64,000 bases of DNA, from positions 62,001 through 126,000 of the IMG/VR virus record IMGVR_UViG_3300043409_001318; one strand, given 5' to 3'. A program made the position numbers and the translations under genes. Each line of letters opens with the position of its first letter. The stretch's first letter is position 1. Shown here in pieces: positions 1 to 64,000 of this stretch. A model generated the notes under the pieces. That model had not been told where the DNA came from. It did not search any database and saw nothing but the letters and a program-made list of their open reading frames with translations. The stretch is from a virus.

Positions 1-44
1 ACGATCAAATCGAACTTGGCGATATTATCGTAAAGGTGTCCTAA
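1..44 (+). CDS. 3' end of a small SH3-like family gene (partial)
   Basis: Only the last 13 codons are in the window, ending ELGDIIVKVS and a TAA that overlaps the next ATG (TAATG). The GDII and final KVS match the signature of the neighbouring genes at 44, 235 and 393, so this is probably another array member, although GDI lies unusually close to the C-terminus. It shows that the array extends to the left of the window. Function unknown. Confidence 0.5.
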   Translation, partial: DQIELGDIIVKVS

Positions 45-235
45 TGTTCCAAATCGGTGATATTGTTGAACTTTATAACTCCGAAGAAGATAAAGTTCAT
101 ACAGGTATGATATCTTCCAATATTATGGCTTCTACTTGGCATGATGAAGAAGAAGAATATTATAAAGTTGTTTGGTTTGATGAAAAAAATTCCTTGACGG
201 AAGAACATTATTCTAATCTTGAAAAGGTATCCTAA
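44..235 (+). CDS. Small SH3/KOW-like protein, array member
   Basis: A 63-aa acidic protein starting MFQIGDIVEL, with a central VVWFDE and a C-terminal LEKVS. This is the core pattern of a paralogous family repeated through the first 8.5 kb: a hydrophobic-GDIV strand, a variable loop, a V-x-WFD strand and a terminal K-V-S. The alternation of short hydrophobic and polar stretches fits a five-strand SH3/KOW-type barrel, which is inference. ATG overlaps the previous stop and its own stop overlaps the next ATG, so translation is coupled. Function unknown; binding of a nucleic acid or host protein is possible. Confidence 0.7.
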   Translation: MFQIGDIVELYNSEEDKVHTGMISSNIMASTWHDEEEEYYKVVWFDEKNSLTEEHYSNLEKVS

Positions 236-393
236 TGCTCCAAATTGGCGATATCGTAAATTTTAGTTATCTTACGGGTTTTGTAGTAAAACTTGACAAA
301 GATCATTTTTGGATTAAGTGGTTTGATCTGGAAGAAGAATATGCTTATCATCTTTCCCAAGAAACACTTTTTCTAATCAAAAAGGTATCGTAA
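235..393 (+). CDS. Small SH3/KOW-like protein, array member
   Basis: A 52-aa paralog of its neighbours: MLQIGDIVNF at the start, WIKWFD in the middle and IKKVS at the end. It is joined to both neighbours by TAATG stop/start overlaps. A TTGACA-N15-TTAAGT sequence (293-319), matching the region's repeated promoter element, lies inside the reading frame. Function unknown. Confidence 0.7.
   Translation: MLQIGDIVNFSYLTGFVVKLDKDHFWIKWFDLEEEYAYHLSQETLFLIKKVS
293..319 (+). promoter_or_regulatory. Promoter-like element inside a gene
   Basis: TTGACA, a 15-base spacer, then TTAAGT: the same hexamers and spacing as the intergenic elements at 813-839 and 1890-1916, but inside the gene at 235. It could drive 393-804. 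It may also be chance, since the frame reads as an ordinary KLDKDHFWIKWFD stretch. Confidence 0.35.
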
Positions 394-563
394 TGTTTCA
401 AATTGGTGATATTGTAATGATGGAGGAAGATAAACAAGAGGGAGAAATTTACGGATATGTGACCGAATTTGAAGAAGAAACCCTTTATCTTTGCGTTTCT
501 TGGTTTGACGGGCAAAAAAGCATAGAATTCCCTAATCATGTGAAAAAGGTAGAAAATGGCTAA
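393..563 (+). CDS. Small SH3/KOW-like protein, array member
   Basis: A 56-aa paralog starting MFQIGDIVMM with a central CVSWFDG and an end VKKVENG. It starts on a TAATG overlap and its last codons overlap the start of the unrelated gene at 556 by 8 bases. The first six residues are identical to the protein at 44, pointing to recent duplication, while the loops differ strongly. Function unknown. Confidence 0.7.
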   Translation: MFQIGDIVMMEEDKQEGEIYGYVTEFEEETLYLCVSWFDGQKSIEFPNHVKKVENG

Positions 564-804
564 ACTTCCCGATTACATCGACAAAACCGATAAACGTGCT
601 ATTGCTGAATACTTCATAAAGCAACGAGAACTTCAAGAATATGAGAAATATTATCTTGAAGCAATAAATAATCTTGAAAAGCCATATATCGACCTTTATG
701 GAGATTTTAACCGGTATACTACCGAAATTGGGGATCATCTTATCTCGCAAGGCTGGAAGGTTGAGAATATAGCCCTTCTTACTTGGAGAATTTGGAAACC
801 TTGA
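556..804 (+). CDS. Hypothetical protein, 82 aa
   Basis: Starts at an ATG embedded in the end of the previous gene, preceded by AAAAAGG. The product is charged and rich in Tyr and Glu, probably mostly helical, with a Trp-containing C-terminus (LTWRIWKP). It lacks the GDIV/WFD pattern of the genes before it. It closes the first operon; the next promoter element begins 9 bases after the stop. No family recognised. Confidence 0.65.
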   Translation: MAKLPDYIDKTDKRAIAEYFIKQRELQEYEKYYLEAINNLEKPYIDLYGDFNRYTTEIGDHLISQGWKVENIALLTWRIWKP

Positions 805-812
805 AAAGTTCC

Positions 813-839
813 TTGACGCTTTAGAACAACAGGTTAAGT
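813..839 (+). promoter_or_regulatory. Early-type promoter element
   Basis: TTGACG, 15 bases, TTAAGT, with CC before the first hexamer and GG before the second. It lies 21 bases upstream of the ATG at 861 and is the first intergenic copy of the repeated element of this region. Confidence 0.65.
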
Positions 840-860
840 AGAAAACCCCAAGGAGAACAA

Positions 861-1016
861 ATGACCGACCTTTTCATGGAAATCCTCAACCCTACGCTTG
901 AACCTGTTTCCTCCGATTATCAGTTGACGGACGAAGAAGCAGATGCTATGGTGAATGATGATGATGCCCTGCTAATCTTCGCTGCTTCTGTCTACCCTCA
1001 CATTTTGTGGAATTAA
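861..1016 (+). CDS. Small acidic protein, 51 aa
   Basis: ATG follows AAGGAGAACAA, a strong ribosome binding site, downstream of its own promoter element. The protein is strongly acidic (DEEADAMVNDDDA) with a hydrophobic C-terminus ending PHILWN. Short acidic early phage proteins often bind host enzymes or mimic DNA, but no family is recognised and that role is only a possibility. Confidence 0.6.
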   Translation: MTDLFMEILNPTLEPVSSDYQLTDEEADAMVNDDDALLIFAASVYPHILWN

Positions 1017-1041
1017 ACTAACAACTTTTTTTGGAGTTAAA

Positions 1042-1176
1042 ATGTCTGCTATCGAACGCTATTATTCTACACTTTCTCCTATGGGACCGTGGTGCGCTGA
1101 AGATGAAGATGATACTACCCCTATGAGCGAGGAAGAAATCGCTATTGCCTATGAAGTAGCGATGCAAGACTTCTAA
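1042..1176 (+). CDS. Small acidic protein, 44 aa
   Basis: ATG at 1042 lies after TTGGAG. The protein has an aromatic N-terminus (IERYYSTL) and an acidic half (AEDEDDTTPMSEEE). It follows the gene at 861 by 25 bases without a separate promoter element and is likely cotranscribed. No recognised family. Confidence 0.55.
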   Translation: MSAIERYYSTLSPMGPWCAEDEDDTTPMSEEEIAIAYEVAMQDF

Positions 1177-1230
1177 ATGAAAAATCCACCTAATTCAACG
1201 GGGCCTCCCTAACTTTCTTGAGTTTAGCCC

Positions 1231-1257
1231 TTGCACCCTTTCAGCAACCCGTTAAGA
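1231..1257 (+). promoter_or_regulatory. Early-type promoter element
   Basis: TTGCAC, 15 bases, TTAAGA, followed by a purine-rich leader with GAGGAG and the ATG at 1280. Same spacing as the TTGACG copies, with a weaker -35-like hexamer. Confidence 0.6.
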
Positions 1258-1279
1258 GGAAGAAGAGGAGAAAAGAGAA

Positions 1280-1519
1280 ATGTGGACGAGAAAGCAAATT
1301 GAGACTATGCTTCAACAGGACGGAGCGGTCAATCAAGCCGTTATATCCCTTGCGAGGAACGTCGATCTTCTTCCCGAAAAGACCCGTTCTTACGTTATTA
1401 ATTGGGGAAATTGGGTAGCAAGCGGCAAAACCCTTAGCGGGAAGCACCTTGTAAACGCCCGTCGAACTTGCATTTTCAACTCCAAGACCCTTACCGCAAT
1501 CGCAAATAAGGAGGTTTAA
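1280..1519 (+). CDS. Hypothetical protein, 79 aa
   Basis: ATG follows GAGGAGAAAAGAGAA. The protein (MWTRKQIETML at the start) is moderately basic and mostly helical, with two Trp in INWGNWVASG and a basic ARRTC segment. It has its own promoter element and sits one base before the membrane-protein gene at 1521. No family recognised. Confidence 0.65.
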   Translation: MWTRKQIETMLQQDGAVNQAVISLARNVDLLPEKTRSYVINWGNWVASGKTLSGKHLVNARRTCIFNSKTLTAIANKEV

Positions 1520-1520
1520 T

Positions 1521-1655
1521 ATGGATAATTGGGAAGAGCAGAAAAAGAAAGATATTGAATTCATGGATAAGCTTACTTTTGTCCTTGCTTCTGCCGCAAG
1601 TTGCTATATAGTCTTTTACTTTATCCCTATGGTTATCCATAAGATTTTCTTCTAA
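1521..1655 (+). CDS. Small single-pass membrane protein, 44 aa
   Basis: ATG is preceded by AAGGAGGTTTAAT, a near-consensus Shine-Dalgarno whose TTTAA contains the stop of the previous gene. A charged N-terminus (MDNWEEQKKKDIEF) is followed by one hydrophobic segment at about residues 19-39. Probably a small inner-membrane protein; role unknown. Confidence 0.6.
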   Translation: MDNWEEQKKKDIEFMDKLTFVLASAASCYIVFYFIPMVIHKIFF

Positions 1656-1662
1656 AAGTTCC

Positions 1663-1689
1663 TTGACGCTCTTTGTAGATCGGTTAATC
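1663..1689 (+). promoter_or_regulatory. Early-type promoter element
   Basis: TTGACG, 15 bases, TTAATC, followed 22 bases later by the ATG at 1712. The second hexamer also contains TAATCT, closer to a sigma-70 -10 sequence with a 16-base spacer. Confidence 0.65.
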
Positions 1690-1711
1690 TCTAAAACGAA
1701 GGAGAAAGAAA

Positions 1712-1867
1712 ATGTTCATCGTCGCGGTTCACGATTGGAATACTAACGAGGTCAAATACGCTGGTCCCTTTGACTTCGTAAACGCTGCTATAGTATGGAT
1801 TGACGAGCAAGCAAAAAACGATAACGAAGATATTGATTACGAGATTTGCCCGCTTAAGGCTCCGTAG
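1712..1867 (+). CDS. Hypothetical protein, 51 aa
   Basis: ATG follows AAGGAGAAAGAAA. The short protein (MFIVAVHDWN at the start) has alternating hydrophobic residues and a terminal YEICPLKAP. Monocistronic, between two copies of the promoter element. No recognised family. Confidence 0.6.
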   Translation: MFIVAVHDWNTNEVKYAGPFDFVNAAIVWIDEQAKNDNEDIDYEICPLKAP

Positions 1868-1889
1868 TTCAAAAATCTTGAAAACTTCC

Positions 1890-1916
1890 TTGACGGCTCC
1901 CCGAAACGCATTAAGT
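1890..1916 (+). promoter_or_regulatory. Early-type promoter element
   Basis: TTGACG, 15 bases, TTAAGT, 21 bases before the ATG at 1938, with GAAGGAGAAAGAAA as the ribosome binding region. Confidence 0.65.
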
Positions 1917-1937
1917 GGATGAAGAAGGAGAAAGAAA

Positions 1938-2147
1938 ATGGCTGGTAATTCTGCTTGGGTCCGCATGGAACGGCTTCTTGAGATTGGTTTTACTCACGAA
2001 AAGCTGCTTGAAGAGATTATGCACGCTCTTTCTGCTGCTGAAGCTGAAGATATTTTCGACCATATTGAGCGTATGCACGATATCGGGGAAGAAGAAGAAG
2101 AAGAAGAAGAAGAAGAAGAAGATTGGATTTGTGAAGGAACGCCTTGA
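1938..2147 (+). CDS. Acidic protein with poly-glutamate run, 69 aa
   Basis: ATG follows AAGGAGAAAGAAA. A helical N-terminal half ends in a run of glutamates encoded by a pure GAA/GAG trinucleotide repeat (about 2088-2120), then DWICEGTP. The stop codon lies inside the TTGACG hexamer of the next promoter element (2144-2170). The repeat could change length by slippage without changing frame. No family recognised; an acidic early protein might act as a DNA mimic or interaction partner. Confidence 0.6.
   Translation: MAGNSAWVRMERLLEIGFTHEKLLEEIMHALSAAEAEDIFDHIERMHDIGEEEEEEEEEEEDWICEGTP
2088..2120 (+). repeat. GAA trinucleotide repeat
   Basis: About eleven consecutive GAA-type triplets inside the gene at 1938, encoding a glutamate run. 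Length changes would be in frame. Confidence 0.85.
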
Positions 2148-2170
2148 CGCTCTCTCTAAACTGATTAAGT
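2144..2170 (+). promoter_or_regulatory. Early-type promoter element
   Basis: TTGACG, 15 bases, TTAAGT, overlapping the stop codon of the gene at 1938 and followed 21 bases later by the ATG at 2192. Confidence 0.65.
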
Positions 2171-2191
2171 AGAAGAAGAAGGAGAAAGAAA

Positions 2192-2374
2192 ATGACGGTC
2201 GCTCAGCTTCGTGCGCTTCTCGCTAATCTTCCCGATGATATGCGGATCGCTCTTTCCTATGAGGGTTCGGTATCTACGTTCATTTCTGGTTATACCTGCT
2301 TTGAAGATGAACGCGGCAACGAGATTAGCGAAAGTGAGGCTACGTCAAGCGATTTTCTCGTTTTTGTTGAATGA
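2192..2374 (+). CDS. Hypothetical protein, 60 aa
   Basis: ATG follows AAGGAGAAAGAAA. The opening MTVAQLRALLANLPDDMRI resembles the helix-then-Asp-Asp start of small phage and bacterial proteins annotated only as hypothetical. It continues with short strands (ALSYEG, DFLVFVE). Monocistronic with its own promoter element. Function unknown. Confidence 0.6.
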   Translation: MTVAQLRALLANLPDDMRIALSYEGSVSTFISGYTCFEDERGNEISESEATSSDFLVFVE

Positions 2375-2391
2375 AAGAAAGAGGAAAGAAA

Positions 2392-2421
2392 ATGATTGAC
2401 GGACTTAGAGGTAATGGTTAA
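2392..2421 (+). other. Nine-codon open reading frame (possible leader peptide)
   Basis: ATG to TAA encoding MIDGLRGNG, behind GAGGAAAGAAA, the same binding-site type as the real genes nearby. It may be a genuine micropeptide, a leader peptide or an eroded gene start. It is followed by a hairpin-forming CTGG/CCAG stretch and a promoter element. Confidence 0.3.
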
Positions 2422-2474
2422 TTGAAAGGGGCTGGAGAGAAAACCAGCAAGAAGAAGAAAAGAGAAAAAGACCC

Positions 2475-2501
2475 TTGACGAAGTTTGAGGGTCGGTTAAG
2501 A
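2475..2501 (+). promoter_or_regulatory. Early-type promoter element without a gene behind it
   Basis: TTGACG, 15 bases, TTAAGA. The next ~75 bases contain no credible gene but do contain an inverted repeat, GTGAGG...CCTCAC (about 2515-2536), before the next promoter copy at 2576. It may produce a short leader RNA or act as a tandem promoter. Confidence 0.55.
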
Positions 2502-2575
2502 AGAAAAGGACAACGTGAGGATTGAAAGCCCCTCACCAAAGAAAAAAGGTCAAGGCGGAAAGTTGAGAAACTTCC

Positions 2576-2602
2576 TTGACGCTCAGCCAAGAAAGGTTAA
2601 GT
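2576..2602 (+). promoter_or_regulatory. Early-type promoter element
   Basis: TTGACG, 15 bases, TTAAGT, followed by GGGAATGGTTCCC, a short inverted repeat also found downstream of the element at 3300. It serves the zinc-knuckle gene at 2666 with a leader of about 55-60 bases. Confidence 0.6.
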
Positions 2603-2665
2603 AGAAAGGGCTGGAGGGAATGGTTCCCAAAGGCTCAGCAACTCAAAGTCGATACGAGGTTCACA

Positions 2666-3088
2666 ATGGCCCGCGCGAACACCCCCTCTACCTACGCTTG
2701 TGGTTCCTGCAACGAGTTCGGCCACAACAAGCGCACCTGCCCTGCTCTTGGTCTTGTCGCAAAGGCTAAGCCTGTCAAGAAGCCCCGTGCGAAGAAGGTT
2801 GTTGAGGAAACGGTGACCGCTCCCGCTATCCCGCTCGCAACCGTGGAAGAGATTGAGGCTCTTCACGCGATGGTTGAAGCTCTTGTTGCCGCCGATGCGG
2901 AGCAGGACGAGGTTAGCGAGGTTGAGGAAGAGATTGAGCCTACCGACGAAGAGCTTAGCGAGATCGAAATTGCGGAGGTTGATGCTGCCTTTGAGGCTGA
3001 GACTGAGGAAGAGACTTTCGATGCCTCCGACGTTACCGACGAAGAGGCCGATGCTTTCCTCGATCAGTATGCTGCGCTCTTCGCCTAA
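2666..3088 (+). CDS. CCHC zinc-knuckle protein with acidic tail
   Basis: A 140-aa protein. Residues about 11-24 read CGSCNEFGHNKRTC, an exact CX2CX4HX4C zinc knuckle as in retroviral Gag and eukaryotic single-stranded nucleic-acid binding proteins. A Lys/Arg/Pro linker (VKKPRAKK) follows, then a long Glu/Asp-rich tail to the C-terminus. The ATG at 2666 (behind GAGGTTCACA) is chosen because the longer in-frame extension would start inside the promoter element. A basic zinc-binding head plus acidic tail suggests single-stranded RNA or DNA binding with a regulatory or protein-docking tail; this is inference. A strong terminator follows. Confidence 0.75.
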   Translation: MARANTPSTYACGSCNEFGHNKRTCPALGLVAKAKPVKKPRAKKVVEETVTAPAIPLATVEEIEALHAMVEALVAADAEQDEVSEVEEEIEPTDEELSEIEIAEVDAAFEAETEEETFDASDVTDEEADAFLDQYAALFA

Positions 3089-3103
3089 AAGTTGAGAGAT
3101 ATT

Positions 3104-3146
3104 AAGAGGTTGGAGGTTCAAAAGGCTTCCAGCCTCTTTTTCTTTT
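3104..3146 (+). terminator. Rho-independent terminator after the zinc-knuckle gene
   Basis: An 11-bp stem (3104-3114 with 3128-3138, one G-T pair) followed by a T-rich run of about ten bases. It begins 15 bases after the stop codon of the gene at 2666. Confidence 0.8.
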
Positions 3147-3203
3147 AGTGAGAGAGGAATTATCAAGTTCCCTCCAAGGTTTTTACAAATCTTCAAAGCC
3201 TCC

Positions 3204-3230
3204 TTGACGGTCTTTGAGGAGGGGTTAAGA
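3204..3230 (+). promoter_or_regulatory. Early-type promoter element without a gene behind it
   Basis: TTGACG, 15 bases, TTAAGA. It is followed by GTGAGGG...CCCCTC (about 3237-3256), an inverted repeat, and then by the next promoter copy at 3300 with no gene between. It parallels the arrangement at 2475-2575. Confidence 0.55.
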
Positions 3231-3299
3231 AGAAAGGGTGAGGGTCGAAACCCCTCAGCAAGTTCCAAAGAGGGTCGAAAGGAAATCTTCAAAAGACCC

Positions 3300-3326
3300 T
3301 TGCGCCCCTTTGAGGAACGGTTAAGT
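3300..3326 (+). promoter_or_regulatory. Early-type promoter element
   Basis: TTGCGC, 15 bases, TTAAGT, then a leader containing GGAGGGAATGGTTCCC, nearly identical to the leader after the 2576 element. It drives the AAA+ ATPase gene. Confidence 0.6.
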
Positions 3327-3342
3327 AGAAAGTGTGGAGGGA

Positions 3343-4470
3343 ATGGTTCCCAAAGCAAAACCCGCAATCAAGGTAATTCACCAAATGGCTATCGACTTCA
3401 AGACCTTCCTTTCTATCGTTCCTTACGTTCTTGATGTGCGTAAGCCTGTTCTCATTCGCGGTCGCCACGGTATCGGCAAGAGCGAGGTTATCTATCAGAT
3501 CGCCCGTGAGCTTGGTCTGCCGGTGGTCGAACGTCGTGTTTCGCAAATGACTGAGGGTGACCTTCTTGGTATGCCTTCCGCTATCGGCGTGGAGATTGGC
3601 GGCAAGCGTGCGACTACTTGGGACGCTCCCGATTGGCTTCTTACCGCTTGTGCTCAGCCCGTCGTGATGTTCCTTGACGAAGTGGATCGCGGAACTACGG
3701 AGGTTCGACAGGGCATTTTTGAGCTTACTGATAGCCGCAAGATTGCCGGTGTCACGCTTCACCCCGGAACGCTGATTATTGCCGCTGTAAACGGAGGAAA
3801 TCACGGGTCGCAATACCAAGTTGGTGAAATGGACCCTGCTGAGCTTGACCGCTGGACTGCTTTTGACCTTGAGCCTACCGTAGAGGATTGGCTTACTTGG
3901 GCTAAGGACAACACCCACGGGCTTGTTTGGGACTTTATCAACCAAAATCGCAAGGATCTTGAGCACGGTGGCGATTTTGAGCCTAATAAGAAGTATCCTT
4001 CTCGTCGTTCGTGGAAGCGGTTGAATGATTGTCTCGTCGCTGGCAAGCTTACGACGGACGCGGCTACCAAGGCTTCAATCATTTACAACCTCGCTTGTGG
4101 ATTTGTGGGCTTTGAAGCGGCAGTTAAGCTCAAGTCTCACGTTGAAAACTACAAGGAGCAGGTTACCGTCGAAGATATCCTTGACGCTGGAAAGGTGAGC
4201 AAGACTAAGGACTTCACGGTTACCGATCACGCTGCGCTGGTCGAAAAGATCGCTCAGTCGGATCGTCTTAAGGTCGCTCTTGACGCTAAGATCCTGAAGA
4301 ACCTTGGTGCATATTGGCTTACCGTCCCCTCTGAGGTAAGCATGAAGCTCTACACGGAAGTTGGTCGTCAGTTCGTAAAGAACGCAGTTGCTATGCACGC
4401 AATTGAGATTGACGGCGTGAAGCTTGGTGGGCACCTTGCCGCGATGCTTGGAGCCAACCGCAACAAGTAG
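3343..4470 (+). CDS. MoxR-type AAA+ ATPase
   Basis: About 375 aa. Walker A is GRHGIGKS (about residues 40-47), Walker B is VVMFLDEVDRG (about 107-117), and AAVNGG (about 147) fits sensor 1. This layout matches the MoxR/RavA/CbbQ/YeaC group of AAA+ proteins, which act as chaperone-like ATPases with VWA-domain partners. A VWA-like protein lies at 8894, so the two may work together; that is inference. The start is uncertain: ATG 3343 lies two bases after GGAGG, but the surrounding bases are shared with the untranslated leader of the gene at 2666, so ATG 3385 (MAIDFKTFL) is a credible alternative. G+C and codon use are higher than in later regions. Confidence 0.85.
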   Translation: MVPKAKPAIKVIHQMAIDFKTFLSIVPYVLDVRKPVLIRGRHGIGKSEVIYQIARELGLPVVERRVSQMTEGDLLGMPSAIGVEIGGKRATTWDAPDWLLTACAQPVVMFLDEVDRGTTEVRQGIFELTDSRKIAGVTLHPGTLIIAAVNGGNHGSQYQVGEMDPAELDRWTAFDLEPTVEDWLTWAKDNTHGLVWDFINQNRKDLEHGGDFEPNKKYPSRRSWKRLNDCLVAGKLTTDAATKASIIYNLACGFVGFEAAVKLKSHVENYKEQVTVEDILDAGKVSKTKDFTVTDHAALVEKIAQSDRLKVALDAKILKNLGAYWLTVPSEVSMKLYTEVGRQFVKNAVAMHAIEIDGVKLGGHLAAMLGANRNK

Positions 4471-4485
4471 TCGATAATCCCCATT

Positions 4486-4523
4486 AAACCCTCGCTTTTC
4501 CTTCGGGATTAGCGGGGGTTTTC
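4486..4523 (+). terminator. Rho-independent terminator after the AAA+ gene
   Basis: An 11-bp stem (4486-4496 with 4511-4521, one G-T pair) with a T run, 16 bases after the stop of the ATPase gene. Confidence 0.8.
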
Positions 4524-4609
4524 TGCTTTTAATCCGCAAATTTCAAGGGCATTTCAGTTCTTGGAATGTGAAATGTGAAAGCCTTACGGGTGAGGTTCAA
4601 GGGGCACCA

Positions 4610-4680
4610 GCAAGACCCCCGTTAGACCCTCTTGGAACGCTTATGAGCCCCGAAGAGCACAAGGGGTAGGGGCGAGTAGG
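4610..4680 (+). repeat. Degenerate direct repeat, copy 1
   Basis: Shares GGAACGCTTATG and AGGGGTAGGG-type blocks, in order and at nearly equal distances, with copy 2 at 4927-4996. It lies in non-coding DNA. Paired CCCC and GGGG blocks could form stems, so an RNA element is possible. Confidence 0.55.
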
Positions 4681-4776
4681 AGCGAGGAAGAAGAAGCCCC
4701 ATATCGCAATAGGTTTAGCAAGTAGTTTTGGACCAACGCGCAACCTCTTTTAGAAGAAAAAGATCAGATAAAGCCC

Positions 4777-4804
4777 TTGACAAACCAAACTAAACTTTTG
4801 GTTT
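4777..4804 (+). promoter_or_regulatory. TTGACA with overlapping inverted repeat (operator-like)
   Basis: TTGACA at 4777-4782 overlaps an exact 8-bp inverted repeat, AAACCAAA (4782-4789) and TTTGGTTT (4797-4804). A repeat overlapping a -35 hexamer could be an operator. No good -10 sequence is evident. Confidence 0.3.
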
Positions 4805-4926
4805 AGGTTCGTTATTGTAAAAAGCTTGTGAAGCCTCTTGACTTTTAGAAGATACAAAATGTCGTTAGTTCTCCACAAGTAACGCAAGATCGGAACACCC
4901 TTCCAGCCTGCCCCGTGGAGGAACCT

Positions 4927-4996
4927 GTAAGACCTCCGCTAAGGGCTATGGGAACGCTTATGGGAGCGATGAAGGGCAAAGGGTAGGGTAAGGTGG
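4927..4996 (+). repeat. Degenerate direct repeat, copy 2
   Basis: Same block order as copy 1: AAGACC, CCG, GGAACGCTTATG, GAAG, AGGGTAGGG. It starts 317 bases downstream of copy 1. Confidence 0.55.
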
Positions 4997-5096
4997 CTCT
5001 CCAAGGTCCACGAGGCTCATAAGCGAAATGGTGATGTTGAGAGAAGTTGGTGGGCTGTCAAGGGTAAAGAAGAAGAAAGTTGAAGAAAGTTTCTCC

Positions 5097-5123
5097 TTGA
5101 CGATCAAGGTGGACCCGTTAAGA
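5097..5123 (+). promoter_or_regulatory. Early-type promoter element
   Basis: TTGACG, 15 bases, TTAAGA, 25 bases before the ATG at 5149 with a GAAGGAGAAAGAAAGAAA leader. Confidence 0.65.
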
Positions 5124-5148
5124 AGAGTGCGAAGGAGAAAGAAAGAAA

Positions 5149-5325
5149 ATGGCAAAGCTCATCGGCATCTACCTCATCGCGGTTTCTCACCTTTCCAACA
5201 TCGTGCCCCTTGCAGTTCCCGAAGGCGAGGTTAGTGGAGGTGGCGCGGAGATCGAAGCGGTTTACCTTCCTGCTGGTTTCACCGGTCCTATCGTCGCTGC
5301 TCCTTTTGATGTCAAGGTCTTTTAA
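5149..5325 (+). CDS. Hypothetical protein, 58 aa
   Basis: ATG follows AAGGAGAAAGAAAGAAA and has its own promoter element. The hydrophobic N-terminus (LIGIYLIAVSHL) is short for a membrane segment. The rest contains Gly/Pro-rich turns (EGEVSGGGAE, LPAGFTGPI) consistent with a small beta protein. No family recognised. Confidence 0.6.
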   Translation: MAKLIGIYLIAVSHLSNIVPLAVPEGEVSGGGAEIEAVYLPAGFTGPIVAAPFDVKVF

Positions 5326-5339
5326 GAAATAAAAAGTCC

Positions 5340-5366
5340 TTGCTCTTATCCACCAACCTGTTAATA
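5340..5366 (+). promoter_or_regulatory. Early-type promoter element
   Basis: TTGCTC, 15 bases, TTAATA, followed by GAAGAGGAGGGAAG and the ATG at 5385. The first hexamer is weaker than the usual TTGACG. Confidence 0.55.
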
Positions 5367-5384
5367 GGAAGAAGAGGAGGGAAG

Positions 5385-5981
5385 ATGAACGGTCAAGAAC
5401 GGATAGCAGCGATCAAAGCTTCTGCTGGATGGGCTACGCTTTCTGCAAGGCATCAAGATTTCGTCAATTCTGTTGAGGAATTCGTCAAAACCCGTCCTCT
5501 TTCGATTGGTCAAGAAAGCTGGGTTGAACGTGTTGAAAATATGGTAGCCAACCCCGTCGATCCTTCTTGGTTTGACCTCAATAACGAGGAAAATCAAAAG
5601 AAGCGCGCTTATACTATCCAGCACTACAAGGCTGCGGGTTTTTATCACGTTCAAACTACGCGAATGGAAGCCGATCCTGCTTTTATGCCTAATAAAGAAC
5701 TTTGGGATAGAATGTGGGGAAACAAGTATATCAACGCGGCTTTTACGAGGTGGACAAAAGGATCGCGCTTCAAAATCGGCGATATGGTAGTCAATAAGTA
5801 TTTTACTCATTACTACGGAAAGATCGCGGTTGTTGAAAGCGTCAAGTGGAATAATTCGTGCTGGATTTATGACGCTATTGCGCTTAGTCCGGGCGAAAGT
5901 TGTCCTAATCCAAAAATGCAGATGATTGATGAAAAGCACTTGCTTCCTGCTTCTAATCGCAATCTTAAAAATCGTATCTAA
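5385..5981 (+). CDS. Hypothetical protein with C-terminal SH3-like module, 198 aa
   Basis: The ATG at 5385 is used because it follows GAGGAGGGAAG; upstream in-frame codons would lie in the promoter element. Residues about 1-125 are helical and Trp-rich with no recognised domain. From about residue 129, FKIGDMVVNKYFTHYYGKI resembles the GDIV signature of the small SH3-like array proteins, so this may be a fusion of one such module to another domain, or an ancestor of the array. Function unknown. Confidence 0.6.
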   Translation: MNGQERIAAIKASAGWATLSARHQDFVNSVEEFVKTRPLSIGQESWVERVENMVANPVDPSWFDLNNEENQKKRAYTIQHYKAAGFYHVQTTRMEADPAFMPNKELWDRMWGNKYINAAFTRWTKGSRFKIGDMVVNKYFTHYYGKIAVVESVKWNNSCWIYDAIALSPGESCPNPKMQMIDEKHLLPASNRNLKNRI

Positions 5982-6020
5982 TCCTTAGTCGTCAAGGTCT
6001 TTCTCTAAAAAAGATTGACC

Positions 6021-6047
6021 TTGACGGCTTTTCATAGCGGGTTAACT
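6021..6047 (+). promoter_or_regulatory. Early-type promoter element
   Basis: TTGACG, 15 bases, TTAACT, followed by AAGGAGGAGGAAAG and the ATG at 6064. Probably the promoter of the long overlapping gene array to 8456. Confidence 0.65.
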
Positions 6048-6063
6048 TCAAGGAGGAGGAAAG

Positions 6064-6231
6064 ATGCAAGAAAGCTTCAAGAGCGAAGACCACACGGCTT
6101 TTTGCGATATGGTGCTTGGCTCCGATAATGGTTTTAGCGAGGGAGATTGTCAAGTTCTTTATCTTCATGCTCTTATGGAGAAGTGGGGCACGCCCCTTGA
6201 CAATCCCCGCGATAACGATAAACTCTTTTAG
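6064..6231 (+). CDS. Hypothetical protein, 55 aa
   Basis: ATG follows AAGGAGGAGGAAAG. An acidic small protein (SEDHTAFCDMVLGSDNGFSE) ending in a Pro/Asp-rich tail (PLDNPRDNDKLF). Its stop is followed by GGAGG, the binding site of the next gene at 6240, so it heads the operon with the SH3-like array. No family recognised. Confidence 0.6.
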   Translation: MQESFKSEDHTAFCDMVLGSDNGFSEGDCQVLYLHALMEKWGTPLDNPRDNDKLF

Positions 6232-6239
6232 GAGGTTCT

Positions 6240-6449
6240 ATGGCTAAGGCAAAGCATCCAATCCGCGTTTATCCTCTTATCCATGAAGTTGTGGAGGAAG
6301 TCAAGACTAATCGTTCAGCAAAGGTCACTTTCCTTGATCCTCGTATTGTCAAGGTTAGGTGGACTGATACTGATATTGTTGAAGAGTTGAGCCGTGAGCT
6401 TTTCTTTGATACAAATTTCCGTATCATCCAGCGTGTGACTTTTGCTTAA
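6240..6449 (+). CDS. Small beta-rich protein, possible divergent SH3-like member
   Basis: 69 aa behind TTAGGAGGTTCT. It lacks the GDIV opening but has the strand pattern RSAKVTFLDPRIVKVRWTD, whose V-x-V-R-W-T-D resembles the V-x-WFD strand of its neighbours. The next gene overlaps its end. A divergent family member is plausible but unproven. Confidence 0.55.
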   Translation: MAKAKHPIRVYPLIHEVVEEVKTNRSAKVTFLDPRIVKVRWTDTDIVEELSRELFFDTNFRIIQRVTFA

Positions 6450-6651
6450 GCCTGCTCCCGAACTTGGAACACCTGTTATAGCCCAAAATATTGAGGGTAA
6501 AAAGGATTATGGATATGTAGCCAGATTTATGGGAAACCCAAAGGATAAAGAAGGTCGATATTCAATCCTAATTACTTTTTATCAAGATCAGAATTCACGT
6601 TATTTCACGAATGGGGAGGAAGGTTCACTATGGTCCAAAATCCACTTGTAA
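6442..6651 (+). CDS. Small SH3/KOW-like protein, TTG start
   Basis: 69 aa. The only plausible start is TTG at 6442, overlapping the previous stop by 8 bases. LGTPVIAQNI replaces the usual IGDIV, then YGYVARF and a strand ILITFYQD follow, ending WSKIHL. The frame overlaps the next gene by 22 bases. A member of the coupled array by pattern; function unknown. Confidence 0.55.
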   Translation: MLKPAPELGTPVIAQNIEGKKDYGYVARFMGNPKDKEGRYSILITFYQDQNSRYFTNGEEGSLWSKIHL

Positions 6652-6863
6652 ATATTGGAGATTTGGTATGGGTTAAAATCCAACTTGGAAAAGATCATTA
6701 TACTTCCTTGACGGCTTTTATTCTTTCGGTTAACCCTATTAATGTTGGACTTGGTGAATATATATCATCCTATCATGTTGAATATTTTGAGATAAATACT
6801 CCCGAAGGAACTACCCTTTATGGTGTTGACTATGGTAATAGGTGGGGGAAACTTGATACATAA
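6630..6863 (+). CDS. Small SH3/KOW-like protein, array member
   Basis: 77 aa with VNIGDLVWVKI near the N-terminus and VEYFEI in the middle. It overlaps both neighbours. A TTGACG-N16-TTAACC sequence (6708-6735), close to the region's promoter element, lies inside the gene. Function unknown. Confidence 0.65.
   Translation: MVQNPLVNIGDLVWVKIQLGKDHYTSLTAFILSVNPINVGLGEYISSYHVEYFEINTPEGTTLYGVDYGNRWGKLDT
6708..6735 (+). promoter_or_regulatory. Promoter-like element inside an array gene
   Basis: CCTTGACG, 16 bases, GGTTAACC, one base longer in spacing than the intergenic copies. It could give a second transcript for the downstream array genes. Confidence 0.35.
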
Positions 6864-7080
6864 TATTGATGTTGGAGATCTTGTAGAAGTTAAATATAGT
6901 ATCAGTAGCACAAATTATACTTATCGATATGCTTACGTTACTGAAATTGATGTTCAAGTTGGAGCGCACCGAGCTTCTAATTCACACGCAAGCGATGGAT
7001 TTGTTGCTAAATATTTTGATGTAGATGATATTTGTTATCTTCTTTATAATCAAAATGGAAGCTGGTGGCAAAAGATATGA
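6820..7080 (+). CDS. Small SH3/KOW-like protein, array member
   Basis: Up to 86 aa with IDVGDLVEVKY, then AKYFDVDD and SWWQKI. The start is ambiguous: ATG 6820, ATG 6832, or TTG 6853, which follows GGTGGGGGAAAC and gives the family-typical short N-terminus. The long loop between strands (YVTEIDVQVGAHRASNS) is larger than in its neighbours. Function unknown. Confidence 0.6.
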   Translation: MVLTMVIGGGNLIHNIDVGDLVEVKYSISSTNYTYRYAYVTEIDVQVGAHRASNSHASDGFVAKYFDVDDICYLLYNQNGSWWQKI

Positions 7081-7274
7081 ATATGAGCGAACCAAAGGTC
7101 GGAGATATTATTAGTTATAAATCTTCTTTGATAGAGAAACAATATGGAATAATTGCTAAATTGCCTTATGGGGAAATTATGCACGTTGAATGGTTTGATC
7201 CAGCCAACGCAGAATTGATTGGAAATAAAATCTCAATTTGGGGATATGGTGAGATATGGCATATAGCAAATTAA
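7077..7274 (+). CDS. Small SH3/KOW-like protein, array member
   Basis: The ATG at 7077 overlaps the previous stop as ATGA. 65 aa with KVGDIISYKS, YGIIAKL, HVEWFDP and a C-terminal GEIWHIAN: a clear family member retaining WFD. It overlaps the next gene by 19 bases. Confidence 0.7.
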   Translation: MNMSEPKVGDIISYKSSLIEKQYGIIAKLPYGEIMHVEWFDPANAELIGNKISIWGYGEIWHIAN

Positions 7275-7480
7275 ATATTGGTGACTTGGTTGAAGTTATT
7301 GATGCGTCCAAATATGTCTTGACAACCGAACTTGGAATATATACAATTATCGAAGAACAAATAGGAGAAACATATACAACCTATCTTGCCGTTTTAATGT
7401 TTGGCGAAGAACAAAATAGAATTTGGATATTTCCATCACAGGAGAATAAATCATGGATAAAAGTTTCATCCGTGAATTGA
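7256..7480 (+). CDS. Small SH3/KOW-like protein, array member
   Basis: 74 aa with LNIGDLVEVID and a C-terminal SWIKVSSVN resembling the family's KVS ending; the WFD strand is replaced by LAVLMFGEE. A TTGACA-N17-TACAAT sequence lies at 7319-7347 inside it. It overlaps both neighbours. Confidence 0.65.
   Translation: MAYSKLNIGDLVEVIDASKYVLTTELGIYTIIEEQIGETYTTYLAVLMFGEEQNRIWIFPSQENKSWIKVSSVN
7319..7347 (+). promoter_or_regulatory. Sigma-70-like promoter inside an array gene
   Basis: TTGACA, 17 bases, TACAAT: the consensus -35 and a one-mismatch -10 at ideal spacing, within the gene at 7256. It could supply transcripts for 7453-8456. Confidence 0.45.
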
Positions 7481-7677
7481 ATGTCGGACAAGTTGTTATG
7501 TATAAGGCAAGCCACGAGTTCAACAACCCTCCTATTGCTGCCTATGGTGTTGTTAGCGAAGTAAGCGACAAAGTATTTATTAAATGGTTTGACACCGATA
7601 AAGAAACTACATATGCTTTCAACACAATCCATAGACTATTGAGGGAGAAAATGTTGGAAATCGTATCGAAGGATTAA
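7453..7677 (+). CDS. Small SH3/KOW-like protein, array member
   Basis: 74 aa with LNVGQVVMYKA (GQVV replacing GDIV), AYGVVSEV, FIKWFDTD and a C-terminal EIVSKD. The WFD strand is intact. It is preceded by CAGGAGAATAAATC and overlaps the previous gene by 28 bases; the next ATG directly follows its TAA. Confidence 0.7.
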   Translation: MDKSFIRELNVGQVVMYKASHEFNNPPIAAYGVVSEVSDKVFIKWFDTDKETTYAFNTIHRLLREKMLEIVSKD

Positions 7678-7875
7678 ATGAATATATTTAATATTGGCGA
7701 TATCATCATTCCCATTGAAGGGATTAAAGGAAATATATGGATTGTATTAAATGTAATAACTCCAGCCGTCGATAGCACTTCTTATTATGTTCTTCAAAAT
7801 TTAGAGGAAGAAGATGAAATAGAAGTATTGTATTGTAATCATATAGAGAAGTATTATGAGAGAGCCAATGAATAA
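7678..7875 (+). CDS. Small SH3/KOW-like protein, array member
   Basis: 65 aa starting MNIFNIGDIIIPI, then WIVLNV and a tail IEKYYERANE. The WFD strand is replaced by YVLQNLEEEDE. It abuts the previous gene and overlaps the next by 20 bases. Confidence 0.65.
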   Translation: MNIFNIGDIIIPIEGIKGNIWIVLNVITPAVDSTSYYVLQNLEEEDEIEVLYCNHIEKYYERANE

Positions 7876-8086
7876 TCAATTCAATGTAGGCGATATAATC
7901 CAATCAACTTATAGTGATGCCCATGATAATCATATTTACTTTCTTGTAATTGAAGCAACCCATATATCAAATGATAATCAGCTTTATAAGTTTAAGAATA
8001 TTGCTTATGATCTTGAACTAACTTATAGTTTTAATGATATTACTTATAAGAACTATGAATTAGTATCAAAAGCTCAAAGGGATTAA
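7856..8086 (+). CDS. Small SH3/KOW-like protein, array member
   Basis: Up to 76 aa. ATG 7868 (MNNQFNVGDII) gives the family-typical N-terminus; ATG 7856 adds four residues. It ends YELVSKAQRD, shared with the next gene (YKIVSKAQRD), and the bases around the stop are repeated too, so the two are a recent tandem duplication. Confidence 0.65.
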   Translation: MREPMNNQFNVGDIIQSTYSDAHDNHIYFLVIEATHISNDNQLYKFKNIAYDLELTYSFNDITYKNYELVSKAQRD

Positions 8087-8092
8087 AATGAA

Positions 8093-8284
8093 ATGTTTAA
8101 GATAGGGGATATCATCCAGCATAAATCTATTAATGATGATTATTACTATATTGTTCTTAATACATTCCATAGAGATACATATGAATTTTACACTCTATTC
8201 TCTTTTATTGAAATGAAGGAAGTACCCGTAAGAGCAAATCATTCTATACATTATAAGATAGTCTCAAAAGCTCAAAGGGATTAA
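8093..8284 (+). CDS. Small SH3/KOW-like protein, array member
   Basis: 63 aa starting MFKIGDIIQH, ending YKIVSKAQRD. Upstream is an out-of-frame ATGAA at 8087 matching the start region of the next gene; a small indel seems to have moved initiation to ATG 8093. Duplicate of its neighbour at 7856 in the C-terminal part. Confidence 0.65.
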   Translation: MFKIGDIIQHKSINDDYYYIVLNTFHRDTYEFYTLFSFIEMKEVPVRANHSIHYKIVSKAQRD

Positions 8285-8285
8285 A

Positions 8286-8456
8286 ATGAAATTCAATATA
8301 GGTGATGTTGTTAAGGGTATGACAGAGAACGATGTTTATTGGATTATTATTGATATGGATAACACCAATTACTCTATAAAGCCTATTAACAATATAGAGC
8401 ATGTAACTATAAGGATGGCTATTACAAGAATAGATAGATATTGGGAGTGTTGTTAG
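8286..8456 (+). CDS. Small SH3/KOW-like protein, last of the array
   Basis: 56 aa starting MKFNIGDVVKGM with VYWIIIDMD and an end DRYWECC. It overlaps nothing downstream and is followed by a long non-coding stretch. The leader AGCTCAAAGGGATTAAA is the same as before the gene at 8093. Confidence 0.65.
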   Translation: MKFNIGDVVKGMTENDVYWIIIDMDNTNYSIKPINNIEHVTIRMAITRIDRYWECC

Positions 8457-8592
8457 TTATTTAATAAAACTTAACGAATGATAGAACTTCCAATTAATTC
8501 AAGGGAATAACATATAGTTAAATTTGTGAATTTATGGGGATAATTTGGCACATAATAGCCAAAAATAAATAGTTTGTCAAGTAATAAAAAGC

Positions 8593-8646
8593 ATGTATCA
8601 TTAAAAATAAATGTATCATGTATCAACACTTATGTATTATGTATCA
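8593..8646 (+). repeat. Iteron-like ATGTATCA cluster
   Basis: Four exact ATGTATCA copies (8593, 8611, 8618, 8639) and one ATGTATTA (8632) within 54 bases, two pairs overlapping by one base. Clustered short direct repeats in A/T-rich non-coding DNA are typical of protein-binding sites at origins or control regions. One further copy occurs near 10250. Confidence 0.6.
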
Positions 8647-8736
8647 TCGCAATAGTTAGAATACTCTTTAAGATCTTGTCAAGCCCTATCATCATAATAA
8701 AGTTTAGCAAGAGGTAGAAGAACAAAAGAAGTTCCT

Positions 8737-8763
8737 TGCGCCTATAAGGGAAAGGGTTATGTT
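8737..8763 (+). promoter_or_regulatory. Early-type promoter element
   Basis: TTGCGC, 15 bases, TTATGT, with a GAGG...CCTC hairpin shortly downstream. First of two tandem promoters before the gene at 8894. Confidence 0.45.
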
Positions 8764-8833
8764 CTTTGTGGGGAGGGAAGAAATCCTCTCAGCTTCCTTG
8801 AAAACTCAATAAGATTAAACGATAGAGATCCCT

Positions 8834-8862
8834 TGCAGCTTCTAATGATGGAAGCTATAAGG
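8834..8862 (+). promoter_or_regulatory. Sigma-70-like promoter
   Basis: TTGCAG, 17 bases, TATAAG. Unlike the other copies in this region it has a standard 17-base spacer and a recognisable -10. It lies 31 bases before the ATG at 8894. Confidence 0.5.
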
Positions 8863-8893
8863 AAAAGGTCAATGAACCACTAAGGAGGCAACA

Positions 8894-10063
8894 ATGGAAA
8901 CCGAAGAAACTTCCTACGATCTTAATAGGGATCTTTACTTTCTTTTGAAGGACGAGCCATTCTTCGCTACCTTCTCTCGCAATATCAACAAAACTTCTTC
9001 TACCGCTATTCCAACTGCGGGCGTGAGGATCAATAAGGAAACCCAGCAATTTGAAATGATTTACAATCCTTCTTTCTTTGGAAAGCTGGAAGATAAGGAA
9101 CGTATCGATGTTCTAAAGCATGAGTTCTATCATGTTATTTTTGAACACGTTACAGGTCGTCTTCCCCCCGAAGGAATGACGAAGATGTGGAATATTGCTA
9201 CGGACCTTGCGATTAATTCCCATCTTCCCAACATTCCAAAAATGGCTTGTATTCCGGGTGTAGGGAAGTTCGCTGATTATTCCCCTCGTCTTTCCTCCGA
9301 ACAATACTTTGATCTTCTTAAGGAAGATCCCGAAATGAATAAGGAACCTCAAGAGGGTGAAGGGGGCGAAGGGAATTTTGACGATCACGAAGGTTGGGGC
9401 GATGAAGCCATTGATAATACTATGCGAGAAATTGCTAAGGAGCATCTTAAGGAAGCTCTTGGCAAGGCAGCAAAGGAAGGCAACGCAAAGAATTGGGGTT
9501 CTGTTCCTTCCGATATTCGCAAGCAAATCATGGATAAGCTTGAAGCAACCGTAGATTGGCGTAATATGCTTCGATACTTTATCAAGACTTCTCAGCGTGC
9601 GGATAAGAACTCTACCGTTCGCAAGGTTAATAAGCGGTTTCCTCGTATCCACGCTGGCAAGAAAGTCAATCGTGTTGCGAAGATTGCGATTAGTATTGAC
9701 CAAAGCGGATCTGTATCAGATGAAATGCTTGCTCTATTCTTTACCGAATTGAATGAGCTTGCGAGCCTTGCGACATTCACGGTTATTCCCTTTGATACAC
9801 GGGTCGATCAAAAGCTTGTGTATGTATGGAAGAAGGGTAAGAGCCATGTATGGGAACGTGTGATGTGTGGTGGTACGGATTTCAATGCTCCTACCAAGTA
9901 TGTCAATGAAGAAGGTGATTGGGATGGTCACATTATTCTAACGGATATGTGTGCTCCTAAGCCTGTTAGTTCTCGTCCTTCTCGTATGTGGTTGACTGAT
10001 AAGTCCAACGCAGCCAACCCATACTTCAAGACTTCCGAGCTTGTGGTAGCGATTGGTAAGTAA
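8894..10063 (+). CDS. Metallopeptidase-like/VWA-like protein (DUF2201-type)
   Basis: 389 aa behind TAAGGAGGCAACA. The N-terminal part has KHEFYHVIFEH, a HExxH zinc-binding motif at about residues 76-80; the C-terminal part has ISIDQSGSVSDEM, a D-x-S-x-S MIDAS motif at about 269-273 in a VWA-like fold. An acidic Gly-rich linker lies between (about 150-170). This two-part layout is that of proteins annotated as VWA-like/putative metallopeptidase, commonly encoded beside MoxR ATPases. With the ATPase at 3343 it could form a RavA/ViaA-like pair; here they are 4.4 kb apart. Substrate unknown. Confidence 0.8.
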   Translation: METEETSYDLNRDLYFLLKDEPFFATFSRNINKTSSTAIPTAGVRINKETQQFEMIYNPSFFGKLEDKERIDVLKHEFYHVIFEHVTGRLPPEGMTKMWNIATDLAINSHLPNIPKMACIPGVGKFADYSPRLSSEQYFDLLKEDPEMNKEPQEGEGGEGNFDDHEGWGDEAIDNTMREIAKEHLKEALGKAAKEGNAKNWGSVPSDIRKQIMDKLEATVDWRNMLRYFIKTSQRADKNSTVRKVNKRFPRIHAGKKVNRVAKIAISIDQSGSVSDEMLALFFTELNELASLATFTVIPFDTRVDQKLVYVWKKGKSHVWERVMCGGTDFNAPTKYVNEEGDWDGHIILTDMCAPKPVSSRPSRMWLTDKSNAANPYFKTSELVVAIGK

Positions 10064-10069
10064 TCTAAG

Positions 10070-10105
10070 CCCCCTTGACCTTTGTGGTTGAGGGGGTTTT
10101 CTTTT
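10070..10105 (+). terminator. Rho-independent terminator after the VWA-like gene
   Basis: An 11-bp stem (10070-10080 with 10086-10096, allowing G-T pairs), 5-base loop and T-rich tail, starting 6 bases after the stop. Confidence 0.85.
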
Positions 10106-10215
10106 GTCAACAATATATATATCTTTTATATATTTCTTTTAGCCCTTGACAATTAGAATGTATTACAATGTGTTGAATGTGTCATGATACAAACTAATGA
10201 TTACAGGGGGTTAGG

Positions 10216-10246
10216 CCCCCCCCTCCCCCCTCTCCCTCCCCCCCCC
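10216..10246 (+). repeat. C-rich homopyrimidine tract (G-quadruplex potential on - strand)
   Basis: About 30 bases containing only C and T, with runs of 8, 6, 3 and 9 C. The complementary strand carries four or more G-runs of at least three, sufficient for an intramolecular G-quadruplex. It is strikingly unlike the A/T-rich surroundings and sits between a terminator and the start of the tagged-gene region. Confidence 0.75.
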
Positions 10247-10332
10247 GGAATGTATCACCCATACTTGACAGGCATGTTATATTACATTAGGTGCTCATTT
10301 GCGACACGGGGATAATTTTTGAGATTTTTTGA

Positions 10333-10340
10333 CTATTTAA
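10333..10340 (+). promoter_or_regulatory. Candidate late promoter motif CTATTTAA
   Basis: CTATTTAA 30 bases before the ATG at 10363, with AAAAGGA as the binding site between. First copy of a motif repeated before many genes of the second part of the window. Confidence 0.45.
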
Positions 10341-10362
10341 AACAGTTAAAAGGAACTATAAT

Positions 10363-11586
10363 ATGAAAAATTTATTTGAAAACTGGAAGGCTTACCTCAA
10401 GGAAGCAATCGTAGATACTCCTAGTGAGAGACTGTCTGATGTTTTTGATGATAATGGGGTTATGCAAGAAAAAGTTATCGCTGTTATCAAGGACGCAAAA
10501 GAAAAACTTGATAAGTTCTTAAGCTCTCAAAATTTAAAAATAACAGAAATGTTTGTTGTTGGTGCTGCTGTTACTTATCAGTTTTCTCCTTCTTCCGATA
10601 TCGATACAACCGTTGTTATTCCAAACATAACAGATGAACAGTCGAAACAAGTTGATAATTGGATGGAAGAAAACTTAAATTATTCAAATTGGTCTGTTGA
10701 TGGAAGTAGCCGTCCTTTTCAATTTAAACCAGCTTCATCAAATATTGGATACAAAAATGTAGACGCAGCTTATGATCCTTTTAATAAGAAATGGATTAAA
10801 GAACCAAACCTTGAAACAACAAAGAAAGAATATAATCAAGTTGTTTCGGACCCGCAATCAAAAGAAAGAAAGATGTATGCCTTTGTTGAGAAACACATTC
10901 AACCATCTTTACAACAGTTGCTTAACATATTAAGCAACACAAGTTTAAATGAAAACGTTTCTGATAATATTAAAAATGCAATTAAAAATGCTTTCAAACG
11001 TTATGAAGTATTAAAAAAGAAAAGAGGTACTGCATACGGAGAAGAACCTTCACAAACAGGACGTATAAGCCAAAATTGGGGATTAGGAAACGTTTTATAT
11101 AAATTTTTAGATAGAGAAGGCTATAGTGAAGTATATGGGTATTTGAAAAAAGCAATTAAATCTGACTTCAAGATTGTTGATCAAGATTTTATAAACAATC
11201 TTAAACAAAAATTAGAAAATGTTCTCAAAGGAGAGCATGGTTATTCAGTAAATGAAACAAAGGAAAAAAATAAAATGGCTAAATTAACAGAATCATATTT
11301 AAGAGGTATGATAAAACAAGTAATGAATGAAATGCATGATATGTATGATGATTCACCAGAAGCTATGGGTAATGCTGCTGACGAGTATAGTATGGGCGGC
11401 TTTGATTCTATTGAAGAAACTGCTAAAAGATTGGGCGTTAATCCTATGAAATTAAAAGCATTTATAGAGAAAGAACAAGCTGGTGCAAGTGCTATGTATG
11501 ACGAAATGGGAGATGATCCTAATGACTATTTAGCAGAAAGAAAAAGATTTCTATCTAATTCAAGAACTGCTCCAAAACGTAGATAA
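10363..11586 (+). CDS. Tagged nucleotidyltransferase-like protein
   Basis: 407 aa. The N-terminus MKNLFENWKAYLKE is the tag shared with genes at 11655, 12924 and 13794. Residues about 64-84 (VVGAAVTYQFSPSSDIDTTV) have a Gly...Asp-x-Asp pattern of the polymerase-beta nucleotidyltransferase superfamily (Asp79, Asp81), with a possible third Asp near 134-138. Around residue 305 a second, different tag begins (MAKLTESYLRGMIKQVMNE) behind AAGGAAAAAAATAAA, so an internal start at 11275 could make a separate ~103-aa protein, or two proteins have fused. The C-terminus ends SRTAPKRR. The nucleotide-transfer substrate is unknown; a virion-packaged enzyme is inferred from the tag. Confidence 0.65.
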   Translation: MKNLFENWKAYLKEAIVDTPSERLSDVFDDNGVMQEKVIAVIKDAKEKLDKFLSSQNLKITEMFVVGAAVTYQFSPSSDIDTTVVIPNITDEQSKQVDNWMEENLNYSNWSVDGSSRPFQFKPASSNIGYKNVDAAYDPFNKKWIKEPNLETTKKEYNQVVSDPQSKERKMYAFVEKHIQPSLQQLLNILSNTSLNENVSDNIKNAIKNAFKRYEVLKKKRGTAYGEEPSQTGRISQNWGLGNVLYKFLDREGYSEVYGYLKKAIKSDFKIVDQDFINNLKQKLENVLKGEHGYSVNETKEKNKMAKLTESYLRGMIKQVMNEMHDMYDDSPEAMGNAADEYSMGGFDSIEETAKRLGVNPMKLKAFIEKEQAGASAMYDEMGDDPNDYLAERKRFLSNSRTAPKRR

Positions 11587-11610
11587 TATTTAATATTCTT
11601 CGTTAAGAAA

Positions 11611-11640
11611 AAAATCCCTAGAAGAAATTCTGGGGATTTT
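11611..11640 (+). terminator. Rho-independent terminator, copy 1 of a duplicated sequence
   Basis: A 13-bp stem with a GAAA loop (11611-11623 with 11628-11640, one G-T pair) and terminal T's. The same 30-base sequence recurs at 12446-12475. Confidence 0.8.
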
Positions 11641-11642
11641 AA

Positions 11643-11650
11643 CTATTTAA
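11643..11650 (+). promoter_or_regulatory. Candidate late promoter motif CTATTTAA, adjacent to a start codon
   Basis: CTATTTAATAAC directly precedes the ATG at 11655, with no Shine-Dalgarno between. If this is a -10 element the transcript would begin at or next to the ATG. Confidence 0.45.
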
Positions 11651-11654
11651 TAAC

Positions 11655-12266
11655 ATGAAAACACTATTAGAAAATTGGAAAAAATTTATAAATGAGCAAT
11701 CCCACATAATGGGAAACTATGAAGGACAAACTACAGAAAAAAAAGATAAACTTATTTCTTTCTTTGATGATTTGAAAAATATGAACAAAGAAAATGCAAA
11801 TCAAATTGCTTCTGTTTTATTGGGAACAAAACCTTTATATTTTAGTGCTGTAACTGTAATTCCTAATAATAAGTTCTCTCAAAAGTTTTTAGATTATTTA
11901 AGGTCTAGAAATATGATGTTTGCATCAGCTCCAAATATAATGGGAACTGGTAGTAATATATTTTTTATTGGAAATAAAGATAAAGTTGCACAAGCTTTAG
12001 AATTACAAAAAAATCCTTATATTGGTATTGAAAAAATGGGATTTTCTTCTGAGTTTAACAGCTGGGCAAAAGAAAATGCAAAACGTGAGATAGCTGCAAC
12101 TCCCGAATATCATAAAAGAATGGGAATTTTATTGGGATATGGAGAAGCTAATTCCGAGAAATTTTCTCAAGATTATATTTCAAAATGGAAAGAAGTATAT
12201 TCTCATTGGCAACAACAATCTCAAGACACTAATTCTTCTAATAGTTCTAAAACAGAAGTATTATAA
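11655..12266 (+). CDS. Tagged hypothetical protein, 203 aa
   Basis: N-terminus MKTLLENWKKFINE matches the tag family, with I-N-E as a possible prohead-protease site. The body is helical with a central beta-rich stretch (FSAVTVIPNN, SNIFFIGNKD) and a PEYHKRMGILLGYGE segment. The C-terminus is Gln/Ser/Asn-rich. There is no Shine-Dalgarno; the start abuts CTATTTAATAAC. No enzymatic family recognised. A virion-packaged protein by the tag, which is inference. Confidence 0.6.
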   Translation: MKTLLENWKKFINEQSHIMGNYEGQTTEKKDKLISFFDDLKNMNKENANQIASVLLGTKPLYFSAVTVIPNNKFSQKFLDYLRSRNMMFASAPNIMGTGSNIFFIGNKDKVAQALELQKNPYIGIEKMGFSSEFNSWAKENAKREIAATPEYHKRMGILLGYGEANSEKFSQDYISKWKEVYSHWQQQSQDTNSSNSSKTEVL

Positions 12267-12280
12267 ATTACTATTTAAAA

Positions 12281-12421
12281 ATGAATTAATCACAATATAA
12301 AGGAAGTATTGATTCTGCACTTAGAGAATTAATGACCGTTCAAGAAGCCCTTTCTAGTGTTGACGAGGATTATATGTTAAGCGAATCCCGTAAATCAAGA
12401 ACTGCTCCAAAACGTAGATAA
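12281..12421 (+). pseudogene. Eroded gene remnant sharing the C-terminal tail of the gene at 10363
   Basis: The frame reads ATG AAT TAA and then continues open to a TAA at 12419, with a tail SRKSRTAPKRR. The last residues and the following terminator are near-identical to the end of the gene at 10363. The in-frame TAA at codon 3 makes the long form untranslatable from this ATG; an internal ATG at 12332 could still give a 29-aa peptide (MTVQEALSSV at the start). A CTATTTAAAA motif precedes the first ATG. Best read as a partial duplicate decaying after a recombination event. Confidence 0.5.
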
Positions 12422-12445
12422 TCTTTAATTTAGTTTGTTAGCAAA

Positions 12446-12475
12446 AAAATCCCTAGAAGAAATTCTGGGGATTTT
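12446..12475 (+). terminator. Rho-independent terminator, copy 2 of a duplicated sequence
   Basis: Same 13-bp stem and GAAA loop as 11611-11640, including flanking A's and T's. With the shared upstream SRTAPKRR coding tail it marks a duplication. Confidence 0.8.
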
Positions 12476-12505
12476 CATTATGGGTTATATCTATCTATTT
12501 ATTAT

Positions 12506-12700
12506 ATGGGGCTTTCGCGCTTTCATGTTGGAGATCTTGTTAAGGAGTTAAACCTTGATAAGTGTGGTTTTGTTGAAAAAATTGAAGAACATTATGTAAT
12601 AAGTGAAAAAAATTTTGTATTTGTTTATTACATAAGAATGTTTCATGATGGTGCTATTGCAATCTGGTTTTATGATGAAAAACTAATTAAGATATCATAG
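12506..12700 (+). CDS. Small SH3/KOW-like protein, isolated copy
   Basis: 64 aa with FHVGDLVKEL, CGFVEKIEEHY and a terminal LIKIS, matching the array family of the first 8 kb but located among tagged proteins. ATG is preceded by CTATTTATTAT and no obvious ribosome binding site. Function unknown. Confidence 0.55.
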   Translation: MGLSRFHVGDLVKELNLDKCGFVEKIEEHYVISEKNFVFVYYIRMFHDGAIAIWFYDEKLIKIS

Positions 12701-12708
12701 AGGTGCAA

Positions 12709-12909
12709 ATGGAAAAAAATTTCGTTCGGTATAAAACGGAAGGATTGTTTGGAGATATTATAACAATTACAATTTCAAAAGAAGAAGCAATTGAAAGACA
12801 AATTAAATCTGGCGAAATAAACAATTATATTTATAATTCCAGAGAAGAAGCACTTAAAGATTTTATGAATTGTAATTGGGCTTCTTTCATTGAAGAAACA
12901 CCTTATTAA
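12709..12909 (+). CDS. Hypothetical protein, 66 aa
   Basis: ATG 12709 follows AGAGGTGCAA and is preferred to a GTG at 12703. A charged protein (MEKNFVRYKTEGLFGDI at the start) with helical ISKEEAIERQIKSGEI and EEALKDFMNCNW. It sits between an SH3-like gene and the kinase-like genes; no family recognised. Confidence 0.55.
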   Translation: MEKNFVRYKTEGLFGDIITITISKEEAIERQIKSGEINNYIYNSREEALKDFMNCNWASFIEETPY

Positions 12910-12911
12910 TA

Positions 12912-12919
12912 CTATTTAA
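12912..12919 (+). promoter_or_regulatory. Candidate late promoter motif, adjacent to a start codon
   Basis: CTATTTAATAAC immediately before the ATG at 12924, identical to the arrangement at 11643-11655. Confidence 0.45.
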
Positions 12920-12923
12920 TAAC

Positions 12924-13778
12924 ATGAAACTCTTATTAGAAAATTGGAATCGTTATCTTAAAGAAAGTGAAATAGTTTCTTATCAACAACAAGTTGGAGA
13001 TATTGAAACAATCGCTCAAGATATCTCCGATAAAGTTCAAGAGTTTATGTCCGATCATGGATACGATTGGTTACGACAAAATGCCAGCATTGTTGAAAAA
13101 GAAATTCAAGATGAAATAAGAAAAAACTTTAATCGTGATATAACAGAAGCTGGTAGTGGTTCATTTAGAACAACATATATGGTTGATAATGATTATGTTA
13201 TTAAAGTTGATTCTTCTATAAATGGTTCTGGAAAACAAATGAATAAAGAAGATGGAGAAGTTGGAAGAAATCCAAAGTATTCTTCAATCTTTCCAAAAGC
13301 TTTAGGTGTTGCTCCAGATGGTTCTTGGGTTGTATTACAAAAAGTTCATGAGATACAAGATTTAAAAACTTTAATTACTCTTTTTCCAAATAAAATAATT
13401 CCATCTACATCGTTTGGAAAATTTTATACTCAATCATTATTATCTATTGCTTTAAGTTATCAAGTAGCTGCTTTACAATACGACCAAAATCAAATGGATT
13501 TTCACAAATATCAATATGAAAGTATGTTTAAAAATTCTTTAGTAAAAGATATTGGTAGAGACGTTACTTTTCAAGAATTTATAAAATCTTGGATATCTCC
13601 TACATTTATAACGGTAGCAAAAGCTGTTATAGAATATGGTTTAGACGCTGATGAAGCTGTGCGTCCTTATAATTCTGGATATGTTGTTGAAGAGAATGGA
13701 GAAAAAAGATTTGTTATTCTTGATTCATCCGTTCAAAAAACCGTGGAAGCTGGTCTTAATGCTTTTAACAACCCATAA
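12924..13778 (+). CDS. Tagged protein-kinase-like protein, paralog 1
   Basis: 284 aa. The tag MKLLLENWNRYLKE is at the N-terminus. Residues about 77-95 (GSGSFRTTYMVDNDYVIKV) look like a glycine-rich nucleotide loop followed by the VIK lysine of kinase folds (Lys94). SWVVLQKV at about 134-141 would be the hinge. RPYNSGYV (about 247-254) with FVILDSS (about 263-269) resembles the Asn and Asp metal ligands of kinase/aminoglycoside-phosphotransferase families. No classical HRD or DFG is seen, so activity is uncertain. If packaged and injected it could act on host targets early, as T4 Alt does by another chemistry; this is inference. Confidence 0.6.
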   Translation: MKLLLENWNRYLKESEIVSYQQQVGDIETIAQDISDKVQEFMSDHGYDWLRQNASIVEKEIQDEIRKNFNRDITEAGSGSFRTTYMVDNDYVIKVDSSINGSGKQMNKEDGEVGRNPKYSSIFPKALGVAPDGSWVVLQKVHEIQDLKTLITLFPNKIIPSTSFGKFYTQSLLSIALSYQVAALQYDQNQMDFHKYQYESMFKNSLVKDIGRDVTFQEFIKSWISPTFITVAKAVIEYGLDADEAVRPYNSGYVVEENGEKRFVILDSSVQKTVEAGLNAFNNP

Positions 13779-13782
13779 GGAT

Positions 13783-13789
13783 TATTTAT
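13783..13789 (+). promoter_or_regulatory. TATTTAT motif next to the second kinase-like gene
   Basis: TATTTAT ends one base before the ATG at 13791. It overlaps the spacer after a TAAGGA that could serve as ribosome binding site, so it may be incidental. Confidence 0.3.
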
Positions 13790-13793
13790 CATG

Positions 13794-14747
13794 ATGAAAT
13801 TATTATTAGAAAATTGGAAAAGATATATTAAAGAAGAATTAAGACCAGAAGATTATGAAGATTTCCCACAAAAAGAAAATGAAGAAGCAGAAGCTTATTT
13901 AGGAAATCCAAAAGAAATTGGTGAATTTATTTATAGAGCTTTTCGTGAAGAACTTGAAAAGCAACCAGATGATACTGAAGCTCAACTTTGGTCCGATAGA
14001 ATTGTAAGCGATGCTAATTCTAAAATTAGAAAACAATTTCCAAATGTAAAGTATCTTGGTCATGGTGTATTTAGAACTGCTTTTACGTTAAACAAAAATT
14101 TAATTATAAAAGTTAATACTTCTTTTACAACTGATAGCGGGCAGTTAATGAATAAAGACGATTTTACATTAAGTCGTGATTCTAAAACTTCTAAAATATT
14201 TCCAAGAGTTTATTCTCACGATCCAAACTTTAATTGGATTGTTATGGACTTGGTTTTTCCAATTGTAACACCAAAAGAATTTTGTTCTTTCTTTCCAAAC
14301 AAATTAATTCCTTCTTCTTTGATTAGCAGTAATACTATATTTTATAGATCAATATTACAAAATTCTATAAGATATAAAGTTGCTAAAGTTGCACAAGACG
14401 ACGAAACACTGAAAAAGGTTCAATACTTACATGATGCTACTATTAAAACTACATTAGAACCAATAGTAGGTAAACCTATAACTGTGGAAGAAATAGTTAG
14501 TGGATTTGACCAAACATTTTTTGAAGTTTGTAGTGCTATTGAAAAATATAATATAAAAATTATAGAAATAAGACCAAATAATACAGGCTTCACGATTGGT
14601 GAAAGTGGTAATAAACAATTTGTAATTTTAGATTCTTCAATTGACGCAAGTTTAAAAAAAGGACTTAATGAACCAGAACCTAAAGCTGCTCCTCCAAAAC
14701 CAGATAAACAAATATTAAATGCTGTAACTGCTCCCCCTAAAAAATGA
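13794..14747 (+). CDS. Tagged protein-kinase-like protein, paralog 2
   Basis: 317 aa (318 if the preceding ATG at 13791 is used). The tag MKLLLENWKRYIKEE is nearly identical to that of the gene at 12924. A glycine-rich loop LGHGVFRTAF (about 88-97), LIIKVN with the candidate ATP-contact Lys (about 106), WIVMDLV as hinge, and RPNNTGFTIG...FVILDSS at the C-terminal side parallel paralog 1. An extra Pro/Lys-rich tail follows (EPKAAPPKP, TAPPKK). Its end overlaps the next gene as ATGA. Function as for paralog 1: kinase-like fold, target unknown. Confidence 0.6.
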   Translation: MKLLLENWKRYIKEELRPEDYEDFPQKENEEAEAYLGNPKEIGEFIYRAFREELEKQPDDTEAQLWSDRIVSDANSKIRKQFPNVKYLGHGVFRTAFTLNKNLIIKVNTSFTTDSGQLMNKDDFTLSRDSKTSKIFPRVYSHDPNFNWIVMDLVFPIVTPKEFCSFFPNKLIPSSLISSNTIFYRSILQNSIRYKVAKVAQDDETLKKVQYLHDATIKTTLEPIVGKPITVEEIVSGFDQTFFEVCSAIEKYNIKIIEIRPNNTGFTIGESGNKQFVILDSSIDASLKKGLNEPEPKAAPPKPDKQILNAVTAPPKK

Positions 14748-14962
14748 AATATAAAATTGGAGATATTGTTGAAGTAACCTTATCTCCAAAAAAAGGTTAT
14801 TCTCAAAAAACTCCACCTGTTATGGCTTTAATAAAAGATATTGATGATACAAAAGTAAATTTTAGAAAAACTGCTTATTATGTTTGGTTAATGAGTTCTC
14901 TAAATGAAACTTGTTTATGGGTAGAATTAGAAAAGTATAAAGTAAAAAAACTAACAGATTAA
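14744..14962 (+). CDS. Small SH3/KOW-like protein, isolated copy
   Basis: 72 aa starting MKYKIGDIVEVTL, with MALIKDID and LWVELEKYKVKKL: a clear relative of the array genes at 0-8.5 kb. The start overlaps the preceding stop (ATGA), so it is coupled to the kinase-like gene. Function unknown. Confidence 0.65.
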   Translation: MKYKIGDIVEVTLSPKKGYSQKTPPVMALIKDIDDTKVNFRKTAYYVWLMSSLNETCLWVELEKYKVKKLTD

Positions 14963-14970
14963 CTATTTAA
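14963..14970 (+). promoter_or_regulatory. Candidate late promoter motif CTATTTAA
   Basis: CTATTTAA just after the stop at 14962 and 37 bases before the ATG at 15000, with AAAAGGAAAATATTAT as leader and binding site. Confidence 0.45.
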
Positions 14971-14999
14971 TTTGTTATATTATAAAAGGAAAATATTAT

Positions 15000-15293
15000 A
15001 TGAAAATTACAGAAGCTAAAATACGTCAAGTAATAAAAGAAGAAATACAAAACGTATTAAATGAAATGCACAATGAAGATCCAACATCATTAGGACTTAC
15101 TGGTCCAAAAGTTGCTGCTGGCGTTGCTGGGGCTGTTGGTGTCAACGGATTAATTAAATACTTAGAACAAGCTTTAATGGAACATCCAGAATGGAGAGAT
15201 AACGTAGAAAAATTTTTAATGGCAGGCAACGAAACAATTAATAGTGTTGGTAATGCTGTCAGCGGTATGTTTGAAAATAAAAAAAGAAAATAA
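15000..15293 (+). CDS. Tagged small protein, 97 aa (class 2 tag)
   Basis: The N-terminus MKITEAKIRQVIKEE with LNEM at 20-23 is the second tag type: TE, then LR/IR-x-x-I/V-[RK], then an [L/I]-x-E. The body has a Gly/Ala-rich hydrophobic stretch (VAAGVAGAVGVNGLIKYLE) and ends in basic NKKRK. It could be a small packaged or membrane-associated virion protein. No family recognised. Confidence 0.6.
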   Translation: MKITEAKIRQVIKEEIQNVLNEMHNEDPTSLGLTGPKVAAGVAGAVGVNGLIKYLEQALMEHPEWRDNVEKFLMAGNETINSVGNAVSGMFENKKRK

Positions 15294-15300
15294 TTCTTTC

Positions 15301-15329
15301 TTGACTTTCTAATTTGACCTGCATAAGAT
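15301..15329 (+). promoter_or_regulatory. Sigma-70-like promoter
   Basis: TTGACT, 17 bases, TAAGAT. A second possible -10, TGTATACT, lies just downstream (15329-15336). Followed by TTAGGAGATAGT and the ATG at 15350. Confidence 0.55.
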
Positions 15330-15349
15330 GTATACTCTTAGGAGATAGT

Positions 15350-15835
15350 ATGTCTGTGCAGGTTGATTATTTTTCTAGTTCAAAATTTATTGTAAAAGTG
15401 GATAAAGCTGAGCGTCTAAAAGACCTTATTGAACTTCTTAAAGAAGAAGGAAATACTGGATCTGGTTATTATAGTAGTGATCATTATATAAATCTTTATG
15501 ACTATGGTAATAATGCTTTTTCTCTTCATACAGGTGGGTATTGTGATGGGAGTCCAGAACTTAAGGACACCATTATAAATGAATATAATAGCGAAGAATA
15601 TGAAAGTGAAGAAGATCAAAATAGTTATTGTGGCTCTCATAACATTTTTGATTTAATCCAAAATATGCTACAAGAAGAATCTTGGTTTTTTGTTGACTCT
15701 ACTGGATTTGAGAAAGGTAGAATTTATAATAACACTTCTTTTTATCACGCAGATGGTAGGAATGGTTCTATAAATACATGGGAACTAAAACGTAAGATCC
15801 TTGAAGAACACGGAGTAGACAGCAAACAGTTATAA
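15350..15835 (+). CDS. Hypothetical protein, 161 aa
   Basis: ATG 15350 follows TTAGGAGATAGT and lies downstream of a sigma-70-like promoter, so this start is preferred to an upstream in-frame TTG. The protein is acidic (NSEEYESEEDQNSY), with a short alpha/beta N-terminus (FIVKVDKAERLKDLIELLKE) and a Tyr/Gly-rich middle. It has no tag and its own promoter and terminator. Function unknown. Confidence 0.6.
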   Translation: MSVQVDYFSSSKFIVKVDKAERLKDLIELLKEEGNTGSGYYSSDHYINLYDYGNNAFSLHTGGYCDGSPELKDTIINEYNSEEYESEEDQNSYCGSHNIFDLIQNMLQEESWFFVDSTGFEKGRIYNNTSFYHADGRNGSINTWELKRKILEEHGVDSKQL

Positions 15836-15841
15836 TATAAG

Positions 15842-15870
15842 CCCTCGCAGAAATGCGGGGGTTTTCTTTT
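15842..15870 (+). terminator. Rho-independent terminator
   Basis: An 8-bp stem with GAAA loop (15842-15849 with 15854-15861) and a T-rich tail, six bases after the stop at 15835. Confidence 0.8.
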
Positions 15871-15878
15871 ATGAAAAA

Positions 15879-15886
15879 CTATTTAT
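15879..15886 (+). promoter_or_regulatory. Candidate late promoter motif CTATTTAT
   Basis: CTATTTAT directly after a terminator and 20 bases before the ATG at 15899, with AGAGG as binding site. Confidence 0.45.
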
Positions 15887-15898
15887 TAAGAGGTAAAA

Positions 15899-16606
15899 AT
15901 GAATATAACTCCACAACAGAAACACGTTATTGATTGTGTTTTATCAATTTTTGAAACAGGAAGAATTCCAACTACTGCTTCTTATTCTACTTGTTCTATT
16001 TTAGAAGATGGAGCAGGTATATCATATGGAAAACATCAATGCACCGATAAAGCAGGTTCATTAGATTTGGTTTGTAAGAAGTATATTAAATTAGGTGGAC
16101 AACAAGCAGAACCATTAAAACAATATATGAATTATCTTGCTACAAATCAATCTTCGAAATTTGGTTCAAGAAGAGAAACTTACCCAACTTGGCTTGTATC
16201 CTTGATTAATCTTTTAAAATCTGCTGGTCCAGATCCTTTAATGCAGAAAGCACAAGATGAAATATTTGATGTAAATTATTGGCTTCCAGCAGTTAACCAT
16301 TGTAATAATATTGGATTGAAAACCCCTTTAGGTCATTTAATTGTTTATGATAGCACAATTCATTCTGGTCCTAATGGCGTAACAATAATTCGTAATCTAT
16401 TTCCTCAAAAATCTCCTGCTAATGGTGGCGATGAAAAAGAATGGTGTCTTGCTTATATTAACGCAAGAAGAATTTGGCTTTTAAATAATCCAAACGCATT
16501 AGTTAAAAAAACAATTTATAGAATGGATGCACTTAAAGCTATTGCTGATGCTAATAATTGGGAACTTAAAACTCCTCTTGTAGTAAGAAACGTAAAAATT
16601 ACCTAA
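15899..16606 (+). CDS. GH46 chitosanase/lysozyme-superfamily-like hydrolase
   Basis: 235 aa. The N-terminal part holds SIFETG (Glu19) and LEDGAGISYGKHQ (Asp37). A Glu and an Asp 18 residues apart followed by a Gly-rich turn is the catalytic spacing of GH46 chitosanases, which share the lysozyme fold. The remainder is helical with conserved-looking aromatic residues. The substrate may be peptidoglycan or another aminosugar polymer. It could be the endolysin or a virion-associated wall hydrolase; no signal peptide or tag is seen. Transcribed from its own candidate late promoter. Confidence 0.6.
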   Translation: MNITPQQKHVIDCVLSIFETGRIPTTASYSTCSILEDGAGISYGKHQCTDKAGSLDLVCKKYIKLGGQQAEPLKQYMNYLATNQSSKFGSRRETYPTWLVSLINLLKSAGPDPLMQKAQDEIFDVNYWLPAVNHCNNIGLKTPLGHLIVYDSTIHSGPNGVTIIRNLFPQKSPANGGDEKEWCLAYINARRIWLLNNPNALVKKTIYRMDALKAIADANNWELKTPLVVRNVKIT

Positions 16607-16637
16607 TTAATAGGTAAGATTAAAGGATAAAAAAATA

Positions 16638-16919
16638 ATGTTAACAGAAAGAAGACTTAGACAAGTAATTCGCAAAATAATTATGGAAGTTACTGGTGCG
16701 GACGCAGAAAGATTTACGGCAATTGCCAATTCAGCCAGACAACAAATGGGTTCTGAACAAGAAAAATTTTTTAATAATAAATTAGGTAGTTCCGATAAAG
16801 AAAGAGCTAATAACATACAAAGGCTTCAACATTTAATTATGGGTGGAAAAGATATTGAACCTAAAGATAAGGGAGCAGTTTCTACTCTAATCCAGAAAGC
16901 ACTTGCTGAATTAAAATAA
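16638..16919 (+). CDS. Tagged small protein, 93 aa (class 2 tag)
   Basis: N-terminus MLTERRLRQVIRKIIMEV is a class 2 tag, with I-M-E as candidate cleavage site. The rest is charged and helical (GSEQEKFFNNKLGSSDKERAN) with a Lys-rich end. ATG follows AAAGGATAAAAAAATA. A short packaged or scaffold-like protein is inferred from the tag alone. Confidence 0.6.
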   Translation: MLTERRLRQVIRKIIMEVTGADAERFTAIANSARQQMGSEQEKFFNNKLGSSDKERANNIQRLQHLIMGGKDIEPKDKGAVSTLIQKALAELK

Positions 16920-16950
16920 TCCAGTTAGAGATCCCACAGAGAGGTGTTTA

Positions 16951-17358
16951 ATGGAACGTCCTTCGTGGGATTTTATTTGGTCCTCATTTGCTTCTACAAT
17001 CGCTCAACGTTCTATGGACCCTAACTTCAAGGTGGGTGCCGTAATCGTTCCAGAAGACAATACAGGTGTGCTGGCGATTGGATATAACGGCGATGAGAAA
17101 GGTGGAGAGAATTGTAGGGATAGCGAAGAAACTGGTTCATCTGGTTTTATTCACGCTGAGATAAACGCACTTATTAAGATGGATTTTAATAACCCAAAAA
17201 GAAAGAAAATGTATGTAACTCTTTCTCCTTGTAAGATGTGCGCGAAAGCAATTATTAATGCAGATATAAAAGAAGTTTATTACATACAAGAATACCGTGA
17301 TGATGCAGGAATTAAATTACTACAAAATCACGGTATTAAGGTTTGTAAGATTATCTAA
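16951..17358 (+). CDS. Deoxycytidylate deaminase family protein
   Basis: 135 aa. HAE at residues 68-70 and PCKMC at 93-97 are the zinc-binding and catalytic motifs of cytidine/dCMP deaminases, and the substrate-side GYNGDEKGGENC fits dCMP deaminases (the family of T4 cd and ComEB). It would convert dCMP to dUMP for dTMP synthesis in infected cells. Its 3' end overlaps the convergent exonuclease gene by 4 bases, so the two genes share their stop region. ATG follows GAGAGGTGTTTA. Confidence 0.85.
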   Translation: MERPSWDFIWSSFASTIAQRSMDPNFKVGAVIVPEDNTGVLAIGYNGDEKGGENCRDSEETGSSGFIHAEINALIKMDFNNPKRKKMYVTLSPCKMCAKAIINADIKEVYYIQEYRDDAGIKLLQNHGIKVCKII

Positions 17359-18329
17359 ACAGGAATGTCGGAAGGCTTTGAAGTTCTTGTTGGTCTTTCG
17401 TTTGGATCGGCTGGTGTTAAAGCGGTTATATCTGATCTTGAATCAAGATAATTAATAACTGCTTTTAATACAAGCATAAGCATGTTTACGTCTGCTAATG
17501 CATCGTGCCAACCTTTATTTACAATGTCAAAGGCATCAATTAATTTACCAAGGGAAACGGTAAAGTATGGAGCACCAGCTTTATTTACTGCTGAGAGTTT
17601 AGTTAATAAACGCTTATCTTTCTCTGATAGATTTTTTCCTTGTTCTTCATCAGCTTTAAATTGTTTTAAGGCTGGTGTAATAAACATTTTGAATACTGGT
17701 ACTGTATCTAAAACAGCATCGTCAAGAACTGGAATTCCATATCTTTGGTGCATTTCATTAAGGTATCCAACATCGAACGGAGCATTTTGAGCTACCAATA
17801 TTCTATCTGGGTATTGTTGTACAAATTCATTAAATTTTGTTAGTGCTTCTTCCATAGATTCAAAACGAAATTCTGGTGCTATACCTTTTTTCATTCTTTT
17901 CTTTGGATCTTGTGAAACACCATAACCTGTCATAGAAAAGATTTGTGGAATAGTCATAAATGAGCTTTTCTCACCAGCAGCAGCTCTTTCTGCTTGCTTT
18001 TTCTTTTCCCAACCCATAAATCCTTTTGTTCTGTCGGATAAATTAATTTTAATATTAATTTGACCTATGATTTGTGGTTCTTGACCTTCTTCAAATCCTT
18101 TTGGATCAACAGCAATAGCAGCTAATTGTGTGATTTGATTGTAATCTTTTTCTGGTTTAAGACCTGTTGTTTCTGTATCAAAGAAAATCCAAGTTTTGTT
18201 TCTTGCACTTTCAACATTATTTCTAAATTCTGGAAAACTTCCACCAATTTCATCTCTGGTCATAGTTCTTTCATTAACGACTTTTTTAAACCCTCTCCAG
18301 CTTTCCATAATCAAACCAAAATTTTTCAT
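17355..18329 (-). CDS. Tagged DEDDh 3'-5' exonuclease
   Basis: 324 aa, the only gene on the reverse strand. FFDTETTGL (Asp51, Glu53) is Exo I; AQNAPFDVGYLNEM is Exo II; HDALADV near residue 290 is Exo III, giving the full DEDDh set of DnaQ-like exonucleases. The first 20 residues, MKNFGLIMESWRGFKKVVNE, resemble the tag of neighbouring genes, with I-M-E as possible cleavage site. A DNA exonuclease packaged in the head and injected could act on host DNA; otherwise it may serve repair or recombination. Its promoter would lie in 18330-18380, shared with the divergent gene at 18381. Confidence 0.8.
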   Translation of the reverse strand: MKNFGLIMESWRGFKKVVNERTMTRDEIGGSFPEFRNNVESARNKTWIFFDTETTGLKPEKDYNQITQLAAIAVDPKGFEEGQEPQIIGQINIKINLSDRTKGFMGWEKKKQAERAAAGEKSSFMTIPQIFSMTGYGVSQDPKKRMKKGIAPEFRFESMEEALTKFNEFVQQYPDRILVAQNAPFDVGYLNEMHQRYGIPVLDDAVLDTVPVFKMFITPALKQFKADEEQGKNLSEKDKRLLTKLSAVNKAGAPYFTVSLGKLIDAFDIVNKGWHDALADVNMLMLVLKAVINYLDSRSDITALTPADPNERPTRTSKPSDIPV

Positions 18330-18380
18330 TTATAAACCCTCACTTTATTGGTAATTAGTATTTAAAAACTAATTAGATAT

Positions 18381-18815
18381 ATGAACACAAAAAAATGGTA
18401 TAAATTTCTTCGCGAACAACAAGAAGAAGAAAAAGAAAATGGTATAGCATTAACAAAAAACGAAGAAGACATTAATGCTGACCCAATTGAAAAACATTCT
18501 GGATTAGATCCAATTGTTACAGATGATATTTCTGTATTTCAACTTGTTGTTAAAGCAGAATTTCGTAAAGGATCAAAAGTTCTTCTTACACAATTCAAAG
18601 ATATTATTAGAGGTATTGTTTCTGTTACTACAGTTGGAACGGAAGATCTTCCAGATGCCTCCGAAATGTATGATAGAAGGAATCTTAATGTTAAATTTGA
18701 ATTAGAACGTGGTGAGAATATCGATGAATATATGAGAGCCGTTCTTATTCCTCAATTAAGAAAGATTAGAGGTATGAGAGTTCTACATTACGGAAAAATA
18801 GAAAAAGTAAGATAG
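18381..18815 (+). CDS. Tagged hypothetical protein, 144 aa
   Basis: N-terminus MNTKKWYKFLREQ is a divergent tag with L-R-E. An acidic linker (EEEKENGIALTKNEED) leads to an alpha/beta domain (VFQLVVKAEFRKGSKVLLTQF, LNVKFELERGENIDEYMRA), which suggests a small ferredoxin-like fold, as inference. The gene diverges from the exonuclease gene across 51 bases containing a GTATTTAAAAA motif. Function unknown. Confidence 0.6.
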   Translation: MNTKKWYKFLREQQEEEKENGIALTKNEEDINADPIEKHSGLDPIVTDDISVFQLVVKAEFRKGSKVLLTQFKDIIRGIVSVTTVGTEDLPDASEMYDRRNLNVKFELERGENIDEYMRAVLIPQLRKIRGMRVLHYGKIEKVR

Positions 18816-18844
18816 TTGACAGAATTGGTATTTATGTATATAAT
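18816..18844 (+). promoter_or_regulatory. Perfect-consensus sigma-70 promoter
   Basis: TTGACA, exactly 17 bases, TATAAT: both hexamers are exact. The predicted start is only about 9 bases before the ATG at 18860, so the leader is very short. Confidence 0.8.
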
Positions 18845-18859
18845 ATCTTAGGTATCTAA

Positions 18860-19159
18860 ATGGCCGAGACAAAGAAATTAAAAATTCCTGCTGAAAAATT
18901 AGCTACTGCTGCTAATATTGATGCTTTATTAAAAACTCAAAAGAAAATAAAAGAATTATATTCTTATGAAATGATTATTGGCGAAGGTTATGGACATTAT
19001 TATAGTCCAGAAGAAAGAACTTTTGTAAAAATAAGAAAAGGAAGATTAGTTATTCGTTTGTCAGAGGACACCGATAAGAAAGGAAGATATCTTATCTACG
19101 CGGAGAACCAAAAAATATTGGTTCCAAAAGAAGAAATAATAGACATAGGATATCACTAA
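18860..19159 (+). CDS. Hypothetical protein, 99 aa
   Basis: Directly downstream of a consensus promoter and coupled to the next gene (TAATG). It has a basic helical N-terminus (MAETKKLKIPAEKL), an aromatic GEGYGHYYSPEERTF and a beta-rich second half (FVKIRKGRLVIRLS, GRYLIYAENQKILV). No recognised family. Cotranscription with the YkuK-like gene suggests a joint role. Confidence 0.6.
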   Translation: MAETKKLKIPAEKLATAANIDALLKTQKKIKELYSYEMIIGEGYGHYYSPEERTFVKIRKGRLVIRLSEDTDKKGRYLIYAENQKILVPKEEIIDIGYH

Positions 19160-19632
19160 TGAAAAAAGAACGTTGGTTTTCTGGCGATTACAAAGAAACA
19201 AATTTAGAAGAAATATTTGCTGATATTACAAATCACTCCAAGAATAAAGGAAAGATTTATATTGGATCTGACTCATACGTCCAAAAACAAAATTGTGTGT
19301 TTTGTTGTGCGATTGTTCTTCACGGAGCAGAAGGTCAAAGTGGTGGAAGATATTATTATCATAGGTTTTTAACTCATAAGAATAATTTTCCTTCTATGAC
19401 AGCAAGAATTACTCATGAAGTTCAAAAGTCAATTGAGATTGGAATGCAAGTTGGTCAAGAATGTCCTAATGTAAAAGTAGAACTTCATTTAGATATTAAT
19501 AATGATAAAAGAATGTCTAGTCAAAAAATGGCAGAATCTATGACAGGATGGGTTAAAGGACTTGGATTTGATTGTAAGATAAAACCAGAATCTTGGGCTT
19601 CATCAAAGATAGCAGATATACACACCAAATAA
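19159..19632 (+). CDS. YkuK/DUF458-like RNase H-fold protein
   Basis: 157 aa. IYIGSDSYV with the following VFCCAIVLHG is the opening strand and first acidic residue of an RNase H-like fold; VELHLDIN and SKIADIHTK match later conserved positions of the DUF458 (B. subtilis YkuK) family. Such proteins are predicted nucleases of unknown substrate. The gene ends at a terminator. Confidence 0.65.
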   Translation: MKKERWFSGDYKETNLEEIFADITNHSKNKGKIYIGSDSYVQKQNCVFCCAIVLHGAEGQSGGRYYYHRFLTHKNNFPSMTARITHEVQKSIEIGMQVGQECPNVKVELHLDINNDKRMSSQKMAESMTGWVKGLGFDCKIKPESWASSKIADIHTK

Positions 19633-19643
19633 AAAAAGATTTT

Positions 19644-19677
19644 CCCCTTAACTATTTAATGTAGTTAGGGGGTTTTT
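19644..19677 (+). terminator. Terminator whose loop carries a CTATTTAAT motif
   Basis: An 11-bp stem (19644-19654 with 19662-19672, one G-T pair), 7-base loop and T run. CTATTTAAT (19652-19660) lies across the stem-loop junction, overlapping the candidate late promoter motif for the gene at 19679. Confidence 0.75.
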
Positions 19678-19678
19678 C

Positions 19679-19948
19679 TTGTTTGAAAAAGATAATATTT
19701 TTGGTGGTTCACTTGTTTCTAAATTTGATGTTGGTGATATAGTTTCTTGGCCTGTAATTAAAAATTATTATGACCAAGATGCAGACACTGTAATTAAAAT
19801 TGGTATATTAGCAGAACTAAAAAAAGTAATAAGATCTGAAAGACCTGTTATGCTTGCTAAGGTTCTTGATTTAGAAGCAGGAGTAGAAAAAGAAATATTA
19901 CTTGTTTCTATTAGTTTAGTATCAAAAGCAAAAGAAAATAGAGTTTAG
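19679..19948 (+). CDS. SH3/KOW-like protein, 89 aa, probable TTG start
   Basis: The conserved part is SKFDVGDIVSWPV with LISLVSKAK-type ending (SISLVSKAK), clearly of the array family. No ATG is available upstream of it in frame; TTG 19679 lies right behind the terminator T run, so initiation is doubtful. It may be made from a late transcript starting within the hairpin. Function unknown. Confidence 0.5.
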   Translation: MFEKDNIFGGSLVSKFDVGDIVSWPVIKNYYDQDADTVIKIGILAELKKVIRSERPVMLAKVLDLEAGVEKEILLVSISLVSKAKENRV

Positions 19949-19952
19949 AGGA

Positions 19953-19960
19953 CTATTTAA
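19953..19960 (+). promoter_or_regulatory. Candidate late promoter motif, adjacent to a start codon
   Basis: CTATTTAATATT immediately before the ATG at 19965, like the copies at 11643 and 12912. Confidence 0.45.
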
Positions 19961-19964
19961 TATT

Positions 19965-21851
19965 ATGAAATTTATGCTAAATAAACAAACTGGTGTCTTT
20001 ATTTTAAGAGAAGATATATTTGATAGAATCTCTCGTCAAGCTAAGGCTGAGGTCGGATCAGAAATAGCTAGTGAAAATGCCGCTGCTTCTGATAGAGCTG
20101 CGGCATTTTTAAAATCAATTGATAGGGTTAGAGATAATTATATCAAACAACTTTATGAGAAAAAAGAAACTGATAAACCTTCTTATTTAACTATTATTCC
20201 TTTGTTGGTTGATAAAGCCACTTCTAATAATTTAATAAACGAAATTAAAAAAAGTATTGATAAAGTTAACGCTGAATGTACACCATTTTTTACTGATATA
20301 AGAGATAAAAAACAAGTTGATTATAATAAACTTATTAATGCGTTACAGATAAATCTTAAAGGTACAGTTGCAAGATTAGTATTAGAAGCCATATCTGGAC
20401 CACCATTACAAACAGAAGTAATATTTCAATCAATTATAAAAAATTATATTGCTTTTTTAATAAACGAAACTTTATTAAAAGATTTATCTGATGAAGATAA
20501 AAAAAATGTTTTTGGAAATGAGGAAAATTTTAAAAAATTTCAACAAATTTTTAGTAAAATGTTAATGGCAACAGATGAAGAAATTAAAGTTTATCAAGTT
20601 TCTCTTCAAAAATATAATATAGCAAAAGATAAATTAAAAACAAAAAGTCCAGAAGAAGCAAAAGAAGAAGAAGATACAAAAAGAGCAGAAAAAAAAGAAC
20701 AAGATGAACTTAGACTATATTTAACAGGAAAGAATAAAGAATTAGCCCGTTTTGTTCGTATATATGGTATTCTTTCAAGAACAGAGGGCATAGGTGATCA
20801 AGATAAACATCAACAGGTTATTGACGACTTTGAATCATATATTGATGAATTTTCTGATTTAATTGATAGTAATGAAAAACTTGATAAAGAAGGATCAAAA
20901 GATCGGATGGAACTGATATTAAATTCTATAGAGATGAAATATGGTTCTCTTAAAGATGAGCTTAAAGAATTAAATGCAGCAAAAGCAGTAAAAGAATCAA
21001 AAACTCTCAAAGAATATAGAGAAGAAATTAACAATCTTCTTATTCCTCACATGCAGAAACAACTTGGTTTTAATCATCCTCCAACAATTAATTTTGCTGA
21101 TGATCAAGGAAACGCACAAGATATGTTTGGAAAAACAGCATATTATAATCCAAGCACAAGCGAAATAACCGTTTATATAACCAATAGACACCCAAAAGAT
21201 ATCATGCGTTCTGTTGCTCACGAAGTAATACACCACGCACAGAACCAAAGAGGAGAGTTTGAGAACTCATTTAATCTTGGTGAAGAAGGTTACGCACAAA
21301 ACAATTCCCATTTAAGAAGTATGGAAGAAGAAGCTTATTTAAGCGGAAACATGATATTTAGAGATTGGGAAGATCAATTTAAAAAACAAAGGAACCAAAA
21401 AACTATGGTAAACGAAAATAATTTAAGAGCCAAGATAAGATCTATGATTGTTGAAGAAATCGCCAATCAAACCGAGAACAAGCCAGCCAAAGAACATGAT
21501 AGTAATTGCGAATGTGAAGATTGTAGTAAGAAAAGAACATTCTTAAAGAATAAGGGTGTTAAAAACATAGCTGAGAAAGTTGAAAAAGAAATTATGCCAC
21601 TTAAAGAATGGAGAAATATGGAATTAAACTCATTACTTCTTCATAGATTTGGTCTTGTTTCTCCACAAGTTTTAGGTGAGAAGAAAAAAATGCCTATGAA
21701 AAAAGATATAGAAGATGCCGATGGTGATGGGGATACAAATGAAAAAGTACCAGCTTTCTTGAAAAAAGGAAGTGCTAAAAAAACTCCAACCAAGAAAGGT
21801 AAAGTCCCACCACAATTTTTAAAAGGTAAGAAAAAAGATGAAAGCAAGTAA
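19965..21851 (+). CDS. Large HExxH metallopeptidase-like protein with internal tag
   Basis: 628 aa. The N-terminus MKFMLNKQTGVFILRE contains L-R-E, a possible cleavage site. Residues about 30-360 are largely helical, partly coiled coil (KEQDELRLYLTGKNKE). SVAHEVIHHAQ at about residue 414 is a HExxH zinc-peptidase motif, with a Glu-rich helix (RSMEEEAY) that could supply a third ligand. At residue 481 (ATG 21405) a class 2 tag begins, MVNENNLRAKIRSMIVEE, opening a C-terminal part with four Cys (CECEDC is its core), a DADGDGDTNE acidic loop and a Lys-rich end. So it is a fusion or carries a nested gene. Possibly a virion or prohead peptidase; not assignable further. Confidence 0.6.
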   Translation: MKFMLNKQTGVFILREDIFDRISRQAKAEVGSEIASENAAASDRAAAFLKSIDRVRDNYIKQLYEKKETDKPSYLTIIPLLVDKATSNNLINEIKKSIDKVNAECTPFFTDIRDKKQVDYNKLINALQINLKGTVARLVLEAISGPPLQTEVIFQSIIKNYIAFLINETLLKDLSDEDKKNVFGNEENFKKFQQIFSKMLMATDEEIKVYQVSLQKYNIAKDKLKTKSPEEAKEEEDTKRAEKKEQDELRLYLTGKNKELARFVRIYGILSRTEGIGDQDKHQQVIDDFESYIDEFSDLIDSNEKLDKEGSKDRMELILNSIEMKYGSLKDELKELNAAKAVKESKTLKEYREEINNLLIPHMQKQLGFNHPPTINFADDQGNAQDMFGKTAYYNPSTSEITVYITNRHPKDIMRSVAHEVIHHAQNQRGEFENSFNLGEEGYAQNNSHLRSMEEEAYLSGNMIFRDWEDQFKKQRNQKTMVNENNLRAKIRSMIVEEIANQTENKPAKEHDSNCECEDCSKKRTFLKNKGVKNIAEKVEKEIMPLKEWRNMELNSLLLHRFGLVSPQVLGEKKKMPMKKDIEDADGDGDTNEKVPAFLKKGSAKKTPTKKGKVPPQFLKGKKKDESK

Positions 21852-22068
21852 ATTTTTAAGATTAAGATCTAAATTAGAAAAAGCTTCTAATATAATTACA
21901 GAAGCTACAAAAGAAATAATTATTGTAGTAGAACAAGCAGTTAAAGAAGTAGAGAAAGTTGTAGAAGAAGAAATAAAAGAAGAAGTAGTAGAAGCAACAT
22001 CAATTATACAATCTGTAGTTGAAGAAGTCAAGCCAACAATAAAAAAGAAAGTGGGAAAAGATGCCTAA
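21838..22068 (+). CDS. Coiled-coil protein, 76 aa
   Basis: Starts within the last codons of the previous gene. A basic N-terminus (MKASKFLRLRSKLEKA) is followed by a long Val/Glu/Lys amphipathic helix (VVEQAVKEVEKVVEEEIKEE). Almost certainly one continuous helix or coiled coil. It could be a scaffold or core protein; no family recognised. It overlaps the next gene by 8 bases. Confidence 0.6.
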   Translation: MKASKFLRLRSKLEKASNIITEATKEIIIVVEQAVKEVEKVVEEEIKEEVVEATSIIQSVVEEVKPTIKKKVGKDA

Positions 22069-22351
22069 CACTAATTTATTAGATAATATTACATGGAATT
22101 TTATTAAAGAAAGCGCACAACCAAGCGTTAGATCTTATATTCTTTCAATAGAAGAAAAATTAAAGTCTCTTAAACCATCTACTACTTCGGACGGTGATAG
22201 AGTTGCTACCGCTCTAAGAGACTTGAAAGAAGTAAAGAAGCATGTTAATAGAATAGAAGAAGAATTAGAACAAGAGAAGAACGATCATAAGGATCTTAAG
22301 TTTAGATATGAGAAGTTAAAGTCTAAAGCAAAAGCATCTAAGGAAGAATAA
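22061..22351 (+). CDS. Coiled-coil protein, 96 aa
   Basis: N-terminal ITWNFIKESAQPSVRSYIL, then a heptad-like C-terminal half (KHVNRIEEELEQEKNDHKD). The start overlaps the previous gene and the stop is one base before the ligase fusion gene, so all three are translationally linked. Function unknown; structural or adaptor role possible. Confidence 0.6.
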   Translation: MPNTNLLDNITWNFIKESAQPSVRSYILSIEEKLKSLKPSTTSDGDRVATALRDLKEVKKHVNRIEEELEQEKNDHKDLKFRYEKLKSKAKASKEE

Positions 22352-22352
22352 C

Positions 22353-24362
22353 ATGGGTCTAAGCAGCATACCACACGTTTATGATGATAAAGAATTAAAG
22401 TATGAAGAAGTAGTAGAAATACTTACAAAAGCTGCTAATGGTAGAATTCAAGGAACTGAAAAAACAGATGGTCTTAATTTGTTTCTTGGTTATAAAGATG
22501 GTCAACCAAAAGCAGCAAGAAACTTTACTGAAATAAGCCAAGGTGGTTTAGATGCTGAAGCTTTTGCTGATAGAGAATTTAAAGCTGATGATCACATAAA
22601 AGAAATATTTAGAGCAGCTTTTAATGCTTTCTCTAATGTTGTTAAACACTTAAATCAAGAACAAATTAATATTTTGTTTGGAACTAATGGAAATACATTT
22701 TTAAATTGTGAGATTATCTCTGGTAAAACAAATGTTATTACATATGATACACAAGTTATATTAATTCATCGTTCTGGTCACAAAGAATTTAATACTGCAA
22801 CTGGGAAAGTTGAGTCAGTTAGAGAAGATAAACAAAAAGCAATTTCTATTATGATAAGTAACTTTAATGAAGTTATGCAGCAAATGTTAAACGGAACAGA
22901 ATTTAAAGTTCAGCAAGATAGATTAGAAAGACTACCAGCATTAGAAGACCAATCAACATTAGCCAATACAATTCAAAAACTAAAACAAGCTGGTTTTAAA
23001 GAAGGTATGACTATTAATGATTACCTCTTACGAAAGTCTCTTGCATATGTTAAAGAGAAACTACCATCCTTAAATAATGAAATAACAATAGAAGTAGCAA
23101 AGAAGATAGTTGGAACAAAAGGAGCAGATAGTATTACTGTTCTTAAAAGTTATGTTAATCAAAATCCTAAATTTGTTGAAGAATTACAAAATTTAGTAAA
23201 AAGAAAAGAAGAAATAGTTGATGAAATTACTTTTCCTATTGAAGATGCTATACATGATTTTACTGTAGAAATATTAAGTAAGTTAAATTCACAATTCGTT
23301 CAAGATAAAGAAAAGTCAACAGAAGTAATAAAACAAGAATTAGCAAAGAAAGTAAAAGAATTACAAAACTATAATGGACCAGATAGAGAAAAGGTACATA
23401 ATAAATTAAAGAAACAATTATTAAAGTTAAAACATATAGATAAGATATCAAGTCCAACTGAAGGATTTGTTTTTAATTATAATAGTAAGATGTATAAGTT
23501 TACTGGTAATTTTGCTCCAGTAAATCAAATAAGAAATATGAAGATTAACCAAGAAACAGATACTTCTGGTGCTTCAAGTATGAACTTTAATCTTAAAGAG
23601 AATAAATCTAAAATTGGTATATTTCCGGGTTCTTTTAGACCACCACATAAAGGTCATTTAGATCTTATTAAAAAAGCCTTACCAAATTACTCTAAAATAA
23701 TTATATTAGTCTCTCAACCAGAAAAGAATATGAGATCAGATATTTCAGCAGAACAATCAAAACAAATATTTGATGAATATACAAGAGGTCTTCCAGTAGA
23801 AACAAGAACTTGTGGTAAAAGTTCTCCATATGTAGAAGCTGCTGATATGATTAAAAGTGGAGAAGGTAATGTTGTGTTAACTTCCGACAAAGAACCAACA
23901 AAATTTGATAAGTTTAATTTTCCAAAAGAAGTTATACATGCAGAACATAATATTAGCGCAAGTCAAATGAGAAACATTATTGGATCTGAAAAAACAAGAG
24001 AAGAAAAGAAAGCAGAATTATTAGGATATTTACCAGAGAAAATTGATAGTGAAATAATCTTCAATGTGTTATTAAATCAAGAAGATCCTATTTCGTTACA
24101 AGAGATATTTTCAATGATAGAAAACTTACCAATAAAAGAAAATAATTCTTCTTCAAATACATTGAAAATGGAAGATATATTTGGTATATTAGATGAAATG
24201 TCTGGTGCTGCTGTTGGTTCCAGTATGTCTGCTGGTGCGGTTGAAGGGGCATCTATGCTTACGTCTAAACCACAAAGAAAAAAGAAAAAAACAAGAACTT
24301 ATACACTTGAAGAGATAATTAATATGTCTAACAATTATCTAAAGGAATCTAAAAATGATTAA
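22353..24362 (+). CDS. RNA-ligase-like / HxGH nucleotidyltransferase fusion protein
   Basis: 669 aa. The N-terminal half carries covalent nucleotidyltransferase motifs: EKTDG (Lys37) as motif I, NCEIISGK (about 118-125) as motif III, EGFVFNY (about 370-376) as motif IV and YKFTG (Lys382) as motif V. These are the marks of ATP-dependent RNA/DNA ligases and capping enzymes. From about residue 420 a second domain starts, GIFPGSFRPPHKGH, with HKGH (432-435) of the cytidylyl/NMN adenylyltransferase superfamily, and ISASQMR (about 530) fits its second signature. T4-like phages use separate ligases and NadR/NMNAT-type enzymes, so a single chain with both could link nucleic acid end repair and NAD or nucleotide metabolism. 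A short helix ending in YLKE near the C-terminus resembles the tags. The substrate is unknown. Confidence 0.7.
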   Translation: MGLSSIPHVYDDKELKYEEVVEILTKAANGRIQGTEKTDGLNLFLGYKDGQPKAARNFTEISQGGLDAEAFADREFKADDHIKEIFRAAFNAFSNVVKHLNQEQINILFGTNGNTFLNCEIISGKTNVITYDTQVILIHRSGHKEFNTATGKVESVREDKQKAISIMISNFNEVMQQMLNGTEFKVQQDRLERLPALEDQSTLANTIQKLKQAGFKEGMTINDYLLRKSLAYVKEKLPSLNNEITIEVAKKIVGTKGADSITVLKSYVNQNPKFVEELQNLVKRKEEIVDEITFPIEDAIHDFTVEILSKLNSQFVQDKEKSTEVIKQELAKKVKELQNYNGPDREKVHNKLKKQLLKLKHIDKISSPTEGFVFNYNSKMYKFTGNFAPVNQIRNMKINQETDTSGASSMNFNLKENKSKIGIFPGSFRPPHKGHLDLIKKALPNYSKIIILVSQPEKNMRSDISAEQSKQIFDEYTRGLPVETRTCGKSSPYVEAADMIKSGEGNVVLTSDKEPTKFDKFNFPKEVIHAEHNISASQMRNIIGSEKTREEKKAELLGYLPEKIDSEIIFNVLLNQEDPISLQEIFSMIENLPIKENNSSSNTLKMEDIFGILDEMSGAAVGSSMSAGAVEGASMLTSKPQRKKKKTRTYTLEEIINMSNNYLKESKND

Positions 24363-25107
24363 CGAGAAAGAAGCAGTAAGATTGTATATTAGAAAAGCAA
24401 TACAATTATATAAAGAAAGCAAAAAACAACAAGAAATTTTAGAAGAAACAAAATTAAGACAACTTGTTCGTGGTCTTATCTTAAGAGAAGTAGCAGAGGA
24501 CCAACCAAAGCACGCTTCAACTGGTATTAACGTTCTTGAAGATCTATTAAAAAAAATTATTCCAGTTCTTCAAGCAGACTTCAAAATGATTACAACCTCC
24601 GAACAACAAAGAAAATCATTTAGAGCACATTTAGTTAATGCTATTCAAAATTCATTATCACCAGAATTAATGTATGTTCTTTCCGACAAAGAAAAAGAAC
24701 AACTTAAAGAAGCAGCAACAATTAAGGTAGATGATCCAGATATGGAAAAATTTATTGATATTGAAGAACCAGTAGACGAACCAGAAGAAGAAGTTTCACC
24801 AGAAGAACAATTTTCAAAAGGACTTGAAGATCAAAACTTAGATACAACTGGTAGAAATATGGCTATGGATACTTTTAACAAGGTTGAAAAAGGTATTCTA
24901 AGTGCTTATGAACTTCTTGACGACGCAAAAGATAGAGAGTTGTTCTACGATTATCTTATTACAAATATGAAATTATACTTTGATAAATTTGAAGAAGAAA
25001 TGAACCCATCTGGTATTACTGAACCAACCACACCAGAATACGAAGCAGAGAAAGATCGTAAAGAAGCAGAAGATACAGGAACAGCACAAACTCCAGAAGG
25101 TCTTTGA
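24355..25107 (+). CDS. Tagged acidic protein, 250 aa
   Basis: A class 2 tag lies internally at about residues 29-46 (ETKLRQLVRGLILREVAE), after a helical N-terminal extension, with L-R-E as candidate cleavage site. The rest is strongly acidic (EEPVDEPEEEVSPEEQ) with helical segments. It overlaps the ligase-fusion gene by 8 bases and is coupled (TGATG) to the next. Acidic, cleavable and helix-rich is the profile of prohead core proteins; this is inference. Confidence 0.6.
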   Translation: MINEKEAVRLYIRKAIQLYKESKKQQEILEETKLRQLVRGLILREVAEDQPKHASTGINVLEDLLKKIIPVLQADFKMITTSEQQRKSFRAHLVNAIQNSLSPELMYVLSDKEKEQLKEAATIKVDDPDMEKFIDIEEPVDEPEEEVSPEEQFSKGLEDQNLDTTGRNMAMDTFNKVEKGILSAYELLDDAKDRELFYDYLITNMKLYFDKFEEEMNPSGITEPTTPEYEAEKDRKEAEDTGTAQTPEGL

Positions 25108-25496
25108 TGCATTGGAAGAGAAAAAGTAAACAAAATTTAAATGGCGTTTATTCAAAACATTCTCTTTCAAAAAAGTTAAAAGAAGAAGGTAAGTCGTCCG
25201 ATGAATTTGAAGTATGGGTTGGACGGCTTACCATTGAAGAGTTAATAGCACTTAAGCTTGAAGTTTCAGCCAGAATATTAGGTGGTAAACTTTATGGTTT
25301 TAATTTATGGTCTGCTATGCCTAAAATCGCTAAGGACGCAGCATTAATGTTTGCTATTTCTTCTTCTAATACAATTGAAGAAGCAGCAACACTTTTAAAC
25401 ATGCATACTCTTCGTTATTTAAGCATTCTTGATATTTACAAAACCGATAAATATTTTGGTATTGTTAAAAGAAGCTTGACGAGCAAAAAAGAATAG
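25107..25496 (+). CDS. Hypothetical protein, 129 aa
   Basis: ATG 25107 overlaps the previous stop (TGATG). The N-terminus is basic (HWKRKSKQNLNGVYSKHSLSKK), followed by a largely helical, partly hydrophobic body (IEELIALKLEVSARILGGKLYG). It ends in basic SLTSKKE. No family recognised. Confidence 0.6.
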   Translation: MHWKRKSKQNLNGVYSKHSLSKKLKEEGKSSDEFEVWVGRLTIEELIALKLEVSARILGGKLYGFNLWSAMPKIAKDAALMFAISSSNTIEEAATLLNMHTLRYLSILDIYKTDKYFGIVKRSLTSKKE

Positions 25497-25525
25497 ATTA
25501 CATTACTTCCATCGTTGGAGGTCGT

Positions 25526-25690
25526 ATGGCTAGTCAATTAGATAAAACAAAATACAAAAATAAGATTGCCGAAGTTGAAGCAGAAGCTCAATTAGAAGAT
25601 CTTGATTATCTTGAAGAAAAGAAAAAACGACTTAATAGAAAAGAACTTTACATGAAGGAAGGAAAAGATGAGTCACAAAGCACCACATAG
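25526..25690 (+). CDS. Small charged helical protein, 54 aa
   Basis: ATG follows TTGGAGGTCGT. A single predicted helix rich in Lys, Glu and Leu (LDYLEEKKKRLNRKELYMKE). Its end overlaps the Arg-rich reading frame at 25668 in another frame. Function unknown. Confidence 0.55.
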   Translation: MASQLDKTKYKNKIAEVEAEAQLEDLDYLEEKKKRLNRKELYMKEGKDESQSTT

Positions 25691-25751
25691 TCATGGTAGA
25701 CGTAGACGTAAGTTGGGTTCAAAAAAGCGTAGAGCAAGACGTAATAAATAA
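25668..25751 (+). CDS. Arginine-rich miniprotein, 27 aa
   Basis: ATG follows AAGGAAGGAAAAG. The peptide is extremely basic (HGRRRRKLGSKKRRARRNK), overlapping the gene at 25526. Such peptides often bind nucleic acid; this could be a DNA-condensing or packaged peptide. Too short for a family call. Confidence 0.5.
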   Translation: MSHKAPHSHGRRRRKLGSKKRRARRNK

Positions 25752-25760
25752 CAATAACTT

Positions 25761-25785
25761 TACCTCTATTTATTATATGGAGGTA
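25761..25785 (+). promoter_or_regulatory. Hairpin that can cover the ribosome binding site
   Basis: TACCTC (25761-25766) and GAGGTA (25780-25785) form a perfect 6-bp stem enclosing TATTTATTATATG. The 3' arm holds the GGAGGT binding site of the gene at 25791 and the first base of the upstream ATG. The loop also contains the CTATTTAT motif. It could regulate translation. Confidence 0.4.
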
Positions 25786-25790
25786 TGATA

Positions 25791-26000
25791 ATGATTTTTG
25801 AAATTGAATTATTAAGAGTTGGAAGTAAAATATTATACAATGCTTATAAAAAAGATAGGCTTGGTGTAGAATATGCTTGTGCTGCTGATTTACAAAGTGA
25901 AGAAGCAGCAGTAAATATAATAAGAAATAAATGGAAGCATAATGGTCCTATAAGAGTAATTGGACCAGATAACGAAATTAAAACAATAGGTGGTTTATAA
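25791..26000 (+). CDS. Hypothetical protein, 69 aa
   Basis: The ATG at 25791 is preferred to 25785 because it stands at proper distance from GGAGGT. Alpha/beta pattern (MIFEIELLRVGSKILYNAY, EEAAVNIIRNKW). TAATG coupling to the nucleotidyltransferase at 26000. Function unknown. Confidence 0.6.
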   Translation: MIFEIELLRVGSKILYNAYKKDRLGVEYACAADLQSEEAAVNIIRNKWKHNGPIRVIGPDNEIKTIGGL

Positions 26001-26449
26001 TGAGTGATGCTTATTCAACTGTTTGTGTGTCTGGTGGGTTTGATCCAATTCATAAGGGTCATATTCGTATGATACGAGAAGCAGCACAATTTGGTGATGT
26101 TATCATAATTGCTAATTCAGACGAATGGATACTTAGAAAGAAAGGTAAATTTTTTATGACTTGGGAAGAAAGAGCAGAAATTTTAGAATCAATTAAAGGT
26201 GTAATTAAAGTAGTAAAAGCTAAAGATGATGATGGAACGGTTTGTGAAAGTTTAAGAGAATTAAAGCCCACTTATTTTGCTAATGGTGGAGATCGTAAAG
26301 ATTATAATACGCCAGAAGCAGAAGTTTGTAAAGAATTAGGAATTACCTTGCTTTGGGGAGTTGGTGGAGGAAAAATCCAATCTTCTTCTTGGTTACTTGC
26401 AGAAGCAGCAAAGGATGTTAATGTATTGGCTGATAGACAAACTATTTGA
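26000..26449 (+). CDS. HxGH nucleotidyltransferase (RfaE domain II/TagD-like)
   Basis: 149 aa. GGFDPIHKGHIRMI (His18, His21) is the HxGH signature of cytidylyl/adenylyltransferases, and IQSSSW near residue 134 is the usual second motif. TWEERAEILESI and FANGGDRKD match the nucleotidyltransferase domain of HldE/RfaE and glycerol-3-phosphate cytidylyltransferases. It may activate a sugar phosphate (an ADP-heptose type step would connect to the heptose genes at 37.6-39.1 kb) or act on a nucleotide cofactor. Coupled to the gene at 25791. Confidence 0.8.
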   Translation: MSDAYSTVCVSGGFDPIHKGHIRMIREAAQFGDVIIIANSDEWILRKKGKFFMTWEERAEILESIKGVIKVVKAKDDDGTVCESLRELKPTYFANGGDRKDYNTPEAEVCKELGITLLWGVGGGKIQSSSWLLAEAAKDVNVLADRQTI

Positions 26450-26456
26450 GTTGTTC

Positions 26457-26561
26457 ATGACGATTATTCTTGATGATCGATACTTTTATGGTTTTCTATC
26501 TATTTATACAATCCTATTAACAGGATTAATTATATTATATTTTAATAAAATGGAGAAATAA
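26457..26561 (+). CDS. Small single-pass membrane protein
   Basis: 34 aa from ATG 26457 (MTIILDDRYF at the start), with one hydrophobic segment (FLSIYTILLTGLIILYF). In-frame upstream ATGs would overlap the nucleotidyltransferase gene. It precedes two lipoprotein genes; it could be an inner-membrane partner in lysis (spanin-like), which is inference. Confidence 0.45.
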   Translation: MTIILDDRYFYGFLSIYTILLTGLIILYFNKMEK

Positions 26562-26562
26562 A

Positions 26563-26637
26563 ATGCTTAGTGTTATTATGCTTTTCCTTTTCGGTTGTAC
26601 CGGAAAGAGTGACGACAGTTCCGATACTGCCGCTTGA
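26563..26637 (+). CDS. Tiny lipoprotein candidate, 24 aa
   Basis: ATG follows TGGAGAAATAA. MLSVIMLFLFGCTGK has a hydrophobic stretch ending at Cys12 (LFGC lipobox-like), leaving a mature Asp/Ser-rich peptide of 13 residues. The signal lacks an N-terminal Lys/Arg, which is unusual. Confidence 0.45.
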   Translation: MLSVIMLFLFGCTGKSDDSSDTAA

Positions 26638-26665
26638 TTAAATAAAACAAAAGGAAATAAATAAA

Positions 26666-26863
26666 ATGATTTCAGTATTACTTTCAGCCCTTATAGCTTG
26701 CTCACCAGCAGAAACACCTGTTCAAGAAGTTCCAGCAACAACACCAGTTGTCGTAGAAGCTGCCCCAGCATTACCAGTTGTTGTAGAGACTATCGAAGTT
26801 AAGCAAGCAGAAACAACCGCTCCTGCTGCCACTACAACACCAGCAACTACTACTGGCGTATAA
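26666..26863 (+). CDS. Pro/Thr-rich lipoprotein candidate, 65 aa
   Basis: MISVLLSALIAC has an LIAC lipobox (Cys12). The mature part is rich in Pro, Thr, Ala and Val (VPATTPVVVEAAPALPVVVE), extended and low-complexity, like outer-membrane spanins (Rz1-type). ATG follows AAAGGAAATAAATAAA. It lies between a membrane miniprotein and a transglycosylase-like lipoprotein, so it could belong to a lysis cassette. Confidence 0.5.
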   Translation: MISVLLSALIACSPAETPVQEVPATTPVVVEAAPALPVVVETIEVKQAETTAPAATTTPATTTGV

Positions 26864-26877
26864 GCAACAACCACATT

Positions 26878-26943
26878 AAACTATCTTCGTCGCTAAGGTT
26901 CCCATCCTTACAATCTGTGAAAGTCAGATCGAGAAGATAGTTT
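26878..26943 (+). ncRNA. Structured three-way-junction RNA candidate
   Basis: An 11-bp perfect outer stem (26878-26888 with 26933-26943) encloses two hairpins, each with a 5-bp stem and 7-base loop: 26894-26910 (loop TTCCCAT) and 26913-26929 (loop TGAAAGT). A run of T's follows, so it can also end transcription. The 5-bp/7-base arms recall tRNA anticodon and T arms, but there is no D arm, no TTCRA loop and no CCA, so it is not a tRNA. It lies 19 bases upstream of an RNA 2'-O-methyltransferase gene. Confidence 0.5.
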
Positions 26944-26962
26944 TTTTATTTGGAGTAAATAA

Positions 26963-27499
26963 ATGCGTAAGACCCGTCGTGATCGTTATAACGAAAAGAT
27001 TTCTAATGGAGAAGTAAAGCATTATCCTTTCTCTCTTTGTTCGGTTAATTTTCAATGTGATGAAAATATTGCTTATCTTGTAAGAACAGCGGCTTGTTTT
27101 GGTCTTCGCGATATTCATGTTATTGGATCAATTCCAAATTATGAAGATATGCGCCGAAAGTCTGGAACTCTTCATGATTATGTGAATATCCATCAATATT
27201 CTACGCCTTCACAATTTATGGAATATGCCCGCAGAACAGGTATGAATGTAATATCTGTTGAACTTACTGATGGGGCTATTAATCTTCACGATCTAAACAT
27301 TCCAAAGATTATAGAAGAAACCAATAATATTTGTTTTGTTGTTGGAAACGAAACAAGTGGAGTTCCAGCAGAAATTCTACATACAACAGATAGTGTTTAT
27401 ATTCCTATGCCGGGAGCGGGTTTCTGTCTAAATACTAGTCAAGCGGCTAATATTGTAATTTATGAAGCAATCAAGCAGATGGAGCAGCAAAACGATTAA
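26963..27499 (+). CDS. SpoU/TrmH-family RNA 2'-O-methyltransferase
   Basis: 178 aa. NIAYLVRTAACFG, FVVGNETSGVP and IPMPGAGFCLNTSQAANIV are SpoU motifs 1, 2 and 3, the knotted SPOUT cofactor-binding core. Size fits TrmL/TrmH-type enzymes without a large extra domain. It methylates ribose 2'-OH in tRNA or rRNA; the target here is unknown. The basic N-terminus MRKTRRDRYNEK may bind RNA. ATG follows TTGGAGTAAATAA. Confidence 0.85.
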   Translation: MRKTRRDRYNEKISNGEVKHYPFSLCSVNFQCDENIAYLVRTAACFGLRDIHVIGSIPNYEDMRRKSGTLHDYVNIHQYSTPSQFMEYARRTGMNVISVELTDGAINLHDLNIPKIIEETNNICFVVGNETSGVPAEILHTTDSVYIPMPGAGFCLNTSQAANIVIYEAIKQMEQQND

Positions 27500-27500
27500 C

Positions 27501-27530
27501 TTGACCTCTGGGTAAAAAGATACTATTTAT
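27501..27530 (+). promoter_or_regulatory. Promoter with CTATTTAT at -10
   Basis: TTGACC (27501-27506), 17 bases, TATTTA (27524-27529). Here the CTATTTAT motif falls exactly at a sigma-70 -10 position. The ATG at 27555 follows behind AAGGAGGTCACAAA. Confidence 0.5.
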
Positions 27531-27554
27531 TAGACTGACTAAGGAGGTCACAAA

Positions 27555-28061
27555 ATGTTATTATACTTACTTCTCGCTTGTAGGGAACAAGAACCAATCA
27601 ATATAGAGATTTGTGAAGAGCAAATTTCTGTAACAGATATGGCTAATGGTTTAACAGACAAACAAAAAGAAGTTTCTTACATTATTGAGGAACAATTTGG
27701 TGAAATGAATATTCCACCAAATATTACAGCAGCAGCAATCGTAAACGCTATTGCTGAAAGTAGACTAAACGCAAATGCTATTGGAGACGGTGGTAAAGCA
27801 GTAGGAGCTTTTCAACTACATAAAAGTGGTCTTGGTAATAATTTATCTGTAAAAGAAAGAACAAATGTTTATACAAGCGCAAATGTTATAGGAATTCAAA
27901 TTCTTAAAAATAATAATCTGTATGAATTAGAAAATAATAACGCATTTATACCAGAGATTACAAAAACAATCACAGAAGATATAATGCGACCAGATAAGTT
28001 AGAACAACAAAAAGAAAAACGAAGTAATTTAGCAAAAAAAATATTCCCTAACAGAATATAA
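27555..28061 (+). CDS. Lytic-transglycosylase-like lipoprotein candidate
   Basis: 168 aa. MLLYLLLAC is a very short signal with LLAC lipobox (Cys9). The body has IVNAIAESRLNANAIGDGG with the catalytic-type Glu of the goose-lysozyme/SLT group (E-S-x-x-x), then AVGAFQLH, its usual Gly-x-x-Q partner. The enzyme would cut peptidoglycan at the cell envelope in lysis or entry. Signal length is at the low limit, so lipidation is tentative. Confidence 0.6.
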   Translation: MLLYLLLACREQEPINIEICEEQISVTDMANGLTDKQKEVSYIIEEQFGEMNIPPNITAAAIVNAIAESRLNANAIGDGGKAVGAFQLHKSGLGNNLSVKERTNVYTSANVIGIQILKNNNLYELENNNAFIPEITKTITEDIMRPDKLEQQKEKRSNLAKKIFPNRI

Positions 28062-28066
28062 AACAT

Positions 28067-28100
28067 AAACCTCCAAGGATTAAAACACTTGGAGGTTTTT
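28067..28100 (+). terminator. Rho-independent terminator
   Basis: An 11-bp perfect stem (28067-28077 with 28088-28098) and T run, six bases after the stop at 28061. Confidence 0.85.
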
Positions 28101-28103
28101 AAT

Positions 28104-28132
28104 TTGACAACTTACAAAAAGGGTCTTATACT
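28104..28132 (+). promoter_or_regulatory. Near-consensus sigma-70 promoter
   Basis: TTGACA, 17 bases, TATACT, directly behind a terminator. It is followed by ATTTAT, so CTATTTAT (28131-28138) overlaps its 3' edge. Start predicted about 20 bases before the ATG at 28159. Confidence 0.75.
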
Positions 28133-28158
28133 ATTTATATTAGTTCAACAGGAATTAA

Positions 28159-29472
28159 ATGGCTAAAAAAACTTACGTTCTAGATACAAGTGCTTTAATT
28201 ACAGATACCGAATGTGTAAATTCATATGGTAATAATGATATTCTTATTCCAATTAAAGTATTGGAAGAATTAGATAAACACAAAAAGCGTCAAGATTTAG
28301 TAGGAGCAAGTGCAAGAACCGTTATTCGTTTTCTTGACTCACTTCGTTCAAGTGGCTCTTTGTACGAAGGAGTAAAGTTAGGTAAAGGAAAGGGTGTTTT
28401 AAGAGTAAAGGGATATTCAACAACAATGGACTTCCCACCAGAGTTAGATTTATCTGTTGCAGATCATCAAATCTTAGCAGTTGCTTTAAGTGAGAAAACA
28501 GAAACTAAAAAAGTAATTGTTGTATCAAATGATATCAACATGAGAGTTGTTTGTGATTCAATTGGGATGGAATCCGAAGATTGCAACCCAGAAAAAGTTG
28601 TAGAATCAACTTCCAGCTTGTTTCACGGATTTACAGATGTTTTGGTAGATGATGAATTTATTGACAGGTTCTACGCTAATGAAAGCCTTGAACTTCCAGA
28701 AAAAAAGGATAAACTTTTTCCAAATCAATATCTAATGCTTACTTCTTCTTCTAACAACAAGAAAACAGCCTTAGCAAAATTTGTTGGACCAAATCAACCA
28801 TTAGCAAGACTAACAAACCTTGGTAAAAAAGGTGTATTCAATATTAAACCAAAAAATAAAGAACAAAATTTTGCTCTTGATTTATTAATGAACCCAGATA
28901 TTCCACTTGTTTCAATTGTAGGTAAAGCGGGTTGTGGTAAAACCATGCTTGCTATCGCTGCTGGATTGGAACAAACAATTGGATTAGATAGTAAATATAC
29001 TCGTTTAATTGTTTCTCGACCAGTTCAACCATTAGGTAAAGATATTGGTTTCTTGCCCGGAACCTTAGAAGAAAAAATGGCTCCTTGGCTTCGTCCAATT
29101 CAAGACAACTTACAATTCTTAATGGGCAACGATAAAGTAACACTTGAAATGTATATGCAGAAAGGTGTTATTGAAGTTGAAGCAATTACATATATTCGTG
29201 GTCGTTCAATAGCCAACGCCTATATCATTATAGACGAGGCACAGAACTTATCCATGCATGAGATTAAAACTATCATTACTCGCGCTGGTGAAGGCTCCAA
29301 GGTGGTTCTAACAGGCGACATAGAACAGATAGACAACGTATATGTAGATGAATTAACAAATGGTTTAACAATCGCCGCAGAGAAATTTAAAAACTCTAAT
29401 TTGGCAGGGCATGTAACACTATTAAGTGGTGAAAGATCTGCTTTGGCTTCATTAGCATCGAAAATATTATAA
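28159..29472 (+). CDS. phoH: PIN-PhoH fusion protein (PhoH family ATPase)
   Basis: 437 aa. The N-terminal PIN domain has YVLDTSALITD and VSNDINMR, acidic residues of a Mg-dependent ribonuclease; the C-terminal PhoH ATPase has VGKAGCGKT (Walker A, about residues 254-262) and AYIIIDEAQNLS (Walker B, about 354). The same domain order is found in bacterial PhoH2 and in PhoH proteins of marine phages. It is thought to act in RNA metabolism, possibly as helicase/nuclease. It has a strong promoter and a terminator before it. Confidence 0.9.
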   Translation: MAKKTYVLDTSALITDTECVNSYGNNDILIPIKVLEELDKHKKRQDLVGASARTVIRFLDSLRSSGSLYEGVKLGKGKGVLRVKGYSTTMDFPPELDLSVADHQILAVALSEKTETKKVIVVSNDINMRVVCDSIGMESEDCNPEKVVESTSSLFHGFTDVLVDDEFIDRFYANESLELPEKKDKLFPNQYLMLTSSSNNKKTALAKFVGPNQPLARLTNLGKKGVFNIKPKNKEQNFALDLLMNPDIPLVSIVGKAGCGKTMLAIAAGLEQTIGLDSKYTRLIVSRPVQPLGKDIGFLPGTLEEKMAPWLRPIQDNLQFLMGNDKVTLEMYMQKGVIEVEAITYIRGRSIANAYIIIDEAQNLSMHEIKTIITRAGEGSKVVLTGDIEQIDNVYVDELTNGLTIAAEKFKNSNLAGHVTLLSGERSALASLASKIL

Positions 29473-29481
29473 GAGGATAAA

Positions 29482-29736
29482 ATGGAAGAACAAAATACAG
29501 AAGTAGTGGCTGATAATCCTATGAAATCTTGGCTTGTAGATTATGTAGGTCAAAACTATAAGCCAGAGAATGGAGAAGTCACGGTAGAACTGATCGTAGA
29601 AGCTTTAGCACAAGAATTCCCAGACTTTGTATTGGTGTTAGCACAAGAAAACTTTATTAGAGGATATCAACAGGCTTTATATGATGTTGATTATGGTGAA
29701 TTAAGAAAAAATGAAGAACAACCAGAACCTGTTTAA
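29482..29736 (+). CDS. Acidic hypothetical protein, 84 aa
   Basis: ATG follows AGAGGATAAA. It is acidic with helical stretches (ELIVEALAQEFPDFVLVLAQE) and a tail EEQPEPV. It overlaps the next gene by 26 bases. Cotranscribed with phoH. No family recognised. Confidence 0.6.
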   Translation: MEEQNTEVVADNPMKSWLVDYVGQNYKPENGEVTVELIVEALAQEFPDFVLVLAQENFIRGYQQALYDVDYGELRKNEEQPEPV

Positions 29737-30439
29737 TTATATGAAGAAATCTTCGACTAATTCCAAGAAAAATCATAAAGAAAGAATATTTCTTGATGGT
29801 ATAAAAGTTTTAATCAAAGATCCCTTTACTACTAACGAAATAGATTTAGATAAAGTATTGAATAAAGTTAAAAATTCAATACCTCATTTTTTGTTCCAAA
29901 ATGTAGAAGCCATCTATATAGGTCAATTTAAAGAACTTAAAGAAAGAGATTTAAATGCTGCTTATATGGATGGTGCTTTATACATAACTAATGAACAAAA
30001 AAATGAAGTAAATATGTTAGAAGACATAATTCACGAAATAGCACATTCAATAGAAGAATTAGCAAGTTTTGATATGTATACTGACAATAAACTTAATAGA
30101 GAGTTAGAAGTAAAAAGAGCAAAGTTAAAACAAATTTTAAAAGACAATAAATTTGATGTTAGTAAACAAGAATTCTTAAATATTGAATATAGCAAGAAAT
30201 TTGATATCTATTTGTATGAAGAAATAGGATATCCAGTGTTAAACACACTTACGGTTGGATTATTTTGTTCTCCTTATGGTGCAACATCAATAAGAGAATA
30301 CTTTGCTAATGGATTTGAGTTTTTCTTTTTGAAAGATAGAGAAATAGTAAAACAAATATCCCCTCAATTATATAAGAAATTAATAGAAATTGAAAGAGGA
30401 GAGTTTTTCAATGAGTCAACAGAGGATTTATCCTATTGA
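29711..30439 (+). CDS. HExxH metallopeptidase-like protein, 242 aa
   Basis: IIHEIAHSIEE at about residues 107-117 is an HExxH zinc site (His108, Glu109, His112). A later FFLKDREIV-type helix and GFEFFF could hold a third ligand but it is not clear. The N-terminus is Lys-rich (MKKSSTNSKKNHKE). Start uncertain: ATG 29711 (overlapping the previous gene) or ATG 29741. Function unknown; proteolysis inferred from the motif. Confidence 0.65.
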   Translation: MKNNQNLFNYMKKSSTNSKKNHKERIFLDGIKVLIKDPFTTNEIDLDKVLNKVKNSIPHFLFQNVEAIYIGQFKELKERDLNAAYMDGALYITNEQKNEVNMLEDIIHEIAHSIEELASFDMYTDNKLNRELEVKRAKLKQILKDNKFDVSKQEFLNIEYSKKFDIYLYEEIGYPVLNTLTVGLFCSPYGATSIREYFANGFEFFFLKDREIVKQISPQLYKKLIEIERGEFFNESTEDLSY

Positions 30440-30512
30440 CCTATTGGCTTCTTGTTGTTATGATGGTGACATAGAAAAAAGGGCATATCTTGTCACACAT
30501 CTCATTCTCTGA
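30411..30512 (+). CDS. Small overlapping protein, 33 aa
   Basis: ATG 30411 follows AAGAGGAGAGTTTTTCA, a strong binding site inside the end of the metallopeptidase-like gene. The peptide (MSQQRIYPID at the start) contains LLASCCYDG and ends LVTHLIL. Its stop overlaps the start of the nuclease gene, so it may serve mainly to bring ribosomes to the TTG start there. Confidence 0.45.
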   Translation: MSQQRIYPIDLLASCCYDGDIEKRAYLVTHLIL

Positions 30513-31263
30513 GCTTAAAATTTGGAATAGTTGTCCGTATAAACATAAACTACAATACATTGATAAGAACAAAGTATTCACATCAACAGAATATACTTGT
30601 TTTGGTATTGCTATCCATGAAACTTGTGAGAAATCACTACTTAAAGTAATCAAGGAGGAGCAACATAGTGAATACTTTGAAGCAAAATTCAAGGAAGAAC
30701 TCAAAATCCTTGATGGTAAAACTCAAAATAACCAAGATCTTATTGATGATATGGTGGAGCAGGGTAAAGCAATCCTCTCTGAACTTTATAGAAGCCTTGA
30801 TAGTTACTTGGAAGGGTACGAAGTAGTAGCAACAGAACAACCTCTCTTTGAGCGTATCCAAAACCTTGACTTTGAGTATGACTTCAAGGGTTTCATCGAT
30901 CTTGTTCTTAAAACACCAGATGGTAAGTATCATATTATTGATTGGAAGTCTTGTTCATGGGGTTGGGGTGTTGATAAACGCTCTGACCCCATGATTAATT
31001 ACCAACTAACATATTACAAGATGTTTTATGCTCAAAAGTTTAATATTGATCCTAAAATGATTGAAACTCACTTTGCTCTTCTTAAAAGAACAGCCAAAAA
31101 AGAACGTGTTGAGTTCTTCCGCGTAACAAGTGGAACAAAAAAGATAGAAAACGCAAATTTACTATTGACAAAGGCAATTAAGGCGATTAAAAGTAATAAG
31201 TATATTAAAAATCGTTTATCTTGTAATGGATGCGAGTTTTATAAAACAGAATTATGCAAGTGA
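30490..31263 (+). CDS. RecB/Cas4-like PD-(D/E)XK nuclease
   Basis: 257 aa from TTG 30490. ISFSELKIWNSCPYKHK is the N-terminal signature with the first Cys; GFIDLVLKTPDGKYHIIDWKS is the D-x(n)-D-W-K active site; QLTYYKMFY follows, and CNGCEFYKTELC supplies three more Cys for an iron-sulfur cluster. This is the Cas4/AddB-type nuclease architecture. Likely in phage recombination or DNA processing. The frame opens inside the small ORF at 30411; no ATG is available early enough. Confidence 0.85.
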   Translation: MSHISFSELKIWNSCPYKHKLQYIDKNKVFTSTEYTCFGIAIHETCEKSLLKVIKEEQHSEYFEAKFKEELKILDGKTQNNQDLIDDMVEQGKAILSELYRSLDSYLEGYEVVATEQPLFERIQNLDFEYDFKGFIDLVLKTPDGKYHIIDWKSCSWGWGVDKRSDPMINYQLTYYKMFYAQKFNIDPKMIETHFALLKRTAKKERVEFFRVTSGTKKIENANLLLTKAIKAIKSNKYIKNRLSCNGCEFYKTELCK

Positions 31264-31270
31264 GTAATAA

Positions 31271-32515
31271 ATGAAAAAAATTAAAGTGTTGACAATGAGT
31301 GACCATCCTTTTTCTCCCTCTGGTGTTGGTCACATGGCTAAGAATTTTATTGAGGGATTATTAAATACTGGAAAGTATCAATTTATCTCTCTTGGTGGTG
31401 CAGTTAAGCATCAAGATTATAGACCACAAAAGACAGAACAATGGGGAGACAATTGGATTGTATTTCCTGTTGATGGATATGGTAATAAAGATATGATCCG
31501 TTCAATTATGAGAACAGAAAAACCAGATGTTGTTTGGTTTATGACTGATCCACGTTTTTGGGGATGGTTATGGGAGATGGAAAATGAAATTAGACCAAAT
31601 ATTCCTTTGGTTTATTACCATGTTTGGGATAACTACCCATATCCAACCTTTAATCGTAAGTTCTATCTTTCAAATGATCATATTGCTACTATCTCTAAGC
31701 TTACAGATGATATTGTGGCTACCGTAGCACCAGAAGTTCCAAGAACTTATGTTCCACACGCAGTTGATACTAATATCTTCAAGAGACTACCAGCAGAAGA
31801 GATTGTTAAATTTAAGAAAGAGAACTTAAAGATTGAAGATGATAGATTGATCTTCTTCTGGAACAATAGAAACGCAAGACGTAAACAATCTGGTTCACTT
31901 CTATGGTGGTTTGCTGAATTCTTAAAGAAAGGAACAAAAGCAACCCTAATCATGCATACAGATCCAAGAGATATGCACGGACAAGACCTCCACGCTATTA
32001 TGAAGGAATTAAAACTTGTAAATAGAGAAGTTCTTATCTCCGAACAAAAAGTTCCATCACAAAATCTTGCTTATTTCTATAATGCTGCTGATGCTACTAT
32101 CAATATCTCCGATGCAGAGGGATTTGGTCTTGCTACACTTGAATCACTTGCTTGTGAAACACCAATTATAGTGACTAAGACAGGTGGACTTCAAGATCAA
32201 ATAAGAAATGGTAACCAATTGTTTGGTATTGAGATTATTCCAGCCTCACAAGCAATAATTGGTTCACAAGAAGTTCCATTTATCTATGAAGATAGAATTA
32301 GCCAAGAACAAATGGTTGGTGCTCTTCAAACATTTACAGAAATTCCAAAAGAAACAAGAAAGTTAATTGGACAAGCAGGTAGACAACACGTTATAGATAA
32401 TTTCAACTTTACAGATTTTATTAATCGTTGGGATACTATCTTAACTGACACTTATAACAAAGGTGTTTGGCCTAATAAATCTTACAAAGGTTGGGAGCTT
32501 AAAGAAATCGCATGA
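31271..32515 (+). CDS. Glycosyltransferase, GT4-like (GT-B fold)
   Basis: 414 aa. N-terminal MSDHPFSPSGVGHMAKNF is the first Rossmann domain's Gly-rich turn; EGFGLATLESLACETPIIV is the E-x7-E nucleotide-sugar motif of GT4 enzymes. It transfers an activated sugar to an acceptor that cannot be deduced. First gene of the glycan island, overlapping the next by 4 bases. Its codon use resembles that of the phage core. Confidence 0.85.
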   Translation: MKKIKVLTMSDHPFSPSGVGHMAKNFIEGLLNTGKYQFISLGGAVKHQDYRPQKTEQWGDNWIVFPVDGYGNKDMIRSIMRTEKPDVVWFMTDPRFWGWLWEMENEIRPNIPLVYYHVWDNYPYPTFNRKFYLSNDHIATISKLTDDIVATVAPEVPRTYVPHAVDTNIFKRLPAEEIVKFKKENLKIEDDRLIFFWNNRNARRKQSGSLLWWFAEFLKKGTKATLIMHTDPRDMHGQDLHAIMKELKLVNREVLISEQKVPSQNLAYFYNAADATINISDAEGFGLATLESLACETPIIVTKTGGLQDQIRNGNQLFGIEIIPASQAIIGSQEVPFIYEDRISQEQMVGALQTFTEIPKETRKLIGQAGRQHVIDNFNFTDFINRWDTILTDTYNKGVWPNKSYKGWELKEIA

Positions 32516-33780
32516 AAAAGAAATTATTAGTTACAGGACCAGCTTTAACTGCTTCTGGTTATGGTGAGCAGTCCAGATTTGCCCTTAGAGCCCTTCGTTC
32601 AAGAGAAGACCTATTCGATATCTACCTTACTCCTACTTCTTGGGGACAATGTGGATGGATACATGAAGATAATGAAGAACGTGCTTGGATTGATAGTATA
32701 ATCATGAAAACGGTTCAATATACGCAAGTTTGCAACAATCAACCACAATATGATATGTCTTTACAAGTCACTATTCCAAATGAATGGAAGAAGATGGCTC
32801 CAATCAATATTGGTTATACAGCAGGAATTGAAACAAGCAAGATTTCTCCTCATTGGATTAATCCATCAAATCAAATGGATAAAATTATTGTTGTTTCAAG
32901 TTTTGCGAAGAAAGGATTTGAAAATGGCGTTTATACCGCAACAGATCAAGCAACAGGTCAACAAGTTCCTAACTATAAAGTAAATATACCAATTGAAGTA
33001 GTTAATTATGCTTCAAGAAAAATTGATGGTGTAGAACTTGATTTAAATCTTACAACAGATTTCAATTTTCTTGTAGTTGCTCAAGCAGGACCAAGAAAGA
33101 ACTTAGCAAATACTATCAAATGGTTTGTTGAAGAGTTTAAGAATGATAATGTAGGTTTGATTTGTAAAACCCATCTTGGTGGTTCTTCTCAAATTGATCG
33201 AGAAGCAATAACAAATAATCTAAAACAAATGGAACAACATAAAGATAGAAAATGTAAAGTTTATCTTCTTCATGGTGATATGAGTGAAGGAGAAATGACT
33301 TCTCTTTATACCCATCCAAAAGTTAAAGCATTAGTATCTCTATCTCATGGTGAAGGCTTTGGTTTGCCCTTGTTTGAAGCAGCAGGATTAGGACTTCCAG
33401 TAATCACAACTGAATGGTCTGGTCATACAGATTTTATGTATTGCCCAAACAAAGAAGGAAAAGTTAAACCACATTTTGCAAGAGTAGATTTCACACTTGG
33501 TCCTGTCCAGCCAGAAGCATTATGGGAAGGGGTAATAGAAAAAGATACTATGTGGTCATTCCCTGTTGGAAACTCTGCCAAAAGTGAAATGAGAGTGGTT
33601 TACAAGGATTGGGATAGATACCGTGGACAAGCAAAACGTCTTGCCCTTCATATCGAGAAAGAGTTTGCAGCAGAGAAGATTTATGAACATTTTATTAACT
33701 TTCTTACAAAAGAAGAAAAATATGATTTAAATAATTGGATTAAAAATTTTAATGAGCAACAAGTAATAACACATGGGTAA
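32512..33780 (+). CDS. Glycosyltransferase, GT4-like (GT-B fold)
   Basis: 422 aa. GPALTASGYGEQSRFALRAL at the N-terminus and HGEGFGLPLFEAAGLGLPV at the donor site show a GT-B enzyme like its neighbour, with which it overlaps (ATGA). The two may be successive transferases on one acceptor. It overlaps the next frame by 8 bases. Confidence 0.85.
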   Translation: MKKKLLVTGPALTASGYGEQSRFALRALRSREDLFDIYLTPTSWGQCGWIHEDNEERAWIDSIIMKTVQYTQVCNNQPQYDMSLQVTIPNEWKKMAPINIGYTAGIETSKISPHWINPSNQMDKIIVVSSFAKKGFENGVYTATDQATGQQVPNYKVNIPIEVVNYASRKIDGVELDLNLTTDFNFLVVAQAGPRKNLANTIKWFVEEFKNDNVGLICKTHLGGSSQIDREAITNNLKQMEQHKDRKCKVYLLHGDMSEGEMTSLYTHPKVKALVSLSHGEGFGLPLFEAAGLGLPVITTEWSGHTDFMYCPNKEGKVKPHFARVDFTLGPVQPEALWEGVIEKDTMWSFPVGNSAKSEMRVVYKDWDRYRGQAKRLALHIEKEFAAEKIYEHFINFLTKEEKYDLNNWIKNFNEQQVITHG

Positions 33781-34285
33781 AATTGTTTATGTCTCAGACT
33801 ATTTTTCAAGTGAAATAAATGGTGGTGGTGAATTAAATGACAATGAATTAATAAATATCTTTTTATCAAAAGATATTGAAATTTTAAAGTTGAAATCTAG
33901 TAATGTAAAACTACCAATATTAAAACAAATAAACAATATACCAATTATTATTTCTAATTTTATAAATCTTGATTCTGAATGTATTGCATATTTGCAGGAG
34001 AATTGTAGGTATGTAATTTATGAGCATGATCACAAGTATATTATGGGCAGGAACCCAGCAGTTTATAGTAATTTGATTGCTCCTAAAGAACATATAGTTA
34101 ATTTTCAATTTTATAAAAATGCAAAACATATTTTTTGTCAGTCTTCTTTACATAAAAATATTATTTACAATAATTTAAAATTAGATAATATTATAAATTT
34201 AAGTGGTAATTTATGGTCAATTGACACTCTTAAATTTATAGAAAATATATGTATTAATAATAAAAATAACAAATATGCAATATAA
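33773..34285 (+). CDS. Glycosyltransferase N-terminal part, probably split gene
   Basis: 170 aa. KIVYVSDYFSSEINGGGEL looks like a glycosyltransferase opening, and IYEHDHKYI and HIFCQSSLHKNII follow the usual order. The frame stops at NNKNNKYAI just where the donor-binding domain should begin, and the next frame (34275) continues with that domain. So a frameshift or deletion in a former single gene is likely; the 11-base overlap could also allow coupling. Confidence 0.6.
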   Translation: MGKIVYVSDYFSSEINGGGELNDNELINIFLSKDIEILKLKSSNVKLPILKQINNIPIIISNFINLDSECIAYLQENCRYVIYEHDHKYIMGRNPAVYSNLIAPKEHIVNFQFYKNAKHIFCQSSLHKNIIYNNLKLDNIINLSGNLWSIDTLKFIENICINNKNNKYAI

Positions 34286-34586
34286 ACATGATTCAATTAT
34301 GTTTTGTAAATATAAAAATTATGATTATTCATTGATTAAAGATAATGATCATAATTCTTTTTTACAAAAACTTTCTTTAAATAAAGGGCTAGTGTTTTTT
34401 CCCAAAACACCAGAGACATTATCTAGACTTTGTGTTGAAGCTAAAATGTTAAAATTACAGCTAATAACTAATAATAATGTTGGTGCTACACATGAAGAAT
34501 GGTTTAATTTAAAAGGAAAAGAATTAATTGATTATTGTTTACAAATGAGATATAATATAAGTAATAAAGTTTTGGAAAATTTATGA
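34275..34586 (+). CDS. Glycosyltransferase C-terminal part, probably split gene
   Basis: 103 aa. LVFFPKTPETLSRLCVEAKM and ITNNNVGATHEEWF match the C-terminal donor domain of the transferase type starting at 33773. It has no typical N-terminal domain of its own. Its start lies inside the end of the upstream frame. Confidence 0.6.
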   Translation: MQYKHDSIMFCKYKNYDYSLIKDNDHNSFLQKLSLNKGLVFFPKTPETLSRLCVEAKMLKLQLITNNNVGATHEEWFNLKGKELIDYCLQMRYNISNKVLENL

Positions 34587-35296
34587 TATCTATAGTTATA
34601 CCAAATTATAATACTAAATACGAATATTTCGTTGAATGTATAGACAGTGTAGTTAAGCAAGATTTTAATAATTTTGAAATTATTGTTGTAGATAATGGAA
34701 GTGAAGAAATATTATTTAAAAAATATGAAGAATATACAAAAGATATTAAAAATTTAAAATTATTAAGATGTGATAGAATACCAAATAAAAAAAATCTTTC
34801 TGTTGCTTTAAACTATGGAATATTAAATTCTAAGTACGATGTTATCGCTAGAATGGACGCTGACGATATTATGTTAAAAGATAGACTTACAAAACAATAT
34901 AATTACTTAATAAATAATAAAATTGATATATTAGGTGGTCAATTAGAATATTTAAATAATAGTGGTAGAACAAATCATCCAACAATTATAACTAAAGAAA
35001 TTCCTATTAATTCTATTTGGTTTATTAATCACCCAACCATTATGTTTAGGAAAAACAAAATAATAGAAATAGGGTTATATAAAGAAGAACCAGAATTTAT
35101 TGCTGAAGATTATGAACTTTGGACTAGAAGCTTAAAAAATGATTTAGTAATTCACAATATAAGTGATGTAGTTATTAAATATAGAATTCACGAAGGTAAT
35201 CTAACTTTTAAAGATAAAGCTAATCCCTATTATGAATCACTATTAAATTATATTAGAAAAGGTTATAATCAATATTATATGGAGACAAAAAAATGA
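34583..35296 (+). CDS. Glycosyltransferase, GT2 family
   Basis: 237 aa. ISIVIPNYN is the first strand, EIIVVDNGSEE the second, and ARMDADDIM the metal-binding D-x-D of GT-A family 2 enzymes. WFINHPTIMFRK and AEDYELWTR (E-D-x-E-L-W) are also family-typical. Overlaps both neighbours by 4 bases. Confidence 0.9.
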   Translation: MISIVIPNYNTKYEYFVECIDSVVKQDFNNFEIIVVDNGSEEILFKKYEEYTKDIKNLKLLRCDRIPNKKNLSVALNYGILNSKYDVIARMDADDIMLKDRLTKQYNYLINNKIDILGGQLEYLNNSGRTNHPTIITKEIPINSIWFINHPTIMFRKNKIIEIGLYKEEPEFIAEDYELWTRSLKNDLVIHNISDVVIKYRIHEGNLTFKDKANPYYESLLNYIRKGYNQYYMETKK

Positions 35297-36210
35297 AAAT
35301 TCTTGTAACTGGAGGAGCTGGGTTTATAGGCGGCCATCTAGTAGAAACGCTTTTACAACAAGGACATAGTGTAGTTGTTGTTGACAACGAATCAGCTACT
35401 TCATCTGATAAATTTAATTGGTTTGATAATGCTGAAAATCATAAGGTTGATATATTAGATGATAAGGCTATGGAAGTTATCTTTTCTAAAGGTTTAGATT
35501 ATGTATTCCATCTAGCAGCAGAAACTAAGATACAATTAGCTGTTGAACAACCAGAAAAATGTTTTGATTCAAACATTAATGGAACTGTAAAATTATTAGA
35601 ATTATGCAAAAAATATAAAATAAAAAGAGTAGTTGTTGCTTCGTCTAGTTCAGTTTATGGTACGAATCCAATACCAAATCACGAATTACAGATCCCAGAT
35701 TGTCTAAACCCGTATGCAGCAAGTAAACTATGTGATGAAATTATTTGTAGCACTTATTCTAAAATTTATAATCTTGAAACAATAAGTTTCAGATTCTTTA
35801 ATGTGTTTGGCGAAAGAATGCCAAATCGTGGAGCATATGCACCAGTAATTGCTATTTTTGATAGACAAAAATTAAATAATGAAAGTATGACTATTACTGG
35901 CGATGGAGAGCAAAAAAGAGACTTTGTTTATGTAAAAGACGTAGTAGATGCTTTAATTTGTGGTATGAATACAACTAATAGGAATTGTATTGGACAAACA
36001 TATAATGTCGGAAATGGAACAAATATAAGTATTAATGAAATAGCAAAATTTATGAAAGGTAAATATATCTATATACCAGAAAGAAAAGGTGATGCAAAAG
36101 AAACTTTGGCAGAATTGAACAAAATTAAAAATCATTTAAATTGGACTCCTAAAGTAACTGTGTTATATTGGTTAAAGAAGTTTTGTGAGAATAGATATGA
36201 TAATAGATAA
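35293..36210 (+). CDS. NAD-dependent nucleotide-sugar epimerase/dehydratase
   Basis: 305 aa extended SDR. TGGAGFIGGHLV is the NAD-binding Gly motif; ASSSSVYG and YAASK (Tyr-x3-Lys) hold the catalytic residues; RDFVYVKDVVDA is a family signature. It resembles UDP-glucose or UDP-GlcNAc 4-epimerases and would supply a nucleotide sugar to the transferases nearby. Exact substrate cannot be read from the sequence. Confidence 0.85.
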   Translation: MKILVTGGAGFIGGHLVETLLQQGHSVVVVDNESATSSDKFNWFDNAENHKVDILDDKAMEVIFSKGLDYVFHLAAETKIQLAVEQPEKCFDSNINGTVKLLELCKKYKIKRVVVASSSSVYGTNPIPNHELQIPDCLNPYAASKLCDEIICSTYSKIYNLETISFRFFNVFGERMPNRGAYAPVIAIFDRQKLNNESMTITGDGEQKRDFVYVKDVVDALICGMNTTNRNCIGQTYNVGNGTNISINEIAKFMKGKYIYIPERKGDAKETLAELNKIKNHLNWTPKVTVLYWLKKFCENRYDNR

Positions 36211-36751
36211 TAATACTGGTATATGGTTAAATAATTCACTAGAAGGTCACGGATATGACACTTCCTTATCTAATGCCTTGGTACAAATTTTAAAAAAAAA
36301 TAACATTACAGATGTATACGATTTTGGTTGTGGTCATGGATTATACACAAGAAATTTATTAATTAATAAAATTAATTGTGAAGGATATGACGGAAATCCA
36401 AACACAAAACAAATAACGGATAATATTTGTAATGTTTTAGATTTATCAAAACCATTTGAGTTACAAAAAAAAGAATATGTAATAACTTTAGAAGTTGGAG
36501 AACATATTCCTAAATCATATGAAGAAACTTTTATTAATAATATTCACAACCATAATACAAAAGGTATTATTTTATCTTGGGCTATTGTTGGACAGGGTGG
36601 AGACGGTCATATAAATTGTCAAAATAATGATTATATTAAACATATATTTCATGATTTAGGATATAAAAATAATTTAGAAGATGAAAATTATTTAAGATTT
36701 AATTCATCTTTTTCTTGGTTCAGAAATACTATTATGGTTTTTGAAAAATGA
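36197..36751 (+). CDS. Class I SAM-dependent methyltransferase
   Basis: 184 aa from ATG 36197 (a GTG 12 bases earlier is an alternative). VYDFGCGHGLYTRNLL is motif I of class I methyltransferases; ICNVLDLSKPF and VITLEVGEHIP fit the next motifs. It probably methylates a sugar or glycan. Overlaps the epimerase gene. Confidence 0.8.
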   Translation: MIIDNNTGIWLNNSLEGHGYDTSLSNALVQILKKNNITDVYDFGCGHGLYTRNLLINKINCEGYDGNPNTKQITDNICNVLDLSKPFELQKKEYVITLEVGEHIPKSYEETFINNIHNHNTKGIILSWAIVGQGGDGHINCQNNDYIKHIFHDLGYKNNLEDENYLRFNSSFSWFRNTIMVFEK

Positions 36752-37632
36752 TAACAAATATTACTATAGGCCATAACGGAAGACTTGGAAATCAAATTTT
36801 TCAATATGCCATGCTCAAGGTAATATCGTTAGAACATGGGTATAATATTATACTGCCAAAAGAAAATTCACAAAATATAACAAATGGTAGATTCAATCCA
36901 TCAATTAATACTATAGATAAATATAAGTTAGATTTATATGATTGCTTTAATATTAAAGATAATTTAGATATTAAAGAAAATATTATAAAAAATATAAAAT
37001 TTAAGTATAATGAAAATGCCACTATGAAGTTAGACGAACAGCTAATCAGTAAGGCCGTAGATAATACAAATTATAATGGGTTTTTTCAGTGTATTCAATA
37101 TTATGAAAAATATCAGAAAGAATTAAAAGATTGTTTAAAATTTAATTATAGTGTTGAACAATTTTCTAATTTATATATTGAAAAGATAAAAAAATATTAT
37201 AATATTGAAGAATTAGTAACAATACACATAAGAAGAGGAGATTTAGCAGGAGATCAAGGAAAATATCAAGTTTTATTATCTGTTGAATATTATAAAAAGT
37301 TAATAAACAAATTATCTAATGATAAAAATAAATTTTTAATTCTATCTGATGATTTAGAATGGTGTAAAAATAACTTTATTGAAAATAATATTATTTTTTG
37401 TGAATATAAAACTCCTGTAATACAGCCTCACATAATTGATTTTGCTATCTTATCTAAGGGAGATAAAATTATTATGTCTTCTAGTTCTTTTAGTTGGTGG
37501 GCTGCTTTTTTAAGTAAAGCAAGTGAAATTTACTGTCCAAATAGATGGTATGGAACTGAATATTCTAATTTTAGTGAAGAAAATGTTAGACATTCAAACT
37601 GGATAAAAATTCAATATGAAGGGTTACCATGA
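36748..37632 (+). CDS. Alpha-1,2-fucosyltransferase type, GT11
   Basis: 294 aa. GRLGNQIFQYAML is GT11 motif I, VTIHIRRGDLAG is the H-x-R-R-x-D motif, and SSSSFSWWAAFL is the third. GT11 enzymes transfer L-fucose (or a related sugar) from GDP-fucose, which links this gene to the GDP-sugar epimerase at 45308. Overlaps its neighbours by 4 bases. Confidence 0.9.
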   Translation: MITNITIGHNGRLGNQIFQYAMLKVISLEHGYNIILPKENSQNITNGRFNPSINTIDKYKLDLYDCFNIKDNLDIKENIIKNIKFKYNENATMKLDEQLISKAVDNTNYNGFFQCIQYYEKYQKELKDCLKFNYSVEQFSNLYIEKIKKYYNIEELVTIHIRRGDLAGDQGKYQVLLSVEYYKKLINKLSNDKNKFLILSDDLEWCKNNFIENNIIFCEYKTPVIQPHIIDFAILSKGDKIIMSSSSFSWWAAFLSKASEIYCPNRWYGTEYSNFSEENVRHSNWIKIQYEGLP

Positions 37633-38585
37633 TAATTGCTAAATGTCCGCTAAGGATATCGTTAGTTGGTGGCTCAACAGACACACAAGATTTTATAGAT
37701 AAATACGGCATAGGCTCAGTAGTAAGTTTTACACCAAATTTATACACATTTGTCACTATTCATAATAGTAATATTAAAAAATATATAATAAATTATTCAA
37801 AAAAAGAAGTAACAGATTCAATAGATGAAATACAAAACGATATAGTTAGAGAATGTTTAAAATATTTCAAAACAAATTTTTGTACAATAACCTTTAATAG
37901 TAGTATTTTGTCTAGTGGTTCTGGTCTTGCTTCTTCTAGTTCGTACACTATTAGTATGATTAAAGCATTAAGTATTTATCACAGTGTTGATATGACCGAT
38001 ATTGAAATTTGTAATCTAGCTTTTGAGATAGAAAAAATATTTAATCCTTTAACTGGTATGCAAGATATATATGGTTGTGGAATCGGAGGTTTTAAAAGAA
38101 TAGTTTTTGAGAAAAAAAGTCCACCTTCTTTTAAATTTTTAGATTCTTCTTTTATAACAAATAATTGTGAAATGTATTTGTTAAATACAAATGTTATAAG
38201 AAATTCTACTGATATTTTAAAAACTCTAGATGTAGATAAATCATATCCATTATTAGAGTTGGTTGAAAAGTTTGAAAATTATATTTGTGATAAAGATACT
38301 GATCAATTTTTTAACTTATTTAATGATGGTTGGAAAATTAAAAAAACAACATCAAAAGATATATTAAATAATGAAAACATATTTTTAATAGATAAAACAC
38401 TACAATATTTAAAATATGTAAAAGGATATAAACTTTGTGGCGCAGGAGGCGGCGGGTATTTTTTAATTTTTGTTAATAAACAAAATAAAAAAGAATTTGA
38501 AGAGAATATATCTTGCAAACTAGCAAACAATCAGTTAATTAACATAAACATAGATACACATGGTATTAAAGGATTTAAAGTATGA
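37629..38585 (+). CDS. hddA: GHMP kinase, D-glycero-D-manno-heptose 7-phosphate kinase type
   Basis: 318 aa. CPLRISLVGGSTDT is motif 1, SSGLASSSSYTISMI the ATP-binding motif 2 and CGAGGGGYFLIFV motif 3 of GHMP kinases. PLRI-x-L-x-G-G-x-x-D is the form seen in HddA, which makes heptose 1,7-bisphosphate. The adjacent GmhA-like gene supports heptose rather than another sugar. Overlaps that gene by 4 bases. Confidence 0.8.
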   Translation: MIIAKCPLRISLVGGSTDTQDFIDKYGIGSVVSFTPNLYTFVTIHNSNIKKYIINYSKKEVTDSIDEIQNDIVRECLKYFKTNFCTITFNSSILSSGSGLASSSSYTISMIKALSIYHSVDMTDIEICNLAFEIEKIFNPLTGMQDIYGCGIGGFKRIVFEKKSPPSFKFLDSSFITNNCEMYLLNTNVIRNSTDILKTLDVDKSYPLLELVEKFENYICDKDTDQFFNLFNDGWKIKKTTSKDILNNENIFLIDKTLQYLKYVKGYKLCGAGGGGYFLIFVNKQNKKEFEENISCKLANNQLININIDTHGIKGFKV

Positions 38586-39088
38586 ATGAACAAACTATAA
38601 TAAATGAAGTCAATAAATGTTTTGAATATAAAAATGAGTTACAAAATTTAATAGATAAACATAACAATATTATCATTCTTGGTAATGGTGGAAGTAGTGC
38701 TATAGCAAGTCATATTTCCCAAGATTATACAAAGAAATTAAATAAAAAATCTTTTACATTCTCTGACTCGTCTAGATTAACTTGTTATTCAAATGATTAT
38801 GGATATGAAAATGCATATAGACAATTTTTAAAAGAATTTGTTGAAACAGATAGAGAAACATTAGTTATTTTAATTTCTTCATCTGGTAATTCACCAAATA
38901 TTATTAAATGTGCCGAATTTTGTAACGAAAATGATAAGATAGAAATTGTTACTCTGACTGGTTTTGATAAAAGCAATAAACTGAATAATCTAGATATTAA
39001 AAATAGAAAAATTAATTATTGGGTTGATTCTAATGATTATGGAATTGTAGAGTGTGTTCATATGATTTTTTTGCACATGGTTGCTTAA
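38582..39088 (+). CDS. gmhA: Phosphoheptose isomerase-like (SIS domain)
   Basis: 168 aa. ILGNGGSSAIASHISQDY and ISSSGNSPNIIK are SIS-domain phosphosugar-binding motifs as in GmhA, which converts sedoheptulose 7-phosphate to D-glycero-D-manno-heptose 7-phosphate. Placed directly between the HddA-like and nucleotidyltransferase genes. It is slightly short for GmhA, but its core is intact. Confidence 0.8.
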   Translation: MNEQTIINEVNKCFEYKNELQNLIDKHNNIIILGNGGSSAIASHISQDYTKKLNKKSFTFSDSSRLTCYSNDYGYENAYRQFLKEFVETDRETLVILISSSGNSPNIIKCAEFCNENDKIEIVTLTGFDKSNKLNNLDIKNRKINYWVDSNDYGIVECVHMIFLHMVA

Positions 39089-39523
39089 ATGATAAGAGGT
39101 GTAATAGCTGGCTCATTTGACATAATACATCCCGGTTATATTAATATGTTAAAACAAGCAAAATTGGTATGTGATCATTTGACTATTGCTTTACATGAAC
39201 AGCCAAATTTTGAAAGAAATAATAAAATGCTATGTATTCTAACTTTAGAAGAAAGAAAAGATATTTTATATAGTATTAAATACGTTGATAATATTGTTGA
39301 ATATAAAACTGAAACTGAGTTATTAACATTATTGAAAATAAATAATTTTGATGTTAGAATCTTAGGTGATGATTATCTTAATAAATATATAACAGGTAAA
39401 GATTTGTGCAACAAAACTACGTTTGTTGATAGAAGCCATAATTGGTCAACAACAAAATTTAAAAAATTGATATATGAAAACTATAAGGATTTTTATGAAA
39501 AAAATATTATTAACTCTGTGTGA
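39089..39523 (+). CDS. Cytidylyltransferase-like nucleotidyltransferase
   Basis: 144 aa. AGSFDIIHPGYINML places H-P-G-Y (14-17) at the HxGH site, a variant also typical of some family members, with WSTTKFK near the C-terminus as second motif. It could add the nucleotide to the heptose phosphate made by the preceding enzymes, or activate glycerol phosphate. Overlaps the next gene. Confidence 0.75.
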   Translation: MIRGVIAGSFDIIHPGYINMLKQAKLVCDHLTIALHEQPNFERNNKMLCILTLEERKDILYSIKYVDNIVEYKTETELLTLLKINNFDVRILGDDYLNKYITGKDLCNKTTFVDRSHNWSTTKFKKLIYENYKDFYEKNIINSV

Positions 39524-40160
39524 TGGCATTTATGAACAAAACAGACAAATTCTTAATTCTATTGGTAAAACAAATGGATGTGAAGAAATTTCATTAAAGT
39601 TTACTCATTTAGATACAAATTTTACTGATCAAGTAAAAAATATTTTAACTATAAAACGTGGATTAGGATTGTGTGTTTGGAAACCATACATTATTCTAAA
39701 CGCTCTTGACAACATAGATGAAAACGACTACGTTATTTATGTAGATTCTGCGGATATGGTTCATCCAGAAATCTTTAACTATATAAATAATAAAATTAAA
39801 GAAAACAATATTTTACTTGTTCCTTCTCCAAATAGAAACTTACAAAAACATTTTACTAAAAGAGACTGTTTTGTTATGATGAATTGTGACGATGAAAAAT
39901 ATTGGAATTCAACTCAAATTGAAGCTGGTTTAGTTGTGGCTAAAAAAACTGAAACTACTATAAAAATTTTAGAAGAATGGTTATATTTTTGTAAAAATGA
40001 AAACATAATTACTGATATTCCTAATATTTGTGGACTTGATAACCTACCAAATTTTGTTACGCATAGACACGATCAAAGTATTATGTCTAATTTAGCTACT
40101 AAATATAACTTATTAGTCGATCCAACTCTTCTTAATTATATAAGACATAATGTGGTGTAA
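39495..40160 (+). CDS. Putative glycosyltransferase (GT-A like)
   Basis: 221 aa from ATG 39495 (behind AAGGATTTTT; an upstream ATG at 39474 overlaps more of the previous gene). RGLGLCVWKPYIILNAL and YVIYVDSADM give a nucleotide-sugar binding strand and D-x-x-D as in GT-A enzymes of viral and bacterial glycan clusters. HRHDQSIMSNLA supports this. Specific family uncertain. Confidence 0.7.
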   Translation: MKKILLTLCDGIYEQNRQILNSIGKTNGCEEISLKFTHLDTNFTDQVKNILTIKRGLGLCVWKPYIILNALDNIDENDYVIYVDSADMVHPEIFNYINNKIKENNILLVPSPNRNLQKHFTKRDCFVMMNCDDEKYWNSTQIEAGLVVAKKTETTIKILEEWLYFCKNENIITDIPNICGLDNLPNFVTHRHDQSIMSNLATKYNLLVDPTLLNYIRHNVV

Positions 40161-40162
40161 TT

Positions 40163-40975
40163 ATGTTTAGTATTATTTTAACTGTACATAATAAAGATTA
40201 TTTAATAAATGAAGTATTAACAAGAATAAAAACAAATACTATTGGTGTTTATGAAATAAATGTTGTAGTTGATGGTTGCACAGATAATTCTGAACATTTA
40301 ATAGATAATTTTATAAAACAAAATAAAAATATTAAAATAAATAAGTTTATTACCGATGATGTATTTGAAACAAAAGCAAACAATGTTGGTCTTAAAAATA
40401 GTAGTGGTGATTATTGTATTATTGTTCAAGACGATATGTTAATAAACGAAATAGATTGGAATAATAGACTGTTAAAACCAATAAAAGAATATTCTGATAT
40501 TTATGCCGTAACGGGAAGACATTCACATAATTGGGTTTATAATAAGAATTCTGTGCATCAATACTTAAAAGAAGACTTAGATAACTGTTGGTGTGATATA
40601 TTATTAGCAACCGATGTTGCTGGTAAAGAAAACATAAACAGAGATACATTTGCTATTAGAGATACAGTTAATCGAGGACCATTACTTATTAGGCATGATA
40701 TACTACAAAAAGTAAATTATTTAGACGAATATTTTGCTCCACAAGATATGGATGATCATGATTTATCTTATCGTGTTTATAAACAAACAGGTTTAATGGC
40801 TGGTTGTTATTGGCTAGATATTATTAGCGAACATTCTTGGGGTGGAACGAGAGTAAACGGAGGACCAGCTCCTTGGTTATTAAAATCACAGCACAAAAAT
40901 ATGAAAATTGTTTGGGATAGACATAGAGATTTAATTGTTGGTACAAAGCATAATGAAAATAGGAGATTAATTTAA
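40163..40975 (+). CDS. Glycosyltransferase, GT2 family
   Basis: 270 aa. FSIILTVHNK, VVVDGCTDNS and IIVQDDML fit GT2 strands and the metal site (DD in place of DxD). A 9-codon ORF (40975-41004, TAATG-coupled) with GAGGTAGG leads into the next gene. Acceptor unknown. Confidence 0.85.
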   Translation: MFSIILTVHNKDYLINEVLTRIKTNTIGVYEINVVVDGCTDNSEHLIDNFIKQNKNIKINKFITDDVFETKANNVGLKNSSGDYCIIVQDDMLINEIDWNNRLLKPIKEYSDIYAVTGRHSHNWVYNKNSVHQYLKEDLDNCWCDILLATDVAGKENINRDTFAIRDTVNRGPLLIRHDILQKVNYLDEYFAPQDMDDHDLSYRVYKQTGLMAGCYWLDIISEHSWGGTRVNGGPAPWLLKSQHKNMKIVWDRHRDLIVGTKHNENRRLI

Positions 40976-41004
40976 TGTCTAATAAGATAGAGGTAGGTGA
41001 ATAA

Positions 41005-41643
41005 ATGTTTTTTACTTTTAAAGATTGTAAAGATAATAATAATATAAATTTTAAAAATATACTTCATATAGGCGCACATTATGGAGAAGAAATAGAAGAA
41101 TATTCTTCTTGTGGTGTTGAATCTGTTTGTTGGTTTGAAGCTAATTCAAATTTTTCTGAAAAGTTAAAAGAAAATACAAAAAATTATACTCATATTGAAC
41201 AACAGTATTACTTTGATGCGTTATCAGATATTCACGGCGAAGAAGTACAGTTTAATGTTACAAACAACGGCCAATCTAGCTCTTTGTTAGAACTTGGAAC
41301 ACATCTTGAACATTGCCCAAACATACAAGTTGTAGATAAGATACAGCTAAAAACTAAAAGATTAGATTCGTTTATTGATGAAATAAATTTTAGTAAGTTT
41401 GATTTTTTGACTCTTGATGTACAAGGAGCAGAACTAAAAGTGCTAAAAGGTTTTGGAGATATATTAAACATATATAAAAATATAAAAGGAATATACACTG
41501 AAATTAATTTTGAGCAAGTTTATGTTGGAGCAGCACATTTTGATGAATTAGACAAATATTTAAAATCTTTTGGTTTTGAAAGAAATAGATATTATAAATT
41601 TGATGCTGCTCCTTGGGGTGATGCTTTTTACTATAGAAATTAA
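41005..41643 (+). CDS. FkbM-type methyltransferase
   Basis: 212 aa. ILHIGAHYGEEIEEYSSCG is the FkbM-type cofactor motif, CWFEANSNF the acidic second motif and FDFLTLDVQGAELKVLKGF the strongly conserved FkbM core. Such enzymes O-methylate sugars. Likely a late tailoring step for the glycan. Confidence 0.85.
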   Translation: MFFTFKDCKDNNNINFKNILHIGAHYGEEIEEYSSCGVESVCWFEANSNFSEKLKENTKNYTHIEQQYYFDALSDIHGEEVQFNVTNNGQSSSLLELGTHLEHCPNIQVVDKIQLKTKRLDSFIDEINFSKFDFLTLDVQGAELKVLKGFGDILNIYKNIKGIYTEINFEQVYVGAAHFDELDKYLKSFGFERNRYYKFDAAPWGDAFYYRN

Positions 41644-41653
41644 AGGAGATATT

Positions 41654-42286
41654 ATGATTGATTTATTAACTTTTAGAAAAAATATATATTCTGCTGAAGG
41701 TGAAGATGGAATTTTAGAAGAAATTTTTAATATTTTAAATATTAAAAATGGTTTTTTTTGTGAATTTGGAGCTTGGGATGGCATTGTTGGTAGTAATACA
41801 AGAGCATTTTTAGAAAAAAAATGGAAGGGCGTATATATTGAATCAGATTATTATAAATTTTTAGAATGTCAAAAAAATACAAAAAATTATAATGACAATG
41901 TTATTTGCATAAATAGTTCTGTAAGTCATGAAAAAGAAAGTTCTAAACTAGATTACTTACTAAAAGATACATATTTACCAGAAGATTTTGATTTATTATC
42001 AATTGATATTGATAGTAGTGATTATCAAGTTTGGGAATCTTTAGAAAATTATAAACCAAAATTAGTAATTATTGAAATTGACTCGGGACACGATGAAAAT
42101 GCAGAATCAATTTATAATTTTAATAATAAAACAACTAGCTTCAAATCCATGTTACAGTTAGCAACCAAAAAGGGTTATAAACTACTGTGTTCAACTGGAA
42201 ATATGTTTTTCATTAGAAATGATATTGACTTTCCAGAAGTTAAAGCGTATCATCAAGGTATGGATTATTATAAATGGAGATCATAA
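41654..42286 (+). CDS. FkbM-like methyltransferase family protein
   Basis: 210 aa from ATG 41654 (behind AAAGGAGATATT). FFCEFGAWDGIVGSNTRAF and GVYIESDYYKFLEC are motifs of a Rossmann methyltransferase-like group common in glycan clusters; DLLSIDIDSSDYQVW resembles the FkbM LDVQG core in position but not residues. Activity less certain than for the neighbour. Confidence 0.65.
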   Translation: MIDLLTFRKNIYSAEGEDGILEEIFNILNIKNGFFCEFGAWDGIVGSNTRAFLEKKWKGVYIESDYYKFLECQKNTKNYNDNVICINSSVSHEKESSKLDYLLKDTYLPEDFDLLSIDIDSSDYQVWESLENYKPKLVIIEIDSGHDENAESIYNFNNKTTSFKSMLQLATKKGYKLLCSTGNMFFIRNDIDFPEVKAYHQGMDYYKWRS

Positions 42287-42601
42287 ATGATATATGTTTT
42301 TGATTTAGATCATACTTTGTGTGATACTAAGAAAAAAGATGATGGAAATTGGGATTATTTGAACAGTACACCTTATCAAGACAGAATTCAGAAAGTGAAT
42401 AAATTATTTGATGATGGTAATAAAATTATAGTAGAAACAGCTAGAGGAAATAGCTCTAAAATTAATTGGTATATTAATACACATAACCAGTTAGTGTCTT
42501 GGGGTCTTAAGTTTCATGAACTTAGAACTGGTGTAAAATATGGAGCAGATTTTTACATAGATGATAAAGCAATAAATTCTGAACACTTTTTTAGAGGTTG
42601 A
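42287..42601 (+). CDS. HAD-family phosphatase-like protein, 104 aa
   Basis: VFDLDHTLCDT is HAD motif I with both Asp; VETARGN is the position of motif II (Thr/Ser), and FYIDDKA is motif IV. It lacks a large cap and resembles capsule-cluster HAD hydrolases. A sugar 1,7-bisphosphate phosphatase step (GmhB-like) would complete the heptose pathway; that is inference. Confidence 0.7.
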   Translation: MIYVFDLDHTLCDTKKKDDGNWDYLNSTPYQDRIQKVNKLFDDGNKIIVETARGNSSKINWYINTHNQLVSWGLKFHELRTGVKYGADFYIDDKAINSEHFFRG

Positions 42602-42602
42602 T

Positions 42603-43958
42603 GTGAGTAGTTATAATAACATAATTAAAAAAATGCCTAACCAAATTAAAAAATTATATTATGATTTGGTTCCTTTTGACAAAAGATATGGATATGAGTT
42701 TACAAAAGCATATAATTTCTTAATGCAATCTAAAGAATGGGACACCTCTAAATTATTAGAATATCAAAATAATGAATTAATGAAATTGTTAGAACATTCT
42801 TATAATAATGTTCCATATTATAAGAATCTTTTTGATTCTCATAACATTAAATTAAAATCAATACAAAATACAACTGATTTAAAAGCTATACCAATTTTGA
42901 CAAAAGATATTATAAGAAATAATTTAAAAAATTTAAAAGCAAAAAATTTACTAAATGAAAAAGTATATGAGTTTAAAACTAGTGGTTCAACTGGTAATAA
43001 ATTAATTTTTTATGGTATGGATGATATATACAAAAAAGAAGCAGCTTTTATTCTTAGGGCGTATAAGATGCATGGTGCTACACTATACGATAAACCAAGC
43101 GTATGGCTCAGAAGATTTGTTCCTAAAACAGAAAAAGATCAATTATGGTATTATGATTATGAATTAAAAAGATTATATATGTCTGCTTATCATATGAACC
43201 CAGATACTATTAAAAATTATATTGATGAAATAAATTCTAAAAATTATCATACTTTAGTTGCGTATCCCTCAAGTGCATATATTTTAGCTTGTCTTTGTGA
43301 AGAACAAAATTTAAAATTAACAACAATTAAAAAAATTCATGTAACTTCTGAAACTATGCTCGACCAGTGGAGAGAAAAAATAAAACAAGTATTTAATATA
43401 ACTCCTGTAGCGCATTATGGAGCAATAGAAAAAGTTTCATTTATGCATCAATTGGAAGATAGTACAAAATACTACAATAATTTAGAATATGGTGTTACTG
43501 AATTTATAGAAAACAATAATGAGCATGAGATTGTTGCAACTGGGTTCTTAAATTATTATATGCCATTTATAAGATATAAAACTGAAGATACTGTACAGAT
43601 CAATAAGAATCTTGAATCTTGCACTTTACCAGATAGTATTTTAAATGTTTATGGCAGAACAAGTGACATATTGATATCAAAAAACAATTCAAGACTTCCC
43701 GGCGTTAACTTTTATAGTTGGATTGATAAGTCTGTTAGTGGTGTAAAAATGTTTCAGATTATTCAAAAATCTAGAGAAAATATTGTATTTAATTTTGTTA
43801 CAAGTGATAAATATACTGATAATACAATTAATGATATTAAATCTGGTCTTACTGCAAGATTGGGTGATTTAAATTTTAAAATAAATAAAGTATCAGAAAT
43901 TAAAAGAAACGATAATAGTGGTAAAATAAGATGTATTATAAATTTAATACAAGATTAA
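42603..43958 (+). CDS. PaaK/CapK-like adenylate-forming enzyme
   Basis: 451 aa from GTG 42603. FKTSGSTGNKLIFYG is the ATP-binding P-loop-like motif of adenylate-forming enzymes; HYGAIEKV and YGRTSDIL match later motifs of the phenylacetate-CoA ligase/CapK group. In glycan clusters such proteins may activate an acyl or amino group for transfer onto sugars. The ATP-binding residues look intact. Confidence 0.75.
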   Translation: MSSYNNIIKKMPNQIKKLYYDLVPFDKRYGYEFTKAYNFLMQSKEWDTSKLLEYQNNELMKLLEHSYNNVPYYKNLFDSHNIKLKSIQNTTDLKAIPILTKDIIRNNLKNLKAKNLLNEKVYEFKTSGSTGNKLIFYGMDDIYKKEAAFILRAYKMHGATLYDKPSVWLRRFVPKTEKDQLWYYDYELKRLYMSAYHMNPDTIKNYIDEINSKNYHTLVAYPSSAYILACLCEEQNLKLTTIKKIHVTSETMLDQWREKIKQVFNITPVAHYGAIEKVSFMHQLEDSTKYYNNLEYGVTEFIENNNEHEIVATGFLNYYMPFIRYKTEDTVQINKNLESCTLPDSILNVYGRTSDILISKNNSRLPGVNFYSWIDKSVSGVKMFQIIQKSRENIVFNFVTSDKYTDNTINDIKSGLTARLGDLNFKINKVSEIKRNDNSGKIRCIINLIQD

Positions 43959-43961
43959 ATC

Positions 43962-43990
43962 TTGACAAAAATAGTTTAATATTATAAATT
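43962..43990 (+). promoter_or_regulatory. Sigma-70-like promoter
   Basis: TTGACA at 43962-43967, with TATAAA after 15 bases (43983) or TAAATT after 17 (43985). It precedes the dehydrogenase gene at 44007 in the only sizeable gap within the island. Confidence 0.55.
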
Positions 43991-44006
43991 AACGTGGGAT
44001 TATAAA

Positions 44007-45305
44007 ATGAGTAAAATTTCATTTATTGGTTTAGGAAAATTAGGTCTTCCATTAGCGACTTGTATGGCTAAAAATGGCATTAACATAGTTGCACTAGATG
44101 TAAATAATAAAGTGGTAAAAAGTTTAAATAATGTTAAAGCTCCATTTTATGAAACAGATCTTCAAAAAAATATTGAGCTTGCAAAAGAAAATGCAGTTTA
44201 TAGCTTAGATTATGACTTGGCAAAAGATACAAATACAACAATAATCTTAGTTAATACACCATCTAACAAGAAAGATGGGTCGTTCTCAAATTTATATATT
44301 GAACAAGCTTTAACAGAAGTATGTAAAAGAATAAAAGATAAAGCAACATATCATCTTTTTGTAATTAGTAGTACGGTAATGCCACGTTCAATACAGGATA
44401 GTTTCGTACCTCTTATAGAATCTATTACAAATTGGAAATTGAATAAAGAATATGGACTTTGTTATATTCCAGATTTTGTTGCACTTGGAACAATTATCAA
44501 AGATTTTGAAAATCCAGAATTTGTTGTTTTAGGACAAAGTGATCAAAAAGCTGGTGATAAAGCTTTGGAAATATACTCTAAAGTATTTGTAAATAACCCA
44601 CCAGTAAAGAGAATGTCTTTAATAGAGGCAGAAATATCAAAAATTAGTTTAAATGCTTATGTCTGCCAAAAAATTAGTTTTTCTAATTTCTTAACAAGAG
44701 TTTGTGAAAAATTTGATAATGTAAATGTTGACAATATTACTGAGGCTATTGGAATTGATAAAAGAATATCACCACACTATTTTAAAGGTGGTTTATCTTT
44801 TGGTGGAACTTGCTTTCCAAGAGATACATGGGCTTTTATGAAAATGTCTGAAAAATTAGGTATGAAAGCACACCACATAGAAGCAGCAGAAAAACTAAAT
44901 CAAGAACAAGATAGACATTTACTTGATAAGGTTATAAAAGTAGTTCTTGATAACAACTTATCAAATGAGATTTCTATTTTAGGTTTAGGATTTAAAAATA
45001 ACACACCAGTTATTAACGAATCTGCTTCTATAAAATTAATAGAAAAGTTATTAAACATGAATTACATAATTCATGTTTATGATCCTGTGGAAGAAGCAGT
45101 TGAAAATACTAAACAAGTATTTGGTAATAAAATAAAGTATTATAGTACACCACATGAATGTGTTTATAAGTCAAAACTGTGTGTTGTAATTAATTTTAAT
45201 AAACAATATAAAGATTTGACAAATTGGTTAAAAGATGGGTATATAATAGATTGTTGGAGAAGTATATCTTCTAATTCAAACAACATATATTATTTAGGAA
45301 AATAA
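44007..45305 (+). CDS. UDP-sugar (UDP-glucose type) dehydrogenase
   Basis: 432 aa. ISFIGLGKLGLPLATCMA is the NAD-binding motif; GGLSFGGTCFPRDTWAF carries the catalytic Cys (about residue 268) and SPHYFKGG is its context; GLGFKNNTPVINES is the C-terminal NDP-sugar domain. The family oxidises UDP-glucose, UDP-GlcNAc/ManNAc or GDP-mannose to the uronate. Neighbouring genes point to a GDP- or UDP-linked sugar; the substrate cannot be settled. Confidence 0.85.
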   Translation: MSKISFIGLGKLGLPLATCMAKNGINIVALDVNNKVVKSLNNVKAPFYETDLQKNIELAKENAVYSLDYDLAKDTNTTIILVNTPSNKKDGSFSNLYIEQALTEVCKRIKDKATYHLFVISSTVMPRSIQDSFVPLIESITNWKLNKEYGLCYIPDFVALGTIIKDFENPEFVVLGQSDQKAGDKALEIYSKVFVNNPPVKRMSLIEAEISKISLNAYVCQKISFSNFLTRVCEKFDNVNVDNITEAIGIDKRISPHYFKGGLSFGGTCFPRDTWAFMKMSEKLGMKAHHIEAAEKLNQEQDRHLLDKVIKVVLDNNLSNEISILGLGFKNNTPVINESASIKLIEKLLNMNYIIHVYDPVEEAVENTKQVFGNKIKYYSTPHECVYKSKLCVVINFNKQYKDLTNWLKDGYIIDCWRSISSNSNNIYYLGK

Positions 45306-45307
45306 AC

Positions 45308-46315
45308 ATGAAAAAAGTATTAGTGTTAGGTGCGGGAGGATTTATTGGTTCTCACCTTGTAAAGCGTCTTAAATCAGAAGGCTATTGGGTTCGTGGAGTA
45401 GATGTAAAATATCCAGAGTTCTCAAAATCTCAAGCAGATGAATTTATACTTGGAGATTTAAGAAACCCAATTATTTGTGATAATGTAGTTGATTACGAAG
45501 TTGATGAAATTTATCAATTAGCAGCAGATATGGGTGGTGCTGGTTATGTGTTTACTGGTGACCACGATGCGGATATTATGCATAATTCAGCTATAATCAA
45601 TCTCAATATTATGGAACAAGCTGTAAAAAAGAAAGTAAAGAAGATTTTTTATAGCTCCTCAGCTTGTATGTATCCAGCTTACAATCAAGAAGATGAAAAC
45701 AATCCAGTTTGTTCTGAGCCTTCTGCTTATCCAGCCGCACCAGATTCGGAATATGGTTGGGAAAAGTTGTTTAGTGAACGTATTTTCTTAGCTCTTATGA
45801 GAAACTATGGAATTCAAGTTCGTGTTGCCAGATACCACAATATATTTGGACCAGAAGGAACTTGGCATGGTGGCAGAGAGAAATCACCAGCAGCTTTGTG
45901 TCGTAAAGTGGCGGAAGCACAAACCACCGATGCAATAGAAGTGTGGGGTGATGGTAAACAAACTCGTTCTTTTATGTATATTGATGAATGTGTAGAAGCT
46001 ACTCGTAGATTAATGGATTCTGATTTCACTGGTCCTGTTAATATTGGTTCTGAAGAAATGATTGCTATTAACGATTTAGCACAAATGGTAATAGATATCT
46101 CTGGCAAATCAATTAATATTAAAAATATTTCTGGCCCTGTTGGCGTTAGAGGAAGAAATTCTGATAATAAACTTTATAAAGAAAAGATTGGTTGGGAAAC
46201 ACAAAAGAAATTAATAGATGGTATTCGTTCCACATATTCATGGATCGAAGAACAAGTAAAAAATAATAGATATTCAGATAACGATCTTAAAGTATTACTT
46301 AAATTAGGAGAATAA
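45308..46315 (+). CDS. GDP-mannose 3,5-epimerase-like SDR
   Basis: 335 aa. LGAGGFIGSHLV is the NAD motif. AADMGGAGYV, EYGWEKLFSER (Tyr-x3-Lys), RYHNIFGPEGTW, GGREKSPAA, RSFMYIDECVE and GPVGVRGRNSDN match the signature stretches of plant-type GDP-mannose 3',5'-epimerase, the enzyme making GDP-L-galactose/GDP-L-gulose. Codon use here is more like the phage core than the A/T-rich island centre. It would yield an L-sugar donor for transfer, perhaps in place of fucose by the GT11 enzyme. The reaction is inferred from similarity. Confidence 0.8.
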   Translation: MKKVLVLGAGGFIGSHLVKRLKSEGYWVRGVDVKYPEFSKSQADEFILGDLRNPIICDNVVDYEVDEIYQLAADMGGAGYVFTGDHDADIMHNSAIINLNIMEQAVKKKVKKIFYSSSACMYPAYNQEDENNPVCSEPSAYPAAPDSEYGWEKLFSERIFLALMRNYGIQVRVARYHNIFGPEGTWHGGREKSPAALCRKVAEAQTTDAIEVWGDGKQTRSFMYIDECVEATRRLMDSDFTGPVNIGSEEMIAINDLAQMVIDISGKSINIKNISGPVGVRGRNSDNKLYKEKIGWETQKKLIDGIRSTYSWIEEQVKNNRYSDNDLKVLLKLGE

Positions 46316-46316
46316 A

Positions 46317-46490
46317 ATGCAACTTTCAAATCAAGCAGTAGGAGCTTTAATGCTCGCACTTCAAAAATCACTTATGGAGCAATCCGATATTGTTCCAGTT
46401 ATTAGAGGTTTTCTTCTAATAGACTCAGATGATGGATTGGTCATTACAAACCCTCCAGTTGTCTCTATGGACGAAATAGAACCTAACTGA
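46317..46490 (+). CDS. Small conserved-type phage protein, 57 aa
   Basis: ATG follows AGGAGAATAAA. The protein (MQLSNQAVGALMLALQKSL at the start) has a VVPVIRGFLLI-like strand (IVPVIRGFLLI) and an acidic end MDEIEPN. It begins an operon with the zinc-ribbon, membrane and late sigma genes, overlapping the first. A link to late transcription (for example a gp33-like role) is speculation from position only. Confidence 0.55.
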   Translation: MQLSNQAVGALMLALQKSLMEQSDIVPVIRGFLLIDSDDGLVITNPPVVSMDEIEPN

Positions 46491-46750
46491 TGCCAAGATA
46501 CTCTTACACTTGTACAAGCTGTGAGAGCACAATAGAAGCCTCTCATGGAATAAATGAGAGGCTTTCTTTTTGTGAAGCTTGTAAAACAGATACTCTTAAA
46601 AAAAATCTATCTATTCCAAATATAACTAAACAACCAAATATCAATAATTTGACTAATCGTAAAAATGGTGATATAGTTAAAGAGAAGATCGAAGAATATA
46701 GAAAAGATCTTAAAGAACAAAAGAAAGATCTAAAAGAAAGGAAAATATGA
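46490..46750 (+). CDS. FmdB-type zinc-ribbon protein, 86 aa
   Basis: MPRYSYTCTSCESTIEASHG with FCEACKTDT gives the two CxxC knuckles of the FmdB family, at a spacing typical of it. A Lys/Glu-rich helical tail follows (EYRKDLKEQKKDLKERK). TGATG overlap with the previous gene. The DNA encoding the linker between the knuckles forms a terminator-like hairpin (46536-46564). It may bind nucleic acid or transcription machinery. Confidence 0.75.
   Translation: MPRYSYTCTSCESTIEASHGINERLSFCEACKTDTLKKNLSIPNITKQPNINNLTNRKNGDIVKEKIEEYRKDLKEQKKDLKERKI
46536..46570 (+). terminator. Terminator-like hairpin inside the zinc-ribbon gene
   Basis: A perfect 11-bp stem (46536-46546 with 46554-46564), 7-base loop and TCTTTTT tail, entirely within coding sequence. 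It may attenuate transcription into the late sigma gene or define the 3' end of the upstream gene's transcript. Confidence 0.6.
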
Positions 46751-47061
46751 TTATATTAATTATTGCTCTTGTTATTTCTGTAGCGGTTAACATTCTTCTT
46801 GGGTGGTATATAAAAAAGCTACTTCAAAAGATTACAATTTTTACTGAAAGTATCTTTGATATAGTTGAAAAACTAAATCTATTAGGTGGTCATTTAGAAA
46901 CAATTCATCAATTAGAAATGTTTTATGGTGAACCAGTATTACAAAATATGATTAAACATTTAAAAGTTATGGTAGCTGATATTAAAATCTTTAGAGACTC
47001 ATTTATTATCTCCGAAGGACAAGAACAAGAGGAAGTAGTTAATGAAGAAAAACCAGAATAA
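46747..47061 (+). CDS. Membrane-anchored helical protein, 104 aa
   Basis: An N-terminal hydrophobic segment (MIILIIALVISVAVNILLGW) followed by a charged helical domain (KLNLLGGHLETIHQLEM) and an acidic tail. Overlaps both neighbours by 4 and 20 bases. Role unknown. Confidence 0.65.
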   Translation: MIILIIALVISVAVNILLGWYIKKLLQKITIFTESIFDIVEKLNLLGGHLETIHQLEMFYGEPVLQNMIKHLKVMVADIKIFRDSFIISEGQEQEEVVNEEKPE

Positions 47062-47719
47062 TTACTTTAATCAATCACATGAAGATGCGATAGTTAGATA
47101 TGCTATTTCATTAGATCAAAGAGAGCGAACAGAATTATATATTAAGTTTATAGAACCTGCTTTTAATGAAATGGTTGATAAGATAGTATTTACATATAAA
47201 TTTACTACCCTTCCAAATATAGAAGACCTTAGAGACGAATGCAAGATTTGGCTTACTACAATATTAGATAAGTTCAATCCTGCATCTGGTTCTAAGGCTT
47301 TTTCGTATTTCTCTGTTATTACTAAAAATTGGTTTATTCATAAAGTAAAAAAGATAGCAGAACAAAATAAAAGAGAAGTTGCGATAGAAGAAATAACCGA
47401 TATTAAAAAACATGATATTTTAATTGTTCAACATGGTTATTTTGAGGGAAGAGAACAAGAAGAATTTTGGAGAGAGTTTTGGTATGAAATCAATAGTTGG
47501 CAACACATTGAAATGAAACCAAACGAAAGAAGAATAGTTGAAGCAATTAAAATCCTTATGCAAGACCCGGATAGTATTGAGATATTTAATAAAAAAGCTA
47601 TTTATCTTTATATAAGAGAAATAACAGGTCTTAATACAAAGCAAATCGTTACAAACTTACAAAAAATAAGAATGAGATACTTGGAATTTAAAGGAGATTG
47701 GGATTCTGGAAATATCTAG
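47042..47719 (+). CDS. 55: Late transcription sigma factor, gp55-like
   Basis: 225 aa. IEDLRDECKIWLTTILDKFN followed by AFSYFSVITKNWFIHKVKK resembles sigma region 2: the core-polymerase-binding helix and a -10 recognition helix with aromatic residues. T4 gp55 (about 185 aa) is a minimal sigma with the same motif and reads TATAAATA late promoters. Its C-terminal RRIVEAIKILMQDP and IREITGLNTKQIVTNLQK may add a region-4-like helix pair. It would direct late genes, here possibly at CTATTTA(A/T). Confidence 0.75.
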   Translation: MKKNQNNYFNQSHEDAIVRYAISLDQRERTELYIKFIEPAFNEMVDKIVFTYKFTTLPNIEDLRDECKIWLTTILDKFNPASGSKAFSYFSVITKNWFIHKVKKIAEQNKREVAIEEITDIKKHDILIVQHGYFEGREQEEFWREFWYEINSWQHIEMKPNERRIVEAIKILMQDPDSIEIFNKKAIYLYIREITGLNTKQIVTNLQKIRMRYLEFKGDWDSGNI

Positions 47720-47737
47720 TTTCTCTCTAATTACAAT

Positions 47738-48040
47738 ATGGCTAGAAAAAAGAAATCAGTTGATGAATATGTTTTGGATGCCATAAACAATATTCAAAAA
47801 GACAGAGAAATAACTACTGAATTACTACAAGATGTAATGGGATATATTGGCAAAGATTCGTCTAACCATGCTTCTGTTGGTCATGTTGCAGCAAAGTATG
47901 TAGAATCATTACAACGTTCAAACGAACAACTTGTTAAATTAACTGCTATTATGCTTAAACGTGAAGGTGGGACGTATAGTGATTTAGATGATGATGAAAA
48001 GACAGATCTTTATGATACAATCAACAAGGAAACTAAATAG
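47738..48040 (+). CDS. Hypothetical protein, 100 aa
   Basis: Mainly helical (YVLDAINNIQKDREITTELL) with a Lys-rich N-terminus MARKKKS and acidic C-terminus. Its stop TAG overlaps the GTG of the hub gene. Small conserved proteins lie at this position in several T4-like phages, but no family is certain. Confidence 0.6.
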   Translation: MARKKKSVDEYVLDAINNIQKDREITTELLQDVMGYIGKDSSNHASVGHVAAKYVESLQRSNEQLVKLTAIMLKREGGTYSDLDDDEKTDLYDTINKETK

Positions 48041-49170
48041 TGGCTCGCGATCCAATAAATAATAAAGATTTAAACGATAAGTATACTTATGGTTCTTTGA
48101 ATAGAGCAGACGCACAAAGAAATAGAACAGTAAAGTCACCTGTTAAACTATCTAATCCATTGTCAAGTATATTATCCGTAGCAGAAAATCAATACGATCC
48201 AAATCTAACTGATTCTACTGGTCCTTACCGTGCGATTGTACTTAGAAATGAAAATCAATTAGATGATTTTACAGCGGCAGATAGTCAAGTTAGATTTAGT
48301 TTTTTTAAATTGTTTAAAACAGGAACTTCTGTTAGAGCTAGAATACTTGAATATCACCATGCAGCAATACCTATGCCTCCCTCCTTAAGCACAGACGATG
48401 GAGAACATAATTTTTTTATTGATATGCATGATATATTCACAAATAAAGAAGACATTAAAGGTTGTTGTAAAGCAGGAGATATTGTTTTAGTAGATTATAG
48501 AGATAGAAAAAATAAGAAAGACCCCATATTATTAAGTTTGATAAGCTCGGCAGAGCAAGAAATTAGTGACTCGCCTGTCTCTGCTACTGAGGCTGTAGAA
48601 GAATGGCACCCACCTATGCCACCACCAGAACCGATTGTTATTCCAAACGGCGCAGGATATAACCCAGACCCAAGAATATGTGGAGGGAATGTTCTTACTT
48701 ATGCTGAATGTAAAACTGGAAGAATAAATGGCCGTTATGCCAAACTACATCCACAAGTTTATGATAATTTTGAGAAACTAGTTAATGACGCTAAATCACA
48801 AGGTATTGAATTATACCCCGGTAGCACGTTTAGAAGTAATGATGAACAGTTAAACCTAAGAAGGGGAAATTGTAAATATACCAATGAACAAGAACTTAAA
48901 TTTGGAAATGCTACTTGTGATCCTTCTACTGCTCCTTTAGGTACTCCCGGTACAAAAGGCGGTTCAAGGCATTTGTACGGAGAAGCAATAGATGTAGCCA
49001 ACAGTGAAGGAACATTAGGATATAAAAAATCAACTAATACTGCTTTAGGAAGTTCTGCTGTTAGCGAAGCCCAAAAAAAGGCTATAAAATGGTTATTAGC
49101 AAACTGTTCAAAATATAGTTTAATTAATTATAGTGGCGAAGCTTGGCATTATAGCACGGATGGAAGATAA
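48040..49170 (+). CDS. Baseplate hub/spike protein with M15-type peptidase domain
   Basis: 376 aa from GTG 48040. The N-terminal part (KTGTSVRARILEYHHAAI, CCKAGDIVLVDYRD) looks like the OB-fold of gp5/VgrG-type hub proteins. A Pro-rich linker (HPPMPPPEP) leads to a peptidase domain with STFRSNDEQ, GGSRHLYGEAIDVA and EAWHYS: the His...Asp...His zinc site of M15 (VanY/DD-carboxypeptidase). It replaces the lysozyme domain of T4 gp5 and would cut peptide stems of peptidoglycan during entry. Start by overlap with the previous stop (TAGTG). Confidence 0.75.
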   Translation: MARDPINNKDLNDKYTYGSLNRADAQRNRTVKSPVKLSNPLSSILSVAENQYDPNLTDSTGPYRAIVLRNENQLDDFTAADSQVRFSFFKLFKTGTSVRARILEYHHAAIPMPPSLSTDDGEHNFFIDMHDIFTNKEDIKGCCKAGDIVLVDYRDRKNKKDPILLSLISSAEQEISDSPVSATEAVEEWHPPMPPPEPIVIPNGAGYNPDPRICGGNVLTYAECKTGRINGRYAKLHPQVYDNFEKLVNDAKSQGIELYPGSTFRSNDEQLNLRRGNCKYTNEQELKFGNATCDPSTAPLGTPGTKGGSRHLYGEAIDVANSEGTLGYKKSTNTALGSSAVSEAQKKAIKWLLANCSKYSLINYSGEAWHYSTDGR

Positions 49171-50027
49171 TGAGTATAGTAAACACGGGTATAGCTGGTT
49201 CTTTTAAACCATTAAACAAAGTATCAAGAAAAATATCTGGTGTTGAAGACTTAATATCTTCAACATCTTCAAATTCATATATTATGTTAGGAAAAGATAG
49301 ACCATCTAGTATAGCATCTGGCGAAAGTGGTGCTGGTTCTGATAATTGTGACGCAATAGATATAGTGGCTGGTCCTATGGGTGACGCAGCAACACAATAT
49401 TTAAGTGATGGAACTGTTGTTTTAAACGTTAATCCTAATTTTGCTAAAGATGCTGCAAGAATTTATATAACCCAAAAAGGTAATATAGATAGTTACTTTG
49501 GGTTGGCAGATGGTATACAAGGCGAAAATAAAAGAGTTGGAACATCAATAGGTAAATCAGCCATAGCATTAAAAGCAGACCATTTAAGATTTATATCAAG
49601 AGAGTCAATAAAATTGGTTTCTTCTGGAACTGATGATGTTAATTTAAATGGTGGTGTTTACCTTATAGCTGGGAATGAAGAAGAAAAGTTGGAACCTATG
49701 GTATTAGGAACCAAATTGGTTAATTATATCGATAATAACCTAGTAAAAACTCTATCAGACACCTTACAAATAATTAATGATTTTATAGAATCACAAATGG
49801 AATTTAATGCTAATGTAATGAAACATCAACATATTAGTCCATTTTTTGGTATACCAGTTCCACCAAGCATAGACTTAGCTATTGGTGGAATTAGAGGATT
49901 ATCAAAACAGTTTGCTAATTATATAAACTTAATCAAAGCATCAGGTAATAACGAAATAGCAAATAAATTTCCATTATTACCTTTAAGCAAAAGTCATTTC
50001 TTAAGTACATACCACAAACTAAACTAA
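49170..50027 (+). CDS. Probable baseplate spike/beta-helix protein
   Basis: 285 aa. A repeated SIGKSAIALKADHLRFISRE with IKLVSSG and VYLIAG strands looks like the strand-rich C-terminus of gp5/VgrG spikes. The second half is helical. It follows the hub gene by TAATG coupling. Likely a spike component that complements the peptidase protein. Confidence 0.6.
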   Translation: MSIVNTGIAGSFKPLNKVSRKISGVEDLISSTSSNSYIMLGKDRPSSIASGESGAGSDNCDAIDIVAGPMGDAATQYLSDGTVVLNVNPNFAKDAARIYITQKGNIDSYFGLADGIQGENKRVGTSIGKSAIALKADHLRFISRESIKLVSSGTDDVNLNGGVYLIAGNEEEKLEPMVLGTKLVNYIDNNLVKTLSDTLQIINDFIESQMEFNANVMKHQHISPFFGIPVPPSIDLAIGGIRGLSKQFANYINLIKASGNNEIANKFPLLPLSKSHFLSTYHKLN

Positions 50028-50041
50028 ACTAAATACAATAC

Positions 50042-51820
50042 ATGGCTACTCATTATCTATCAAGTTCAACAACTGAATCAACTACTCTGTATAGGGTAGC
50101 TTCGTCTAATACTGCCAACGAACAGGTCTTAAACCGAAGTAATCAAACAGTTACTCTTATAGAAGAATTTGAAGGTGTAAATTGTGAATTTAACTTGGTT
50201 CAGTTAAACAATCGTAATGTTTATGTAAAAACAGAAAATTTATTTAGACTTTCTGGAACTCCACCTTCTGCACCACATACTTGTTCGTTTTACTATAATT
50301 CAAATTACCTAAGTCCAGATTGGATTGCTTTACCTTTAAATACTCCATTTTATGATGCGAAACAAACAAAATATCAAATACCAATTTTAACAAATTATAA
50401 AACAATTTCAAATCAAGAAACATTTGAAAAAGAATCAATAAAGCAGGGAACAATAGGATTATTAAAATATTATAATAAAGATACATCAGATCGAAATGTT
50501 AGTAAATTATTATCATATTATAAATTTGCTGATTTTGAAGATTTTTATGTAAGACCAATCAGTAATACAAGAATAAAAGCATTGGTGTCTGTACCAGCAA
50601 AGTATTTTAATGCCGAGCCTTCTTTCCCTAATGTCTTGGATATTGAAAATGGAGTTCAAGTTTTCAATTTATCAACAAAAGATTTAAGAAAAAAATTACA
50701 ATACATTAAAACAATCTTTGAATTTTTCAATAAGTCATTAACCATAACTAACACTACAATAGAAAATTTTTCATTACTAAATGAATATGATAAAATAATA
50801 AATTTTTACGAACAATTGCTAAGGTTATTTGAATTAAATGATTTAGTTATAAAAGATAATGTTGATGAAACCTTAGAAATAGTTTTAGATAATTGTGGAA
50901 GATTTTTTGCTGCTTCCTTAAATAATGGTGAAAGTTGTAACTATGCTGTAGTTGGATTGTCTACTGTTAGGAATAATGAATATGCAAGAAACCCAAGAAC
51001 TTTAAATTTTATAAAAAATATAGATTCTATGTATTTGTTAGATCCTTGTAGAACATCAATAGCTGAATTCTTTACAAGGTATGTTTTATATGCGCCAAAC
51101 GTACAATCAATAGCTGGTATAAAGCCTTTGGCGGAACTTTATAATTTTAATGAATTATTATCATTTGTAACTAATATTGTTAATAAACTTAATAGTGTTA
51201 GTCTTAATACAAAAACTACTCAAGAATATGAAGATATGGAATTGGAAAAACTTAAAGAAGCTATATCCAATTTGAAAAAAACATTTAGTTGGTCCTCATT
51301 CTATGATAAAGAAAAAGATATATTTAATTTTAAGAGTTTTTCAAAAGATTTAGAAAAATTAGATAATATGAAAAAAGAAGGGAGTAAATTTGTAGCATCA
51401 ATGGTTCCAGAGGACACAAAACAAGAATCTGCAAATCGTAGAACTCTAATAAAAAATATTTATAACGTATTAACTTTAAATCAAATCTTATGTAAATTAA
51501 CTCCAAAAGCGTTTAAATGTTTATTTGCTATTTTAGCAACTACAATTGGAGAAGTAACTGGTATAGACGCAACATTAACTTTGGTTACTGTATCTAATTA
51601 CTCTATACAAGAAATAAGAACTAAGGTTTTTCCATATTTAAACGCAGAGGAAAAAAAGATTATTTTGAACGAACTTTTCAATAGATTTTGTTTAACAAAA
51701 CATGATTTAATTACAATACTAAAACAAACTAAAAATTTATCTATTAGAGAAAGTCAATTATTATATTCTAATTCTTTTGAACAAGTAAAACAAAAATTAT
51801 TAAGTGAGATAACCGTATAA
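50042..51820 (+). CDS. Probable tail/baseplate protein, 592 aa
   Basis: An N-terminal short beta part (YRVASSNTANEQVLNRS, VTLIEEFEGVNC) precedes a long helical body without recognisable motifs. TAATG coupling to the next large gene and the position between the hub and wedge genes support a structural role. No homolog name can be given. Confidence 0.55.
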   Translation: MATHYLSSSTTESTTLYRVASSNTANEQVLNRSNQTVTLIEEFEGVNCEFNLVQLNNRNVYVKTENLFRLSGTPPSAPHTCSFYYNSNYLSPDWIALPLNTPFYDAKQTKYQIPILTNYKTISNQETFEKESIKQGTIGLLKYYNKDTSDRNVSKLLSYYKFADFEDFYVRPISNTRIKALVSVPAKYFNAEPSFPNVLDIENGVQVFNLSTKDLRKKLQYIKTIFEFFNKSLTITNTTIENFSLLNEYDKIINFYEQLLRLFELNDLVIKDNVDETLEIVLDNCGRFFAASLNNGESCNYAVVGLSTVRNNEYARNPRTLNFIKNIDSMYLLDPCRTSIAEFFTRYVLYAPNVQSIAGIKPLAELYNFNELLSFVTNIVNKLNSVSLNTKTTQEYEDMELEKLKEAISNLKKTFSWSSFYDKEKDIFNFKSFSKDLEKLDNMKKEGSKFVASMVPEDTKQESANRRTLIKNIYNVLTLNQILCKLTPKAFKCLFAILATTIGEVTGIDATLTLVTVSNYSIQEIRTKVFPYLNAEEKKIILNELFNRFCLTKHDLITILKQTKNLSIRESQLLYSNSFEQVKQKLLSEITV

Positions 51821-54800
51821 TGGCTGAAAATCAAACATGCTTCCCAGAAGTAGAATTTAACGAAGTATTACAAGATAAGATTATCAAATCTGTATTCGAT
51901 AAGTTGTCTACCTGTACGGACGAGCAAACTTTAAAAAATAATATTAATTCAATACTTCAAGAAAAATCACAACAAGGATTGATAAGTTTAGAACCATTAA
52001 GAGAAAGTAATGACGTTCAAGCACAGATTAACCTGCTGATAGAATGTTCGCTGTCAGAGACTAGCAAATTAATCGATGAGAATATTGAAATAGATGCTGC
52101 TTATGTTATCTCTGGTATAGTTAAGTTTATTTGTAATCCTCCAAGTTTTGATTTTCCATCATTAGATCTTTCTTTTAAGTTTTCTTTAAAAGATTTTTTT
52201 ATAAAATTACTTTTTCAATTTATAGATTTACTTACACAAATTTTGTTACAAATAATACAACAAATAATAAATATTGTATTGAATATTTGTGAAACTAATT
52301 TTGAAAGTTTATTGCAGGGTTATGAGAACATTGTAAACATATTATCAAATAGTTTTCAAGAAGCAATCAACTTTAAAATAAACGACATAATTTCGTCTTT
52401 ACAACCATTATTTAGAACATTTGGTTTTAACTCTGATGGAACTTTAATTGAATCTCCAAATTTTATAAGTTGTGAAAGCAATATTGGTTCTATAAGACCA
52501 GTAAATCAATTTCTAAATGACTTGTCTATGATGGTTACACCTTTTGAAATTTGTTCTTTGTTTGAAGGTGTACCAAGTCAACAAACTCTTGAACTAGTTA
52601 GAGAATTATTACAATTTGAATATCCGCTGCTACAAACTAGGTTGTCGGACGATGTGATAGTTACTAACTTCTTTGTTTCAATAGGAAGATTTATTCCATC
52701 TTCTATCTGTAGGAAAATAAGAGAAACTTATACTGATGAATATGCGTATAGTTGTGGAGAAGAATATTCACAAAGAGAGCAAGCTAAATTAAGCATTCTA
52801 AATAGAAATGGTCACACTGAAGAACAATCAAGAGAAGCTATTAGAAGAGAAAGAGAAAGATATTCAAATAGATTAAAAGATTTGGGTTCTTTTGTTGCTA
52901 AATTAAGAGGTGATCCAGAAAAAGTATTTGATTCAGTATCTAATAATATATTCTGTAAAGGCGGCAAAGCTGGTATGGCTTCTTTGTCCGATATACCATC
53001 AGCAGTAGTAACAACAACAATCGTGGTTAATGGTTTTTACAATCCTCTTAAAAGTGCTCACTACAATGATTCATTAAATATACAAGATTTATATTTTAAG
53101 AAACAAACCCAAAGAAAAAAAGTTGCAAGGTTTGCATCGCCAGAAAGGCCCGTAACTATAGGTGGAATACGATATATTGGTGGAGAAACCGTAAAATTTA
53201 AACAAGTTCAAGCATTAGGAAACCCAATTTACTACACCAATAAAGAAGAATTTGCTTTAATGGTCGAAGAATACCAACCAGATGAAAGAATCACATATCA
53301 ATCTACAATTGAGAAAAAAATATATGATTATGTTAAAGGACATTTTGATGATATTGGTCGTATGATCTCCCTTGGAGAAAGTAGCGATGAATATGAATAC
53401 TATTTTGGTGATTCTGGAGGGAATACTTATAGCGTCTCTCAAATTACACAAGTTTATAATCCTATTGTAAACAATCTAGACGAAATAGCAAGAAGAATTT
53501 ATAATGATAAAGTTAAATATTATTCAGATGCTAACATATATGAACGTGCTGCTAATAACATAACAAAAGACGAATTAGTCGGTTATATAACTGAAAGTAT
53601 TGGAAATTCAACGGATGATGCAGAAAATATATGTGAGAAGTTTGTTAAAGCAGGCTTTATTTATACTGAAGAAAAAATTTTTGTTCCTTCTCCAAGCGAT
53701 ATACAAGTAAATTTATTAGATAGTTATTCTACTGATATTAATTTTTCTCTTGATAGAAATATAGAAAATACTTTAGAAGAATTTTTTGATGGGTTAAAAA
53801 TTGTTGTACCATCATTTTCATCTGATTCTTTTACTGTTGGTATAGACGATTATACTGTTACAGTAACTAGAACAGTTGAAACTCCACCTTTAAAAAATAT
53901 TTATACTTTAAGACAATTAAATGTAGAAGATGATGGATTTATTGATGATCGATGGTTAGCCGATATCAATAAAATAAATGCTGCGAATGAAAGTGAAAAA
54001 CAACCTCTTGGTATATTAGAAGAAGTACAACTTTCTAATTTAAATGAATATCAAGGTATGAATCTTGAATTTGACTCTAATAATAACTCATTTTCAAACA
54101 CACAATTAAAATTTCAATCAATTCAAAATATTATAGATCCAAACAAACCACAAGATAATTCAATAATAACAATAAATAAAGTTTATAGAAAACCGACTAC
54201 ATCTTTAAGTGATACCCAAAGAGAACAATATAATAGTTTTCTTACTAAAGAATATGGTATTTCTAATTTGTTTACTACAAACAATACTTTACTTTATGAT
54301 AATAGTGATATAACAACTGGTCCGTTTAGACAACCTACTGATTCTATAATACAGCAACTAAAACAAATTGTACCAAATCCTGTAAGTAACGAATCATTAC
54401 AAATACAAGCATTTAAAGCAATAACAGGTTTTTCATCAACGGCTTACTATAGTATATTTAGTAGTTTTGTTCAAGATGTGTCATTGAACACTAAAATAAC
54501 TCAAGCAAATCCAGAATATAAAAAAATAAAAGATACTATATTAATAATTCCTTTTGAAAGAATAATAGGAATAAACAAAGTAAAAAATACTACATTAACA
54601 GCTTTTTTAAGTGATCCATGCGCTATTTCACAAGATATACAGAAACAAGACGAAATATCATTATTTAATTCATATTTGGTTGAATCAACAATAAAACTAT
54701 TAGTTAGAACTTTTTGTTTAAAAAATGATCTTAAAGATTTATTATCATTAGTAAATATTAATCCATACACCTTTGTAAATAACGACGATACATATATAGA

Positions 54801-55719
54801 ATTTTTATTACAAACATTTAAACAAGATCTTAAAAGATTATCTGGTGGCGATTACTTTTATAATCAAGTCATATTATATATTGAAAAAAGTGTTGATAAA
54901 ATTTTAGAATTGGAAGGTGTATTAATTGATCCAATTTCTGGTCAACAAATAAGTCTCGATCAAGAACTAACAACAGATTTTAAAATTAGATTTTTTATTA
55001 AAAAAGAATACGCAGATATGTTGGTAAGATTAGAAAATATATTTGTAAGTAATAATACACAAAGACAAACAAATTTTGATAATATCAAACGTATTATGAG
55101 AAACAGAGCAGAAACAGCTGGTATTATTATACCAGCAGAATTTGATAATCTATTTTTTGAATATATCTTTCCTGTATCCAAGATTTGTTCCATAGTTAAA
55201 ATTAATAACATAATTTCTATGACTACAAATTATGATAATAGTAACGATACTTATAGTACAACCTTACAAACTTTAAAATCTATGATATTAAATTTTTTAA
55301 ATGATAATTCTGTAGATTGTAATTCTAATTTACCTTCATTCAATCTTGAGCTTCCAGAAATAGACTTAGAATTAATAAAGCAATTTTTAATAAGAGCACC
55401 AATTGAAATTATTAAAGGTATAGCCGAGACTTTCGATCCAAATATTAGAATAGCAAATCCAATAAGAAGATTAACAGAATTGTTTACTGGTAACAACTTA
55501 CCTTGTTTACCATTTTCCCTTGCTTTACTACCAATTGGAACTGTTCCGTTTGGTATTGGCCCTCCAATATTACCACCTTGGGGTTTTGCTTATTTAACTA
55601 TAGATACAGCAGAATACCTATTAACGCCAGCAGAAAAAAATAAAAGATTAAAATTTGCTTTAGGATTAGGTATATTTGATAAATTAGAAGACCTATTTGA
55701 AAAAGATGAAAATTGTTAA
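51820..55719 (+). CDS. Very large tail/baseplate protein, 1299 aa
   Basis: A helical start (CFPEVEFNEVLQDKIIKSV) with a long hydrophobic helix segment (LLFQFIDLLTQILLQIIQQI), central alpha/beta parts, and a hydrophobic Pro-rich C-terminus (LLPIGTVPFGIGPPILPPW). Located directly upstream of gp25 and gp6. Its size and position suggest a baseplate or hub component, but no family is recognised from sequence alone. The hydrophobic stretches could insert into membranes or be buried. Confidence 0.55.
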   Translation: MAENQTCFPEVEFNEVLQDKIIKSVFDKLSTCTDEQTLKNNINSILQEKSQQGLISLEPLRESNDVQAQINLLIECSLSETSKLIDENIEIDAAYVISGIVKFICNPPSFDFPSLDLSFKFSLKDFFIKLLFQFIDLLTQILLQIIQQIINIVLNICETNFESLLQGYENIVNILSNSFQEAINFKINDIISSLQPLFRTFGFNSDGTLIESPNFISCESNIGSIRPVNQFLNDLSMMVTPFEICSLFEGVPSQQTLELVRELLQFEYPLLQTRLSDDVIVTNFFVSIGRFIPSSICRKIRETYTDEYAYSCGEEYSQREQAKLSILNRNGHTEEQSREAIRRERERYSNRLKDLGSFVAKLRGDPEKVFDSVSNNIFCKGGKAGMASLSDIPSAVVTTTIVVNGFYNPLKSAHYNDSLNIQDLYFKKQTQRKKVARFASPERPVTIGGIRYIGGETVKFKQVQALGNPIYYTNKEEFALMVEEYQPDERITYQSTIEKKIYDYVKGHFDDIGRMISLGESSDEYEYYFGDSGGNTYSVSQITQVYNPIVNNLDEIARRIYNDKVKYYSDANIYERAANNITKDELVGYITESIGNSTDDAENICEKFVKAGFIYTEEKIFVPSPSDIQVNLLDSYSTDINFSLDRNIENTLEEFFDGLKIVVPSFSSDSFTVGIDDYTVTVTRTVETPPLKNIYTLRQLNVEDDGFIDDRWLADINKINAANESEKQPLGILEEVQLSNLNEYQGMNLEFDSNNNSFSNTQLKFQSIQNIIDPNKPQDNSIITINKVYRKPTTSLSDTQREQYNSFLTKEYGISNLFTTNNTLLYDNSDITTGPFRQPTDSIIQQLKQIVPNPVSNESLQIQAFKAITGFSSTAYYSIFSSFVQDVSLNTKITQANPEYKKIKDTILIIPFERIIGINKVKNTTLTAFLSDPCAISQDIQKQDEISLFNSYLVESTIKLLVRTFCLKNDLKDLLSLVNINPYTFVNNDDTYIEFLLQTFKQDLKRLSGGDYFYNQVILYIEKSVDKILELEGVLIDPISGQQISLDQELTTDFKIRFFIKKEYADMLVRLENIFVSNNTQRQTNFDNIKRIMRNRAETAGIIIPAEFDNLFFEYIFPVSKICSIVKINNIISMTTNYDNSNDTYSTTLQTLKSMILNFLNDNSVDCNSNLPSFNLELPEIDLELIKQFLIRAPIEIIKGIAETFDPNIRIANPIRRLTELFTGNNLPCLPFSLALLPIGTVPFGIGPPILPPWGFAYLTIDTAEYLLTPAEKNKRLKFALGLGIFDKLEDLFEKDENC

Positions 55720-55728
55720 GGAGACAAA

Positions 55729-56118
55729 ATGGCAGGATTAGCACCACGTTTACCATTAACCATAGACCAAATTGATGGTGCTTATGGACTTTTGAAGGAT
55801 ATTACAACATTAGCTCAACAAAACCTAAGAATGTTAGTTCTTACCGGAAAAGGTGAAAGAATAATGATACCAGAATATGGTGTTGGTTTAAAAAGAAAGT
55901 TATTTGAAAATAAAAGCCAATCTTTAGAAAGTTCTATTCAATCAGCAATAACTTCACAGGTTAATAAATATTTATCATATATCTCTATTAAAAAAATAGA
56001 AATAGGCGAATCACAAGATACTTTAACAAATCTATCAGTTGAGCAATCATACGAACTTAAAATAACTTATATAATAATACCCACAAATGAAACAGATATG
56101 CTAACTATTACTTTATAG
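55729..56118 (+). CDS. 25: Baseplate wedge protein, gp25-like
   Basis: 129 aa. NLRMLVLTGKGERIMIPEYG and LFENKSQSLESSIQSAI match the GPW/gp25 family, a conserved baseplate wedge component of contractile tails with a lysozyme-like fold but no lysozyme activity. Length matches T4 gp25 (132 aa). Preceded by AAGGAGACAAA. The gp6-like gene follows, as in other myophages. Confidence 0.9.
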   Translation: MAGLAPRLPLTIDQIDGAYGLLKDITTLAQQNLRMLVLTGKGERIMIPEYGVGLKRKLFENKSQSLESSIQSAITSQVNKYLSYISIKKIEIGESQDTLTNLSVEQSYELKITYIIIPTNETDMLTITL

Positions 56119-56120
56119 CA

Positions 56121-56128
56121 CTATTTAT
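56121..56128 (+). promoter_or_regulatory. Candidate late promoter motif CTATTTAT
   Basis: CTATTTAT between the gp25 and gp6 genes, 25 bases before ATG 56146; a candidate site for the gp55-like factor within the structural operon. Confidence 0.45.
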
Positions 56129-56145
56129 TTGTGGAACCAATAAGA

Positions 56146-57933
56146 ATGGCAAATAAGAAAGTACCAATCAAATATACATCAAGAGATTTTAATTCTATAA
56201 AAGCAGATTTAGTAGATCATGCTAAAAGATATTATCCAAATACAGTAAAAGATTTCAACGAATCATCGTTTGGTTCGTTGATGTTTGATTCTGTGTCCTA
56301 TGTTGGAGATATTCTTTCATTTTATCTTGATTATAATGTCAATGAATCTTTTTTAACTACAGCACTTGAAAGAAAGAATGTTTTAAAATTAGCTAGACAA
56401 ATGGGTTTTAAAATACCTGCAAAAGCTGTATCCTATGGGACAATACAATTATATGTGTTAATCCCAGTTAACTCATTAGGAACTGGACCAGATACTGCTT
56501 ACACCCCTATTATAGAAAAAGGAACTACTGTAAGATCTAATGCTGGTCAACAATATATCTTAACCGAAGATGTTGATTTTAGTAATCCAAATAATCCCAT
56601 AGTTGTCGCAAGAGTAAGTCCAACAACAGGTTTACCAACAAGTTATGCGATAAAATCTTCTGGTGTTGTAATGTCTGGTCGTTTTAGAGAACAGATATTT
56701 ACAATTGGAGAGTTTGAAAAGTTCAAAAAAATACCTTTAAATTCTACAAATATTACTGAGGTTTTATCTGCTGTCGATAATGAAGGTCACGAATACTACG
56801 AAGTAGATTATTTGTCACAAGATGTAATCTACAAAGAAGTAAAAAATTCAGATTCTACAACTGTAACAAGTTTATTAAAACCATTTCCTGTTCCAAGAAG
56901 ATTTATTCTTGAAAGAACGATAGATAATATTTATATACAATTTGGATTTGGATCAGAAGACCAAATAACGTCCGATACTGTTATTGACCCTTCACAAGTT
57001 GTTTTGTCATTACAAACAAAAAATTATGTTACTGATACTTCTTTTGACCCGACCAATATTGTTAAAACTGACAAACTTGGAGTTGGACCTTCTAATACAA
57101 CTTTAAGAGTTAGATATCTTGAAAATGATGATAGTACATCCAATTCACCAGCAGCAAATGTAAAAACAGTATCATCACTAAAAATAAGATTTAGAGATAG
57201 ATTATCGTTATCAAACAATTCTGTATCAGAAGTAGCTAATAGTGTTGAAGTAAACAACGAAGAACCAATTGTTGGAGAAGTTAGTGAGCTTGAAACCGAA
57301 GAAATTAAAATAAAAACATTGGATTTTTATGCTTCTCAAAATAGAGCAGTTTCTAAACAAGATTATATAGCTTTAACTTATGCTATGCCAAATAAATTTG
57401 GAGCAGTTAAACGTTGTAACATAATTCAAGATTCAAATTCTTTTAAAAGAAATTTGAATATGTATGTTATATCAGAGAATTCAGCAGGTAATTTAGTCCA
57501 AACAAACACAGTTATTAAACAAAATTTAAAGAATTGGCTTAACAACAATAGAATGGTAAACGACACAATAGATATAATGGATGCTAAAATAGTAAATATA
57601 GGAATTAATTTTTCTGTTATTTCTACAACTGACAGTGATAAATACGATGTTTTACAATCATGTTATTTAGCTTTAATTGCAAAATATAATATTAAATTTG
57701 AAATAAGCGAACCATTTAGCATATCAGATATTTATACAACATTAAATAAATTGGATGGTGTTTCAGACGTTGTTAATGTTGAGATAACTACCAAAACAGG
57801 TGCTCCTTATTCTACAACAAGATTAGATATTCAAGCTCAAACTTCACCAGATGGAAGGTATATAAATGTTCCTAGTAATGTAATACTAGAATTATTAAAT
57901 CCAGCATCAGATATTAAAGGAACCATAAGATAA
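56146..57933 (+). CDS. 6: Baseplate wedge protein, gp6/J-like
   Basis: 595 aa (T4 gp6 is 660). VPIKYTSRDFNSIKADLVDH and FGSLMFDSVSYVGDILSFYL are the opening signature of gp6/baseplate J-family proteins; FYASQNRAVSKQDYIALTY is their mid-protein motif. It builds the wedge ring with gp25. A GTG 15 bases upstream would fall in the candidate promoter, so ATG 56146 is used. Coupled to the next gene by TAATG. Confidence 0.9.
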   Translation: MANKKVPIKYTSRDFNSIKADLVDHAKRYYPNTVKDFNESSFGSLMFDSVSYVGDILSFYLDYNVNESFLTTALERKNVLKLARQMGFKIPAKAVSYGTIQLYVLIPVNSLGTGPDTAYTPIIEKGTTVRSNAGQQYILTEDVDFSNPNNPIVVARVSPTTGLPTSYAIKSSGVVMSGRFREQIFTIGEFEKFKKIPLNSTNITEVLSAVDNEGHEYYEVDYLSQDVIYKEVKNSDSTTVTSLLKPFPVPRRFILERTIDNIYIQFGFGSEDQITSDTVIDPSQVVLSLQTKNYVTDTSFDPTNIVKTDKLGVGPSNTTLRVRYLENDDSTSNSPAANVKTVSSLKIRFRDRLSLSNNSVSEVANSVEVNNEEPIVGEVSELETEEIKIKTLDFYASQNRAVSKQDYIALTYAMPNKFGAVKRCNIIQDSNSFKRNLNMYVISENSAGNLVQTNTVIKQNLKNWLNNNRMVNDTIDIMDAKIVNIGINFSVISTTDSDKYDVLQSCYLALIAKYNIKFEISEPFSISDIYTTLNKLDGVSDVVNVEITTKTGAPYSTTRLDIQAQTSPDGRYINVPSNVILELLNPASDIKGTIR

Positions 57934-59369
57934 TGGCTATAAAACGTTATTCTTCAAATGCCGATACAACTATCACTAATGCTTTTAAAGCCAATTTGGT
58001 AAGCAGAGGGGTTAGTGGAAATATGGGTCAATCCGACATACTTGAAGTATTCAGTATTTATGGTCAATCAAGCCCTTCATCCTCCGAACTTTCTCGTGTT
58101 TTGGTTCAATTTCCAATTAATGATATAATAACCGACAGAGTAAATGCTTTAATTCCTGCTTCTGGTTCAATTTCTTGGTTCTTAAAACTTTATAACGCTA
58201 AACATGGTCAAACTCTTCCAAAAGATTATACCATGACAATATCAGCCGTTTCTTCCTCTTGGAATGAAGGATATGGTTTAGATATGGAAGAATATAGCGA
58301 TATAGGATATGCTAACTGGAATACTGCTACATCATCCTCTGCTGGAACGTCTAGTTGGACTTCTGCCGGTGGTGATTATCATACCTCTCCTACGGCTTCA
58401 TATTTCTTTAGCAAAGGCACAGAAGACCTTATAGTGGACGTAAGCCATATAGTAGAACAATGGATAACTGGTAGTAAAACAAACTACGGATTTGGTGTAA
58501 AACTTTCATCAAGTCACGAACAAGCTGCACAATCATTTTATACTAAAAAATTCTTTGCCAGAGGAACAGAATTCTTCTTTAAGAAACCAACATTAGAAGC
58601 TCGTTGGAATTCTGTTCGTCGCGACAATAGAGGTTATTTCTTTGCTTCTAGCTCACTAGCTTCAGCAGCAGATAATCTAAATACAATTTATCTTTATAAT
58701 GTAGTGAGAGGACAACTCAAAAATATCCCAGCAGTAGGAACAGGTAGCATATATGTGAAAGTATTTACTGACTCTTCTGGTAGCACTACAATTACAACAA
58801 CACCAAATACCCCTGTAACTGGTGGTTGGGTATCAACAGGGATTTATTCAGCTTCGTTTGCTTTGAACACAACATCAAGTGAAGCATTTGATAGATGGTT
58901 TAATTCTACACTAACAACTTGTTTCCACACAGGAGCAATAGATATTTATGATTTAGATTCACAAGATTATAGCCCATCAAATAGGTATGTTGTTTCTTGT
59001 ACAAATCTTAAAGCAATTTATTATCCAGAAGAACAAGCAAGGTTTCGTTTCTTTACTCGTAAAAAAGATTGGTCACCCACTATTTATACTGTAGCAACAA
59101 GTTTCATACCATCGGAGATAATCGAAAGCGCGTCATACAAATTGGTTAGAGTGTCAGATAACCTAGAAGTTATACCATACGGAACAGGTTCTTTATTACA
59201 CACAGGTCTTTCTTATGATGTTTCTGGAAGTTATTTTGACTTGGATATGAACTTATTAGAAACAGATTATTCTTACCAGATTAAATTAAATTTTTATGAT
59301 GGTGCTACAAATAGTTGGAAAGAGCAATCAGAAACCTTCAAATTCAGAGTAGAAAAGAATGAGCCTTAA
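57933..59369 (+). CDS. Tail protein with DNRLRE-like beta-sandwich domain
   Basis: 478 aa. LVQFPI, TMTISAVSSSWNEG, LIVDVSHIVEQWITGS and YGFGVKLS are in the order seen in DNRLRE-type domains (a lectin-like beta sandwich of surface proteins). The rest is Ser/Thr/Tyr-rich beta structure, as in tail-surface proteins. Possibly a short fibre or baseplate-attached host-recognition protein. Confidence 0.6.
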   Translation: MAIKRYSSNADTTITNAFKANLVSRGVSGNMGQSDILEVFSIYGQSSPSSSELSRVLVQFPINDIITDRVNALIPASGSISWFLKLYNAKHGQTLPKDYTMTISAVSSSWNEGYGLDMEEYSDIGYANWNTATSSSAGTSSWTSAGGDYHTSPTASYFFSKGTEDLIVDVSHIVEQWITGSKTNYGFGVKLSSSHEQAAQSFYTKKFFARGTEFFFKKPTLEARWNSVRRDNRGYFFASSSLASAADNLNTIYLYNVVRGQLKNIPAVGTGSIYVKVFTDSSGSTTITTTPNTPVTGGWVSTGIYSASFALNTTSSEAFDRWFNSTLTTCFHTGAIDIYDLDSQDYSPSNRYVVSCTNLKAIYYPEEQARFRFFTRKKDWSPTIYTVATSFIPSEIIESASYKLVRVSDNLEVIPYGTGSLLHTGLSYDVSGSYFDLDMNLLETDYSYQIKLNFYDGATNSWKEQSETFKFRVEKNEP

Positions 59370-62300
59370 AGATTACTTCTTAAAAAATACCACAATAATA
59401 AATCAAGCTAGTTCTCAAGATATTGAGCAAGAAGTAGATTCAAAAGGTTATTTAGAACAATTCAAAAAAGATAAAAATGAATTTGTTCCCTTGGTTGATT
59501 TTGAAGATCCAGCAAATTTTATATTCTTTGGTTCTGCTAGAAAACAATATTTAAGCACAATTTTTAGAATATACAACACTTATCCTTATGATGGTTCAAG
59601 AACAGAGAAACTTAAATGGCAAAATGAATCATCTTATTTTGATAAATGGTTTTTAACTAATAAGTATCCAAAAACTACTGGTTATGCAATTATCTCTGCT
59701 AATGGTTGGGGATCGAAAGTAGGAAGCACAGTTAGTGGTTATGGTGAACCATTATCAAAAGAATATATACAATTTAAAGGTGGCCCAAATACAGCATCTA
59801 TGGGTATGGCTGGTGTACCTATAAGCAATACCTTTGCTTATTCAAACATCTATGATCCAGACACAAATAGAGTTTCTAATTTAGAATTGGAGACAACAGG
59901 TGGTGTTACAGTTGAATTTTGGTTAAAAAAAGATTCATTCAATACATCAAACACACAAAAAGAAGTTGTATTTGACCTTTGGAATAGTCAACTATCTTCA
60001 AGCACTTCTTATGGTAGATTAACTGTTGAATTATCTGGTAACACCTCTTCACCATTTTATGTAACATTACAATCTGGTTCTGCTGGTTTTTATAACCAAC
60101 AAATTGGTTCATCAGTTACAACTTCTTCTTTATCTACTTGGCATCATTACACTTTAAGTTTTGTTAATAACTCTACAAGTGGAATAGATGTTAAATTTTA
60201 TGTAGATGGTAACCTAAATACTTCTACAACATTAGGAACTTCTATTAACGAAGTTGCTGGTGCTTTAATAGCAAATGTTGGTGCTTTAAGAACTGCTCCG
60301 TCTGGTGTATTAGGTGTCAGTGAAGGTTGGGGTAAATTATCTGGTTCGCTAGATGAATTTAGATATTGGAAAGTTAAAAGAACTTCGCAAGATATAGGAA
60401 GAAATTGGTGGTCCACTATTAACGGTGGTTCAAATACTGACGATTATAATACAGATATTGGAGTATACTATAAATTCAATGAAGGTATCACTACTAATAA
60501 TTCCAGAGACGCAGTAGTATTAGATTATTCTGGTCGTGTATCAAACGGTTATTGGACAGGGTATACAAGTAATTCAAGAAATACAAGCTCTGCTATCAAC
60601 GAATATAGCACAGATTATACAGAATTAGCAGAACCAATAATATATTCTAACCATCCAAGCGTATCAAACGCAATAGAAGAATATACCCAATCTGGTTCAT
60701 ATTATGATTATAACAACCCTTCTTCAGTTTATAACTCTTTGCCACAATGGATATTGGATGAAGATGCGGAAAATGGTGAACAATTACTAGAACTTATTTC
60801 TATAATGTCAAGTTATCTTGATAAATTATATTTACAAATTAAAGCTGTTCCTTCGTTAAAAAATCAATATGATTTTGTATCTGGTAGTTCGGCAAAGCCT
60901 CTTCCTTATTCAAGAGAGTTATTAAACTCAACAGGCTTAACTTCTCCAGATTTATTTCTTGATGCTACAGTTTTTGAATCAATTTTATCAAGAACCAATA
61001 CAGAACAATTTGAAGAAAATTTATACAATATAAAGAATTTAATTTATCAAAACATATATTCAAATTTAGTAAACCTTTATAAGTCTAAAGGAACAGAAAA
61101 AGCATACAAGAATCTTTTACATTGTTTTGGTATAGATGAATCATTAGTAAAAATTAATCTTTACACTTCTAATGTAACTTTTGAATTTAAAGACAGTTTT
61201 GAAACTCGCGCAATTAAAAAACGTATGTTGGACTTTAACAATCCAGATCGTAATGTTTCTACAGTTTACCAATTTAAAGATTCAACAAATACCAATAGCA
61301 CTTCTTATTTAACAGGTAATTTAGAATCTGTTTACGTTCCTGTTACAATTGAAGCAGAAGCATATTTTCCTGTAATACAATTAGATTTTGATGATTCATA
61401 TAATAGCTTGTTTATCAATTCTTCAATATTTGGTATGCACGCAGCAAAAGTTGATGCTGATGATTTAACATGGGCTTCAACTGATTACGCAAACTTTCAA
61501 GTTAAATCACACAAATTTTCATTAGATTCAAAAGATGCTTATTTCTCAATTTCATCATCAGCACCGTTTCCAATACCATATTTAACATCAAGTTTATTTA
61601 CAGACGTATATGATAATACTAAATGGAATTTTGCTGTATCAATACAACATAATAAGAATAATTTATCTAATTTTGTATCTGGAAGTACGGATGTTGATTA
61701 TACCTTAACGTTCTCTGGCTACAATTTAATGGGTGATACAACTATTAATGAGTTTTCAGTATCAGCTTCTATAGATAAAACAACAGCAACCAATTTTCTT
61801 TCATCTAATAAAAGATTATATGGTGGCGCAGAAAGAACTAATTTCAGTGGTTCTGTAATTACACAATCGGATATAAGATTAAGCGATCTTAAATATTGGA
61901 ATCTTTATTTAGACGAAACAGAAATATTAGCACATTCAAGAGATTTAGAAAATTACGGAACTTTAAATCCATTAAACAACACTTTAGCCTTTAATTTAAG
62001 CGCAAGTAACTTTGTTTTACCAGAATCAAAAGCTTTATTATTACACTTAAACTTTGAGAATGTTACAGGTTCTGATTCAAACGGAAGATTCACAGTAATA
62101 GATGCTTCATCTGGTAGTGTTGGAAACCCATATAGATATCCAACTTGGCTTTCTTCTCTTACAGATAAACATTATACTGCTAGAGGTGATTATTTTACTA
62201 CTAGTGATACAACAGTAATTGATACAAATTATATTGTTTCTGCCGTTCAAAAATTACCAGAGTTGATTAATAGCTCTGATATGATTAATATCCTCACACA

Positions 62301-64000
62301 AGATGATGATATTTTTACAAAGGAATCAAGACCAGTTAAATATCAAATTAATTTTGAAAAGAGTATGTACCAAACAATATCTAGCGAAATGCTTAAGATG
62401 TTTGCTACTATAACAGAATTCAATAATCTTATTGGTAGACCAGTAAATAAATATAGATCAGAATATAAAGATATTAAATATCTAAAACAATTATTCTTTG
62501 AGAAAGTAGGTAACGAACCAGATCTTGATAAATATTTGGATTTCTATAAATGGTTTGATTCAGCACTTGGCTCATTCTTAATACAATTTACACCAGCTTC
62601 AGCAGATACTTCTAATGGTCTTTTGAATGTAATTGAAAGCCATGTATTGGAAAGAAATAAATATCAACATAAGTTTCCTTCATTAGAGTTTAAACAAAGA
62701 GATTTAGAAGCTGGTGCTGAAACAATTAATCGCCACCTCTACAATTGGAGAGTTGGTCACCGCCCAATATCGAATAGAGAAGATGATAATTGTTTTTATT
62801 GGAACGAAAGAGCAGAACGTAATGTAGTCCCAATATCTTCATCAAATAGCGGTGTAAATGAATCAAGAAAACAAATATTAAATGTTTCTTTACAAGTTCT
62901 TAATCGCTCATTTACCACACCATATCACTTTAAACTTGATGAAAACAAAGCAATTCAAGGTGGAGTAAACTTTGATAATAATAAGAACCTTGAATTTGCT
63001 ACTATTGCTCTTGCTCCTCACGGTCCTATGGATGCAGATAGTATAATCAATGTTCCAGCTAACTATCTATTTGCTGGTGTTCCAAATACTTCATCACTAC
63101 TTCAAGATTGTAATGATGTTTTAGATCCAAATAAGAAAGTCAAATATCATTTCACAACTATTCACGGCAGAGATTATCTTTCATCTTCATTAAGTTATGG
63201 AGAAGTATTAAGTTCTAAAATTGCCTTACCAGCTAACTTTATAAGTGGAACGATAAATACTGGTTATCAATCACAAGTAGCAAGAGAATTTATGAATGGA
63301 GTTATAATAACTAACATTCACAACGATACTTATGGTTCAAGAAACGAAGTTCCAATTCAAGGTCCATTTACAAATCAATGGGTTGGTGGTCGTCAATCAA
63401 GACACGTTCCATTAAACCAAGGCACAGATACCTACACAACTCGTCCAGAAGCTTGGAAGATACTTATGGGTACTGGTAGCTTCTCTGGCTCATATCAAAC
63501 AGCCATAGGCTTTGTAGGGGCTGATTATCCATATCCAGAAGGTAACGAGGATGAACCATCATATCCAGTTCGTGCTCATTTAAGAGCCACATATTTAAGA
63601 GACGAAACAGTAAAAAGACCAGTAAATATAAGAAATATTCAATCTTCTACTGGTTCTTTAGCACTTGGTAATTACAGACACAGTTATGAGGTTCTTCACT
63701 CTGTTGGTACAACTACAAATAACAGAATGTTGGTTGATGCTATAAATCCAACAATCAACACAGAATTGTATGGAATCTTAAGAACGGATATAACTGATGG
63801 AAGAGTAGATTTTGAATTACCAGTTAGAGCAAGATCAACAACAATATTTAGAAATAAATTTTCTGCTCCCGGTGATTACAGAACAATGTCGAGAGGTTAT
63901 TTAACTCGTTATTCAGAAGAAACCTCACCTTACAACGCTTTACCGTTTAGAAATCGTCAAATTATTGGTGATGGAAGAAGAAATGCAGAATCTATAACAG
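59359..64000 (+). CDS. Large LamG-domain structural protein, 3' end outside window
   Basis: At least 1547 codons, open to the window edge; ATG 59359 overlaps the previous stop. A LamG/concanavalin-like domain lies at about residues 180-357 (VTVEFWLKKD, WHHYTLSFVN, LSGSLDEFRYWKV). A helical region follows (LYKSKGTEKAYKNLLHCFG), then repeated beta parts, with a second lectin-like stretch at about residues 800-900 (WNFAVSIQHNKNN, LKYWNLYLDET). It is likely a tail fibre or baseplate-attached adhesin that binds sugars, in keeping with the glycan genes upstream; this is inference. Confidence 0.7.
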   Translation, partial: MSLKDYFLKNTTIINQASSQDIEQEVDSKGYLEQFKKDKNEFVPLVDFEDPANFIFFGSARKQYLSTIFRIYNTYPYDGSRTEKLKWQNESSYFDKWFLTNKYPKTTGYAIISANGWGSKVGSTVSGYGEPLSKEYIQFKGGPNTASMGMAGVPISNTFAYSNIYDPDTNRVSNLELETTGGVTVEFWLKKDSFNTSNTQKEVVFDLWNSQLSSSTSYGRLTVELSGNTSSPFYVTLQSGSAGFYNQQIGSSVTTSSLSTWHHYTLSFVNNSTSGIDVKFYVDGNLNTSTTLGTSINEVAGALIANVGALRTAPSGVLGVSEGWGKLSGSLDEFRYWKVKRTSQDIGRNWWSTINGGSNTDDYNTDIGVYYKFNEGITTNNSRDAVVLDYSGRVSNGYWTGYTSNSRNTSSAINEYSTDYTELAEPIIYSNHPSVSNAIEEYTQSGSYYDYNNPSSVYNSLPQWILDEDAENGEQLLELISIMSSYLDKLYLQIKAVPSLKNQYDFVSGSSAKPLPYSRELLNSTGLTSPDLFLDATVFESILSRTNTEQFEENLYNIKNLIYQNIYSNLVNLYKSKGTEKAYKNLLHCFGIDESLVKINLYTSNVTFEFKDSFETRAIKKRMLDFNNPDRNVSTVYQFKDSTNTNSTSYLTGNLESVYVPVTIEAEAYFPVIQLDFDDSYNSLFINSSIFGMHAAKVDADDLTWASTDYANFQVKSHKFSLDSKDAYFSISSSAPFPIPYLTSSLFTDVYDNTKWNFAVSIQHNKNNLSNFVSGSTDVDYTLTFSGYNLMGDTTINEFSVSASIDKTTATNFLSSNKRLYGGAERTNFSGSVITQSDIRLSDLKYWNLYLDETEILAHSRDLENYGTLNPLNNTLAFNLSASNFVLPESKALLLHLNFENVTGSDSNGRFTVIDASSGSVGNPYRYPTWLSSLTDKHYTARGDYFTTSDTTVIDTNYIVSAVQKLPELINSSDMINILTQDDDIFTKESRPVKYQINFEKSMYQTISSEMLKMFATITEFNNLIGRPVNKYRSEYKDIKYLKQLFFEKVGNEPDLDKYLDFYKWFDSALGSFLIQFTPASADTSNGLLNVIESHVLERNKYQHKFPSLEFKQRDLEAGAETINRHLYNWRVGHRPISNREDDNCFYWNERAERNVVPISSSNSGVNESRKQILNVSLQVLNRSFTTPYHFKLDENKAIQGGVNFDNNKNLEFATIALAPHGPMDADSIINVPANYLFAGVPNTSSLLQDCNDVLDPNKKVKYHFTTIHGRDYLSSSLSYGEVLSSKIALPANFISGTINTGYQSQVAREFMNGVIITNIHNDTYGSRNEVPIQGPFTNQWVGGRQSRHVPLNQGTDTYTTRPEAWKILMGTGSFSGSYQTAIGFVGADYPYPEGNEDEPSYPVRAHLRATYLRDETVKRPVNIRNIQSSTGSLALGNYRHSYEVLHSVGTTTNNRMLVDAINPTINTELYGILRTDITDGRVDFELPVRARSTTIFRNKFSAPGDYRTMSRGYLTRYSEETSPYNALPFRNRQIIGDGRRNAESIT

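Follow-up and report, generated by a model that had tools for sequence, protein, structure and literature searches.

Proteins injected along with the DNA decide early take-over and counter-defence, IPI and Alt of phage T4 being the textbook cases, and, to our knowledge, they are known for very few phages.

In T4, short N-terminal tags, the capsid-targeting sequences, have been proven to target proteins and to be cut at L/I-x-E (PMC9026906, PMC3012670), and the IPII and IPIII records have a common start, MKTYQEFIAE, followed by A. In phiKZ and SPN3US, the prohead protease cleaves N-terminal propeptides after Glu, and ejection is described for many of the packaged proteins (PMC10052503, PMC5694885). 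The window analysed here, a 64,000-nucleotide stretch from the 184-kb genome of an uncultured T4-like phage, carries two classes of tags that compare most closely with those of T4. Namely, like the capsid-targeting sequences of IPI, IPII and IPIII, they are short (10-19 residues in T4), N-terminal, and shared by otherwise unrelated proteins, with a cargo that varies among relatives (PMC9026906, PMC3012670); they end at the gp21 motif L/I-x-E, and an S77 protease is encoded in the same genome. This common design had already been pointed out in the first-pass annotation, and it holds. That said, T4 head proteins reach at most 8.8 bits with our tag profiles, i.e. no match, and the T4 tag shares with them no more than the general outline MK...E-[FW]...[LI]-x-E, so that the likeness is one of design, not of sequence homology. 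In particular, the sequences found here (LLENW...FLxE; TxxxLxQIIxEEL) are different and far more conserved, there are two classes in this one genome with 16 tagged proteins as against few in T4, the bodies run into the hundreds across relatives, and internal tags occur as well, in apparent fusion proteins. The resemblance to the inner-body and ejection proteins of phiKZ and SPN3US lies in the N-terminal peptide, the prohead protease and the Glu at the end of the motif; however, their propeptides are mostly 100 or more residues long with the motif S/A-x-E or A-x-E, while the tags here span 14-22 residues and end in L/I-x-E.

Two shared tags and the proteins that carry them

The N-termini of all 238 proteins of the source genome were compared all against all, with no prior choice, and 51 pairs scored at least 36; the number of such pairs was 4 when residues 32-61 were compared and 3 when the N-termini were shuffled. 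While a separate small-protein family ('KIGDIV') accounts for part of this excess, both tag classes still cluster alone. Class 1 has the consensus M-K-x-L-L-E-N-W-x-x-[FY]-L-x-E and class 2 [IL]-T-x-x-x-L-[KR]-x-I-[IV]-[KR]-x-x-[IL], each with eight N-terminal copies in the source genome, and the bodies behind these 16 tags are mostly unrelated (Table 1). Leave-one-out profiles give 10.7-37 bits for each member, the chance level in shuffled proteomes being 0.35-0.5 matches of at least 13 bits per genome; moreover, 7 proteins have W..[FYH][LIVM].E within 30 residues of their start, with 0.4 expected. The shared tag that had been noticed on at least ten proteins is thus real, and the set is larger, the whole-genome search adding nine tagged genes beyond the window.

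Table 1. Tags and tag-like elements in the window (window coordinates), with further tagged genes of the source genome (genome coordinates)
Feature	Position (strand)	Tag	Protein	Remarks
Class-1 tag	10363..10404 (+)	MKNLFENWKAYLKE	407 aa, 10363-11586	weak nucleotidyltransferase match
Internal class-2 tag	11284..11331 (+)	LTESYLRGMIKQVMNE	same ORF as 10363 tag	Met before the tag
Class-1 tag	11655..11696 (+)	MKTLLENWKKFINE	203 aa	
Class-1 tag	12924..12965 (+)	MKLLLENWNRYLKE	kinase-like, 12924-13778	
Class-1 tag	13791..13835 (+)	MMKLLLENWKRYIKE	kinase-like, 13791-14747	
Class-2 tag	15000..15065 (+)	MKITEAKIRQVIKEEIQNVLNE	97 aa	45 bits; also in unbiased clustering
Class-2 tag	16638..16688 (+)	MLTERRLRQVIRKIIME	93 aa	41.5 bits
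Divergent class-1 tag	18270..18329 (-)	MKNFGLIMESWRGFKKVVNE	RNase T/DnaQ-like exonuclease, 17355-18329	
Truncated class-1-like tag	18381..18416 (+)	MNTKKWYKFLRE	144 aa	W..[FYH][LIVM].E match
Possible internal class-2 element	21420..21458 (+)		628 aa, 19965-21851, HEVIHH motif	marginal, 10.3 bits
Possible internal class-2 element	24439..24489 (+)		250 aa, 24355-25107	11.8 bits, near chance
Further class-1 genes	genome 9402, 10702, 46105			beyond window
Further class-2 genes	genome 23153, 147539, 153401, 154705, 155122, 156293			beyond window

The tags that the first-pass annotation had placed at the N-termini were all seen, including the two divergent class-1 forms and both class-2 starts, with one start corrected, namely from 13794, which is the second Met, to 13791. 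Its internal class-2 tags fared unevenly. The one in the first open reading frame scores 25.1 bits, where only about 0.2 chance matches of at least 15 bits are expected per genome, and this frame looks, from its sequence, like a fusion with a second tagged protein. The elements near 21420 and 24439 are individually at chance level and have to be called weak, because approximately 1-2.5 such matches are expected by chance; homologues of the 24355-25107 protein in relatives contain repeated class-2-like segments.

As for the bodies, the exonuclease matches PF00929 (E=4.6e-13). The nucleotidyltransferase (PF01909, E=0.0068, below cut-off) and the metallopeptidase are weak calls; a single-sequence structure model of the 10363 protein was uninformative (pLDDT 43). 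The model of the 12924 protein has a mean pLDDT of 76.8 with a disordered tag, and its PDB matches, APH(2'') and PsiK, come at E~1e-4 with a low TM-score. Its paralogue at 13791 matches phrog_4301 (E=7e-7); a collection scan for relatives of the latter gave none, and more distant ones are present among the retrieved environmental loci. The exonuclease tag scores 12.7 bits in the leave-one-out profile, and a relative (L123) bears a typical class-1 tag. For the 18381 tag, comparable short forms occur in relatives, MSYKWNSFLTE and MLKKWKQFLSE.

Tag ends and the prohead protease

The claim that nearly all tags carry [L/I]-x-E near their end is correct in that the motif lies in or near each N-terminal tag of the source genome; the exception concerns the tag end at 18329(-), which reads VNE, the [LI]-x-E of this tag being IME-9. 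Class-1 tags are conserved up to the Glu of L/I-x-E, the motif that gp21 cleaves, and not beyond it: the information content is 2.3 bits at this Glu and 0.6 and 0.1 bits at the positions thereafter. Using truncated profiles on loci not selected for the class in question, we found [LI]-x-E at the tag end in 67% of class-1 and 62% of class-2 cases, as against 6% and 9% downstream. In class 2, conservation tapers more gradually, and the terminal L-x-E sits at the exact column in only about a quarter. It should be noted, as a point against the packaging idea, that L-x-E is a short motif.

A gp21-like protease, which the first-pass annotation had proposed to look for, is encoded beyond the window (S77, E=8e-29), with its catalytic blocks intact (GELDHP and SSRG align with T4 gp21), and the genome also has T4-type portal (gp20) and major capsid (gp23) genes. 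Four of the 16 tagged proteins, equal to half of the class-2 tags, are encoded at most five genes from the protease (p=0.002), and across loci chosen by S77, tags are most frequent close to the protease, namely at positions -2 (23/77), -1 (26/79) and +1 (27/73); these class-2-tagged neighbours are likely core or scaffold proteins. S77 is present in 13/13 tagged contigs of at least 125 kb, as against 6/13 controls (p=0.005); of the tagged fragments of 50-99 kb, however, only 4/17 contain it. A shared clade may be a partial cause of this co-occurrence.

Distribution and exchange of the tags

The class-1 start pattern MKxL[L]ENWxx[FY][LI] was found in at least 119 stretches of IMG/VR, as against 0 for the permuted order. 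In 264 Gb of cellular genomes it gave 9 matches, among which only one marine MAG contig (two matches) looks genuine. Searching related phages for the tag, as had been suggested, yielded hundreds of related contigs with tagged genes. In loci selected by S77 only, 122 of 1319 proteins are N-terminally tagged, as against 1 of 1678 in control loci picked by thymidylate synthase, the ribonucleotide-reductase pattern being too degenerate as a control. What is more, there are 73 class-2 tags in loci selected through class 1, and 34 class-1 tags in loci selected through class 2 (controls, 1 and 0). Among cultured phages, the class-2 consensus had as its sole match an uncultured 484-kb record at E=9, and class 1 had no match; neither class was found in the annotated relative Mel-JY01. 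The cultured relative Flavobacterium phage vB_FspM_immuto encodes an S77 protease, and at least four of its proteins open much like class 2, e.g. with MKKSQLRxIIK; it differs in lacking typical class 1 and in an extra common start, MENFDLKKFLVENKLTxNSKLLxE, on four proteins. Our literature search found no description of the two motifs, and no virion proteomics for any phage with these tags, nor for immuto or Mel-JY01.

After redundancy filtering, approximately 188 class-1 and 308 class-2 bodies remain across relatives. They fall in different Pfam folds and include Nudix, GNAT, HAD, zeta-toxin-like and kinase-like proteins, exonucleases and peptidoglycan enzymes. On homologous bodies, one class can be swapped for the other (L199/L213, L115/L262), and an untagged immuto orthologue starts MGGNVF where its tagged counterpart reads LNE-GGNVF. 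Several seemingly 'untagged' homologues proved to have worn tags keeping the same L-x-E, and we therefore cite only clear untagged cases.

What the tags may do

Could the tagged proteins simply be paralogues with one N-terminal domain? Some are (12924 and 13791), and some tagged families recur; that said, plain paralogy is contradicted by the diversity of bodies and folds just described and by the pairs of tagged and untagged orthologues, and we reject it as extremely unlikely. An equally slight chance is given to a nucleic-acid element, such as a translation start enhancer or a recombination site, with a coincidental peptide. There is some codon preference in the tag (e.g. CGA at column 8, CTC at column 2), which suggests that tag DNA spread by shuffling; the choice among synonymous codons is, however, nearly as free within the tag as in the sequence behind it, and tags from two unrelated DNA sequences substitute for each other on one body, on which grounds this reading was rejected. 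More serious, if still unlikely, is a signal for another site (replication compartment, membrane, tail) or a degron, with an incidental L-x-E: the tags appear helical in a low-confidence model, and such helices have many targeting roles. Against it speak the 7-11-fold enrichment of [LI]-x-E at the tag end over downstream sequence, the clustering of tags at the prohead protease and their near absence from cellular genomes. Finally, the N-termini of difficult folders might recruit the phage's own GroEL-like chaperonin, for which there is an open reading frame at genome 32752-34320; a passage in PMC10052503 cites the N-terminus of T4 gp23 as a GroEL signal, and a related stretch, LLKKW...LLEG, is present in the gp23 of the phage itself. 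This we consider very unlikely, as it explains neither why conservation stops where the protease motif does, nor the association with S77, nor the tags on proteins of about 80-110 residues near the protease.

On the evidence of sequence, we consider it very probable that both tags are new capsid-targeting sequences, similar in function to those of IPI-III and different in sequence, and what the packaging idea predicts computationally was borne out. Namely, the N-terminal peptide of 14-22 residues would attach to the scaffold core while the prohead assembles, and any protein behind it would thereby be enclosed. The S77 protease would then cut C-terminal to the Glu of [L/I]-x-E, inside the tag or at its end, freeing a near-native protein inside the head, beside the DNA, from where it could be injected into the next host cell. 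Class 2 is found on the genes around the protease and on small candidate cargo, and class 1 mainly on dispersed, enzyme-like candidate cargo. Going further, it is possible, although somewhat doubtful, that a portable cargo code with two labels is in use among T4-like phages of the uncultured aquatic majority, with one tag mainly on core proteins and the other mainly on effectors. Labels would pass from protein to protein as modules, and those inside a protein would mark it as a polyprotein, to be split within the head into separate effectors by the prohead protease. In that case, sequence alone would suffice to read which proteins hundreds of uncultured phages inject.

If the tags do target proteins to the capsid, a signature of 14 residues would predict the injected proteins of a large uncultured T4-like group, giving several hundred candidates at once, a list open to proteomics. 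It would also provide new tags, e.g. MKLLLENWRKFLNE and MKITKSQLKQIIKEELEEVLNE, to load proteins into phage heads.

Tags of the source genome and their candidate cargo

A motif-free, all-against-all comparison of the N-termini of the 238 predicted proteins gave 51 pairs scoring at least 36; when residues 32-61 were compared there were 4 such pairs, and with shuffled N-termini there were 3. This excess is owed partly to an unrelated small KIGDIV protein family, and the remaining two large clusters are the very class 1 and class 2 that the first-pass annotation had described. In leave-one-out profiles, the members score 10.7-37 bits each, against 0.35-0.5 chance hits of at least 13 bits per proteome. 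Searching the whole genome for more tagged genes gives 16 N-terminal tags, eight of each class, of which seven (five and two, respectively) lie inside the window. This count does not include the short class-1 form at 18381. Of the internal class-2 tags proposed earlier, the one in the 10363 protein holds up (25 bits), but those near 21420 and 24439 are each at chance level. Finally, an internal class-1 tag, with a Met before it as in the 10363 protein, separates 2'-5' RNA ligase/LigT-like and dual-specificity-phosphatase-like parts in the genome 2218 protein, which is consistent with a tagged gene fused to an upstream gene. This ORF is possibly a polyprotein for the prohead protease.

By Pfam, representative tagged proteins include Nudix, GNAT acetyltransferase, zeta toxin, guanylate kinase, AAA kinase, protein kinase, DnaQ-like exonuclease, amidase, L,D-transpeptidase, TseH-like, DnaJ, pentapeptide-repeat and HAD-type families, while the majority of representatives have no Pfam match. 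As concerns the bodies named by the first-pass annotation, the exonuclease is certain by domain match; the nucleotidyltransferase at 10363 is a tentative call from a sub-threshold match; and the putative metallopeptidase at 19965 carries an HEVIHH motif and has no Pfam family. The proteins at 12924 and 13791 are kinase-like (model pLDDT 77, tag disordered; best PDB matches APH(2'') and PsiK, E about 1e-4, low TM-scores) and retain the invariant Lys, Asn and Asp. Nonetheless, no conserved catalytic-loop Asp was seen in the alignment, and their kinase activity is therefore doubtful.

Which class a body bears can differ between phages even when the bodies are homologous, as at the loci L115 (MKILFENWRKFLTE-GNYAGP..., class 1) and L262 (MKITNEQLKQIIKEELSAVLGE-GGVAYSG..., class 2). 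One contig encodes a nucleotidyltransferase-like protein with the sequence MKLLLENWRKFLNE-GGNVF..., whereas in the cultured Flavobacterium phage vB_FspM_immuto this protein begins with MGGNVF..., so that trimming would restore a native start. Codon choice is almost as variable within the tags as within the bodies and, therefore, the conserved entity is the peptide. In immuto loci L096-L099, a third common start (MENFDLKKFLVENKLTxNSKLLxE) occurs beside class-2-like starts.

Coordinates of head-module genes and of further features
Feature	Location	Remarks
Large terminase	outside window	T4-type head module
gp20-like portal	outside window	PF07230, E=4.5e-76
gp21-like S77 prohead protease	genome 154097-154690	E=8e-29
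gp23-like major capsid protein	genome 166708-168465	T4-type head module
Single ORF with internal tag	genome 2218-3585 (L008:2218-3585)	2H-phosphoesterase-like part, class-1 tag, phosphatase-like part, class-2-like C-terminus
Immuto proteins with third start (four)	L096:1803, L098:3806, L098:17631, L098:18632
About 14 small proteins, N-terminal [KD]IGDIV/VGDI motif	genome 49602-81679 (window e.g. 6630, 7856, 8093, 14744, 19679)	apparently a paralogous family dispersed across the accessory region
Three proteins, common zinc-knuckle-like N-terminus	genome 59603-61824	CxxC...GHNRRxC
Glycosyl hydrolase family 46 (chitosanase-like)	window 15899-16606	E=4e-20
DUF2201 putative metallopeptidase, VWA-like domain	window 8894-10063	E=1e-18
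Long run of glycosyltransferase-, epimerase-, methyltransferase-like ORFs	window 31271-46315	resembles a surface glycan locus; GC is low (0.24-0.33)

Relatives and the prohead protease

As a DNA pattern, the class-1 start has at least 119 matching stretches among IMG/VR sequences, often several per contig (up to six in 12.8 kb among the matches listed), while a permuted order of its residues matches none there. Across 264 Gb of genome sequence from bacteria and archaea, nine stretches match; the only case that looks genuine is a 15.9-kb contig of a marine MAG, which holds two of them. Counts of one class within loci selected by that same class were not taken as evidence. Instead, class-1-selected loci carry 73 class-2 tags, compared with 1 in controls, and class-2-selected loci carry 34 class-1 tags, compared with 0: the presence of either class predicts the other.

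The source genome does encode the gp21-like protease sought genome-wide, with the GELDHP and SSRG blocks preserved in alignment with T4 gp21, as part of a T4-type head module elsewhere in the 184,352-base IMG/VR virus record, of which the window is bases 62001-126000 and the remainder was read in stretches. Four of the 16 tagged proteins are encoded at most five genes away from the protease (p=0.002). In relatives, tag frequency is highest at positions -2, -1 and +1 relative to the protease gene, and the gene directly after it has a class-1-like or class-2 start, varying by phage. Loci picked solely for encoding the protease have N-terminal tags on 122 of 1319 proteins, as opposed to 1 of 1678 in control loci picked by thymidylate synthase. 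In contigs of at least 125 kb, S77 is present in 13/13 tagged and 6/13 control contigs (Fisher p=0.005), although the controls are not clade-matched and the link may partly reflect ancestry. Among tagged contigs, 17/20 of at least 100 kb have S77, compared with 4/17 fragments of 50-99 kb, a low rate that would make sense if the head module is frequently absent from fragments.

Tag end and likeness to T4

The motif of gp21 is L/I-x-E, with cleavage C-terminal to Glu (PMC9026906). Following a redundancy filter for unrelated bodies, 188 class-1 and 308 class-2 proteins remained. Conservation in class 1 reaches 2.3 bits of information at the Glu that closes L-x-E (Glu in 82%), while the positions after it have 0.6, 0.1 and 0.05 bits. 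The frequency of the motif was scored with selection effects avoided, by truncating the profiles before the site and using only loci not selected by the tested class: [LI]-x-E stands at the tag end in 67% of class 1 (6% in downstream windows) and 62% of class 2 (9%). Since both classes hold an additional, earlier L-x-E or I-x-E (LLE-NW, I-K-E), each tag could possibly be cleaved at two places.

T-even internal proteins are described as diverse defence proteins with the tag alone in common, and the T4 tag is known to direct proteins into the core and to undergo cleavage by gp21 (PMC9026906, PMC3012670). In NC_000866, T4 IPII and IPIII share the start MKTYQEFIAE-A. The tags of the source genome follow the same plan, but are without a profile match to the T4 tag, more numerous and more conserved. 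For this reason, we infer that class 1 and class 2 are a new variant of capsid-targeting sequences, whose cargo would be packaged, cleaved and injected. Immuto being a cultured phage, the capsid-targeting idea is testable there.
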